35,621 bases of DNA, taken from Planctomycetota bacterium. GTDB taxonomy: Bacteria > Planctomycetota > Phycisphaerae > FEN-1346. This document shows positions 1 through 35,621 of this stretch, in pieces. Within the stretch, counting starts at the first letter, position 1, and every line of letters starts with the position of its first letter. The DNA lies in contig VGYT01000009.1 in NCBI GenBank assembly GCA_016872895.1, forward strand, positions 1 through 35,621, given 5' to 3'. Below the pieces are notes generated by a model that was not told the DNA's origin, ran no database searches, and saw only the letters and a list, made by a program, of their open reading frames with translations. The position numbers were made by a program, and so were the translations under genes.

Positions 1-970
1 GCGCAAGGCCCGTCCAGCCCAGCAGGCTCAGCACGATAGTGATGGCGAAGTACACGCGCAGGGGCGACCAGTCGGGCGGGAACACGGCGGCCAGCGCCAG
101 CCACAGCGGCAGCCGCGGAAACGCATTCAGTATCTCTATGACGCGCTGGATGAGGTTGTCCACCGCCCCGCCCAGGTAGCCCGACACGCCGCCGATCGTC
201 GCGCCCAGGAAGAACATGATGACGATCGACACCAGGCCGATGGAGAGCGAGATGCGCGAGCCGTAAACGATGCGGCTGAAGATGTCGCGGCCGTATTTGT
301 CGCCGCCCAGGAGGAAGAACGTGGGCGCGATGGTCCGCGCGCCGCCGTCCGCGGCAGCCGGCGCATCCGCCGCGCCTGCCGCGCCCGGCGCATCCGCCGC
401 GCCTGCCGCGCACGGCGCATCCGCGGCGCCTGCCGCGCCCGGCGCACCGGCCGCGCACGCTGCACTCACTGCGCCGACTGCGCCTGGTGCGTCTGCCGCG
501 CTCGGCGCATCCGCCGCGCCCGCCTTTCCCGCCGCCTGCGGCCGGTAGTTCGCCAGGTCAACGCCCACGAGGCGGCGGTCCCACGGGATGAGGCCCCAGA
601 GTTTGTACGGCTCGCCCCTCGCGAAGAACTTAAGGGGCACAACATCCTCCGGGTGCTCCACGTACATGCGGTGGAACGTGATGGGGTCCACCACGCGCTC
701 CACCGCGTACACGTGCAGGCCGTGGGGGAACGAGAACCGCGGCGGCTGCGGCGGGCAGTACGCATAGTCCAGGTTCTTCTGCATCGACGGATACGGCGCC
801 ACCACCTCCGCCACCAGCGCCATCGCGTACACCACCACGAGCACCAGGAGCGACGCCACGGCCGGCCTGTGCCGCACGAAGCGCCGCCGGATGAGTTGCC
901 ACTGCGAGAGGTCCTCCAGGGCCGTCCTGGCCGGGCGGACCGCAGGCGCGCTGGCGGGGGCGGTCGTCAT
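1..970 (-). CDS. Oligopeptide/dipeptide ABC transporter permease, OppC/DppC type (3' end cut by window edge)
   Basis: Second inner-membrane permease of a peptide-type ABC importer. The N-terminus (MTTAPASAPAVRPARTALE) is followed by a cytoplasmic RRRFVRHRPAVASLLV stretch and a first membrane helix, as in OppC. After a periplasmic loop comes the family motif GGDKYGRDIFSRIVYGSRIS (around 236-307), then helices resembling the BPD_transp_1 domain; the EAA loop lies beyond the window. The ATG overlaps the TGA of the upstream gene as ATGA (967-970), so the two are translationally coupled. AGGGGG lies about 7 nt upstream of the ATG. The periplasmic loop carries an Ala/Gly/Pro/Asp tract encoded by 27-bp repeats, which is not usual for this family. 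The frame is open across the repeat and agrees on both sides. The family call is strong; the substrate is unknown. Confidence 0.85.
   Translation of the reverse strand, partial: MTTAPASAPAVRPARTALEDLSQWQLIRRRFVRHRPAVASLLVLVVVYAMALVAEVVAPYPSMQKNLDYAYCPPQPPRFSFPHGLHVYAVERVVDPITFHRMYVEHPEDVVPLKFFARGEPYKLWGLIPWDRRLVGVDLANYRPQAAGKAGAADAPSAADAPGAVGAVSAACAAGAPGAAGAADAPCAAGAADAPGAAGAADAPAAADGGARTIAPTFFLLGGDKYGRDIFSRIVYGSRISLSIGLVSIVIMFFLGATIGGVSGYLGGAVDNLIQRVIEILNAFPRLPLWLALAAVFPPDWSPLRVYFAITIVLSLLGWTGLA
359..530. repeat. 27-bp tandem repeats inside the permease gene
   Basis: GGCGCATCCGCCGCGCCTGC-type units recur with a 27-bp period (starts near 359, 386, 413 and 440), followed by degenerate copies to about 530. 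Each unit is nine codons, so copy-number change keeps the permease frame. The minus-strand translation is a repeated ADAPGAAGA-like tract in the periplasmic loop. Confidence 0.8.
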
Positions 971-3900
971 CGCGCGGCCCCCTTGAACCGAATCCGCGGG
1001 TCAAGCCACACGAGCAGCAGGTCGCTGATGAGCGTCCCCAGAACGCCCAGCAGGCTGAGGACCATGAGCATCGACCCCGCCAGGTACGTGTCCTCGGTCA
1101 TCAGGGCCGAGAGTTGGAGCGGCCCGACCATCGGCAGCGAAAGCACAATCGAAACAATCGCGCCGCCCGACACCAGTTCGGGGAACAATCCGCCGATGCC
1201 CGAAACGAACGGATTCAGCGCCAGCCGCACCGGGTACTTCAGCAGCAGCCGCAGCGGCCGCACGCCCTTCGCGCGGACCGTCGTCACGTACGGCTTCCGC
1301 AGTTCGTCCAGCAGGTTGCCGCGCATGACCCGTACCATGCTGGCCGTGCCGCCGATGCCCAGCACCACGATGGGCACCCAGATGTGCTTCACCAGGTCGC
1401 CCGCCTTGCCCCACGTCCATTCCGGCTGGGCGCTGTACTGGGCCGAGAAAAGGCCGGAGACCTCGATGCCGAGGTGCTCCCACGCCGCCGCCATCAGCAC
1501 AAGCGCCAGCAGGAACCCCGGCACGCCCATGCCGATGAAACTCAGGAGCGTCAGCGCGTAGTCGCCCGCCGAGTACTGCCGCACGGCCGAGTAGATGCCC
1601 GTCGGAATGGCCACCGCCCACGTAAACAGGATCGTGCCGATCATCATCAGGACCGTCAGCAGGATGCGGTCGCCGACGATGTCGTTGACGGGCCGGCTGT
1701 TCTCCATCGAGCGGCCCAGGTTGCCCTGGAGGAGGCCCGTGTCTTCGGCGTCGAACGTTGCGAACCACACGAGGCCCATCCACCGCGCGTAGCGCATAGG
1801 CATAGACTCGTCCAGGTGGAACATCTGTTTCAATTCTTCAATCTGCTGGAGGTCGGCCGTGTCGCCCGCTTCCTGGAGTTGCATGATGCGGCTCGTCAGG
1901 AAGTCGCCCGGCGGCAGTTGGATGACAGCGAACACGACGGCCGAGATCACCAGCAGCGTCGGCGCCATCACCAGCAGCCGCCGGCCGATGTACGGGTGCT
2001 TGAGCGACACCAGGACGGCCGCCGTCGCGGCCAGCGCCAGGAGCGCCCACTGAATCACCGCGCCCAGCCGCCCGCCCGTGCCCGCCCTGGCCGCGGCGGC
2101 CAGCGTGTCGGGGGCGGGCGTCACTTCCGCCACCGCCTGCTTCGTCTGCGCGACTGCGCCGCGCGAATCAGATGGATTCTCGAAGAAGTACGTCTCCACC
2201 CCGGCGTTGCCGGGCGTCTGAAAGTCCCACGAGTGCACGGCGCACTCCGGCACGTTCCGGAAGCCGTTCTTGACGGCCACCAGCGCCGGCGGCGCGGTCG
2301 AAAGGTTGATGCTCCATACGTTCTCGGCGGCGATGCGAAGCACCTCGCGGAAGACCTCCCGCTGCTCCTGCCGGTCGCCTGCGGCAGCCACTTGCTCGTA
2401 GGCCTCCATCGCCCGCCGCAGAGGATGCCCCGGCGGCGGCTCGGCGCACCCCGCCCCCTTCGCCCGCGGGTCCCCGTACAGCCCCCCGCGCACGTACCAG
2501 TTGGCGAAGGCGAGGGCGAAGTTCGTCTCCGGGCCGAACGGAATGAAGTACCGCGGCTCCAGCAGGGGCATGAACTCGCTGTTGCCCGTCCACGCGTTGA
2601 AGTCGTGCTCCAGCGCCGCCTTCTCGGTGTAGAAGAACGCCCGCGACCTCTCCCTCACGATGCACCGCACGCCCACGCCCGCCCAGTCGTCCACCACGAA
2701 CTGGCCCGGCCCCGTCGAGACGTACCCTTGCGAGAGGTTCAGGTAGAACGTCATCCGCGACCCGTCGGCAAAGGTGCGGTAGCCCTCGTAGTCGCGCCCG
2801 GAAAGGCCGATCTCGTCAAGCAGCCGGTTCGCCTCGGCCGGGTCGTACCGGACGAAACTCCGGTACAGCACGGGGTCGTAAAAGTACGACGCCGGGCCGG
2901 GGGCGCACTGCGCCGGCTCCGTCTGCCCGTTGTATTCGGCGTCGATGAACTGCCGCCGATTCAGCGCCAGCGACAGCGCCTGGCGGAACTTCCTGTTGTT
3001 CAACAGTTCGTGCTTCTTGGCCGTGTCGGGCCGGTCGGCGTCCACCCGACGGTTCAGGTTCGGGCTGATGCAGAAGAGCGACGCGTCGCCCGGATACCAG
3101 TGCAGCAGCCGGTACCCGCCCCGCTCCCGCCCGTTCATAAGGAGCGTGTACTGCTCGTACCGCAGGTGCCGGTCCTGCATGGTCACCTGCCCTTCCGACG
3201 CCGACACGGCGATCATCTCCGTCGCCTTGATCTCGAAAAGCACGCGGTCCACGTACGGCAACTGGTTCCCCCGCGTGTCAACCATGAAGTAGTACGGGTT
3301 GCGGACGAAGGCCTGCGGCGGGTTGGCCCGATACGTCCGGTACACCCACGGCCACAGGTGCGGGTGCTCCGGGTTCATCGGCTCCTTCAGCGCGCGGTAA
3401 AGGGCCTCCGGGCTGGGCATCCGCCGCGATGCCTGCGTTCTGCGGATGAGTTCCTTGTCGCCGAGGACCGGATGGTAGGGCCTGAGGTAATGCGCGGGCG
3501 AGTTGACGATCGGCTCGGCAGCGAACGTGGCCGCGCGCGCAAGGAACAGCCCGTTCGGCTTCGGAAACGTGAACCGCACGCGGTAATCATCCACCTTCTC
3601 GATGTTGCCCGTCTCGCCGCCGATCTGCATGATCTGCGGAATGACCCCAAGGACCTTCTTCTCGTTCGCCTCGTGCCGCCACCAGTACACGATGTCGTCG
3701 GCCGTGAACGGCCGGCCGTCGGACCACTTCATGCCCCGCCGCAGCGTGAAAACGAACTCGCGGTTGTCCGCGGAAACCTCGTAACTCCTGGCCACGTGCG
3801 GAACGATAGGGTACCCCTGCGGCGACCAGCGGACGAGCGTCGTGTAGGCCATGCGGTTCGACAGGACGCCCGCAACGTCGGGGTCGGAACTGCCGATGCG

Positions 3901-4275
3901 GACCCACGTGCCGCCGTAGCGGCCGATGCCCTCGACGCCCTCGACGACGCACGGCTCAGGCCCGACGCGCTCGGCCACGGGCGGCAGTTTGCCCTCGGCC
4001 GCAAGTTCCGCAAGGATGGGCGACTCGCCCTTCGGATACCACGGGGCCGGCGGCCCCTCCCCGTAGTCCACCTCGCGGTACAGCACGGGGGGATTCTCCG
4101 GGTCGATCCGCGTGGCCCGCGACTCCCGCGCTTCGCGCAGCGCCTCCGGCGGGTAGGGCGGCGGCCGCTCCGACAAGTCCGGCCGCAGCAGCCACCCCGC
4201 GATGCACAGCAGCAGCGCAAAGCCCGCCGCCGCCGCCGCAAGGTACGCCGCGCACAGCACCGCCGGCATCTTCAT
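967..4275 (-). CDS. Fused peptide-binding protein (SBP_bac_5) and OppB/DppB-type permease
   Basis: One 1102-residue chain joins two importer subunits. An N-terminal helix (MKMPAVLCAAYLAAAAAGFA) anchors a family 5 solute-binding domain (about 75-700) with typical features: GRYGGTW, LRRGMKWSDGRPFTADDIVY, and NNRKFRQALSLALNRRQF. A linker rich in Ala/Thr and an extra helix (about 735-755) lead to KHPYIGRR and an OppB-like permease (about 765-1102) with ALLxxEAA-type text RAKGVRPLRLLLKYPVR. This topology puts the binding domain outside and the permease start inside. I chose the ATG at 4275, with AGGTGG just upstream; an ATG two codons later (4269) fits that ribosome site equally well. A TTG-initiated extension to 4410 is less likely. 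The stop overlaps the next permease start. No ATPase gene is visible, so it must lie downstream outside the window or elsewhere. Confidence 0.85.
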   Translation of the reverse strand: MKMPAVLCAAYLAAAAAGFALLLCIAGWLLRPDLSERPPPYPPEALREARESRATRIDPENPPVLYREVDYGEGPPAPWYPKGESPILAELAAEGKLPPVAERVGPEPCVVEGVEGIGRYGGTWVRIGSSDPDVAGVLSNRMAYTTLVRWSPQGYPIVPHVARSYEVSADNREFVFTLRRGMKWSDGRPFTADDIVYWWRHEANEKKVLGVIPQIMQIGGETGNIEKVDDYRVRFTFPKPNGLFLARAATFAAEPIVNSPAHYLRPYHPVLGDKELIRRTQASRRMPSPEALYRALKEPMNPEHPHLWPWVYRTYRANPPQAFVRNPYYFMVDTRGNQLPYVDRVLFEIKATEMIAVSASEGQVTMQDRHLRYEQYTLLMNGRERGGYRLLHWYPGDASLFCISPNLNRRVDADRPDTAKKHELLNNRKFRQALSLALNRRQFIDAEYNGQTEPAQCAPGPASYFYDPVLYRSFVRYDPAEANRLLDEIGLSGRDYEGYRTFADGSRMTFYLNLSQGYVSTGPGQFVVDDWAGVGVRCIVRERSRAFFYTEKAALEHDFNAWTGNSEFMPLLEPRYFIPFGPETNFALAFANWYVRGGLYGDPRAKGAGCAEPPPGHPLRRAMEAYEQVAAAGDRQEQREVFREVLRIAAENVWSINLSTAPPALVAVKNGFRNVPECAVHSWDFQTPGNAGVETYFFENPSDSRGAVAQTKQAVAEVTPAPDTLAAAARAGTGGRLGAVIQWALLALAATAAVLVSLKHPYIGRRLLVMAPTLLVISAVVFAVIQLPPGDFLTSRIMQLQEAGDTADLQQIEELKQMFHLDESMPMRYARWMGLVWFATFDAEDTGLLQGNLGRSMENSRPVNDIVGDRILLTVLMMIGTILFTWAVAIPTGIYSAVRQYSAGDYALTLLSFIGMGVPGFLLALVLMAAAWEHLGIEVSGLFSAQYSAQPEWTWGKAGDLVKHIWVPIVVLGIGGTASMVRVMRGNLLDELRKPYVTTVRAKGVRPLRLLLKYPVRLALNPFVSGIGGLFPELVSGGAIVSIVLSLPMVGPLQLSALMTEDTYLAGSMLMVLSLLGVLGTLISDLLLVWLDPRIRFKGAAR

Positions 4276-4487
4276 GCGCCACCTGCGAGCACCTCGGCGC
4301 CGCCCTATCCGCCGCCCGCGACTCTTTGTAGGGTCCCCCAGCGCGGATTTCAACCCCTTCTCGTGCGCGGGTCGCGGCTCTGATAAGCAGCAGCGGCGCC
4401 CCGCGGCCACCGGCCGATTATGCGTATAGACACCCCCTCCGCTTTCCGGTAAAGTTCACCCGCCTCGCCTGCGGCAGGAGGCCGGTC

Positions 4488-6071
4488 ATGCCGATGAACC
4501 TGGCGATCCGGTTTGCCGAGACTGCGCGGCGGCTGCCGCAGAAGCCGGCCGTCTTCGACGACAGCGGGGCCTGCACGTACGGAGAACTCCTTGCCGCCGC
4601 CCAGGCCGTGGCTGCGCGCGTCCGCGCTGCGACCGACCGCAGGCACGTGGCCGTGGCGGCGCCTACGTCGGCGGCGTTTCCGGCGGCATACTTCGGCGTC
4701 CTCCTGGCCGACCGCGCTGCCGTGCCCCTCAATTTCCTTCTCGACGCGCCGACGCTCTCATTCATGGCCCGCGACGCGGGCTTCGACACGGTCGTCGCCG
4801 CCCGCGCGATGGAACGACTGGTGCAGGCCCTGGGCGCGAAGGCCGTCTACGTTGAAGACCTCGGCTTCGCGGCCGGCGAGGGCGTCGCGGCCGATGCGGC
4901 CGCCGGCCGCGCGGACATCGAGCCGCCTGCCGAAGCGGCGGATGCGCCCAGCGCACCCTCGGCCGGTTCTGGCACCGGCGGCTTGCCCGGGCCTGGGGTA
5001 CACGTGCCACATCGCGGCGGCGGCGATGCCGCCACCATCCTTTACACCTCCGGCACGGAGGGCCGGCCCAAGGGCGTCGTCCTGAGCCATCGGAACCTTC
5101 TGCGCAACGTCGAGGCGTGCAACGAACACCTGGCGCTCTCGCCGGACAACGTTTTCCTGGGCGTGCTGCCCTTCTTCCACGCCTTCGGGCTGACCACCTC
5201 GATGCTCCTGCCGCTGCTTCTGGGCTGCAAGGCGGTGTGCGTTGCGCGATTCTCGCCGCAGAAAGTGCTGGAGGCGATCGCGCGCCACCGCGTGACCGTG
5301 GCGTTCGCGGTGTCTTCGATTTACCGGATGCTGCTGCGCGCCGGCCCGCCTGCGGCGGGGGCCGACCTGGCGTCGCTGCGACTGCCGATTGCCGGCGGCG
5401 AGGCCCTCGGCGCAGACCTCGCCGCACAGTTCGAGCGGCACTTCGGCGTGCCCATCCTGGAAGGCTACGGCATGACCGAGGCGTCGCCGGTCGTATCGGT
5501 AAACGTGCCGGGCCGGCACAGGCCGGGGTCGGTCGGCCGGCCGCTTCCGTGGGTCGAGCCGCGCATCCTGGACGATGCCGGCCGCACGCTTCCGCCCGGC
5601 GCCGAGGGCGAGTTGCTCCTTCGCGGCGAGTGCGTGGCGTGCGGATACCTCAACCGCCCCGACGAGACGGCGGCCGCCTTCGCACCCGAAGGCTGGCTGC
5701 GCACGGGCGACCTGGCGCGCCTCGACGCCGACGGGTATCTGTGGATCACGGGGCGAAAGAAGGACCTTATCATCTCCGGCGGCGAGAACATATCGCCCGC
5801 CGAAATCGAGGCCGTCCTGCACCAGCACCCGGCCGTGGCCGAGGCAGCCGTCATCGCTGCGCCCGACCCGGCTCGCGGCGAAGTGCCCAAGGCGCTCGTT
5901 GTTCTGCGCGACGGGGCGGCGGCCTCGGCAGCCGACCTGGCGGCGTTCGTCCGATGCCGCCTGCCCAGGTTCAAGGTGCCAGCCGCCTGGGAGTTCCGCG
6001 CGTCGCTCCCCCACGGCCCCACCGGCAAGGTCCTCAAGCGCCTCCTGCGCGAAGACGGCGGCCGGCGGTAA
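4488..6071 (+). CDS. AMP-forming acyl-CoA synthetase/ligase (ANL superfamily)
   Basis: Activates a carboxylic acid, probably a fatty acid, to an acyl-adenylate and then to a thioester, in the cytoplasm. The 527-residue length is normal for the family. The P-loop TILYTSGTEGRPKGV is at about 183-197, followed by the conserved GVLPFFHAFGL, the A5 motif EGYGMTEASPVV, LRTGDLARLDADGYLWITGR, KKDLIISGGENISPAEIEA, and the catalytic Lys segment PTGKVLKR at the C-terminus. A low-complexity Ala/Pro/Gly insert (about 140-180) lies just before the P-loop. AGGAGG at 4476-4481, six bases before ATG 4488, supports the start; a second ATG is two codons downstream. It is divergent from the peptide transporter and convergent with the polyferredoxin, so it appears to be a single-gene unit. 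Substrate chain length cannot be read from sequence. Confidence 0.93.
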   Translation: MPMNLAIRFAETARRLPQKPAVFDDSGACTYGELLAAAQAVAARVRAATDRRHVAVAAPTSAAFPAAYFGVLLADRAAVPLNFLLDAPTLSFMARDAGFDTVVAARAMERLVQALGAKAVYVEDLGFAAGEGVAADAAAGRADIEPPAEAADAPSAPSAGSGTGGLPGPGVHVPHRGGGDAATILYTSGTEGRPKGVVLSHRNLLRNVEACNEHLALSPDNVFLGVLPFFHAFGLTTSMLLPLLLGCKAVCVARFSPQKVLEAIARHRVTVAFAVSSIYRMLLRAGPPAAGADLASLRLPIAGGEALGADLAAQFERHFGVPILEGYGMTEASPVVSVNVPGRHRPGSVGRPLPWVEPRILDDAGRTLPPGAEGELLLRGECVACGYLNRPDETAAAFAPEGWLRTGDLARLDADGYLWITGRKKDLIISGGENISPAEIEAVLHQHPAVAEAAVIAAPDPARGEVPKALVVLRDGAAASAADLAAFVRCRLPRFKVPAAWEFRASLPHGPTGKVLKRLLREDGGRR

Positions 6072-6162
6072 CCGCAGAGTGCGCAGAGATCGCAGAGGGA
6101 GAACGCATCCTCCTGAAAACAACTCTCTTATCTTTCTCTGCATTCTCTGCGCCCTCCGCGGT
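6071..6162. repeat. Imperfect inverted repeat of CGCAGAG units between convergent genes
   Basis: The left arm 6071-6100 begins ACCGCAGAGTGCGCAGAG. The right arm 6133-6162, read on the other strand, begins ACCGCGGAGGGCGCAGAG. The arms are about 30 bp with several mismatches, and the loop is 32 bp. It sits exactly between two convergent genes, so it may act as a bidirectional transcription end. There is no T-tract, and the CGCAGAG repetition looks like a dispersed element. Confidence 0.7.
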
Positions 6163-6196
6163 GAAGAAGGAAGACCGCAGACTCCCCTCGAACGGA

Positions 6197-7963
6197 TTAC
6201 CTGAGGAAGTCGGGAAGGTACGTGTCGCCGGGCATGACGCCGCCGCCTTCGCGGCCGCGGCGCAGGGCGTCGCGCTCGCGGCTCTCGGCCTCGCGCAGCG
6301 CCCTGTACGACCCGCTCATCAGGCGGTCCTCCCTGCCCGGCCCGGCGACGACGCGGATGGCGGCCTCGTCCAGCATCTTCTCGGCCGCGACGTTTATCTT
6401 GTGGCAGCGCATCTGGCACATGCCGCAGCCGACGCACTTGGCGGCGTCCACGACGGGCACAAGGTTGCCGGAGCCTTCGATGGGCGTTCCGTCGGTGTCG
6501 AGGGCCACGTTGATGCGGACCAGGTCGATGGCGTTGTACCCGGCCGCAATGCACTCATCGACGCACAGGCGGCAGTTGCCCTCGAAGCCGATGTGCGGCA
6601 GGCAGGACGTGGCGTCTATGACCGCCAGGCCCATGCGGACGGCCCGCTTCTCCTCAATCACGAGCGCCCGGATGGCCCCCGTGGGGCACACCTGGCCGCA
6701 GTTGTTGCACGACGGCTCGCAGCCGGACCAGTCGGCGGCGACGTAGGGCGTCCAGAGCGCATCCAGGCCGCCGCCCGCCCCCATCGGCTGGAGCACGTTG
6801 TTCGGGCACGCCTGGAAGCACTCGCCGCAGCGTATGCACAGCCGCAGGAACTCCGGCTCGGGGACGCTGCCGGGCGGCCGGACGGGCGGCTGGCCGCCGG
6901 CCGCGGCCGCCCCGCCCACCAGCCGCCCGTGCTTCAGGCCCACCGCCGCCGCCGCGCCGAAGGCCGCCCCGCCCAGCAGGCCCCGGCGAGACAGGCGCGC
7001 ATCCGGCGGCGCAGCGGGCGATTCCCGGGCGCTCGCTGCGGGCGCCCAGCGCGAAGTGAACGAAATCGCACCCACCGGGCACGACCCGCCGCATGTCTGG
7101 CAAAACGTGCACTCCGCGGCGCGCGTCGAAAAGTCCGGCCGGATGGCCTGGAACGGACACGCCTTCACGCACTTGCCGCACCCGATGCACGATGCGTCCA
7201 CCCGCCGCTCGCAGACTCGCAGCAGATTCGCCGCCGAGAACACCGCCCCCGACGGGCACACGTACCGGCACCAGAACCGCGGGGCCGCAAGCCCCAGCGC
7301 CAGGACCCCCAGGAAAAGCGCCGCCGACACGATCTGCCCCGCCCCGACTGGCGGCACAAGGTACCAGCCCTTCGCCAGGCCCAACTGCACGGGACTCGCG
7401 ATGAACGCCATCCCGCGCAAGAGCACCGGAATGGCCGCCACGTAGCCGGAGATGAGCACTCCGAGCGCCGCCGATGCCATCACCGCCGCCAGCACGTAGT
7501 ACCGGGCGTGGCGGGCGCCCCCGCCCAGGCCCCCGCGCGCCCGCCGGATGCGGCGGTTGAAGGCCCAGTCGCACAGGTCAATCAGCGTCCCCAGCGGGCA
7601 GATGTATCCGCAGAAACCTCGCGGAAAGACAAGGCACGCCGCCAGCAGCACGCCCGCCCACGCCAGCGACCACACCCAAGTGCGGGCCGCCACCGCCGCC
7701 GACACGCTCACCAGCGGGTCAAGCGCCAGAAACGCCTCGGCCTCCAGAAAAAACTCCTTCGAGCGGCGGAAGGCATCGTAGTCCTTCCCGCCGTACGGCC
7801 ATGCCACGTGGAAGAACAGCGCCAGGAAAAGCACGAACGCCGCCGCCTGCACGAGCCGCCGCACGGGCGCCGCTTCCCACGACGGCCCCAGGGCGCGCAG
7901 AACCCGCCGCAGCAGGCCCGGCCGGCCGCCGCTCGGCGAACGATACGGAAGGAAAACGTTCAT
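6197..7963 (-). CDS. NapH-NapG-like fused membrane polyferredoxin with internal Tat-like segment
   Basis: A 588-residue electron-transfer protein. The first half is NapH/NosR-like. It has several membrane helices and two CxxxCP motifs (FCGYICPLG, about 118-123; WCRYVCPSG, about 232-237). Two 4Fe-4S binding sites follow: CIGCGKCVKACP (about 259-270) and CTFCQTCGGSCP (about 285-296). Then comes an internal twin-arginine segment, SRRGLLGGAAFGAAAAVG (R326-R327). The second half is NapG-like, with CIRCGECFQACP, CEPSCNNCGQVCP, a longer-spaced Cys group and CVGCGMCQMRCH. It probably passes quinol electrons to an extracytoplasmic partner, plausibly the flavoprotein encoded just upstream. I chose ATG 7963; an in-frame ATG at 8017 would run translation through two hairpins. 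No clear ribosome site precedes either start. Confidence 0.88.
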   Translation of the reverse strand: MNVFLPYRSPSGGRPGLLRRVLRALGPSWEAAPVRRLVQAAAFVLFLALFFHVAWPYGGKDYDAFRRSKEFFLEAEAFLALDPLVSVSAAVAARTWVWSLAWAGVLLAACLVFPRGFCGYICPLGTLIDLCDWAFNRRIRRARGGLGGGARHARYYVLAAVMASAALGVLISGYVAAIPVLLRGMAFIASPVQLGLAKGWYLVPPVGAGQIVSAALFLGVLALGLAAPRFWCRYVCPSGAVFSAANLLRVCERRVDASCIGCGKCVKACPFQAIRPDFSTRAAECTFCQTCGGSCPVGAISFTSRWAPAASARESPAAPPDARLSRRGLLGGAAFGAAAAVGLKHGRLVGGAAAAGGQPPVRPPGSVPEPEFLRLCIRCGECFQACPNNVLQPMGAGGGLDALWTPYVAADWSGCEPSCNNCGQVCPTGAIRALVIEEKRAVRMGLAVIDATSCLPHIGFEGNCRLCVDECIAAGYNAIDLVRINVALDTDGTPIEGSGNLVPVVDAAKCVGCGMCQMRCHKINVAAEKMLDEAAIRVVAGPGREDRLMSGSYRALREAESRERDALRRGREGGGVMPGDTYLPDFLR

Positions 7964-7971
7964 AGTTCGCA

Positions 7972-8029
7972 AGCCCCCGGCACTGCCGGGGGCAATGTTG
8001 CGCTGATTCATCCCCACGCGGTGCGTGGG
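7972..8029. repeat. Two tight hairpins between the flavoprotein and polyferredoxin genes
   Basis: At 7972-7992, GCCCCCGGCA and TGCCGGGGGC are perfect complements around one base. At 8011-8029, CCCCACGC and GCGTGGGG pair around a 3-base loop. They are about 18 bp apart and fill most of the 68-bp gap between the genes. They may attenuate or stabilise the transcript, or be REP-like elements. No T-tract supports a simple terminator. Confidence 0.75.
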
Positions 8030-8031
8030 GC

Positions 8032-9267
8032 TTACTGCATCCCCTTCGCCAGCGCCTTGATGGTGGCGTTCATGATGGCCTCGGACGTGATCGTCGCCCC
8101 GGTGACCGCATCCACGCCCCGGATGCCCTGCCTGGCCACGATCTGTGCCGGCGTGTCCGCCAGCGCCGTGTAGTACTGCTTCTCCTGGTGCCTGACGACC
8201 TTGACCGACGTTATCCGGCCGCCCTGGACGGTGACGGCCGCGTCGAGCGGCCCGGCGTACGCGCGGCTGGTTGCGGTATATGTTCCGTCGCGGACCTTGG
8301 AGAGGTCAAGGCCCTCGACGAGGCGGATGGCGTCGATGCTGGCCCGGGCGCGTTCCTTGTTCTGCTTCAGGTCGCGCCAGCCGGTCGCCGCATCGAGGAC
8401 CTTCTGGTAATACTGGAGGGCCTGCGGGTAGCGGCCGTGGAGGCGGCAGGCGTCGCCGGCGGCAAGGTAGCCGATGTCGGGCGCCCCGTCTCGGGCGGTG
8501 GCCTCGGCCAGCGCAAGGGCCTTGTCCAGGTCGCCCATGTCGGCCCACAGTTTGATGACGTTGCCGTTGCGCGTGTCGTCTACGGTGAACTTCGCGATGA
8601 CCGAGGCGGCCATTTCCTTCGAGCCGAGTTTCCAGTAGCAGCGGGCAAGGTCCGCGTCGTCCGTCATGCCGGCCTTGCGCCACCAGAACGCCGCGCGGGC
8701 CCAGTCTTCCAGCAGGTTGTGATACATCGTCCCCAGGCTGCCCACGGCCTTCTGGACGACGGGCGGGTTGTCCTTGTTGACCGCCAGAACGTGGTGGATG
8801 AACTTGACGCCCTCGCGCCACTTGGGCGGGTTCTCGTTGATGACGCTCCAAACGTACTGGCCGACGTTCTTCTGGGGGTCCCACGGGCCCTTCGCCTCAG
8901 GCCACCGCAGGTCCAGCGTCGGCGGATAGACCAGGGGGACGGAGTTCCACCAGTCGGGCGGCGTTACGCCGGCACGCTGGATGATGGCCTCCACCTCGGC
9001 GCGCGTCCGGGCGGCGGGGGCGCCCGAAGGAGCGCCGCCCGTGCGCGGCGGCGCCGGCCGCAGCGCCGACGACGGACTCGCCGCCGCGCTCCCCGCGGCC
9101 GCTGCCGCGCCTCCTCCGGCCGCTGCCGCGCCGGAAACCGCTGCTCCGGCGACCCCGGCAGCGCCAGCGCCGGCGCCCCACAAAGCCGCCGGCCCCGCCA
9201 CAAGCATTCCCGCCACAACCGTCCCGCCGATTGCCGCGGCCAGAATCGCCGCGCGTTGACCGACCAT
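8032..9267 (-). CDS. Secreted FMN-binding domain protein with TPR-like middle
   Basis: A 411-residue protein with an N-terminal signal segment (RAAILAAAIGGTVVAGMLVA), an Ala/Gly-rich linker, a helical region with TPR-like character (about 110-310), and a C-terminal FMN_bind domain. The domain ends with DAVTGATITS (386-395), which matches the flavinylation motif in which ApbE links FMN to the Thr of GAT (here T392). By family knowledge it should carry FMN outside the cytoplasmic membrane. It is followed on the same strand by the NapH-NapG-like polyferredoxin, the usual partner of such flavoproteins in NosR/Rnf-like chains. ATG 9267 has GGGAG six bases upstream, and an extended -10 (9303-9308) lies just before it. 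No ApbE gene is in the window. Confidence 0.88.
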   Translation of the reverse strand: MVGQRAAILAAAIGGTVVAGMLVAGPAALWGAGAGAAGVAGAAVSGAAAAGGGAAAAAGSAAASPSSALRPAPPRTGGAPSGAPAARTRAEVEAIIQRAGVTPPDWWNSVPLVYPPTLDLRWPEAKGPWDPQKNVGQYVWSVINENPPKWREGVKFIHHVLAVNKDNPPVVQKAVGSLGTMYHNLLEDWARAAFWWRKAGMTDDADLARCYWKLGSKEMAASVIAKFTVDDTRNGNVIKLWADMGDLDKALALAEATARDGAPDIGYLAAGDACRLHGRYPQALQYYQKVLDAATGWRDLKQNKERARASIDAIRLVEGLDLSKVRDGTYTATSRAYAGPLDAAVTVQGGRITSVKVVRHQEKQYYTALADTPAQIVARQGIRGVDAVTGATITSEAIMNATIKALAKGMQ

Positions 9268-9302
9268 CTTGCTCCCTTCGTACAGAATCCCCCTCCCTGC
9301 GA

Positions 9303-9308
9303 TATATA
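9303..9308 (-). promoter_or_regulatory. Candidate extended -10 promoter for the FMN-binding gene
   Basis: On the minus strand TGT precedes TATATA, giving an extended -10 (TGnTATATA) about 30 bases before the ATG at 9267. No good -35 is seen. It lies in the 61-bp gap after the lipoprotein gene, so the flavoprotein and polyferredoxin could be transcribed separately from it. Confidence 0.45.
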
Positions 9309-9328
9309 ACAGCCATACGCGGCAGGGG

Positions 9329-10681
9329 TTACTGCACGGCTCCCGCCGGCGGTTTATCGGGGGCTGGCTTCTCCGGCTGCGGCTCGGCCGGCTGCCCTTC
9401 GGCCGGCTCCTTCTCCGGCAGGGTCAGGATGGCCCACGGAATGGGCAGAGGCAGGCCGATGGGGCTCGCCCCGTGCGGAACGGCCTTGATGTCGAACCGC
9501 GTTACGCGGCCGCGCAGGGCCGCCTCCGCCACGATCTCGCGCACGAACTCCTCCGCCGCCGCCCGGTACTGACGGAACGTCGGCACGCCGGTCTGCCCGC
9601 CCGGACCCCGGCCCACGAGGATGTAGTGGTTCGGCGCAAGGTTCAGGTAATCGTCCAGGTCGTCGTCCAGCAGGGGCGTGCCGAAGAGGTTGAACGGCAC
9701 AAGCACCTGCGGCACCTGGACGTTGACCATCTTGAAAGCGCAGCGGGCGGCCTCCTCGACGCCGCTTTGCTCCAGGGCCTCGATGGCGTCGAACTGGCAG
9801 GCCGACGTAAGAAGCGCCAGCGCCCTGAACCCCGCCACGGACGCCCCGAACCGCGGCCGCCGCGCTATCGTCGCCTGGTGCAGCAGTTTCAGCGGGTCCG
9901 CCATCGACCCCGCCGGCGCCACGTATGCAGCGCGGTCGCCGAAGTGCGTGTCGCGCGGGTTCACGAAGTTGATGAACCGCCCGCGCATGGCCTCCAGCGG
10001 CAGGGCCTCTTCCGACCCCATGCTGGAGCCCAGGAATACCACGTGGTCCACGCGCGCAAAGGCCGCCGGGCGCCACGCCTCGGCCCCGCTGGCCGCCCCG
10101 GCGAACGCCCGCTCGATGACGCGCGTGCCAGCGCTGAATCCGATGAGGCTCACATGGCCGGCCGGACCGTGGCGGCGGCGATGGACCTCCAGCATGTCGG
10201 CCAGCAGCGCCGCCCCCTCCTCCTGCGCCCCGCGGTTCAGGTGCTCCGCCACCGGGCTGAACCCCGCCGACCACTTGAGCACCACCACCACCAGGCGGTC
10301 CGACGGGCCGGGGAAACTGAACGGACTCTCGGCCAGCAGCCGCGCGGTCCAGCGGAAACCATCTATCGCGTCGGCCGAGCCTTCGGCAAAAATAACGAGG
10401 TTCGCATCGTCGATGGTGGAATCGGGCGCCAGGTCCGTATCCTGCACGGCCGCACGCCGGCCGCCCTCCGCGTGGCGCACGGTGAATGCGGGCGTCTTGT
10501 AGGCGTCCCGGAGCGCCGCCGGGGTAAGCGCCCCGACCACGTTGTCGCCGATGAGCCGCGCAGGCCGCTGCGCCGACGGCCCGCAGCCCGCCAGCACGGC
10601 CGCCGCCAGGATCGCGAGCGCCCGGCCCCCGGCCGGCCGCCCGGCCGCCGCCGACCCCTTGCCATCTGGTGCGATTCGCAT
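9329..10681 (-). CDS. Lipoprotein with alpha/beta-hydrolase (DUF900-like) signature
   Basis: A 450-residue predicted lipoprotein. A hydrophobic signal (ALAILAAAVLAGC) ends in the lipobox LAGC with Cys33. The core resembles alpha/beta hydrolases of the DUF900 kind: strand VVVVLKW, a helix that begins HLNRGAQEEGAALL, and the nucleophile elbow LIGFSAGTR with Ser183. Strand VDHVVFLGSSMGS follows. Possible acid and His residues lie in NPRDTHFGD, but the triad is not certain. The C-terminus is a Pro/Glu-rich tail. ATG 10681 is chosen so that the signal peptide is near the N-terminus; the longer reading frame begins with TTG inside repeat-like sequence. It may be an esterase or peptidase of the envelope; the substrate is unknown. 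Confidence 0.7.
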   Translation of the reverse strand: MRIAPDGKGSAAAGRPAGGRALAILAAAVLAGCGPSAQRPARLIGDNVVGALTPAALRDAYKTPAFTVRHAEGGRRAAVQDTDLAPDSTIDDANLVIFAEGSADAIDGFRWTARLLAESPFSFPGPSDRLVVVVLKWSAGFSPVAEHLNRGAQEEGAALLADMLEVHRRRHGPAGHVSLIGFSAGTRVIERAFAGAASGAEAWRPAAFARVDHVVFLGSSMGSEEALPLEAMRGRFINFVNPRDTHFGDRAAYVAPAGSMADPLKLLHQATIARRPRFGASVAGFRALALLTSACQFDAIEALEQSGVEEAARCAFKMVNVQVPQVLVPFNLFGTPLLDDDLDDYLNLAPNHYILVGRGPGGQTGVPTFRQYRAAAEEFVREIVAEAALRGRVTRFDIKAVPHGASPIGLPLPIPWAILTLPEKEPAEGQPAEPQPEKPAPDKPPAGAVQ

Positions 10682-10740
10682 TGCGCCGGCAATTCTACCG
10701 CCGCAGGGCGGAAGTTCCAAGTTCCAACGGAGTGTCCTTT

Positions 10741-10846
10741 GTCACTTGTCATTCGTCATTTGCCTTCTGTCGGCTGCCCCCCTTCCGTGGCTCCCGTTCC
10801 CCGTTCTCGGCGTTGCCGTTCGCCGTTGCCGACTCCCGACTCCCAC
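10741..10846. repeat. Short degenerate simple repeats (GTCATTy and GTTGCCG runs)
   Basis: The run GTCACTTGTCATTCGTCATT continues to 10764, and GTTGCCGTTCGCCGTTGCC with CGACTCCCGACTCCC spans about 10811-10846. They resemble the heptamer-type simple repeats found inside two genes further on (19690 and 27296) but have different units. No coding use is seen. Confidence 0.55.
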
Positions 10847-10858
10847 CTTTGGGTTACC

Positions 10859-10867
10859 TGTGGATAA
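10859..10867 (-). promoter_or_regulatory. Consensus DnaA box
   Basis: TGTGGATAA on the plus strand is an exact TTATCCACA DnaA box on the minus strand. The core GTGGATAACTTT (10860-10871) recurs exactly at 11105-11116. Confidence 0.5.
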
Positions 10868-10868
10868 C

Positions 10869-11071
10869 TTTTTGACCCGCCCCGGCGCACCCCGAAAATG
10901 CCTGTTTTGACCCCTTCCGGAGGGGCAAAACGGCCCTGGCGCTAGCGCCAGAGGGGGCGCGCGGGCAAAATGTTAAGATAGGCAAGGCAAAATCGCGCGC
11001 TTTTTGAACGTTTTTGACCGGTTTTGATCGGATTTGTTCTCCGTTTGCGCTTTTTTGACGGTTTTTGACCG
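10869..11071. repeat. Iteron-like TTTTTGAC repeats
   Basis: Seven copies of TTTTTGA(C/A/T)C(G) or close variants start near 10869, 10905, 11001, 11011, 11022, 11052 and 11062. The last five form two groups with 10-11 bp spacing, about one helical turn, as in protein-binding iterons. Confidence 0.65.
10936..10951. repeat. Perfect 16-bp palindrome
   Basis: CTGGCGCTAGCGCCAG is self-complementary throughout. It lies between the second and third TTTTTGAC iterons and could be a binding site for a dimeric protein. Confidence 0.6.
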
Positions 11072-11103
11072 CCTCTGGCAACGGACATATGGCCATAAGC
11101 CGT

Positions 11104-11112
11104 GGTGGATAA
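11104..11112 (-). promoter_or_regulatory. Near-consensus DnaA-box-like site
   Basis: GGTGGATAA differs from the DnaA box by one base. It shares the 12-bp core GTGGATAACTTT in the same orientation with the site at 10859, so the iteron stretch is flanked by direct repeats. Confidence 0.35.
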
Positions 11113-11291
11113 CTTTCGGGGCGGACGAGGCGTATACTATAATATAGCGCGAACTCAGGAAAAATGCGCAAGATGGGCAAGGCAGCGCCGGGCGCGGCGC
11201 GAGGAGAACGCGAAGGCCGGACCTCGGCGAAAAAACGTCCGCCGGCGCCGAGCCGGCCGCGGCCGCGGCAGCGGCGCGAGATGTGGCCGCA

Positions 11292-11951
11292 TCAGTCGGC
11301 ATCGTCGAGGCGCATGACGGCGGCCACAAGTTTGTAGCAGCGGCTCCTTGCGCTGCCCGCGGGACGGAACGGCATGCCGAGGCTGATGGTGAGCGCGCAG
11401 GGGCCGTCGAGGCGCTCGCGGCGGTTGAGGCGCGCCTCGGCGGCGGGGTCCGTGACCTTGAGATTCGAGTACTGAATCTCGCGGTACCGGAAGGTCGCCC
11501 GCCAGTCGGCGGTCCTGCGCGGGTCAGGGTGAAAATGCACATAATCGCATAAGATGAGTTGAAGCGACCGCCAGGCGGCCGCCGGGACGCGGCGGAAGAG
11601 GGTCAGGGGCACGCTGTCGACGTAGTTGTAGAACAGTTTCGGGCCGCCGTCCGCATCAACATACTTGATGACGTCGCTGCGAGGCAGCCTGCCGGCCATC
11701 CGCCATCGCCCCGGGGCCAGGAGGCGGTTTTCGGGCTGGCATCCGTAGTCGGGGCCGGAAGCCTGAAGGGGAATATCAAGGATGTCGAGCACCCGGGGGT
11801 CCCGCCCGTCGACGGCCCGCACGTGCCAGGCGATTTCGCCGTGTTCCAGGGCCGAGACCGGGCGCACCCACCGGCCGGTGTCCGTGAGTTTGCCCGCGAT
11901 GCACCTTTGGCCGAGTTTGTGCGAGTTGGCGAGGCACACAAGGCGGGCCAT
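11292..11951 (-). CDS. Dual OB domain-containing protein
   Basis: A 219-residue cytoplasmic protein. The start MARLVCLANSHKLGQRCIAG, followed by GRWVRPVSALEHGEI, is the signature of the dual OB-containing domain family. The two predicted OB folds would bind nucleic acid or another polymer; no catalytic residues are obvious. Other conserved-looking segments are LFYNYVDSVPL, LILCDYVHFHPD and the closing GPCALTISLGMPF. The ATG is 12 bp after the stop of the small DUF488 gene, so it is the last gene of the minus-strand operon YjbQ - DUF488 - DUF488 - dual OB. Members of this family are often found beside DUF488 genes. The function is not established. Confidence 0.75.
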   Translation of the reverse strand: MARLVCLANSHKLGQRCIAGKLTDTGRWVRPVSALEHGEIAWHVRAVDGRDPRVLDILDIPLQASGPDYGCQPENRLLAPGRWRMAGRLPRSDVIKYVDADGGPKLFYNYVDSVPLTLFRRVPAAAWRSLQLILCDYVHFHPDPRRTADWRATFRYREIQYSNLKVTDPAAEARLNRRERLDGPCALTISLGMPFRPAGSARSRCYKLVAAVMRLDDAD

Positions 11952-11963
11952 GGCGGCGCTCGA

Positions 11964-12419
11964 TTAAAGATGAATTATCTCAACGCGTTCCCACTTTTCC
12001 TTCAGGTACTCGGCCACCAGGCGCCGGTGGCACCTGGCGGCGGAGGGCTCGCTGCACAGAAGGCACGCGCCGTCCACGTCCTGCCGCGAAAGCGGCGCCT
12101 CAACCTGCCGCTCCTGAAGCAGGCGGCGGAACCGCTCCTCGTACTCGGCCCACCCAATCGTCTTCCTCCGGTAGCCGCGCAGCAGTTCCTCCGTGGGCGC
12201 AAGTTCCGGGCGGTGCACGTATGCGATGCCGCCGATCTCCCGGAGGAAGAAGGCCAGGTCGTCCTTCTTGGCGAAGCCCGCGAGTTGCGAAACATTGGCC
12301 AGGCGCACGTCGATGACCCGCCGCACGCCGGCCTCGCGCAGTTTTCCGAAGAAGTCGCGCGCGGTCTTCTTCGTGAAGCCGATGGTGAACAGGCGCACGG
12401 TGTCGGCGGAATCGCTCAT
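11964..12419 (-). CDS. DUF488 family protein (short paralogue)
   Basis: A 151-residue protein with the DUF488 layout. It has the opening strand LFTIGFTKKTARDFFGKL, the motif GVRRVIDVRLANVSQLAGFA, a central region KTIGWAEYEERFRRLL, and the late Cys pair LLCSEPSAARCHRR. The start MSDSADTV at 12419 overlaps the stop of the larger DUF488 gene as ATGA, giving translational coupling. The longer upstream frame is the shadow of that gene. DUF488 proteins have no firmly assigned reaction that I know. The conserved Cys-x(n)-Cys-His-Arg suggests a metal-binding or catalytic site. Confidence 0.85.
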   Translation of the reverse strand: MSDSADTVRLFTIGFTKKTARDFFGKLREAGVRRVIDVRLANVSQLAGFAKKDDLAFFLREIGGIAYVHRPELAPTEELLRGYRRKTIGWAEYEERFRRLLQERQVEAPLSRQDVDGACLLCSEPSAARCHRRLVAEYLKEKWERVEIIHL

Positions 12420-13090
12420 GGGTCGGGCGACAACTGGGCCTCGCGTTCGGGGCGGCAGGCGATGCGGTGCTCCTGTTTGCGGTAGGCCCGCTCGATGAGG
12501 CTCGTGCCGGAGTCGTCGGCGTCGAAAAGCGTCGGTTCGACCTTCAGCCGGCGTACGAGGCGCCTCTCGGCGGCCGCGTGGTCCTCCAGCGCGCCGTCGC
12601 CCAGGATGTGCACCACGCGCACACCCAGGCGATGAAGGCGCCGGGCGAGCAGGATGGCGCGGTGGCAGTCGAGGGGATCCTTCTCGGAGCACATGACGGC
12701 GGCGCGGCTCGCCGCGGCAATCTCGCGCAGCCTGTCCAGGCCGCGAAGGAACGCCCCGCTCCCGGCAATCCTGGCGAAGGAAATGCGCCCGTCTTCGTAG
12801 CACGCGGGATCGGCCGGGCGCGCGCCCAACTCCTTGCCCAGGAAGACGTAGCCGACGGCGGCCGCGCGAAGCATCGCGTCCAGCGTTTCCCGGTTGAACT
12901 GCGGGCAGTGCCGGCTGTAGGGCGACGAACGCACATCAACGACCGCCCGGACGCCGTGCCGCCGCAGAAGCGCAAGGAAGGCGTCCCCGGTATGCGAGGA
13001 GTGCCCGATCGTAAAGAGGAGTTCCTGCCCGGGCTGGTCCACGGGAGCGCGACCTCCGCCGGCATGCTCGGCAACCGCGATTGTAGCCAT
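12416..13090 (-). CDS. DUF488 family protein (long paralogue)
   Basis: A 224-residue protein. It carries LLFTIGHSSHTGDAFLALL, GVRAVVDVRSSPYSRHCPQF and the late MCSEKDPLDCHRAILLARRL, the same three landmarks as the shorter paralogue. The C-terminal extension (about 170-224) includes LFDADDSGTSLIERAYRKQE and is absent from the short copy. ATG 13090 is preferred to the TTG at 13108. The gap to the YjbQ stop is 21 bp. The two tandem, diverged DUF488 copies suggest distinct roles or a heteromer. The function is unknown. Confidence 0.88.
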   Translation of the reverse strand: MATIAVAEHAGGGRAPVDQPGQELLFTIGHSSHTGDAFLALLRRHGVRAVVDVRSSPYSRHCPQFNRETLDAMLRAAAVGYVFLGKELGARPADPACYEDGRISFARIAGSGAFLRGLDRLREIAAASRAAVMCSEKDPLDCHRAILLARRLHRLGVRVVHILGDGALEDHAAAERRLVRRLKVEPTLFDADDSGTSLIERAYRKQEHRIACRPEREAQLSPDP

Positions 13091-13111
13091 GCCGACCCGT
13101 CGCAACAAGCG

Positions 13112-13528
13112 CTAATCGCCGATGATCTTGACGAGGACGCGTTTGCGGCGGCGGCCGTCGAATTCGCCGTAGAAAATCCGTTCCCACGGGCCGAAGTCGA
13201 GGCGGCCGGCGGTCACGGCCACGACCACCTCGCGGCCCATTATGGAGCGCTTCAGGTGGGCATCGGCGTTGTCTTCGCCGGTGTTGTGGGCGTACTGGGA
13301 GTGGGGCTTTTCGGGGGCGAGTTTTTCGAGCCACGCCTCGAAGTCGCGGTGCAGGCCCGGCTCGTCGTCGTTGATGAATACGCTGGCGGTGATGTGCATG
13401 GCGCTTGCGAGGCACAGGCCCTCGCAAACGCCGCTCTCGGCCAGGCACGCCTCGACCTGTGGGGTGATGTTGATAAGTTCGCGCCGGCGCTTCGTTTCGA
13501 ACCAGAGTTCCTTGCGGTAGGATTTCAT
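13112..13528 (-). CDS. yjbQ: YjbQ family (UPF0047) secondary thiamine-phosphate synthase-like protein
   Basis: A 138-residue protein, a normal length for the family. Conserved text is [20 protein letters not shown], then [20 protein letters not shown], then [20 protein letters not shown], with the C-terminal strand KRVLVKIIG. His and Asp/Glu residues in these blocks form the family's active site. YjbQ has been reported to have weak thiamine-phosphate synthase activity, but its main role is unclear. GAGGAG lies five bases before the ATG. It is the first gene of the DUF488/dual-OB operon and is divergent from the PQQ-propeller gene. Confidence 0.92.
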
Positions 13529-13614
13529 TGCCGCTCCTCAAGGCGGGGGCGTCTGCCTTCTGCGCGCGGCCGATGCAACAGCGCCGCTTCGGCCGGTCTG
13601 CTGCGCGCGGGGCG

Positions 13615-13620
13615 ATTGTA
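13615..13620 (-). promoter_or_regulatory. Possible -10 for the yjbQ-DUF488 operon
   Basis: Minus-strand TACAAT (five of six to TATAAT) lies about 87 bases before the yjbQ ATG. The -35 position reads TGGCGG, a poor match, so this is only a candidate. Confidence 0.25.
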
Positions 13621-13667
13621 GCGGGGCGGCGGGCCGGCCGCCAGGGCGCCGGCGCGCGGGCAGGTCA

Positions 13668-13697
13668 TTGACAAGCCGGGCGTGCGGCCCGTACGAT
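13668..13697 (+). promoter_or_regulatory. Sigma70-type promoter for the plus-strand gene run
   Basis: A perfect -35 TTGACA (13668-13673) is followed after 18 bp by TACGAT (13692-13697), four of six to consensus. Transcription would start near 13704, giving a leader of about 58 bases. An AAGGAA ribosome site (about 13750-13755) precedes ATG 13762. Confidence 0.6.
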
Positions 13698-13761
13698 ACG
13701 GCGCGTTTCCAACCGCCTCGGTGAGGTTTCAGGCAAGGGCCGAAGAGAAAAGGAAACTGCC

Positions 13762-15042
13762 ATGAAGATCAGGTTCGCAGCGCCCAGGGGTGTGCTTGTC
13801 GTGCTGTCGGCCGCGATGCTTGCGGCGGTGCTCGTTTCACCGGCGTCGGCCGCGGCGGCCGCAGGCCGGCCGGGCGGTGCGGCCGCGCCGGGGGCCGCGG
13901 CCCCGTCCACCGACTGGCCGCAGTGGCGCGGCCCGGAGCGCACCGGCATCTCGACGGAGACGGGCTGGCGGACCGACTGGTCGGCCGACCCGCCCAAGGC
14001 GCTGTGGAAGAAGTCCCTCGGCGAAGGGTTCTCCTCCTTCTCTGTGGCGGCCGGCCGCGTGTACACCATGGGCAACGCCGACGGCAAAGACACCGTGTGG
14101 TGCTTCGACGCCGCCACGGGGGCGGAGGCCTGGAAGCACACGTACCCGTGCGGCGACGTGGATCACCCCGGCCCGCGCTGCACGCCCACGGTGGACGGCA
14201 ATCGCGTTTACACGCTGAGCCAGGCGGGCGACCTGTTCTGCCTGGATGCCGCCGGCGGCAAGGTCGTCTGGCAGATGCAGGTGACCAAGCAGTTGGGCGT
14301 CAAGAAGCCGCAGTGGGGCTTTGCGTGCTCGCCGCTGGTGCTGGGCGACGCGCTTATCATCGACGTGGGCGCGATGGCGGCGCTGAAGAAGGCGGGCGGC
14401 GAGGTCATATGGAAGTCGGGCACAGACGTGGCGGGCTACAGTTCGCCGTTCGCCTTCAAGGTCGGCAGCGCGACGCTCCTGGCGAGTTTCAACGCCTCGG
14501 GGCCCATCGTCTTCAGCGCCGCCGACGGCAAGGTCATCGGCAAATCGCAATGGAAGACGTCGTACGACGTGAACGCCGTCACGCCCATCGTGGTCGGCAA
14601 TACGTTCTTCGTCTCGTCCGGCTACAACCGCGGCGCGGCCGTCTTCGAGGTGTCCGACGCGGGCCTTAAGACCGTGTGGGAAAACAGGAACATGCGCAAC
14701 CACGCCAACAACTGCGTCCTGTGGCAGGGGTTCCTGTACGGTTTCGACGGCCAGGTGGACCAGGGCGCGCTGGGGTGCATCGAATACAAGACGGGGGAGA
14801 AGAAGTGGTCGGAGTCGAGCGTCAGGGCCGGGGCGCTGATGATGGCCGACGGCAAACTTATCTGCATGAACAGCAAGGGCGAACTGGTCGCGGCCCAGGC
14901 GGCGCCCGACGGATACAAGGAAATCGCCCGCACGAAGGTCCTCGGCGGCACGTGCTGGACCGCGCCGGTCCTCTCGGGCGGCCACATCTACTGCCGCAAC
15001 CACGACGGCGACATGGTGTGCCTGGACGTAAGAGGCAGGTAA
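13762..15042 (+). CDS. Secreted PQQ-like beta-propeller repeat protein
   Basis: A 426-residue protein with a clear signal peptide (about 1-34, ending PASAAAAA). The mature start DWPQWRGPERTGISTETGW is the hallmark of planctomycete PQQ_2-type propellers. Blades repeat patterns such as GRVYTMGNADGKDTVWCFDA, NRVYTLSQAGDLFCLDAAGG and GHIYCRNHDGDMVCLDV. No dehydrogenase catalytic residues are recognisable, so a binding or scaffold role is as likely as catalysis. It follows a good promoter (13668) and an AAGGAA ribosome site, making it the first gene of the long plus-strand run. Three further propellers of this type are in the window. Confidence 0.9.
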   Translation: MKIRFAAPRGVLVVLSAAMLAAVLVSPASAAAAAGRPGGAAAPGAAAPSTDWPQWRGPERTGISTETGWRTDWSADPPKALWKKSLGEGFSSFSVAAGRVYTMGNADGKDTVWCFDAATGAEAWKHTYPCGDVDHPGPRCTPTVDGNRVYTLSQAGDLFCLDAAGGKVVWQMQVTKQLGVKKPQWGFACSPLVLGDALIIDVGAMAALKKAGGEVIWKSGTDVAGYSSPFAFKVGSATLLASFNASGPIVFSAADGKVIGKSQWKTSYDVNAVTPIVVGNTFFVSSGYNRGAAVFEVSDAGLKTVWENRNMRNHANNCVLWQGFLYGFDGQVDQGALGCIEYKTGEKKWSESSVRAGALMMADGKLICMNSKGELVAAQAAPDGYKEIARTKVLGGTCWTAPVLSGGHIYCRNHDGDMVCLDVRGR

Positions 15043-15095
15043 CATTACGGCGCCGGTTGAGGCTTTGCGCGGCGTGGTTCCCGATGCGCCTCGCG

Positions 15096-15123
15096 GCGCG
15101 GCGGGTCGGGGGACCCGCCGCGC
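15096..15123. repeat. Family A palindrome, copy A1 (intergenic)
   Basis: GCGCGGCGGGTC (15096-15107) pairs perfectly with GACCCGCCGCGC (15112-15123) around a 4-base loop. It lies 40 bp upstream of the ferredoxin gene start. Confidence 0.9.
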
Positions 15124-15162
15124 AAGGCGGCGCCGCAGGCGCAACAGGCCCCGCGAGCAAAC

Positions 15163-16008
15163 GTGAAGCAGCCGCCGACCATCCTGTACTGCCACTGCGC
15201 GTACGCCGAGGTCATTCCGGACGAGACGCGGCGGGGCGTCCTTGAGGCGCTGGCCGCCCGCGGCGCGGCCTTCGAGGCCGTGGCGGACCTGTGCGAACTG
15301 GCGGCGCAGCGGGACCCGATGCTGGCGCGCCTGGCCGTCGCGGCGGACCTGCGCATCATCGCCTGCTGGCCGCGCACGGTGCGGTGGCTGTTTGCCTTCG
15401 CCGGTGCGCCGCTGGCGGCGGAGGGCGTCCGGTTCTTCAACATGCGGCGCGAGGGCGCCGAGGAAATCCTCGCCGCCGCATGCGGCACGGAGTCCGGGCG
15501 CGGGGCGGGTGCGCCGCGCGGCGGGTCGGGAGACCCGCCGCGCAAAGCGCTTCGGCGCGCGGGCGCGACGGCCGGGCAAGCCGGCCGTGCCGCATCGCGC
15601 CGAGCCGAGCCGCGCGCCGCGCCGGCGTTCCCGGGCAGGAAGGCGGGCGAGTGGGTCCCCTGGTTCCCCGTGCTGGACTACGAGCGGTGCCGGAACTGCC
15701 GGCAGTGCCTGGAGTTCTGCCTGTTCGGGGTGTACGCGGCGGACGAGGGGGGGCAGGTTCGCGTGGCGCATCCCGAGCGGTGCAAGACGGGGTGCCCGGC
15801 GTGCGCGCGGCTGTGCCCGGCGGTGGCGATTATTTTTCCGAAATATGCGGATGGCGCAATAAGCGGCGACGACGCGATGCCGGCGGCCGCCGGTCGGCCG
15901 GCGTCGCCGATCGACTTTTCGTCCCTGGCCGGGCTGGACCTGGGCGAGGCGCTGAGGCGGCGCCAGGCCATCCTGCGTGCCCGCCAGGAGGGCCGCCGTG
16001 AGCCGTGA
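15163..16008 (+). CDS. Ferredoxin-domain protein with N-terminal alpha/beta domain
   Basis: A 281-residue cytoplasmic protein. The N-terminal domain (about 5-108) begins [20 protein letters not shown] and contains [16 protein letters not shown] do not recognise its family with certainty. The C-terminal half binds two 4Fe-4S clusters: [11 protein letters not shown] (176-186) and [13 protein letters not shown] (207-219). Between them lies a linker that is largely repeat-derived. [10 protein letters not shown] (about 118-127) comes from palindrome A2, and TAGQAGRA (about 136-143) from a family B arm. It starts at GTG 15163, with no strong ribosome site. It overlaps the radical SAM gene by 11 bp, so it may be that enzyme's electron donor. 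Confidence 0.82.
15516..15543. repeat. Family A palindrome, copy A2 (inside ferredoxin gene)
   Basis: GCGCGGCGGGTC and GACCCGCCGCGC are perfect arms around GGGA. It is in frame and translated as [10 protein letters not shown], the same peptide as copy A4 in the cyclase gene. Confidence 0.9.
15568..15591. repeat. Family B arm, copy B3 (inside ferredoxin gene)
   Basis: ACGGCCGGGCAAGCCGGCCG continues to the GTGCC end and equals the right arm of the long family B palindrome. Only one arm is present. It is translated as TAGQAGRA, the same frame as copy B2. Confidence 0.75.
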
Positions 16009-17545
16009 AATGCGCCCGGCGGTCGTGCTGGTGGCCGACCGCACGCTGAGCGCCCGCTACGACGTGCTGTTTGAGGGCATCTTCGCCACGATGCAGACCA
16101 GGCACGTGCCGGAGGCGGTCATGCGGCGGTTCGTGGCGCCGCCCGTTCGGACGGACGCAGCCGGCCGCGCGCGCACCGCCCCGCTGGGCCTGAGGCGCGT
16201 GGAAGCGGCGCTGGCGGCGGGCGCCGGCCTCGGCCCCGATGATATCGTCTGCACCACGCCCGAGGCCCTGCCGCGGCTGCTGGGACCGCACGTGAAGGCC
16301 GTCGCCGTCAGTTCCAGCGACCCGCTCGGCTGCGGCATGAGCAATACGACGACCACGGATTTCTGGACGGGGCAACTGTACACGCGATTCTGGATGGACC
16401 GGCTGACGGAGCAACTGGCCGCCGCGCGGCGGCGGTTCGGTTTCCGAACAGTCGTAGGGGGGGCCGGCGCGTGGCAGTACCTGGAGCACCCGGAGGCGGG
16501 CGCGCGGCACGGGGCGGATACGGTCTTCGACGGGTACTTCGAGGGCGCCGGGCCGGGGTTGTTCCGGGACTTGCTGGCCGGGCGCGACGTGCCGCCGATC
16601 GTGCGCGCCGGCGAGACGGCGGCGGCGGGCGTGCGGCCCATCCGGGGGGCGTCGCTGCTGGGCATCGTGGAACTCTCGCGCGGGTGCGGCGGGGGCTGCC
16701 GCTTCTGCGCAATGGCCGCGCGGCCGATGGAGCACCTGACGGCGGGCACCATCCTGGCGGACATCGAGACGAACGTTGCGGCGGGCATGTCAAGCGCGGT
16801 CCTGGGCAGCGAGGACTTCTTCCGCTACGGGGCCGACGGACGCCGCGTGAACTTCGAGCGGCTGCGGGGCCTGCTGGAAGATATCCGCCGCCTGCCCGGC
16901 CTGGGCTTCGTGCAACTCGACCACGCAAACGTCTCGTCGGTGCTGCAACTGGAGGACGGCGAGTTGCGCGAAATCCGGCGGCTGCTCGGCTTCGCGCGGC
17001 CGACGGAGTACCTGTGGGTGAACCTGGGCATCGAGACGGCCGGCCCGCGGCTGCTTGCGGCCAACTGTCCGAGCAAGGCGGCCCCGTTCAGCGCGGACGA
17101 CTGGCCCGAGATGGTGCGCGAGGCGGCCGACCGCCTGGTCCGCACGGGCTTCTTCCCCGTCTTCAGCATCGTCCTGGGCCTGCCGGGCGAGACGCCCGAC
17201 GACGTGGCGACAACGCTGCACCTGGTGCGCCGCCTGTCGGCCGGGCGGGCGGTGGTGTTCCCTGTTTTCTTCGAGCCTGTGCGAGCAGGGCCGGACGGGC
17301 GCGACGCGCCCTTCCGCCTGGCTGCGATGACGCCCGAGCACCTGGAACTCTACACGGCGTGCTACGAACTGGCCTTCCGGTGGGTGCCGCGCCTTTACTG
17401 GGACAACCAGCGGGCAGGAGGTGTCGGGTTATTGAAGCGCCTGGCCGTGCAGTTGCTGGGTAGAATGGAAACGCTGACGTGGCGGCGGAACTTCGCCCGT
17501 GCGCGGAAGCGGCTGGCGGCCGTCGAGCCGAAGGCGCGCGGTTAG
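15998..17545 (+). CDS. Radical SAM protein
   Basis: A 515-residue enzyme. The radical SAM cluster motif is CGGGCRFC (Cys230, Cys234, Cys237) in [19 protein letters not shown]. The N-terminal third (about 1-220) is arranged like a B12-binding-type domain, with [19 protein letters not shown] and [13 protein letters not shown], but no DxHxxG is seen, so cobalamin binding is doubtful. The barrel continues with [28 protein letters not shown] and [23 protein letters not shown] at 15986-15991 lies six bases before GTG 15998, which decides the start over the ATG at 16010. It overlaps the ferredoxin gene and is followed by the DUF116-polyprenyl synthase. The substrate is unknown; a lipid or isoprenoid is a guess from neighbours. 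Confidence 0.88.
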
Positions 17546-17606
17546 CCGCGGGCGGCACGCGCGCGGTTAGCCGCGGGCGGCACGCCCGCGGCCGTTCCGG
17601 CCGCGG
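17536..17606. repeat. 25-bp direct duplication and nested hairpins after the radical SAM gene
   Basis: GCGCGGTTAGCCGCGGGCGG plus CACGC occurs twice in tandem (17536-17560, 17561-17585). The first copy contains the radical SAM stop codon. The second runs into overlapping hairpins: GCCGCGGGC with GCCCGCGGC (17570-17592), and CCGCGGCC with GGCCGCGG (17586-17606). Confidence 0.8.
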
Positions 17607-17695
17607 CTGAACGAGGGGGGGCCGCCCCGCCCAGCCCCAAGTGTGGCATCGGAGCGTTACAGGTTTAGCCCGTGCCCCCGCCGCAGGGGGCGGGT

Positions 17696-17701
17696 TATAA
17701 T
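17696..17701 (+). promoter_or_regulatory. Isolated TATAAT upstream of the DUF116-polyprenyl synthase gene
   Basis: A perfect -10 hexamer 75 bases before the ATG, preceded by a CCCCC/GGGGG hairpin but with no recognisable -35. It may be an internal start point for the terpenoid genes. Confidence 0.25.
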
Positions 17702-17775
17702 CTGTGGGGCCAGGGGGCGCGCTGCGCGCGCCGGCCCGTGCGGCCGATGGCGTCCGGTCCGGGCAGGAACGGTGC

Positions 17776-19572
17776 ATGGAAGAACGCATCTTCGGAATCC
17801 GTGGCAGCCTGCATCCGGGCGCCGCCGGCGCTGAGGCCGTCGGCGAGGCCGCCCAGGACGCGATTCCGCCGACGAGGGCGGAGCGCGAAGGCATCCTTGC
17901 CGCCGCGCGCCGGCACGTCATGGGCCGCACGGCCATCCCGCCGTTCTCGGTGAAGGAACTGGAGGAGCACTCTGCGGCGGTCTTGGCGGCGGCGGGGGCC
18001 GACGAGAAGTACCGCAAGTTCGCGGCCGTCCTTGTGAGCAACGAGGCGTGGCGTCCGACGGTGGGGGCCGTGCCGTTCGCCCGGCGCCTGCTCCTGTTGC
18101 CGAAGTGCCTCCGTTCCGAGAAAGACTGCCGCGGCATGCTGGATGAACTGGGCCTGGTGTGCGCCGCGTGCGGGTCGTGCCCCATCCACGAGTTCAAGGC
18201 GGAGGCGGAGCGCCTCGGCTACGCGGTGCTGGTGGCCGAGGGCGCCGCCGTCGTCATGGCCCTCATCCAGAGCCGGCGCATCGAGGCGGTCGTAGGCGTC
18301 AGTTGCATCCAGGCCCTGGAGTCGATCTACCCGCTGATGGAGTCGGCGGCCGTGCCGGGCATCGCCATCCCCCTGTTGTGCAACGGCTGCGCGAACACGC
18401 GCGTGGAGGCCGAGTGGGTGTGGGACGCCATCCGGCTCTGCGGCACCGATGCGCCGCAGCGGCTGGACCTGGACTCGCTGCGGCGCCAGGTCGATGGCTG
18501 GTTCGCTGCGGACGCGCTGGAGGAGGTTCTCGGCCCGGCCGCAACCGAGACGGAGCGCCTGGCCCGCGGCTGGCTGGCGAAGTCGGGCAAGCGGTGGCGT
18601 CCGCTTCTTGCGGCGGCGGCGTACCAGGCGCTGCGCGAGGACCCGCAGTCGCCGCTGCCGGAGAGCCTGCGACGGATCGCGCTGGCGGTGGAGTGCTTCC
18701 ACAAGGCCTCGCTCGTGCACGACGACATCGAGGACGACGACGCCACCCGCTACGGCGAAAAAACGCTTCACGAGGAGCACGGCGTGCCGGTGGCGCTGAA
18801 CGTGGGCGATTTCCTCCTGGGCGAAGGGTACCGCCTGATTGCCGAGTCGCGATGGCCGGCGGAACGTAAGGTTCAGATGCTCCGCGCGGCGGCGAGCGGA
18901 CACCGCGAACTGTGCCTCGGCCAGGGGGCGGAACTGTGCTGGGCGAGGCGGCCGGCGGTTCTGTCGGCCGCAGAGGTCCTCGCAATCTTCCGCCGCAAGA
19001 CCGCCCCGGCGTTCGAGGTGGCCCTGCGCCTGGGAGCGCTGGCCGCCGGAACCGCCGACGGATGCTGGGACGCGCTCCACCGCTACAGCGAGGCCCTCGG
19101 CATAGCCTACCAGATAGGCGACGACCTGAAGGATTACGACGGCGACGGGGACCCGGACGACGTGGCGGCCCTGAGGCCCTCCATCCTGCTGGCCATCGCG
19201 CACGAGCGGGCCGAGGGCGGCGCGCGGCAGCGGCTGGAGTCCGTCTGGCGGCGGACGGCCGAGCGGGGGACCGAGGCGCCCGGCGTGCGGCGGCTGCTGG
19301 AGGAACTCGGCATCATCCAGGAGGCCCGCCGCCTGCTGGGGTCTTACGAGGATGAAGCCATCCGAAGCCTTGAGCCGCTGTGCGACGAGGCGCTCAAGGG
19401 CCTGCTGCGCCGCGTCATCTTCCGCATTTTCAGCCGCCTGCCTGCCGGCCCTGTCGCGGCGGGCGTGCCATGGCCTGCCGGCAGGGAGGGCCCCGGACAA
19501 GGGGACTTGCGCCGTGAGCCTGAGGCAGGACATGCTCCTGGCGGCCCGCCGCGGGGCGGCGGCGCTCGCTGA
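17776..19572 (+). CDS. DUF116 - polyprenyl diphosphate synthase fusion
   Basis: A 598-residue fusion. Residues about 100-225 match DUF116: LLLLPKCLRSEKDC, then GLVCAACGSCPIHEFKAEAE, LGYAVLVAEGAAVVM and VVGVSCIQALE, then CNGCANTRVEAEW. The nine Cys of this region could bind a metal or Fe-S cluster. Residues about 250-560 are an isoprenyl diphosphate synthase: GKRWRP (271-276), first Asp-rich motif VHDDIEDDD (about 315-322), LNVGDFLLGEGY, FRRKTAPAFEVA, and second Asp-rich motif YQIGDDLKDYDGD (about 445-457). It should condense isopentenyl units into a polyprenyl diphosphate; chain length is not readable. The start is ATG 17776 with AGGA upstream. Its 3' end overlaps the next gene by 59 bp. DUF116 has no established function that I know. 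Confidence 0.9.
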   Translation: MEERIFGIRGSLHPGAAGAEAVGEAAQDAIPPTRAEREGILAAARRHVMGRTAIPPFSVKELEEHSAAVLAAAGADEKYRKFAAVLVSNEAWRPTVGAVPFARRLLLLPKCLRSEKDCRGMLDELGLVCAACGSCPIHEFKAEAERLGYAVLVAEGAAVVMALIQSRRIEAVVGVSCIQALESIYPLMESAAVPGIAIPLLCNGCANTRVEAEWVWDAIRLCGTDAPQRLDLDSLRRQVDGWFAADALEEVLGPAATETERLARGWLAKSGKRWRPLLAAAAYQALREDPQSPLPESLRRIALAVECFHKASLVHDDIEDDDATRYGEKTLHEEHGVPVALNVGDFLLGEGYRLIAESRWPAERKVQMLRAAASGHRELCLGQGAELCWARRPAVLSAAEVLAIFRRKTAPAFEVALRLGALAAGTADGCWDALHRYSEALGIAYQIGDDLKDYDGDGDPDDVAALRPSILLAIAHERAEGGARQRLESVWRRTAERGTEAPGVRRLLEELGIIQEARRLLGSYEDEAIRSLEPLCDEALKGLLRRVIFRIFSRLPAGPVAAGVPWPAGREGPGQGDLRREPEAGHAPGGPPRGGGAR

Positions 19573-20482
19573 CCCGCGGGCGGTGGCGGCCTTCGTCGGT
19601 TCCCAGGCGGCGCCGGAGGGCGGCTTCCGCGACCGCTCCGGCAAGTGCGACCTTTACTACACCGTCTTCGGGCTTCAGTGCCTGGCCGCATTGCGGATTG
19701 CGGATTGCGGATTGCGGATTGAAAGAACAAGGCGCACAGAACCGGCGCGGCCTGTCAGCACCCGGTCCCCACCGCGCGATTCTCCATCTTCAATGCGCGA
19801 TGCCGAATCTTACCTGGGCAGATTCGCCGACCTCTGCTGCCTTGACCTGGTCCACGCGGCGTGCCTGGCGCGGTGCTGGGCCGTGGCCCGGCCGGAGGGC
19901 GCGCCGGCGGACCTCCGCCGGGCCTTCGCGCAGCACATCGAGTCTTTCCGGGCGGCCGACGGCGGGTATCACGCCGCCGCCGGGGCCGGGGCCGGCTCGG
20001 CCTACGGCGCGTTTCTCGCCCTCGGAGCGTACCAGGACCTGGGCGCGGCCGTGCCCGACCCGGCGGCGCTGGCCCGCTCGGTGCGCTCGCTCCGAACGCC
20101 CGACGGCGGATACACGAACGAGCGGTTCCTGCCGTTGAGTTCGGCGCCCGCGACGGCGGCGTGCATCGTGGTCCTTCGGGAACTCGGCGAGCCTGCGGCG
20201 CCGGAGGCCGCGGCCCGGCTCCTTGCGTGGGCGCATCCGTCGGGCGGTTTCCTGGCGATGGCCGCCGCGCCGGCGCCGGACCTTCTTTCGACCGCGACGG
20301 CGCTGCACGCCCTGGCCCGGGCGGGGGTGCGGCCGGATGAGCCGCTGCGGGCGGGGTGCGCGCGGTTCGCGGCCGGGCTGCTCGGCGAGTGCGGCGGGTT
20401 CCGCGGCCACGCCGACGACCCGGCCGCCGACTGCGAGTACACTTTCTACGGCCTCCTGGCGCTGGGGCACCTGGCGAGTTAG
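19514..20482 (+). CDS. Prenyltransferase/squalene oxidase repeat protein, probably non-catalytic
   Basis: A 322-residue alpha/alpha-toroid protein. Repeats such as FRAADGGYHAAAGAGAGSAYG, RTPDGGYTNERFLPL and CGGFRGHADDPAADCEYTFY match the prenyltransferase beta-subunit pattern. Compared with protein farnesyl- or geranylgeranyltransferases, the zinc Cys appears replaced (PDLLSTATAL) and the zinc His appears replaced by Tyr (CEYTFYG). There is also no DxDD. It may therefore be a structural partner of the next protein. About 40 residues (59 onward, LRIADCGLRIERTRR) come from a GCGGATT heptamer repeat and its flank. GTG 19514 is preferred; ATG 19532 is possible. It overlaps the synthase gene. Confidence 0.75.
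   Translation: MSLRQDMLLAARRGAAALADPRAVAAFVGSQAAPEGGFRDRSGKCDLYYTVFGLQCLAALRIADCGLRIERTRRTEPARPVSTRSPPRDSPSSMRDAESYLGRFADLCCLDLVHAACLARCWAVARPEGAPADLRRAFAQHIESFRAADGGYHAAAGAGAGSAYGAFLALGAYQDLGAAVPDPAALARSVRSLRTPDGGYTNERFLPLSSAPATAACIVVLRELGEPAAPEAAARLLAWAHPSGGFLAMAAAPAPDLLSTATALHALARAGVRPDEPLRAGCARFAAGLLGECGGFRGHADDPAADCEYTFYGLLALGHLAS
19690..19721. repeat. ATTGCGG heptamer repeat, copy D1 (inside prenyltransferase-like gene)
   Basis: Four tandem ATTGCGG heptamers plus ATTG, translated in frame as LRIADCGLRIE. The 80 bp that follow have no match to the protein family and probably belong to the same insertion. Confidence 0.85.
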
Positions 20483-20530
20483 AGGCTGTTTGATAACCGC
20501 GTGTGGCGTACGATGCGAACAATCGAAGCC

Positions 20531-20560
20531 TGCGCGGCGGCTCTCCTGGGCCGCCGCGCA
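20531..20560. repeat. Variant palindrome in the gap before the cyclase gene
   Basis: TGCGCGGCGGC (20531-20541) pairs perfectly with GCCGCCGCGCA (20550-20560) around TCTCCTGG. It is related in base composition and ends to family A and lies 35 bp before copy A3. Confidence 0.8.
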
Positions 20561-20594
20561 ATGACCGGCTCCGGCGCCCTTGAAATCGCCGGTG

Positions 20595-20622
20595 GCGCGG
20601 CGGGTCAAGAGATCCGCCGCGC
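20595..20622. repeat. Family A palindrome, copy A3
   Basis: GCGCGGCGGGTC with GATCCGCCGCGC around AAGA; one G-T pair. It lies 24 bp before the chosen ATG of the cyclase gene. Confidence 0.85.
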
Positions 20623-20645
20623 GTCACGCAGATGGGCATATTCAG

Positions 20646-22718
20646 ATGCCAGCAACCGTGGCGAACCGCGATGCTCTCGCCCGCACGCTGCGGCAGGCGC
20701 GGGGGCGCCTGGCGGCCGCGCGCACCGCCGCCGGGCACTGGGCGGGGGAACTCTCGTCCTCGGCGCTCTCTACGGCCACCGCCACGTTCGCCCTGGCGAT
20801 GGCCGAGCGCGCGGGCGACCGCCACGGCGCCGCTCCCTCACGGTCGCGGCTCTGTTCGGCGGCCGCGCGCGGCAACCTGGCCCATCTCGTGCGCCGCGGC
20901 CTCGACTGGCTCGCCGCCAACCAGAACGAGGACGGCGGCTGGGGTGACACGGACCTCTCGCGGAGCAACCTGAGCACGACCGCGCTTGTGTGGGCGGCGT
21001 TTGCCGCATCGCCCGGCCCGTTCGACGGGGGAGCGGGAGGGCCTCGCGGCGGGTCGGGAGACCCGCCGCGCACGGCGAACGGCCCGTCAAGCGGCGCGGC
21101 GGGCGCGGCGGGCGCGGAGGCCCGCCTGCGGGCCGTCGCGGGGGCCGAGGCGTGGCTCCGCCGCCGGGCCGGCAGCCTTGAACCGGAGCGCCTGGCTGCC
21201 GCCATCGCGGCGCGCTACGGCCGCGACCGTACCTTTTCTGCGCCCATCCTGACGATGCTGGCCCTGGCCGGCCGCCTCGGACCGCCCGAGCGGTCGTGGC
21301 GTCTTGTGCCCGCCCTGCCGTTTGAACTTGCGGCCTGCCCGCACCGGCTTCTGGGGTGGCTGCGGCTGCCGGTCGTCAGTTACGCGCTGCCCGCGCTGGT
21401 GGCGGTCGGTCAGGTGCGGCACCACTTCCGGCCGACGCGCAACCCGGCGGCCCGCGCGCTGCGGGCCGCGCTCCGCGGGCGCACGCTCGCCGTCCTGCGA
21501 AGCATCCAGCCGCCGAGCGGCGGATACCTGGAGGCAACGCCCCTGACGAGTTTCGTCACGATGAGCCTCATCGGGGCCGGCCTCGCGGAACACCCGGTCG
21601 TTCAAGACGGCCTGGCGTTCCTGGCGGCCTCCGCCCGCCCCGACGGCAGTTGGCCCATCGACACGAACCTGGCCACGTGGGTGACCACGCTCTCCGTCGG
21701 CGCACTTGCGTCAGCGCCGGACTTCGCGCAGGTCGTGCCCGCCGACGCCCGCCGCACCATCCTGGAATGGCTCCTCGCGCAGCAGCACGCCGCGGAACAT
21801 CCGTACACGCACGCGGCGCCGGGCGGGTGGGCGTGGACCGACCTTCCGGGCGGCGTGCCAGACGCCGACGACACGGCCGGGGCGCTCGTGGCCCTGGCGC
21901 ACCTTGCGGCGGACCTCGGCGCGGAAGATGAGGCGGCCAGGCGCGCCGGCAACGCCGCCGCGCGCGGCGTGCGGTGGCTGCTGGACCTTCAGAACCGCGA
22001 CGGGGGCATCCCCACCTTCTGCCGCGGATGGGGCACGCTGCCCTTCGACCGCAGCAGTCCGGACCTGGCGGCCCACGCGCTGCGGGCGTGGGGGGCGTGG
22101 CACGACCGCCTGCCGGCGGACCTGCGGCCGCGAGTCCGGGCCGCCGCCGGCCGCGCAGCCGCGTACCTTGAACGCACGCAGACCGCCGACGGCGCGTGGG
22201 TCCCGCTGTGGTTCGGCAATCAGTGGGACGCCCGCGAGGAAAATCCGCTCTACGGAACGGCCCGCGTGGTGACGGCGCTGGCGCAGGCGGCTGCGGCCGA
22301 ACAGAGCCGCGACCGTAAGGGAGCGGTGCCGTGGCGGTTGCCTGCGCGCGGCCAGGCGGCCGCGCGGTGCCTCGCGCGCGGCGTCGGGTGGCTCCTGGCG
22401 GCACAGAACTGGGCCGGCGCGTGGGGCGGGTCGCCGGCAGCACGCGCCTCCATCGAAGAAACCGCCCTGGCGCTGGAGGCCTTGGCCGCAGCCCTCACAT
22501 CCGCGGCCGGCGCCGGCGCCGACTTGCCGCATGCCTCCATCCGGACCGCCCTTGCGCGCGGCACGGCATGGCTTATTGAGCGCACGGAGGAAGGCTCGCG
22601 ATTCCCTGCCGCCCCCATCGGCCTGTACTTTGCGAAACTGTGGTACTACGAGCGGCTGTACCCGCTCATTTTCACCGTGGCGGCGCTTGAGCGCGTGCGG
22701 CAGGCGGAGGGCCTGTGA
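20646..22718 (+). CDS. Squalene-hopene cyclase family protein (class II terpene cyclase)
   Basis: A 690-residue protein. The catalytic acid motif of class II cyclases, DADDTA, is intact at residues 406-411 (codons from 21861). QW-like repeats are visible: LAANQNEDGGWGDTD, SARPDGSWPIDTN, LQNRDGGIPTFCRGW, DGAWVPLWFGNQW and AAQNWAGAWGG. NPLYGTARVVTAL matches the SHC block near the C-terminus. It should protonate and cyclise a polyprenyl or triterpene-like substrate at the membrane. No squalene synthase gene is in the window, so the substrate may derive from the upstream polyprenyl synthase. Three repeat elements lie in frame (residues about 56-72, 134-142 and 551-567), all away from the catalytic motif. 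The start ATG 20646 is tentative; no good ribosome site is seen. Confidence 0.87.
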   Translation: MPATVANRDALARTLRQARGRLAAARTAAGHWAGELSSSALSTATATFALAMAERAGDRHGAAPSRSRLCSAAARGNLAHLVRRGLDWLAANQNEDGGWGDTDLSRSNLSTTALVWAAFAASPGPFDGGAGGPRGGSGDPPRTANGPSSGAAGAAGAEARLRAVAGAEAWLRRRAGSLEPERLAAAIAARYGRDRTFSAPILTMLALAGRLGPPERSWRLVPALPFELAACPHRLLGWLRLPVVSYALPALVAVGQVRHHFRPTRNPAARALRAALRGRTLAVLRSIQPPSGGYLEATPLTSFVTMSLIGAGLAEHPVVQDGLAFLAASARPDGSWPIDTNLATWVTTLSVGALASAPDFAQVVPADARRTILEWLLAQQHAAEHPYTHAAPGGWAWTDLPGGVPDADDTAGALVALAHLAADLGAEDEAARRAGNAAARGVRWLLDLQNRDGGIPTFCRGWGTLPFDRSSPDLAAHALRAWGAWHDRLPADLRPRVRAAAGRAAAYLERTQTADGAWVPLWFGNQWDAREENPLYGTARVVTALAQAAAAEQSRDRKGAVPWRLPARGQAAARCLARGVGWLLAAQNWAGAWGGSPAARASIEETALALEALAAALTSAAGAGADLPHASIRTALARGTAWLIERTEEGSRFPAAPIGLYFAKLWYYERLYPLIFTVAALERVRQAEGL
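20811..20860 (-). repeat. 50-bp family C element, copy C1 (inside cyclase gene, inverted)
   Basis: On the minus strand this reads GCCGAACAGAGCCGCGACCG and onward. It matches copy C2 (22296) at 46 of 50 positions by my alignment. It is translated in frame within AGDRHGAAPSRSRLCSAA. Confidence 0.88.
21046..21071. repeat. Family A palindrome, copy A4 (inside cyclase gene)
   Basis: CGCGGCGGGTC with GACCCGCCGCG around GGGA. It is translated as [10 protein letters not shown], identical to the peptide from copy A2 in an unrelated gene. Confidence 0.9.
22296..22345 (+). repeat. 50-bp family C element, copy C2 (inside cyclase gene)
   Basis: GCCGAACAGAGCCGCGACCG and the following 30 bp, in opposite orientation to C1. 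It is translated in frame as AEQSRDRKGAVPWRLPA. Confidence 0.88.
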
Positions 22719-22743
22719 CTCGGCCCGCCCGCGATGCTATACT
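22715..22743 (+). promoter_or_regulatory. Candidate internal promoter before the PQQ lipoprotein gene
   Basis: GTGACT, then 17 bp, then TATACT (22738-22743): four and five matches to sigma70 hexamers. It overlaps the cyclase stop codon. Transcription would begin about at ATG 22750, implying a leaderless message if that start is used. Confidence 0.4.
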
Positions 22744-22749
22744 TAAGCG

Positions 22750-24099
22750 ATGCGGCAGACGGGCTTGATGGCACGGCTGACATTCTGCGCGGCGGGTCTC
22801 CCGCTTTGCGCCGCGGGCCTCCCGACCCGCCGCGCACACGGCGCATCGGCGCAGCCCGGCGCGCGGCCAGTCGGGAGAGCCGCCGCGCCGCGCGCAGGCC
22901 CCGCGCTGCCGGCGGCAATTGCCTTGTGCGCAGCGGCGGCGCTGGCACTGGCCGGCTGCTGGGGCGGCCCGGCCGACGACGGGGAGGACGACGCGGCCGA
23001 CGGCGCCTCGTTTGAGGCCGCCCCGTGGCCGATGTTCCACGGCCGGCCGGACCTGGCGGGCGCGGCGCCGGGGCGGCTACCCAGGAAACTGACGCTGCGC
23101 TGGAGGTTCCAGGCCGACGGAGCAATCAAGTCGGCTGCCGCGATTGACCCTGCGCCCCTCGACGCTTCCGGCCGCGATGCCCGCGTCTTCGTCGGCTCCA
23201 GCGACTGCCACGTGTACGCGCTCGCCCTGGCCGACGGGCGGAAACTGTGGGCCTACAAGACCGCCGGCGGTGTCGAGGCAGCCCCGCTCGTCCTGGAGGG
23301 CGCCGTTTACGTGGGCTCCAACGACGGAGTCCTGTACGCCCTCGACGCCGCAACGGGGACCCTGCGATGGGAGTACGAGACGGGCGGCCAGATACCGGGC
23401 GGGGCCAACTGGGCACGGTCCCCCCAGGGCGACCGCACGTGGATTCTCGTGGGCAGTTACGACATGCTGCTGCACTGCCTGGATGCGGGGACCGGCCAGG
23501 TCGTCTGGACGCACGAGACGGGCAACTACATTAACGGCACGCCCGCCGTGGGCGGCGGCCGGATCGTCTTCGGCGGCTGCGACGCGCTGGTTCACATCCT
23601 GTCGGCGGCCGACGGGTCGCCCGTGGCGACGGTCGGGACCGACGCGTACGTGGCCGGGTCGGCCGCGCTGGCCGACGGCCGCATCTTCGTGGCCAACTAC
23701 CAGGGCAGGTTCTTCTGCATCGACCTGGAGACGCAGCGGATTCTGTGGCACTACGGCGACGACGAGTCGCCGTTTTACTCCTCGCCCGCCGTGGGGCCCC
23801 GGCAGGTGGTCATCGGCTGCGGCGACAACAAGGTCCACTGCATTGACCGCGGGAGCGGCCGGTCCTTGTGGACCTTTGCGACGCGCGGCAACGTGGATTC
23901 CAGCCCGGCCATCTGCGGCAACCGGGTCGTCGTCGGGTCGGGCGACGGGCGGCTGTACGTGCTGCGGCTGTCGGACGGGCGGCAGGCGTGGTCGTACGAG
24001 GTCGGCCAGCCCGTGACGGCCTCGCCCGCCGTCTCGGGCGGCTGGGTGGTCGTGGGCGGCGAGGACGGCGCCGTGTACGCCTTCGGGCCGGAACCGTGA
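22750..24099 (+). CDS. PQQ-like beta-propeller lipoprotein
   Basis: A 449-residue protein. A lipoprotein signal ends at LALAGC (Cys69 when counted from ATG 22750), after an unusually long N-terminal lead of about 50 residues. Part of that lead is encoded by palindrome A5. The true start may therefore be further in, although no better start codon with a ribosome site is seen. The propeller has seven or so blades with AVYVGSNDGVLYALDAATG, TWILVGSYDMLLHCLDAG, RVVVGSGDGRLYVLRLSDG and WVVVGGEDGAVYAFG; this is BamB-like in general form. It sits between the cyclase (31-bp gap) and a glycosyltransferase (1-bp gap). It may be a scaffold or lipid-handling factor in the envelope; catalysis is not indicated. 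Confidence 0.85.
   Translation: MRQTGLMARLTFCAAGLPLCAAGLPTRRAHGASAQPGARPVGRAAAPRAGPALPAAIALCAAAALALAGCWGGPADDGEDDAADGASFEAAPWPMFHGRPDLAGAAPGRLPRKLTLRWRFQADGAIKSAAAIDPAPLDASGRDARVFVGSSDCHVYALALADGRKLWAYKTAGGVEAAPLVLEGAVYVGSNDGVLYALDAATGTLRWEYETGGQIPGGANWARSPQGDRTWILVGSYDMLLHCLDAGTGQVVWTHETGNYINGTPAVGGGRIVFGGCDALVHILSAADGSPVATVGTDAYVAGSAALADGRIFVANYQGRFFCIDLETQRILWHYGDDESPFYSSPAVGPRQVVIGCGDNKVHCIDRGSGRSLWTFATRGNVDSSPAICGNRVVVGSGDGRLYVLRLSDGRQAWSYEVGQPVTASPAVSGGWVVVGGEDGAVYAFGPEP
22786..22836. repeat. Family A palindrome, copy A5 (in 5' end of PQQ lipoprotein gene)
   Basis: TGCGCGGCGGGTC (22786-22798) pairs perfectly with GACCCGCCGCGCA (22824-22836). The 25-base loop contains further GCGGG pieces, as if two elements had recombined. 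Confidence 0.85.
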
Positions 24100-24100
24100 T

Positions 24101-25405
24101 ATGAAGACAGTTCAGATAACCCCCGGGGCAGGCGGCGGCTTCCACTGCGACAACTGCCTCCGCGACAACGCTCTCGTGCTGGAACTCCGCCGCCGCGGCC
24201 ACGACGTGCTCATGGTGCCGCTGTACCTGCCGATGGCCGCCGACGGCCCCGACGCCAGCCGGGGCGCGCCCATCTTCTTCGGCGGCATCAACGTGTACCT
24301 TCAGCAGAAGTGGCCGCTGCTGCGGCGGACGCCCAGGTGGCTGGACCGGCTGCTGGACTCACCGCGCCTCCTGGCCTGCGTTGCCCGCCGCGCGGCGATG
24401 ACCCGCCCGCAGGACCTCGGCGAGCCGACGCTTTCGATGCTCCGCGGCGAAGAGGGGCGGCAGGTGAAGGAACTCGAACGGCTCGTCGCGTGGCTGGCCG
24501 AGCACGAGCGGCCGGACCTGGTGTGCCTCTCAAACGCGCTCCTCCTGGGCATGGCGCGGCGCCTGAAGCAGGCGCTCGGCGTGCCCGTGGTGTCGCTGCT
24601 TCAGGACGAAGATGCGTTCCTCGACTCGCTGCCGGAGCCGCACCGCGCCGAGGCGTGGGACACGGTCCGCCGCCGCGCCGCCGAACTCGACGGTTTCATC
24701 GCCACGAGCCGCTACTTCCGCGAGGTGATGGTCCGGCGGCTGGGCCTGCCGCCCGAGCGCGCCTGGGCCGTGCACGCGGGCCTCGACGCGGCGGGCTACG
24801 AGCCGGCCGCCGCGCCGCCGCAGCCCCCGGCCATCGGCTTTACCGCCCGCCTGTGCGAGGCCAAGGGGCTGGACACGCTGGTCGATGCGTTTCTCCTGGT
24901 CAGGAGCGAGGGCGCCGCGCCCGGCCTGCGGCTGCGCGCGGCCGGGATGCAGATGCCGGAGGACCGCGAGTTCGTCTCGCGGATGCGGCGGCGGCTGGCC
25001 GAGCGCGGCGCCGACGCCGACGCCGAGTTCCTCCCCGCGCCGGACCGCGCGGCCCGGCAGCGGTTCCTTCAGACGGTGTCGCTGGTGGCGGCGCCCGCGC
25101 GCCAGGCGGAGGCGTTCGGGCTTTTCGCCCTGGAGGCGATGGCCGCGGGCGTGCCCGTGGTCCTCTCGCGCGTGGGGTCGTACCCGGAACTGGTGGAGGC
25201 ATCCGGCGGCGGGGTGCTGGTGGAGCCCGACGACCCGGCGGCGCTGGCGGCGGCCATCGGCCGCCTGCTCGCCCGGCCCGACGAGGCCGGCGACCTGGCG
25301 GCGCGCGGACGCCGGGCGGTCCTCGACTACTTCAGCATCCACCGCATGGCCGACGAGACGCTGGCCGTCTTCGAGCACGTTGCCGGCGCCAAGCGCGCCG
25401 TATGA
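24101..25405 (+). CDS. GT4 family glycosyltransferase
   Basis: A 434-residue retaining glycosyltransferase of the GT-B fold. The N-terminal domain opens ITPGAGGGFHCDNCLRDNAL, with a Gly-rich sugar-acceptor loop, and ends near ATSRYFREVMVRRLGLP. The C-terminal domain starts with the typical IGFTARLCEAKGLDTLVDAF and carries the EX7E motif in EAFGLFALEAMAAGVPVV. The latter contacts the nucleotide-sugar. VGSYPELVEASGGGVLVEPDD is also standard. It starts one base after the lipoprotein stop and so is in the same operon. In context it may glycosylate a lipid product of the terpenoid enzymes, but donor and acceptor are unknown. Confidence 0.92.
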   Translation: MKTVQITPGAGGGFHCDNCLRDNALVLELRRRGHDVLMVPLYLPMAADGPDASRGAPIFFGGINVYLQQKWPLLRRTPRWLDRLLDSPRLLACVARRAAMTRPQDLGEPTLSMLRGEEGRQVKELERLVAWLAEHERPDLVCLSNALLLGMARRLKQALGVPVVSLLQDEDAFLDSLPEPHRAEAWDTVRRRAAELDGFIATSRYFREVMVRRLGLPPERAWAVHAGLDAAGYEPAAAPPQPPAIGFTARLCEAKGLDTLVDAFLLVRSEGAAPGLRLRAAGMQMPEDREFVSRMRRRLAERGADADAEFLPAPDRAARQRFLQTVSLVAAPARQAEAFGLFALEAMAAGVPVVLSRVGSYPELVEASGGGVLVEPDDPAALAAAIGRLLARPDEAGDLAARGRRAVLDYFSIHRMADETLAVFEHVAGAKRAV

Positions 25406-25406
25406 T

Positions 25407-25485
25407 CGGCGGGCTTGCCTGCCGCGGTACGTTCACGCGGCGGGCGTGCCGCGCTGTGTTCATGCGGCGGGCTTGCCTGCCGCGC
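25407..25485. repeat. Three spaced hairpins of CGGCGGGCTTGCCTGCCGCG type
   Basis: Copies at 25407-25426, 25437-25454 (shorter) and 25464-25485 are spaced about 28-30 bp. Copies 2 and 3 share a GTTCA(C/T)GCGGCGGGC lead. They fill the gap between the glycosyltransferase and the ABC ATPase and could be an operator array or a REP cluster. Confidence 0.8.
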
Positions 25486-25504
25486 TCTTCGCGGAGGCGT
25501 GCGT

Positions 25505-26293
25505 ATGCCCGATGCGCCGATTATTCAACTCGAAGCCGTGACAAAGCATTACGTGGGCCCCGACGGGCGGCCGACGCCGCCCGTTTTGGCGGGCGTGTCG
25601 CTGGCCATCGCCGCGGGCGAGTCGCTGGCCGTCGTCGGCCCGTCCGGCTCGGGCAAATCGACGCTTCTGAATATCATGGGCACGCTCGACCGCCCCACCA
25701 GCGGCCGCGTCCTCCTGGAAGGCCGCGACCTGGCCGCGATGGGCGACGAGGACCTTGCGGCCGTCCGGAACCGGCGCATCGGCTTCGTGTTCCAGTTGCA
25801 CCACCTGCTGCCGCAGTGCACGGCCCTGGAGAACGTGCTGGTGCCCACGCTGGCGCCCGGCGCCCGCGGAGCGGACGTGGCCCGGCCGGCTTGTCCGGCC
25901 GTGGGCAACTCAGCACGGGCAGAACCACGGCCGGACAAGCCGTCCGTGCCACATGGCGCAGAGAGGGAACCTGCTGAGGACCGCGCGCGGCGGCTGCTTG
26001 AGCGCGTGGGCCTGGGCCGGCGCCTCGACTACCGCCCCGGGCAACTCTCCGGGGGCGAGCGGCAGCGCGTGGCGGTGGCCCGGTCGCTCATCAACCGCCC
26101 CGCCCTGCTCCTGGCGGATGAGCCGACCGGGTCGCTCGACCGCGCCTCGGCCGACGGCCTGGCGGCGCTCCTGGTGGACCTCAACCGCCGCTACGGCATC
26201 ACGCTGGTGGCCGTCACGCACTCGGCCGCGCTGGCCGCGATGATGGGGCGGGTGCTTGAACTTCGCGACGGGCACTTGAGCCCCGCGTCGTGA
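25505..26293 (+). CDS. ABC transporter ATP-binding protein, LolD/MacB type
   Basis: A 262-residue ATPase. The Walker A is GPSGSGKST (45-53), the Q-loop FQLHHLLPQ (Gln97), the signature LSGGERQ (181-187), the Walker B LLLADEPTGSLD (201-212) and the switch His239. These match LolD/MacB-type export ATPases. ATG 25505 has GGAGG seven bases upstream. Residues about 125-150 ([11 protein letters not shown] onward) are encoded by a full family B palindrome. They lie in the helical subdomain between the Q-loop and signature, explaining why the protein is about 30 residues longer than usual. It pairs with the FtsX-type permease 9 bp downstream. It probably moves a lipid, lipoprotein or small molecule out of the inner membrane. 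Confidence 0.93.
   Translation: MPDAPIIQLEAVTKHYVGPDGRPTPPVLAGVSLAIAAGESLAVVGPSGSGKSTLLNIMGTLDRPTSGRVLLEGRDLAAMGDEDLAAVRNRRIGFVFQLHHLLPQCTALENVLVPTLAPGARGADVARPACPAVGNSARAEPRPDKPSVPHGAEREPAEDRARRLLERVGLGRRLDYRPGQLSGGERQRVAVARSLINRPALLLADEPTGSLDRASADGLAALLVDLNRRYGITLVAVTHSAALAAMMGRVLELRDGHLSPAS
25877..25952. repeat. Family B long palindrome, copy B1 (inside ABC ATPase gene)
   Basis: Arms of 28 bp (25877-25904 and 25925-25952), 26 of 28 complementary, with a 20-base loop. The core is GGCCGGCTTGTCCGGCC. The frame of the ATPase is kept. Confidence 0.9.
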
Positions 26294-26302
26294 ACATCGC
26301 CC

Positions 26303-29300
26303 ATGAACTCTCGGACACTGATAGCGCGCGGGCTGCGGTTCCACTGGCGCTCGCACCTGGGCGTGGCGCTGGGGGCCGCCGTGGCCACGGCCGTGCTCGT
26401 CGGCGCGCTGGCCGCGGGCGACTCGGTGCGCGCCAGTTTGCGGCGGATGGCCCTCGCGCGGCTGGGAAGGACGGAGGTCGCGCTGGCGGCCGGCGACCGC
26501 TTCTTCGGCGCCGGGCTGGCCGGCCGCCTCTGCGATGCGATCGGGCGGGACGCGGCGCCCGTGCTGCTCCTGGGCGGCACGGCGGCCCGACAGGACGGCG
26601 CCGCCCGCGCCAACTCCGTCCAGGTGGCGGGCGTGGGGCCGGAGTTCTGGAGGCTCGCCGCGGCGGCGTCGCCGCCCCCGCCCGATGCGCCCCGCAGCGC
26701 GGCCCTGAACGAGCGCCTCGCGCGGCACCTGGACCTGAAGGCCGGCGATGCCATCCTCGTGCGCGTGGGCAAGCCCAGCGCCATCCCGCTCGATGCGCCG
26801 CTTTCGGGCGAGGCGGAACCTCCGCCCGCGTTCCACCTGACCGTCGCGGCCATCGTCGGCGACGAACATTTCGGACGGTTCAGCCTCCAGGCAAACCAGG
26901 CCGCACCGTACAACGTCTTTGTGCCGCGCGAGTGGCTGGCTGAACAAGTGGAGCACCCGGACCGGGCGAACGTGCTGCTCGTGGGAAGCGAACTGCGCCG
27001 CGTGAACCAGTCTTCGCCCGACGAGACCTGGACGACGCCCGACCGGGCCGATGACGCGCTGGCCCGCGCCTGGACGCTCGGCGACGCCGAACTGGCCCTC
27101 GTGCCGCGCGGGGATCGCGGGGAGCCCGGCGGCGTGGAACTGCGTTCGCGCCGCGTGTTCCTGGACGCCGCCGTGGAAGCAGCCGCCGCGGCGGCCGACC
27201 CGCGGGCCGTGGGCATCCTGGCGTACTTCGCCATCGAACTGCGCGTGGGCGAGCGGGCGGCGCCGTATTCCCTCGTCGCAGCCCTCGGGCGGCTGAATCC
27301 GCAATACGCAATACGCAATCCGCAATCGCCTGACCCCCGGCCCTCGACGCTCGACGCACTTCTGCCGCCCGACCTGGCCGACGATGAGATCGTCATCAAC
27401 TCCTGGCTGGCCGAGGACCTGGCGGCCGGGCCCGGCGACCGGCTTGAGATGGCGTATTACGCCGTCGGCCCCGGGCGGCGGCTGGAGACCCGCTCCGCGC
27501 GATTGCGCATCCGCGCGGTCGTGCCGCTCGAGGGGGCGGCGGCCGACCCGACGCTCATGCCCGACTTCCCCGGCCTGGCGGACGTCGAGAACTGCCGCGA
27601 CTGGAAGCCGGGCGTGGCCATCGACCTGAAGAAGATTCGACCAAAAGATGAAGATTACTGGAATCGTTATCGGGGCACGCCGAAGGCGTTCGTCGCGCTG
27701 GCGGCCGGGCAGAAGATGTGGGCAACCCGCTTCGGCGGCCTCACGGCCGTGCGGTTCCCGCAGGCGAGCGACCCGCAGGCGGTTGAGGCGCGCCTGCGGG
27801 CGGGGCTCGACCCGAGGTCCCTGGGCCTGTACTTCCGGCCCGTGCGGGAGCAGGCCATCGCCGCAGTCCGCAGCGCCACGGACTTCGGCGGCCTGTTCCT
27901 GGGCCTCAGCATCTTCCTCGTGGCGGCCGCGCTCGTCCTGGCGGGCCTCCTGTTCGCCCTCCAGGTGGAGCAGCGGACGGAGGAGGCGGGGACGCTGCTG
28001 GCCCTCGGCCTGCCGCCGCGGCAGGTGCGCCGGCTGTTCCTGGCCGAGGGCGGGGCGCCGGCGCTGGCGGCCGGCGCGGCCGGCGGGGCGGCCGGGATTC
28101 TCTACACGCGGGCGATGCTGGGCCTGCTGGCGGGGGCGTGGGCGGCGGGCGGCGCGGCGGATCTCAGGTTCCACGCCGAACCTTTGACGCTCGTTCTCGG
28201 CATCGCCGGGGGGCTTGCGGCAGGGCTTGCGGCCATCGCCGCGACCGTCCGACGCCTGGCCCGCGCCCCGGCCCGTGAACTTCTGGCGGCGGGCGCCGAG
28301 GCCGAACTCCGCCCCGCAGCGCAGGGGCGGACACGGCTCGCACCCAGCGCCGCCCTGGCGGTCCTCGCGGCGGTCGGCGGCGGGGCCGTGCTGGAACTTG
28401 CGCCGGAGGGCGGCGGCGAAGCGGCCGCCGGCGCGTTCTTTGCCGCAGGGGCGCTATTCCTTGTCGGCTGCCTCGCCTTCTGCCGCATGCTGATGACGCC
28501 GCTTGCGCGGCCGGCGCCGGCGGGGCGATTCCACATGGGGCGACTGGTCCTGCGCAGCGTGGCGGCGCGGCGCGGGCGGAGCCTTGCGGTCGTGGCGCTC
28601 CTTGCGTGCGGCGTGTTCCTGGTGGCGGCCGTGGGCGTCTTCCGCCAGGGGGCCGAGCGCGACCCCGAGCGGCGCGCCAGCGGCACGGGCGGCTTCGCCC
28701 TGTACGCCGAGTCGTCCGTGCCGGTCGTCTACGATTTGAACTCGCCGGCCGGCCGCCGTGCGTTCGCCCTGCCGGACGACCTGGCGCGCGACATGAAGGT
28801 CGTGCCGCTGCGCCTGCGCGATGGGGACGACGCCTCGTGCCTGAATCTGAACCGGCCGCAGAATCCGCGCCTGGCCGCCGTCCGGCCCGAGGAACTGGCT
28901 GCGCGCGGGGCCTTTGCCTTTACCGAAGCGCTCGGCGCGGGCGCGGGCGAGAACCCGTGGCTGCTGCTCGCGCAGCGGCCGGACGACGGCGCCGTCCCGG
29001 CCATCGCCGACCAGGCGACTATTACGTGGGCGCTCGGCAAGAAGGCCGGCGACACGCTCGATTACACGGATGAGCGCGGGCAGCCGTTCAAGGTGCGCCT
29101 TGTCGGCGGGGTCGCCAACTCCATCCTCCAGGGGAGCATCGTGATTTCGGAGGATGCGTTTATCGAGAAGTTTCCATCCGCCGGCGGCTGGCGCGTGTTC
29201 CTGGTCGACGCCCCGCGCGGGCGCGCGGACGAGGCGGCGCAGGTTCTCTCGCGGCAGATGTCGGACGTGGGGCTGGCCGTGACGCCGGCGGCGGAGCGCC

Positions 29301-29707
29301 TGGCGGCCTTTACCGCCGTCGAGAATGCGTACGTCTCGATCTTCCAGGCCCTGGGCGGGCTGGGGCTGGTGCTGGGCAGCATCGGCCTGGGCGTCGTCGT
29401 GCTCCGCAACGTGATGGAGCGGCGGGAGGAACTCGCGGTCATGCGGGCGGTGGGCTTCCCGGTGCGGCTGCTGCGGCGGCTGATACTGTGGGAACACTGG
29501 CTCCTGCTCGGGCTGGGCCTGGCGGCGGGCCTGTGCGCGGCCGGGGGGGCCGTGGTGCCGGCCGTTCGGGCGGCGGGGGCAGAGGTGCCCTACCTCCTTC
29601 TGGGCGCGACGCTGGCGGCGGTGCTGGCGTCGGGGCTGGCGTGGACGTACCTTGCGGCCCGGCTTGCGCTTCGCGGGCCGCTTCTTGATGCGCTGCGGAA
29701 CGAGTAG
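26303..29707 (+). CDS. ABC transporter permease with two FtsX domains (MacB/LolCE-like, long form)
   Basis: A 1134-residue inner-membrane protein. The first helix (HLGVALGAAVATAVLVGALA) leads to a large extracytoplasmic region (about 45-525). A first FtsX block of helices follows (about 530-680: GGLFLGLSIFLVAAALVLAG, EEAGTLLALGLPPRQVRRLF). Then come a second periplasmic region and a second FtsX block at the C-terminus (EELAVMRAVGFPVRLLRRLI, about 1020-1130). This two-block layout is that of long FtsX permeases, not the four-helix MacB. A heptamer repeat is translated as LNPQYAIRNPQSPDPR (about residue 332-347) in the first periplasmic region. It is nine bp from the ATPase stop, with no clear ribosome site. 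It is the final gene of this run before a 326-bp gap. Confidence 0.88.
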   Translation: MNSRTLIARGLRFHWRSHLGVALGAAVATAVLVGALAAGDSVRASLRRMALARLGRTEVALAAGDRFFGAGLAGRLCDAIGRDAAPVLLLGGTAARQDGAARANSVQVAGVGPEFWRLAAAASPPPPDAPRSAALNERLARHLDLKAGDAILVRVGKPSAIPLDAPLSGEAEPPPAFHLTVAAIVGDEHFGRFSLQANQAAPYNVFVPREWLAEQVEHPDRANVLLVGSELRRVNQSSPDETWTTPDRADDALARAWTLGDAELALVPRGDRGEPGGVELRSRRVFLDAAVEAAAAAADPRAVGILAYFAIELRVGERAAPYSLVAALGRLNPQYAIRNPQSPDPRPSTLDALLPPDLADDEIVINSWLAEDLAAGPGDRLEMAYYAVGPGRRLETRSARLRIRAVVPLEGAAADPTLMPDFPGLADVENCRDWKPGVAIDLKKIRPKDEDYWNRYRGTPKAFVALAAGQKMWATRFGGLTAVRFPQASDPQAVEARLRAGLDPRSLGLYFRPVREQAIAAVRSATDFGGLFLGLSIFLVAAALVLAGLLFALQVEQRTEEAGTLLALGLPPRQVRRLFLAEGGAPALAAGAAGGAAGILYTRAMLGLLAGAWAAGGAADLRFHAEPLTLVLGIAGGLAAGLAAIAATVRRLARAPARELLAAGAEAELRPAAQGRTRLAPSAALAVLAAVGGGAVLELAPEGGGEAAAGAFFAAGALFLVGCLAFCRMLMTPLARPAPAGRFHMGRLVLRSVAARRGRSLAVVALLACGVFLVAAVGVFRQGAERDPERRASGTGGFALYAESSVPVVYDLNSPAGRRAFALPDDLARDMKVVPLRLRDGDDASCLNLNRPQNPRLAAVRPEELAARGAFAFTEALGAGAGENPWLLLAQRPDDGAVPAIADQATITWALGKKAGDTLDYTDERGQPFKVRLVGGVANSILQGSIVISEDAFIEKFPSAGGWRVFLVDAPRGRADEAAQVLSRQMSDVGLAVTPAAERLAAFTAVENAYVSIFQALGGLGLVLGSIGLGVVVLRNVMERREELAVMRAVGFPVRLLRRLILWEHWLLLGLGLAAGLCAAGGAVVPAVRAAGAEVPYLLLGATLAAVLASGLAWTYLAARLALRGPLLDALRNE
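27296..27326. repeat. CGCAATA/C heptamer repeat, copy D2 (inside permease gene)
   Basis: AATCCGCAATACGCAATACG and onward: four tandem heptamers, the reverse complement of the ATTGCGG unit at 19690. It is translated as NPQYAIRNPQ without breaking the frame. Confidence 0.85.
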
Positions 29708-29749
29708 CCGCCTGTGCGGTTCAATATGCCGGCGGGCCTGCCGTTCGAG

Positions 29750-29769
29750 CCGCCGCCGGAAGGCGGCGG
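29750..29769 (+). terminator. Possible transcription end after the ABC permease
   Basis: CCGCCGCC and GGCGGCGG pair perfectly around GGAA, 43 bases after the permease stop. There is no T-tract after it, so intrinsic termination is uncertain. Confidence 0.3.
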
Positions 29770-29813
29770 TTACTTCGTCACCCGGCGTTTGTCGGCGCCG
29801 CCTTCGGGCGCGG

Positions 29814-29840
29814 TTGATTTTATTGCGCCGCGTCTATACC
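29814..29840 (+). promoter_or_regulatory. Weak promoter candidate for the redox operon
   Basis: TTGATT and TATACC separated by 15 bp. The spacer is short, so this is a low-confidence candidate. It lies about 190 bases upstream of GTG 30034. Confidence 0.25.
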
Positions 29841-29902
29841 ATTAACCGGGCGCGCGAGGGGTGAGGCCGCTTTCCAGGGCGGGGGCGCGTTCGGCAAGGT
29901 GT

Positions 29903-29993
29903 GTGGCATGCCCCCGCTGCCGTATGCGCAGGCATGCGAACGGGCGCTGCCGCAGAGCATGCCCAGGCAGACAACGGCCTGGGCATGCCACCC
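29903..29993. repeat. REP-like GCATGCC palindrome cluster
   Basis: GCATGCCCAGGC (29957-29968) and GCCTGGGCATGC (29977-29988) pair perfectly around AGACAACG. An outer GTGGCATGCC near 29903 pairs with GGCATGCCAC near 29984, so alternative foldings are possible. Confidence 0.85.
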
Positions 29994-30033
29994 ATGGTGA
30001 CGCATCGGCGATGTCTGGAGGCGAGGGCTGAGC

Positions 30034-31461
30034 GTGCGGACGCTCCTGGTTCGGGCGATTCCGGTTGTTCTGGCTGCGGCGGCCGTGGGGCTGCTGACAG
30101 TGTGGCTGCGCGCGCGGCCGACGCTGGATTTGCGGGAGCGGCTGGAGGAGGCCGCCCGCCGCCCGCCCGCGGCGCACGAGGTGCAGTTCCCCGGCGACTT
30201 CGCCGAGACGGGCGCCCCCTTCGAGGCGCTGCCCGGCTCGTGGTCGGGCTTCCGCGGCGACGGGCGCGACGGCATCAGCCGCGACCCTACGCCGCTGGCC
30301 CGCGCTTGGGGGCCGCAAGGGCCGAAGGTCTTGTGGTCCGTGCCCGTGGGCATCGGCTACGCGGCGCCGGCCGTTCGCGGCGGCCGCGTGTACATCCTGG
30401 ATTACGACGAGGGCCGCCAGGCCGATGCGCTGCGGTGCCTCAGCCTGTCCGACGGCCGCGAACTCTGGCGACGCTGGTACGAAATACCCATCGACAGCGA
30501 CCACGGCATCTCGCGGACCGTGCCTGCTGTCACCGACAAGTACGTCGTGACGCTGGGCCCGAAGTGCCACGTGATGTGCGCCGACGCCGCCACGGGGGCG
30601 TTCCGCTGGGGCATCGACCTGGTGAAGGAATACGGGGCGACCGTGCCGAAATGGTACGCCGGTCAGTGCCCGCTGGTGGACTCAGGATCGGCCATCCTCG
30701 CCCCGGGCGGGCGCGGCGCGCTCATGATGGCTGTCGATTGCGAGAGCGGGCGGGTGCTGTGGAGGACGAGGAACGAGCGCGGGTGGAAGATGACGCACTC
30801 GTCGGTCGTGCCGCTGGAGTTCAATGGCCGACGTATGTACGTGTATTGCGCCAGCGGCGGGGCCGTGGGCGTTGCCGCGGACGACGGCCCGGCGTGGAAG
30901 GCCGGCGACGTTCTCTGGGAGCGCCCGGACTGGCGGGTGACGTTCGCGAACGTCCCCTCGCCCGTTCCGGCGGGCGAAGGCCGCATCCTCCTCTCGGGCG
31001 GCTACGGCACGGGGAGCCTGATGATTCAACTGAAGGAGGCGGAGGGCGGCCGCCTGGAGACGGAGACGGTGTGGCGCCTGGAAAAGTCCCGCCAGTTCGG
31101 CTGCGAACAGCAGACGCCCGTGTTCTACGAGGGCCACGTTTACGGCGTGCTGCCGAAGGAGGCGGGGTCGCTGGGCGGGCAACTCGTGTGCCTGGGCCTC
31201 GACGGCAAGCACGTATGGACGAGCGGCACGGGCCACCGCTTCGGCCTCGGGCCGTGGATGATCGCCGACGGCCTGATTTTTGCCATGAACGACGACGGCG
31301 TGCTGACGACGGCCGAGGCGACGGCGGGGGGCTTCAAGCCGCTCGCCCAGGCCAAGGTGCTGGATGGCCGCGAGACGTGGGCCCCGCTGGCCATCGCGGG
31401 CGGGCGGCTCATCGTGCGCGACCTTAAGCGCATGGTCTGCCTGGACGTTCGCAGGGAGTGA
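30034..31461 (+). CDS. Membrane-anchored PQQ-like beta-propeller protein
   Basis: A 475-residue protein with an N-terminal anchor or uncleaved signal (LLVRAIPVVLAAAAVGLLTV). After a linker comes the propeller, with SWSGFRGDGRDGISRD at its start in place of the usual PQWRGP text, and blades such as GRVYILDYDEGRQADALRCL, YVVTLGPKCHVMCADAATG and GHVYGVLPKEAGSLGGQLVC. Many His and Cys residues are present, but no haem motif (CxxCH) is seen. The start is GTG 30034 with GAGGG six bases upstream. It opens the redox operon and is followed after 5 bp by the NHL protein. It probably acts on the outer side of the inner membrane as a binding or electron-handling component. Confidence 0.88.
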   Translation: MRTLLVRAIPVVLAAAAVGLLTVWLRARPTLDLRERLEEAARRPPAAHEVQFPGDFAETGAPFEALPGSWSGFRGDGRDGISRDPTPLARAWGPQGPKVLWSVPVGIGYAAPAVRGGRVYILDYDEGRQADALRCLSLSDGRELWRRWYEIPIDSDHGISRTVPAVTDKYVVTLGPKCHVMCADAATGAFRWGIDLVKEYGATVPKWYAGQCPLVDSGSAILAPGGRGALMMAVDCESGRVLWRTRNERGWKMTHSSVVPLEFNGRRMYVYCASGGAVGVAADDGPAWKAGDVLWERPDWRVTFANVPSPVPAGEGRILLSGGYGTGSLMIQLKEAEGGRLETETVWRLEKSRQFGCEQQTPVFYEGHVYGVLPKEAGSLGGQLVCLGLDGKHVWTSGTGHRFGLGPWMIADGLIFAMNDDGVLTTAEATAGGFKPLAQAKVLDGRETWAPLAIAGGRLIVRDLKRMVCLDVRRE

Positions 31462-31466
31462 CTTTC

Positions 31467-32393
31467 ATGGCCTCAAGGAAACTCGGGCCGGAGTTCACCT
31501 ACGACCTGTCGGAGTTCCGTCGGGTGGACCCGGACCTTATTCACTACGAGCAGTCCGCGGCCGTGGGAACCGGCCTGAAGGAACCGCGCGGCATAGCGGT
31601 GGGGCCGGAGGACCGCTTGTACGTGGCGGGGGACCGCGCGGTCCGCGTCTTCGGTTCCGACGGGCGTGCGGCCGGCGACTGGGCGACGCAGATGGACCCG
31701 CGATGCGTGGCCGTTGCGCCTGCCGGCACGGTTTACGTTGCGGCTGCGGACCACGTTGAGGCGTTCGCCGCCGACGGCCGCCGCGAGACCGCGTGGAAGC
31801 CCGCAGGTCAACCATCGCTCATCACGGGCCTGGCCGCAGCGGACGGCGACGTCTTCGCCTCCGACGCCGCCGCATGCGCCGTGTGGCATTACAGCGCTGC
31901 CGGGGAACTCCTCGGCCGCATCGACGGCAGGCCGGCGCCGGCCGCGGCTGCGAAGGACGCCGGCGGCCCCGGATTCATCGTCCCCAGCCCGTACTTCGAC
32001 GTGGCAGTCGGGCCGGCAGGCGTGCTCCTTGTCGCGAACCCGGGCCGCCGCAGGGTGGAACTTTATACATACGACGGAATCTTCAAGTCGTCCTGGGGCG
32101 CGGCGTCGTTCAAGATTGAAGGCTTCTGCGGGTGCTGCAACCCGACGCACCTGTCGGCGCTGCCCGGCGGCCGCATCGTCACCAGCGAGAAGGGCCTGCC
32201 GCGCGTCAAGGTCTATGCGCCGGAGGGCCGGCTGGCGAGCGTCGTGGCCCCGCCGGCGGCGTTCGACGAGGCGGCCGCCGGCCTCGACGTGGCCGCCGAC
32301 TCCGCCGGCCGCATATGGGTGCTCGACCCGCTCGCCCGGCAGGTCCGCCTGTTCACAAGAAAGAAGACGGCCCCGGCGGAGGCGAAGCCATGA
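31467..32393 (+). CDS. NHL-repeat beta-propeller protein with CGCCNP motif
   Basis: A protein of about 308 residues with propeller repeats: LKEPRGIAVGPEDRLYVAGD, RCVAVAPAGTVYVAAADHVE, FDVAVGPAGVLLVANPGRRR and LDVAADSAGRIWVLDPLARQ. A conspicuous segment GFCGCCNPTHLSALPGGRIV followed by TSEKGLPRVKVYAPEG contains three Cys and a His, suited to metal or cluster contact. No signal peptide is evident, which is odd for a protein between envelope proteins; location is therefore uncertain. The ATG at 31467 has GGGAG eight bases upstream. Its stop overlaps the next start as ATGA. Similar NHL proteins recur next to NapG/NapH-like ferredoxins. Confidence 0.87.
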   Translation: MASRKLGPEFTYDLSEFRRVDPDLIHYEQSAAVGTGLKEPRGIAVGPEDRLYVAGDRAVRVFGSDGRAAGDWATQMDPRCVAVAPAGTVYVAAADHVEAFAADGRRETAWKPAGQPSLITGLAAADGDVFASDAAACAVWHYSAAGELLGRIDGRPAPAAAAKDAGGPGFIVPSPYFDVAVGPAGVLLVANPGRRRVELYTYDGIFKSSWGAASFKIEGFCGCCNPTHLSALPGGRIVTSEKGLPRVKVYAPEGRLASVVAPPAAFDEAAAGLDVAADSAGRIWVLDPLARQVRLFTRKKTAPAEAKP

Positions 32394-32791
32394 ACAGCAC
32401 CGGCAATCTCAACAAGAACCTGTTGCACAATGCGCTGCCCCATCGTGCGCCATGTGGCACGGCCGGCTTGTCCGGCCGTGTGGAGAGCCGCGGTGAACCG
32501 CGCACGGCCGGGCAAGCCGGCCGTGCCACACCCGGTTGTGAAACAACCCCCAGGCGGCGGGCGCTGCTGGAGGCCGCAGTGCGCTGGCCGCTGGTGGGCG
32601 GGGTGGCGCTTCTGTGTGCGCGGCTGCTGACGCAGCGTACCGCGGGCCCGCTCGACCCGCGGGAATCGTGCACGAACCAGGGCCTCTGCCGCGGCTGCCG
32701 CACGCTGCCGGATTGCCGCTCGCCGCAGGCCGAACTCTTCCGCCGCGGGGCGCCCCCCGACGGCCGCGCGCCGGAAAGGCGCCTCACATGA
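32390..32791 (+). CDS. Small Cys-rich single-span membrane protein
   Basis: A 133-residue protein of unrecognised family. Residues about 22-47 are encoded by a complete family B palindrome (TAGLSGRVESRGEPRTAG region). The part that looks ancestral begins RRALLEAAVRWPLVGGVALL, a single membrane span, and ends with a Cys-rich tail CTNQGLCRGCRTLPDC (four Cys). Both ends overlap neighbours as ATGA (32390-32393 and 32788-32791), so it is firmly inside the operon and probably expressed. The Cys spacing could hold a metal or a disulfide. A role as assembly factor or small subunit of the adjacent ferredoxin complex is an inference. Confidence 0.72.
   Translation: MNSTGNLNKNLLHNALPHRAPCGTAGLSGRVESRGEPRTAGQAGRATPGCETTPRRRALLEAAVRWPLVGGVALLCARLLTQRTAGPLDPRESCTNQGLCRGCRTLPDCRSPQAELFRRGAPPDGRAPERRLT
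32453..32530. repeat. Family B long palindrome, copy B2 (inside small membrane protein gene)
   Basis: Arms of 28 bp (32453-32480 and 32503-32530) with one mismatch; loop 22 bases. The right arm is translated TAGQAGRAT, the same frame as copy B3. Confidence 0.92.
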
Positions 32792-33369
32792 GCGAACCGA
32801 AGAAGCAACTGAGCCGCCGCGAAATGCTGCGCCGCGGCGCCCTGGGCGCGGGCCTGGCAGGCGTGGCCGGCACGGCCGCCGTCCTGGCCGCGCGCACCGC
32901 CCGCAGCGGGACCGTCTGGCAACTGGACCCCGAGAAGTGCATACAGTGCGGCAACTGCGCGGTGAACTGCGTGCTGGACCCGTCGGCGGTCAGGGTGGTC
33001 CACGCCTTCGCGCTGTGCGGGTACTGCGACCTGTGCTTCGGCTACTTTCCGCCGGGGTTCGAGCCGGACGATGAGTTCGAGACGCCGGGGGCGGAGAGCC
33101 AACTCTGCCCGACGGGGGCCATCCTCCGCCGCTGGACCGAGGGGCCGCACTTCGAGTACACCATCGACGAGGCCCTGTGCATCGGCTGCGGCAAGTGCGT
33201 CAAGGGCTGCGGCGCGTTCGGCAACGGGTCGCTCTTCCTCCAGGTGCGGCACAACCGATGCTTGAATTGCAATGAGTGCAGCATAGCGGCGGCGTGCCCG
33301 GCGGGCGCCTACCGCCGCGTGCCCGCGGACCATCCGTACCTCCTGAAAGGCGAGGACCAGAAGGCTTGA
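32788..33369 (+). CDS. Tat-exported 4Fe-4S ferredoxin, NapG-like
   Basis: A 193-residue protein. The twin-arginine signal SRREMLRRGALGAGLAGVAG directs folded export. The mature part binds several clusters: CIQCGNCAVNC, CGYCDLC with LCPTGAI, CIGCGKCVKGCGAFGNG, and CLNCNECSIAAACPAGAYRR. It should carry electrons on the periplasmic face between the membrane polyferredoxin encoded next and an unknown acceptor, perhaps a flavoprotein. The ATG overlaps the previous stop, and its own TGA overlaps the next TTG start. The start is fixed by the Tat motif at residues 9-14. Confidence 0.92.
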   Translation: MSEPKKQLSRREMLRRGALGAGLAGVAGTAAVLAARTARSGTVWQLDPEKCIQCGNCAVNCVLDPSAVRVVHAFALCGYCDLCFGYFPPGFEPDDEFETPGAESQLCPTGAILRRWTEGPHFEYTIDEALCIGCGKCVKGCGAFGNGSLFLQVRHNRCLNCNECSIAAACPAGAYRRVPADHPYLLKGEDQKA

Positions 33370-34709
33370 ACCGGCACGCAACGGCTGCGGCTGTCCTCGC
33401 CATCCTGGCGGCGCTCCTCGCAGGCGCTGCGCCGGCGGTGGAGCGCTTTGCGCTGCCGCAGTTCAAGAGCGGCTACGTGCGCCCGGCCACCGAAGTGCCG
33501 GCGCCGCGCGCCGACCTGTACGACTGGCTCGACGTGTCGGCCCTTGCGGCGGCGCTGGCGGCGGCGTCGTACCTGGCCATCCGGGCGCGCTCGCGCCGCG
33601 GGCTGTGGTGGCTGGCCGTCATGTCGCTGGCGTACTTCGGCTTCTGGCGGGGCGGATGCGCGTGCGCCGTGGGGGCGACGCAGAACGTGGCGCTTGCGCT
33701 CGGGGGCGGCGGATACGCCGTGCCGGCGGCCGTGGCGCTCTTTTTCATCCTGCCGCTGGCGGCGACGCTCTTTTTCGGGCGGACGTTCTGCGCCGGCGTA
33801 TGCCCCCTGGGGGCGCTCCAGGAACTGGTGGTCGTGCGGCCGCTGAGGGTGCCCGCGTGGCTGGAGCACTCGCTTGGACTTCTGGCATATATATATCTTG
33901 GTGCGGCTGTGCTGTTTGCGGCCACGGGCAGCGCCTTCGTCATCTGCGAGTACGACCCGTTCGTCTCCATCTTCCGCCTGGCGCCGCTGGGGCGGCCCGC
34001 AAGCACGATGAACGCCCTGGGCGGCAGCACGGGCATGCTCGTCCTGGGCGCGGCGTTCCTGGCGGCGGGCCTGTTCATCGGGCGGCCGTACTGCCGCTGG
34101 CTGTGCCCGTACGGGGCCATCCTGAGATTGCTCGGGCGCGTGTCGCGGTGGCGCGTGACCATCACGCCCGAGGAGTGCATCAAGTGCCGCCTGTGCGAGG
34201 ACGCCTGCCCCTTCGGCGCCATCCGCCGACCGACCGGCGACTGGCCGCGAGGCGAGCGGCTAATCGAGCGGCGGCGGCTGGCCGTGCTCCTGGTCATTGC
34301 GGCGGCGCTGCTGGCGGCCGGGGCGGGCCTCGGCTGGCGGCTGGTCGGCCCGATGTCGCGCATGCATCACACCGTGCGCCAGGCCGACCGCGTCCGCCTG
34401 GAAGAAACCGGCCAGGTCGAGGGCACGGTGGACCTGAGCGACGCCTTCTACGCCACGCACCGGCCGCCGGCGGAACTGTACGCCGAGGCCGCCGCCGTCG
34501 AGGCCAGCTTTGCGCGGGCGAGCCCGCTCTTCGGCGCGTGGGTGGGCCTGGTGCTCGGCGCGAAACTCATTCAACTCTCGGTGCGGCGGACGCGGACCGA
34601 TTATGAGCCCGACCGCGCAGCGTGCGTCTCCTGCGGCCGGTGCTTCGCGTACTGCCCCATCGAGCGAGAGCGGTGGAAAAAGGCCTCCGGCGGGACGAAC
34701 GCATCATGA
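33366..34709 (+). CDS. NapH/NosR-like membrane polyferredoxin
   Basis: A 447-residue inner-membrane protein. An N-terminal helix (AAVLAILAALLAG) precedes several spans. Two CxxxCP motifs lie at membrane borders (FCAGVCPLGALQEL and YCRWLCPYGAILRL). A 4Fe-4S site follows, CIKCRLCEDACPFGAI, and a last one at the C-terminus, CVSCGRCFAYCP, after another membrane pass. WRGGCACAVGATQN adds a Cys pair in an early loop. It should move electrons across or along the membrane, by analogy with NapH and NosR. TTG 33366 is chosen because it overlaps the preceding stop (TTGA) and has AAGG upstream; longer frames would overlap the ferredoxin gene. Confidence 0.88.
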   Translation: MNRHATAAAVLAILAALLAGAAPAVERFALPQFKSGYVRPATEVPAPRADLYDWLDVSALAAALAAASYLAIRARSRRGLWWLAVMSLAYFGFWRGGCACAVGATQNVALALGGGGYAVPAAVALFFILPLAATLFFGRTFCAGVCPLGALQELVVVRPLRVPAWLEHSLGLLAYIYLGAAVLFAATGSAFVICEYDPFVSIFRLAPLGRPASTMNALGGSTGMLVLGAAFLAAGLFIGRPYCRWLCPYGAILRLLGRVSRWRVTITPEECIKCRLCEDACPFGAIRRPTGDWPRGERLIERRRLAVLLVIAAALLAAGAGLGWRLVGPMSRMHHTVRQADRVRLEETGQVEGTVDLSDAFYATHRPPAELYAEAAAVEASFARASPLFGAWVGLVLGAKLIQLSVRRTRTDYEPDRAACVSCGRCFAYCPIERERWKKASGGTNAS

Positions 34710-35621
34710 GCGCATCGGCTGCAACCACAAGTTCCGGCGACGCCCGGGCCCGGGCGCGGTTCCATGCGGCGGCGGCGAGCGCCGCGGTGGCGGGGCTGTT
34801 CACGCTCTTCGTCTGCGGGTTCCTGGCGGCCGCGCACGTGCGGACGCGGACGCTGGAGTTCCACGAGTCGGAGGAACTGGCGGCCCTGCGCGCTGCCATG
34901 CTGAAGGCGCCCGACGCCGCATCGGCCGCGCATTTGAAGGAAACCATCCGCCGCCGCGACCTGCGGTTGCGCGAGGACTACTTCGCCCGCGAGGGCTTCA
35001 CGCGCACCGGCGGGTACCTCCTGCTGGGCGGCGCGGCCGTCTTCGTCATCGCCCTGGCGCAAGCGGCCTCCTGCCGCAGGCGGCTGCCGATGCCGCGGCC
35101 GGACCCGGAGGCGGCGGAGCGGGCGGCCCGGTCGCGGCGGCTGGCGCGCGTGGCCGTGGCGTCGCTCGCGCTGGCCATCGGAGGCGCGGGCATCCTCGCG
35201 GGAGTGCTCTGGACAGGCGAGCCTGCGGGCGCGGCCAAGCCGGCGCCGGGCGAGCCGGCCCAGGCGGGCGGCGGCGCGCCCCCCGCGGCGGCGGGCGACT
35301 TCCCGACGCCGGAGGAAATCGCGAAGCAGTGGCCCCGTTTCCGCGGCCCCGGCGGCCTCGGCATCTCGGCTTACACCGACGTGCCCGACGCCTGGAACGG
35401 CCCGACCGGCGAGGGCATCCTGTGGAAGGCGCCCGTGCCGCTGCCGGGCGAGAACTCGCCCGTCGTCTGGGGCGACCGCGTATTCGTCACGGGCGCCACC
35501 GAGAAGAATCGCGAGGTTTACTGCTTCGACGCCGCCACGGGCAGGATGCTCTGGCAGAAGCCGGTCGAAACGCCGGAAGGGTCCGCCGCCGAGCCGCCGG
35601 AAATCCTCGAGGACACCGGCT
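34706..35621 (+). CDS. Membrane-anchored PQQ-like beta-propeller protein (3' end cut by window edge)
   Basis: A partial protein of about 305 visible residues. Three helices precede the propeller: [39 protein letters not shown] and [21 protein letters not shown] Pro/Ala/Gly linker follows. The propeller starts [20 protein letters not shown] and reaches [17 protein letters not shown] before the window ends. The ATG overlaps the polyferredoxin stop (ATGA), so it belongs to the same operon. The first two helices are separated by a charged, probably helical region (about 50-98). It may link the ferredoxin chain to an extracytoplasmic substrate or partner; no haem or catalytic motif is visible in the part present. 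Confidence 0.87.

What the first reader, a model, noticed from the sequence alone, without database searches (positions are those of the whole stretch)
13762..29707. Candidate undescribed terpenoid-lipid pathway: ferredoxin, radical SAM, DUF116-polyprenyl synthase, two toroid proteins, GT4 and ABC exporter
Seen: consecutive plus-strand genes, several overlapping, encode a ferredoxin, a radical SAM enzyme, a polyprenyl synthase with both Asp-rich motifs, a prenyltransferase-repeat protein and a cyclase with intact DADDTA. A PQQ-propeller lipoprotein, a GT4 glycosyltransferase and an ATPase/permease pair follow. Known: these families build, cyclise, modify, glycosylate and export lipids. Inference: together they make and export a cyclised isoprenoid. 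No squalene synthase is present in the window, so the product may not be a hopanoid.
Basis: partly seen in the sequence, partly recalled or inferred. Interest (0 to 1): 0.8.

Follow-up and report, generated by a model that had tools for sequence, protein, structure and literature searches.

The report
Squalene-independent cyclic terpenoid gene cluster
Bacteria of at least six phyla share an undescribed set of five neighbouring genes that most likely builds a long isoprenoid chain and folds it into rings without going through squalene, which would be a new route to hopane-like membrane lipids and a candidate source of ring-shaped molecular fossils in oil.

Summary
The genes are real. The core is ferredoxin, radical SAM, DUF116-polyprenyl synthase fusion, single-barrel toroid protein (tor1) and SHC-like class II cyclase (cyc), window 15163-22718. 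Its synteny recurs in six phyla (Planctomycetota, Verrucomicrobiota, Acidobacteriota, Lentisphaerota, Kiritimatiellota, Bacteroidota). In 61 relatives, cyc and tor1 occur in the same 15 of 16 genomes that carry the fusion and in none of 45 others; a single-contig genome keeps all three at distant sites. Canonical hopene cyclases in these relatives always come with squalene synthase (16 of 16); cyc does so in 1 of 15, and the window's own genome has none. The cyclase keeps the acid machinery (DADDTA, His) and most cation-stabilising aromatics; the fusion keeps both Asp-rich motifs and seven invariant DUF116 cysteines. Best reading: a dedicated pathway that cyclises the fusion's own polyprenyl product, not squalene. 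The product is unknown. The GT4, ABC and PQQ proteins form a second conserved operon (with NHL, Tat-ferredoxin and NapH-like genes) that exists without the core in three relatives, so glycosylation and export of the terpenoid are unproven. Most novel open reading: the source of the regular tricyclic polyprenoids postulated as precursors of tricyclic terpanes (cheilanthanes).

The parts
13762..15042 (+). PQQ1: PQQ-type beta-propeller protein with signal peptide; precedes the core in PQQ-context loci
   Evidence: PF13360 E 4e-26; same position in L036, L070-L072, L075, L078, L080, L082, L088
15163..16008 (+). Core 1, ferredoxin: N-domain with 4 invariant Cys plus two [4Fe-4S] motifs (8 invariant Cys)
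   Evidence: Fer4 hits; invariant Cys
15977..17545 (+). Core 2, radical SAM enzyme of the TIGR04013-like type (type a); most other lineages have an unrelated-type 396-aa MoaA/NirJ-like radical SAM in this slot
   Evidence: PF04055 E 4e-9, TIGR04013 E 1e-16 below cut-off; replacement
17704..19572 (+). Core 3, DUF116 domain fused to trans-polyprenyl diphosphate synthase
   Evidence: PF01976 E 9e-31, PF00348 E 5e-43; 7 invariant Cys and both Asp-rich motifs in 75 homologues
19532..20482 (+). Core 4, tor1: single alpha/alpha-barrel prenyltransferase/cyclase-like protein (open frame from 19352)
   Evidence: PF00432; AF2 model pLDDT 92.6; fold matches to SHC/MstE and RabGGTase/FTase beta
20661..22718 (+). 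Core 5, cyc: class II terpene cyclase of the SHC superfamily, DADDTA (open frame from 20580)
   Evidence: PF13243 E 1e-25; profile to 1gsz E 1.6e-34; active-site mapping
22750..24099 (+). Module 2: PQQ2 propeller lipoprotein
   Evidence: PF13570 E 2e-59; conserved order
24101..25405 (+). Module 2: GT4 glycosyltransferase
   Evidence: PF00534, PF13439; also present in genomes without the core
25415..26293 (+). Module 2: LolD/MacB-like ABC ATPase
   Evidence: PF00005 E 2e-33
26303..29707 (+). Module 2: large FtsX/ADOP-type permease
   Evidence: PF02687, two stretches
30034..31461 (+). Module 2: PQQ3 propeller
   Evidence: PF13360; order
31458..32393 (+). Module 2: NHL-repeat protein
   Evidence: PF01436
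32614..33369 (+). Module 2: ferredoxin with Tat-type signal (SRREMLRRG)
   Evidence: Fer4 hits; sequence
33276..34709 (+). Module 2: NapH-like membrane ferredoxin
   Evidence: Fer4_5 hits

Best explanation
The window carries a dedicated, squalene-independent pathway for a cyclic isoprenoid. The fusion's synthase domain condenses IPP into an all-trans polyprenyl diphosphate, probably longer than C15 (inferred). The class II cyclase protonates the terminal double bond of that chain, or of an alcohol or other derivative of it, and folds it into fused rings (inferred from the conserved acid and aromatic residues). Tor1, a single isoprenoid-binding-type barrel, is an obligatory partner that holds, transfers or further processes the chain (inferred). 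The DUF116 Fe-S-type domain and the ferredoxin supply electrons for a reductive or radical step, and the radical SAM enzyme modifies the lipid (least certain). The adjoining PQQ/GT4/ABC/NHL/NapH operon is a separate module that may serve the same lipid but also exists without it.
For: Conserved order of the five genes in six phyla. Fusion, cyc and tor1 in the same 15 of 16 genomes, cyc and tor1 in 0 of 45 others (p about 2e-13 for cyc). Kept together though scattered in the single-contig genome G049; 15 of 17 genomes whose fusion locus shows no cyc have it elsewhere. No squalene/phytoene synthase in 15 of 16 fusion genomes of the class, own genome included, whereas all 16 genomes with canonical SHC have one; 25 of 50 fusion genomes of other groups lack it too. 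Acid triad, His and most aromatics of SHC conserved in cyc. Synthase motifs and DUF116 Cys invariant. The genome has two further polyprenyl synthases, so the fused one is extra.
Against: No product, substrate or transcript is known. Half of the fusion genomes outside the class do have SQS_PSY genes. Chain length is inferred from a few residues. No direct evidence links the DUF116 domain or radical SAM to lipid chemistry; two different radical SAM types fill the slot. A cultured carrier, Pontiella sulfatireligans F21, was reported with common major lipids only (PMC7356697).
Confidence: 0.6

Rival explanations
1. Hopanoid-type pathway: cyc acts on squalene made by a separate hpnCDE or squalene synthase locus.
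For: SHC-superfamily sequence and DXDDTA.
Against: No SQS_PSY in the own genome (89 percent complete) nor in 14 of 15 cyc genomes of the class; 70 bits against the hopene-cyclase equivalog cut-off of 431.
Confidence: 0.05
2. The fusion, ferredoxin and radical SAM form an unrecognised anaerobic route to squalene or another head-to-head hydrocarbon, which cyc cyclises, so the product is still a triterpenoid.
For: Explains why an Fe-S domain is fused to a prenyl synthase and why SQS is missing; H451 and the later-ring aromatic position F601 are kept.
Against: No prenyl-coupling enzyme of this kind is known; E45 and Y609 are lost and the pocket is altered.
Confidence: 0.15
3. Meroterpenoid: the polyprenyl chain is first attached to an aromatic or quinone head by a UbiA enzyme elsewhere, and cyc cyclises the tail.
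For: UbiA genes exist in the genome; tor1's fold search also matches MstE, a meroterpenoid cyclase.
Against: No UbiA or aromatic-ring genes recur among the conserved neighbours.
Confidence: 0.1
4. One reading: core and PQQ/GT4/ABC genes are one pathway that makes, glycosylates and exports the lipid.
For: The two blocks abut in the same order in the window, G025, G005 and the lentisphaerote L066, and are neighbours in a bacteroidete; module-2 markers are enriched in core genomes (p below 0.001).
Against: Module 2 stands without core in G023, G029 and G041; core stands without module 2 in Verrucomicrobiota and Acidobacteriota; GT4 is missing from the G005 module.
Confidence: 0.2

Closest known systems
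Squalene-hopene cyclase (AaSHC, PDB 1gsz) and the hpn hopanoid pathway
   Same: Full-length SHC architecture, DXDDTA, H451, W312, W489, F601 positions kept.
   Different: Far below the hopene-cyclase cut-off; F365 and F605 are Trp, E45 lost; no squalene synthase in most carriers of the class; linked to its own polyprenyl synthase.
Drimenyl diphosphate synthase SsDMS (7xq4 and others), bacterial class II cyclase of prenyl diphosphates
   Same: Class II cyclase that works on a prenyl diphosphate rather than squalene; sequence and fold matches.
   Different: Sesquiterpene enzyme; no Fe-S, radical SAM or fused synthase partner.
Bacillus C35 sesquarterpene route (tetraprenyl-beta-curcumene cyclase; from general knowledge)
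   Same: Long polyprenyl diphosphate from a polyprenyl synthase is cyclised by an SHC-family enzyme.
   Different: There a separate first cyclase makes tetraprenyl-beta-curcumene; no DUF116, radical SAM or tor1.
DUF116 proteins (COG1852; MMP0162, and Psta_0175 as the fused form, PMC5898192)
   Same: Same Cys-rich domain; fusion to polyprenyl synthetase was mentioned there, with a guess at electron transfer.
   Different: Neither the cluster nor the cyclase partnership was described there.
Protein prenyltransferase beta subunits (RabGGTase, FTase)
   Same: Single alpha/alpha barrel like tor1, TM about 0.55-0.65.
   Different: No recurring alpha-subunit gene or peptide substrate seen among neighbours; zinc ligands not tested.

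Membership tests
Hopanoid (squalene-hopene) pathway | Squalene source (PF00494, HpnC/D or squalene synthase) in the genome | tested here: not met
   None in G000, in 15 of 16 fusion genomes of the class, or in 25 of 50 others; positive control in 16 of 16 SHC genomes
Hopanoid (squalene-hopene) pathway | Cyclase above the TIGR01507 hopene-cyclase cut-off | tested here: not met
   70.1 bits (window) and 82 bits (L025) against 431.1
SHC-superfamily class II terpene cyclase | DXDDTA acid motif and acid-partner His in SHC register | tested here: met
   D374/D376/D377/H451 conserved in 45 of 45
SHC-superfamily class II terpene cyclase | SHC profile domains and full-length alignment | tested here: met
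   PF13243 above cut-off; aligned to 1gsz from residue 12 to 591
Trans-polyprenyl diphosphate synthase | Two Asp-rich motifs, GKRxRP and related motifs | tested here: met
   Conserved in 75 homologues; closest solved relatives are GGPP and FPP synthases
Trans-polyprenyl diphosphate synthase | Product chain length | not testable with these tools
   Only inferred from small residues at -5/-4 and Phe at -8
DUF116 (PF01976) | Score above the gathering cut-off and Cys set | tested here: met
   106.8 bits against 25; 7 invariant Cys
Protein prenyltransferase beta subunit (for tor1) | Zinc ligands Asp/Cys/His and an alpha-subunit partner | not tested
   Fold similarity only
HdrA N-terminal Fe-S domain (for the ferredoxin's N-domain) | Sequence relationship to solved HdrA | tested here: not met
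   Profile of 21 sequences finds no HdrA among PDB chains at E up to 5; the four-Cys resemblance is from memory only

The most novel reading that the evidence does not exclude
The cluster makes cyclised regular (head-to-tail) polyprenoids, such as tricyclohexaprenol and longer homologues, i.e. the long-sought biological precursors of the tricyclic terpanes (cheilanthanes) of sediments and petroleum, as squalene-free hopanoid or sterol surrogates in PVC bacteria, Acidobacteriota and Bacteroidota.
Probability: 0.2. Interest if true: 0.95.

Novelty: new variant of a known kind. Interest (0 to 1): 0.75.

Why it matters
As far as I know, bacterial sterol and hopanoid routes start from squalene. A conserved partnership of a polyprenyl synthase with an SHC-type cyclase in genomes without squalene synthase would be a second route to polycyclic isoprenoid lipids, with undescribed Fe-S and radical SAM steps. 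It gives a concrete gene test for the origin of tricyclic terpanes, which the literature attributes to a hypothetical prokaryotic membrane lipid, tricyclohexaprenol (PMC10319793) or more loosely to bacterial membranes and algae (PMC10464518), and it warns against reading SHC-like genes as hopanoid markers.

Tried and rejected
Squalene-fed hopanoid synthesis: rejected by genome searches. The stronger claim that the core excludes squalene synthase: nearly true in the window's class (1 of 16) but not in general (25 of 50 have it), so I claim independence, not exclusion. One 15-gene pathway: weakened because module 2 stands alone. HdrA homology of the ferredoxin N-domain: not supported. DUF116 fold: good model (pLDDT 85.5) but no PDB match with E below 0.001. 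My first reading that the cyclase C-terminus had lost F601: dropped after a joint alignment with canonical SHCs. Literature searches for DUF116 with radical SAM or polyprenyl synthase gave only PMC5898192. PMC8692599 (soil terpene clusters) mentions SHC clusters but not DUF116.

Full report
What is there. Open frames with coding-type codon-position GC carry the stated domains: PQQ propeller, ferredoxin, radical SAM, DUF116 fused to a polyprenyl synthase, a prenyltransferase-repeat protein (tor1), an SHC-like cyclase (cyc), a second PQQ propeller, a GT4, and an ABC ATPase with an FtsX-type permease. The plus-strand run continues beyond the given coordinates with a PQQ protein, an NHL protein, a Tat-type ferredoxin, a NapH-like protein and another PQQ ORF that leaves the window. 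Homologues suggest later starts for tor1 (19532) and cyc (20661) than the longest frames.

Synteny. A scan of one genome per species found 417 stretches encoding relatives of the fusion; the best 80 loci lie in Planctomycetota, Verrucomicrobiota, Acidobacteriota, Lentisphaerota, Kiritimatiellota and Bacteroidota, with a few unplaced. Around them the order ferredoxin, radical SAM, fusion, tor1, cyc recurs. With conservative automatic ORF calling, the ferredoxin is close by in 50 of 59 loci with enough flank, a radical SAM in 50 of 59, tor1 in 57 of 70 and cyc in 45 of 60.

Co-occurrence independent of linkage. In 61 genomes (the window's own and 60 relatives) the fusion is in 16, the cyc family in 15 of these and in none of the other 45, and tor1 in the same 15; Fisher exact p is about 2e-13 for cyc against fusion. 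This p value ignores relatedness, but the 16 genomes belong to six families. The one exception, G003, shows only part of the fusion. In G049, a single-contig genome, fusion (5.52 Mb), cyc (5.33 Mb) and tor1 (3.14 Mb) lie apart and are all kept. Of 17 genomes in which cyc was not seen at the fusion locus, 15 have cyc elsewhere or further off. I take this as the strongest evidence that the three proteins act in one pathway.

No squalene needed. PF00494 (squalene/phytoene synthase) is absent from the window's genome and from 15 of the 16 fusion genomes in its class, while found in 22 of the 45 others (Fisher p 0.002). Canonical SHCs (E below 1e-120) occur in 16 of the 61 genomes, and all 16 have a squalene synthase, so the search finds the expected partnership where it exists; cyc shows it in 1 of 15. 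Among 50 fusion genomes taken across phyla, 25 do have PF00494 genes, so the cluster does not exclude squalene; it does not depend on it. The own assembly is 89 percent complete, so one absence could be chance, but not the pattern.

The proteins. Cyc: a profile of 45 homologues aligns along Alicyclobacillus SHC (E 1.6e-34). In a joint alignment with 16 canonical SHCs, D374, D376, D377 and H451 are conserved in all 45, as are W312, W489 and F434 (F601 in 44); F365 and F605 are replaced by Trp; Y420 is Phe as in the canonical relatives; E45 is lost and Y609 falls in a gap. The acid machinery and most cation-stabilising aromatics are kept in an altered pocket. It is far below the hopene-cyclase cut-off. 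Fusion: both Asp-rich motifs are conserved, as is the wall ECFHKASL-x-HDDIEDDD. Ala and Ser at positions -5 and -4 are small, as in longer-chain synthases (general knowledge), and Phe at -8 may set a floor, so I infer more than C15 but cannot fix the length. The genome has two other polyprenyl synthases, so this one is dedicated. DUF116 has seven invariant Cys, a confident model and no solved relative. Tor1 is a single alpha/alpha barrel; its best fold matches are short SHC-type cyclases, MstE, and RabGGTase or FTase beta subunits. The ferredoxin has two [4Fe-4S] motifs plus an N-domain with four invariant Cys, which is a separate small ORF in many lineages. Two different radical SAM families fill the same slot, with at least three changes on the fusion tree.

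Two modules. In Verrucomicrobiota, Acidobacteriota and many Planctomycetota the core is preceded by or close to NifS, a GcvH-like protein and a CobW-like GTPase. In the window, Lentisphaerota, Kiritimatiellota and Bacteroidota it adjoins PQQ-type genes. The two contexts need a single change on the tree. The GT4, ABC and PQQ genes belong to a nine-gene module (PQQ2, GT4, ABC, FtsX, PQQ3, NHL, Tat-ferredoxin, NapH-like, PQQ) that stands on its own in G023 and is likewise found in G029 and G041, genomes without fusion, cyc or tor1. Its markers are enriched in core genomes but not confined to them. G005, of the window's own family, has core plus module 2 without the GT4. Glycosylation and export of the terpenoid are therefore possible, not shown.

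Mechanism. Shown by sequence: intact synthase motifs, an intact class II acid centre, Fe-S-type Cys sets and near-obligate co-occurrence. Inferred: the synthase's product, or a derivative, is the substrate of cyc; protonation of a terminal alkene starts ring closure (H451 kept); electrons from the ferredoxin reach the DUF116 site and the radical SAM enzyme for a modification step. Unknown: chain length, number of rings, head group, and the role of tor1. The nearest known chemistry is the SHC family, prenyl-diphosphate class II cyclases such as SsDMS and the Bacillus C35 pathway (general knowledge).

Novelty. The only paper found that mentions DUF116 together with polyprenyl synthetase does so as a domain fusion, with a guess at electron transfer (PMC5898192). 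I found no description of the cluster in the open library; most subscription papers are not held there. Tricyclic terpanes have been attributed to a hypothetical regular C30 isoprenoid of prokaryote membranes, tricyclohexaprenol (PMC10319793; see also PMC10464518). A polyprenyl synthase partnered with an SHC-type cyclase is the gene content such a lipid would need, but nothing here shows that product. The cultured carrier Pontiella sulfatireligans F21 has been reported with common major lipids and menaquinones (PMC7356697).

Limits. Most loci come from MAGs. Counts of shared flanks are lower bounds because GC-rich frames confuse simple ORF calling. Fisher tests are not corrected for phylogeny. 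Nothing has been measured.

Noticed in passing
window 15100, 15520, 21048: A palindromic repeat (GGCGGGTC-GGGA-GACCCGCC) lies in frame inside the ferredoxin and cyclase genes; about 123 copies within one mismatch in the genome against 0 for the reversed control. It resembles small palindromic elements that insert into genes in other bacteria.
   Followed up: partly
window 19691-19717 and about 27300: Short tandem repeats of GCGGATT type lie inside tor1 and the FtsX-type permease gene, apparently as in-frame inserts absent from homologues.
   Followed up: no
window 22750-34709; loci L122, L123, L126: A conserved nine-gene module of unknown function (PQQ propellers, GT4, ABC/FtsX, NHL, Tat-ferredoxin, NapH-like) that occurs with or without the terpenoid core; looks like a periplasmic redox or export system.
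   Followed up: partly
L020, L025, L058 and about 30 other loci near the fusion: In the other main context the core is accompanied by a DndA/IscS-like cysteine desulfurase, a GcvH-like protein and a CobW-like GTPase, hinting at sulfur or metal-cluster handling in the pathway.
   Followed up: partly
window 967-4410 (-): One ORF joins an extracellular solute-binding protein (SBP_bac_5) to its transporter permease (BPD_transp_1), normally separate genes.
   Followed up: no
window 24101 onward; L066:15556; L072:19677: The module's GT4 enzymes share a CxNC[LIM]RD motif near the N-terminus, unusual for GT4 as far as I know.
   Followed up: no

Follow-up and report, generated by a model that had tools for sequence, protein, structure and literature searches.

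A conserved fusion of DUF116 with a polyprenyl diphosphate synthase, and its radical-SAM, ferredoxin and squalene-cyclase-like gene cluster, point to an undescribed terpenoid pathway

The gene at 17776..19572 (+) of the window, as we call the whole stretch of 35,621 nucleotides analysed here, encodes a 598-residue protein (gene D) in which a domain of unknown function, DUF116, is fused to a polyprenyl diphosphate synthase. The fusion itself is already known; what appears to be new is its setting in a conserved cluster of radical-SAM, ferredoxin and squalene-cyclase-like genes, and this conserved cluster points to an undescribed terpenoid pathway. Reasoning from sequence, we give a probability of about 0.5 to the reading that D is the committed prenyl-chain synthase of an Fe-S/radical-SAM terpenoid pathway and feeds a cyclase, with DUF116 acting as an Fe-S or redox module that couples the synthase to its Fe-S and radical-SAM partners. 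One sentence in Makarova et al. 2015 (PMC5898192) mentions a DUF116-polyprenyl synthetase fusion, Psta_0175 of Pirellula staleyi, and the same paper proposes that DUF116 (arCOG02078, COG1852) binds metal and takes part in electron transfer, and raises the idea of a flavodoxin-like fold. Beyond it, no paper with bacterial or archaeal DUF116 as its subject was found, other mentions appearing to be incidental, and neither an established function nor a solved structure was found for the domain in bacteria and archaea. Likewise, no description of the cluster was found in the literature searched, which left out most subscription papers.

The frame of gene D is open from an ATG at 17776 through 598 codons to a TGA stop. 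An in-frame GTG lies earlier, at 17704; since the alignment with relatives begins only at about residue 10-30, the ATG is considered an adequate start. DUF116 (PF01976) is matched over residues 71-219 (17986..18432, +) with an E-value of 8.6e-31 and 106.9 bits, against a curated cutoff of 25, and the trans-isoprenyl diphosphate synthase domain (polyprenyl_synt, PF00348) over residues 266-496 (18571..19263, +) with an E-value of 4.3e-43 and 147.8 bits, against a cutoff of 27. The first-pass annotation, made from the sequence alone, had described a single frame joining a Cys-rich DUF116 domain to a complete isoprenyl synthase, and this description is borne out: both domains score above their cutoffs in one open frame, seven Cys of the DUF116 half are invariant, and the 'about residues 100-225' given for DUF116 correspond to the Cys-containing core of the domain. 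The synthase half contains GKRxRP, DDIED, KT and DDLKD, and in the predicted model it matches solved GGPP, octaprenyl and heptaprenyl synthases with target TM-scores of 0.72-0.88.

The gene order in the window is A (PQQ propeller), B (4Fe-4S protein), C (radical SAM), D (the fusion), E (toroid), F (squalene/hopene-cyclase-like), G (PQQ), H (GT4), I and J (ABC ATPase and FtsX permease) and K (PQQ). Gene B (15163..16008, +; 281 residues) combines a Cys-containing N-terminal domain with a 4Fe-4S dicluster domain, as judged from Fer4 matches, alignments and its conservation beside the fusion, and in many relatives it is represented by two separate genes, b1 and b2. An HdrA-like domain in b1 had been suggested by eye from the Cys spacing and was rejected, as PDB profiles gave it no support. 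Gene C (15977..17545, +) encodes a radical SAM protein of about 521 residues with a CxxxCxxC motif (PF04055, E=3.6e-9) and weak similarity to TIGR04013. Downstream of the fusion, gene E (19514..20482, +), an alpha-alpha toroid protein of about 322 residues (PF00432) whose GTG start was taken from relatives, overlaps the end of gene D in a different frame, and is followed by gene F (20580..22718, +), a squalene/hopene-cyclase-like protein with a DxDD motif (PDADDTA; SQHop_cyclase_C, E=1e-25). Gene G (22750..24099, +), a PQQ/beta-propeller protein, and gene H (24101..25405, +), a GT4 glycosyltransferase, accompany the cluster as conserved neighbours in several relatives belonging to the window's class. 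Genes I and J (25415..29707, +), a LolD/MacB-type ABC ATPase and a large FtsX-type permease (MacB/LolCDE-like), are conserved near the cluster in several relatives and may form an exporter of its product.

The flanks of the cluster carry further genes. Downstream, 30034-35621 contains a PQQ propeller, an NHL-repeat protein, a 4Fe-4S protein and a Fer4_5-type membrane polyferredoxin, the first three of which recur downstream of the cluster at another locus, L031. Upstream, on the opposite strand, lie genes for a DUF488 protein (12416-13108, minus) and an FMN_bind/TPR protein (8032-9267, minus).

The block B-C-D-E-F-G-H recurs in close relatives, with I, J and K also present in several of them. 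At distant loci a frequent order is cysteine desulfurase, GcvH-like protein, CobW-type GTPase, b1, b2 (4Fe-4S), X, D, E and F, in which the GcvH-like protein keeps the lipoyl Lys and X, another radical SAM protein with a CxxxCxxC motif and a resemblance to SPASM-type families, takes the place of C in most other loci. Of 92 loci, 49 have a radical-SAM gene as the immediate upstream neighbour of D, belonging to one of two distinct families (X in 39 and C in 10), a few of the records being duplicates. When the 49 loci with more than 6.5 kb of upstream sequence were considered, E was found near the fusion in 31, b2 and X in 29 each, b1, the CobW-type GTPase and the GcvH-like protein in 25 each, and F in 17. 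Among 119 Planctomycetota genomes E is present in 24, of which 23 also carry the fusion (Fisher p=8e-17, uncorrected for kinship), and the fusion likewise accompanies the CobW gene in 20 of the 24 genomes carrying the latter (p=2e-11, again uncorrected for kinship). The window's own genome gave no match to the CobW gene of the cluster, so this part of the cluster is not universal, and F is absent beside the fusion in many Verrucomicrobiota loci, so that the cyclase may not be the only outlet of the fusion. At L037:4565-9899 and similar loci, the genes upstream of the fusion encode a cysteine desulfurase that narrowly exceeds the DndA cutoff, a GcvH-like protein, a CobW-type GTPase and a radical SAM protein. 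Such genes are found there in many members of both Planctomycetota and Verrucomicrobiota, and they hint that the pathway to which the fusion belongs involves Fe-S or sulfur chemistry.

On examining the two genes that follow the fusion, the DxDD motif of F was found to align with PDVDDTA of the solved bacterial squalene-hopene cyclase 1gsz, at the position of the acid motif, and to be invariant in ten homologues; F falls outside the squalene-hopene cyclase equivalog TIGR01507, scoring 70.1 against a cutoff of 431.1. The profile of E matches both Rab geranylgeranyltransferase beta and class II cyclases. A role for E as a protein prenyltransferase beta subunit was considered and rejected: at the Asp, Cys and His positions that we take to be the zinc ligands of such subunits, the alignment with RabGGTase beta shows the Asp kept, the Cys replaced by Leu and the His by Tyr. 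All 12 sampled genomes of the window's class that have the synthase (11 fused, 1 unfused) are without a squalene/phytoene synthase, and in this class F is present at every fusion locus that extends far enough; squalene is therefore not an obligatory substrate of F in these genomes, and the prenyl chain produced by D would be the obvious candidate. The idea that the fusion and squalene synthase exclude each other, striking in close relatives, did not survive a broader comparison, as 19 of the 31 fusion genomes among the 119 Planctomycetota have PF00494 (Fisher p=0.40), which is also present in 8 of 9 other fusion genomes. What survives is the weaker statement that a squalene synthase is not required alongside the fusion.

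Seven residues of the DUF116 half, at positions 111, 118, 129, 132, 135, 177 and 205 (18106..18390, +), are Cys in 89 of 89 aligned rows; three of them form the CxxCxxC motif (C129-C132-C135), and the remaining Cys of the fusion are variable or located in the synthase half. These row counts include a few duplicates, since L021/L032 and L024/L033 are apparently the same contigs as loci of the relatives, and L061 and L062 look alike. The invariance of the Cys cluster makes a metal or Fe-S site on these seven residues plausible, and this metal-binding reading draws on the Cys conservation and on the 2015 proposal (PMC5898192), not on structure. In the AlphaFold model, DUF116 is an alpha/beta domain preceded by a three-helix region (pLDDT 77). 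A Foldseek search of the modelled domain against the PDB gave no significant match (best E=0.017), which speaks neither for nor against the flavodoxin-like idea, and a sequence profile of DUF116 detected no solved relative and nothing meaningful in the PDB. Contig C124 of the same genome encodes a free-standing DUF116 paralogue (L114:3901-4392, minus), without a synthase domain, in which the same seven Cys positions are found at low identity. It sits between fmt and an rsmB/sun-type rRNA methyltransferase gene, with def adjoining (neighbours identified from their translations), which is a translation-linked setting of methionyl-tRNA formyltransferase, rRNA methyltransferase and peptide deformylase.

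In the pathway that we propose, the C-terminal half of D would elongate an allylic diphosphate with isopentenyl diphosphate (IPP) at the active site carrying the two Asp motifs, and the DUF116 half would hold an iron-sulfur (or other metal) centre on its seven fixed Cys. DUF116 would thereby serve as a redox or docking module tying chain synthesis to the 4Fe-4S protein B and to the radical-SAM protein C or X, and B together with C or X would modify the chain or its product. The toroid protein E would take the chain, and the DxDD cyclase F would cyclise it. What the sequences show directly is the fusion and its conservation, the motifs, the cluster and the co-occurrence; the product, the sequence of reactions, the path of the electrons and the metal centre itself are elements that we infer.

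The two-domain protein is encoded in 10 of 30 relatives (G001, G002, G004-G007, G014, G016, G024 and G025), at 39-67% identity. In an evenly drawn sample of 119 Planctomycetota genomes, 31 match the fusion profile at a threshold of E<=1e-45, nearly all of the matches spanning both domains and a few being partial or at contig ends. A search of a genome collection confirmed 499 stretches, and the best 80 of these are loci mostly labelled Verrucomicrobiota and Planctomycetota, including the cultured Chthoniobacter flavus Ellin428 (L100); a few of the 80 bear other phylum labels, taken from the titles of metagenome-assembled genomes (for example Terriglobia, Bacteroidales and Proteobacteria). An eleventh relative, G003 (L029:1509-2738), has the synthase half only, with neither DUF116 nor the cluster neighbours, and as an unrelated protein is encoded upstream of its synthase, this is a case of domain absence and not of a frame error. 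When 42 synthase domains were placed in a maximum-likelihood tree, the fused synthases grouped together and were separated, with support of 100/99, from nine other synthases encoded in related genomes. The unfused synthase of G003 is nested within the fused group; the long branches of L028, L030 and L113 leave the inner details of the tree unsure. The simplest reading would be one old fusion followed by one later loss of DUF116, in G003. A fixed link of DUF116 to chain elongation, which the first-pass annotation had put forward as a strong clue to function, thus proves to be real and old, with one fused clade across Planctomycetota and Verrucomicrobiota.

The same relative, which keeps its synthase half without DUF116, indicates that a stable synthase does not strictly require DUF116, and the free-standing paralogue with the same seven Cys indicates that the domain can work without a synthase. 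Both observations would suit a fusion of convenience, in which DUF116 has a job of its own, such as supplying clusters or passing electrons to the radical-SAM enzyme, and is joined to the synthase solely for co-expression or fixed stoichiometry with no effect on elongation. We consider this explanation unlikely, though worth keeping in mind, given that the fusion has been retained in two phyla and that only one domain loss is seen in the tree.

It was also suggested in the initial reading of the sequence that the Cys cluster might sense redox state or metal and so switch the synthase on or off, an idea in keeping with a Cys-rich domain being permanently joined to a complete synthase. However, many lineages and cluster types retain all seven Cys together with the entire domain, which is what one would expect of a structural or catalytic cluster, and the neighbouring genes encode enzymes of redox chemistry, not regulators. 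Structure prediction had been proposed as a way of seeing if the Cys cluster points towards the active site; the predicted model of the fusion has a pTM of 0.58 and a pLDDT of 53-65 around residues 111-140, so that the domain orientation is unreliable, too uncertain to answer either way or to show contact. Such a switch is thus distinctly unlikely, and control of the synthase, possible in itself, is not supported over the alternatives, as the ferredoxin-like, radical SAM and cyclase context fits an Fe-S or redox module of the pathway at least as well. It is also conceivable, if quite improbable, that DUF116 is itself a reductive partner enzyme acting on the prenyl diphosphate of its own synthase, together with the radical-SAM and 4Fe-4S neighbours, to yield a polyprenyl substrate for F; this would amount to an Fe-S route, independent of squalene synthase, by which Planctomycetota and Verrucomicrobiota make cyclic polyterpenoids.

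The role of D as a chain-elongating synthase, on which our preferred reading of a committed step in the pathway depends, can be weighed against the details of the synthase half. Its first Asp-rich motif, DDIED (residues 316-320; 18721..18735, +), is preceded by HKASLVH, and its second is DDLKD (residues 449-453; 19120..19134, +); both DDxxD motifs are invariant in 89 of 89 rows, GKRxRP is nearly so and KT essentially so. All 89 rows have Ala at position -5 and Ser at position -4 relative to the first motif (HKASLVHDD), and the FPP-type synthase of the same genome has Tyr-Ser there (HTYSLIHDD). In these synthases a small residue just ahead of the first Asp motif goes with medium or long chains, and the Ala/Ser pair suggests a medium or long chain product for D. 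This FPP-type enzyme, encoded beside dxs, is one of two further synthases of the genome, the other being of long-chain type, so the fused synthase is a third enzyme of this kind, additional and specialised. None of the NCBIfam chain-length equivalogs for FPP, GGPP, heptaprenyl and octaprenyl synthases was matched over its cutoff (for example, 126.5 against 450 and 104.8 against 275). The RRG that usually follows the first motif, a diphosphate-binding feature common in the PF00348 family though not defining for it, is lacking in D: RYG is found in nearly all of the 89 rows and Tyr, which is Tyr326 in D, replaces the second Arg in every one, whereas the aligned solved archaeal GGPP synthases have RRG at the homologous place. 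In FPP synthase the second Arg of RRG contacts the IPP diphosphate, and ordinary IPP condensation by D is therefore not certain. This replacement and the equivalog scores could be taken to mean that the synthase half transfers prenyl groups to some other acceptor instead of adding IPP, but the rest of the IPP site (GKR and the His preceding the motif) is intact, as is the allylic site, which renders this proposal very doubtful. As for a frameshift or misassembly, which the first-pass annotation had listed beside absence of the architecture from relatives as a result that would overturn its claim, the two domains share one frame in the relatives and phylum genomes counted above, fusions turned up in the genome collection as well, and with many independent genomes involved, cultured C. 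flavus included, and nothing found in favour of an artefact, this explanation can be dismissed.

Because DUF116 is firmly joined to an enzyme whose chemistry is known, within a conserved cyclase cluster, its function becomes testable, as product and metal centre can be sought in one protein; the RYG and seven-Cys features and the terpenoid-type cluster contribute likewise. From the cluster, an isoprenoid product can be predicted for two phyla that are abundant in the environment, and in some lineages this product could not arise from squalene supplied by the usual synthase. Were it a membrane lipid, it could have a bearing on lipid biomarkers.

Comparison with known systems places the fusion and its cluster in perspective. 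Psta_0175 has the same domain pair as D, and the paper that mentions it (PMC5898192) names only energy-conversion neighbours, with no mention of the cyclase, radical-SAM and ferredoxin cluster. The archaeal GGPP synthases 5jfq and 1wy0 and the octaprenyl synthase 3wjk have in common with D the fold, both DDxxD motifs, GKRxRP and KT; D differs from them in its N-terminal DUF116, in having RYG for RRG and in scoring below every curated equivalog cutoff. In Bacillus, a C35 cyclic terpenoid pathway consists of heptaprenyl synthase, tetraprenyl-curcumene synthase and SqhC. Both this route and the squalene-hopene cyclase (hpn) pathway have a prenyl synthase that feeds a DxDD class II cyclase, as is proposed for the cluster described here. 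Unlike either of them, however, the present cluster needs no squalene/phytoene synthase and includes radical-SAM and Fe-S genes.
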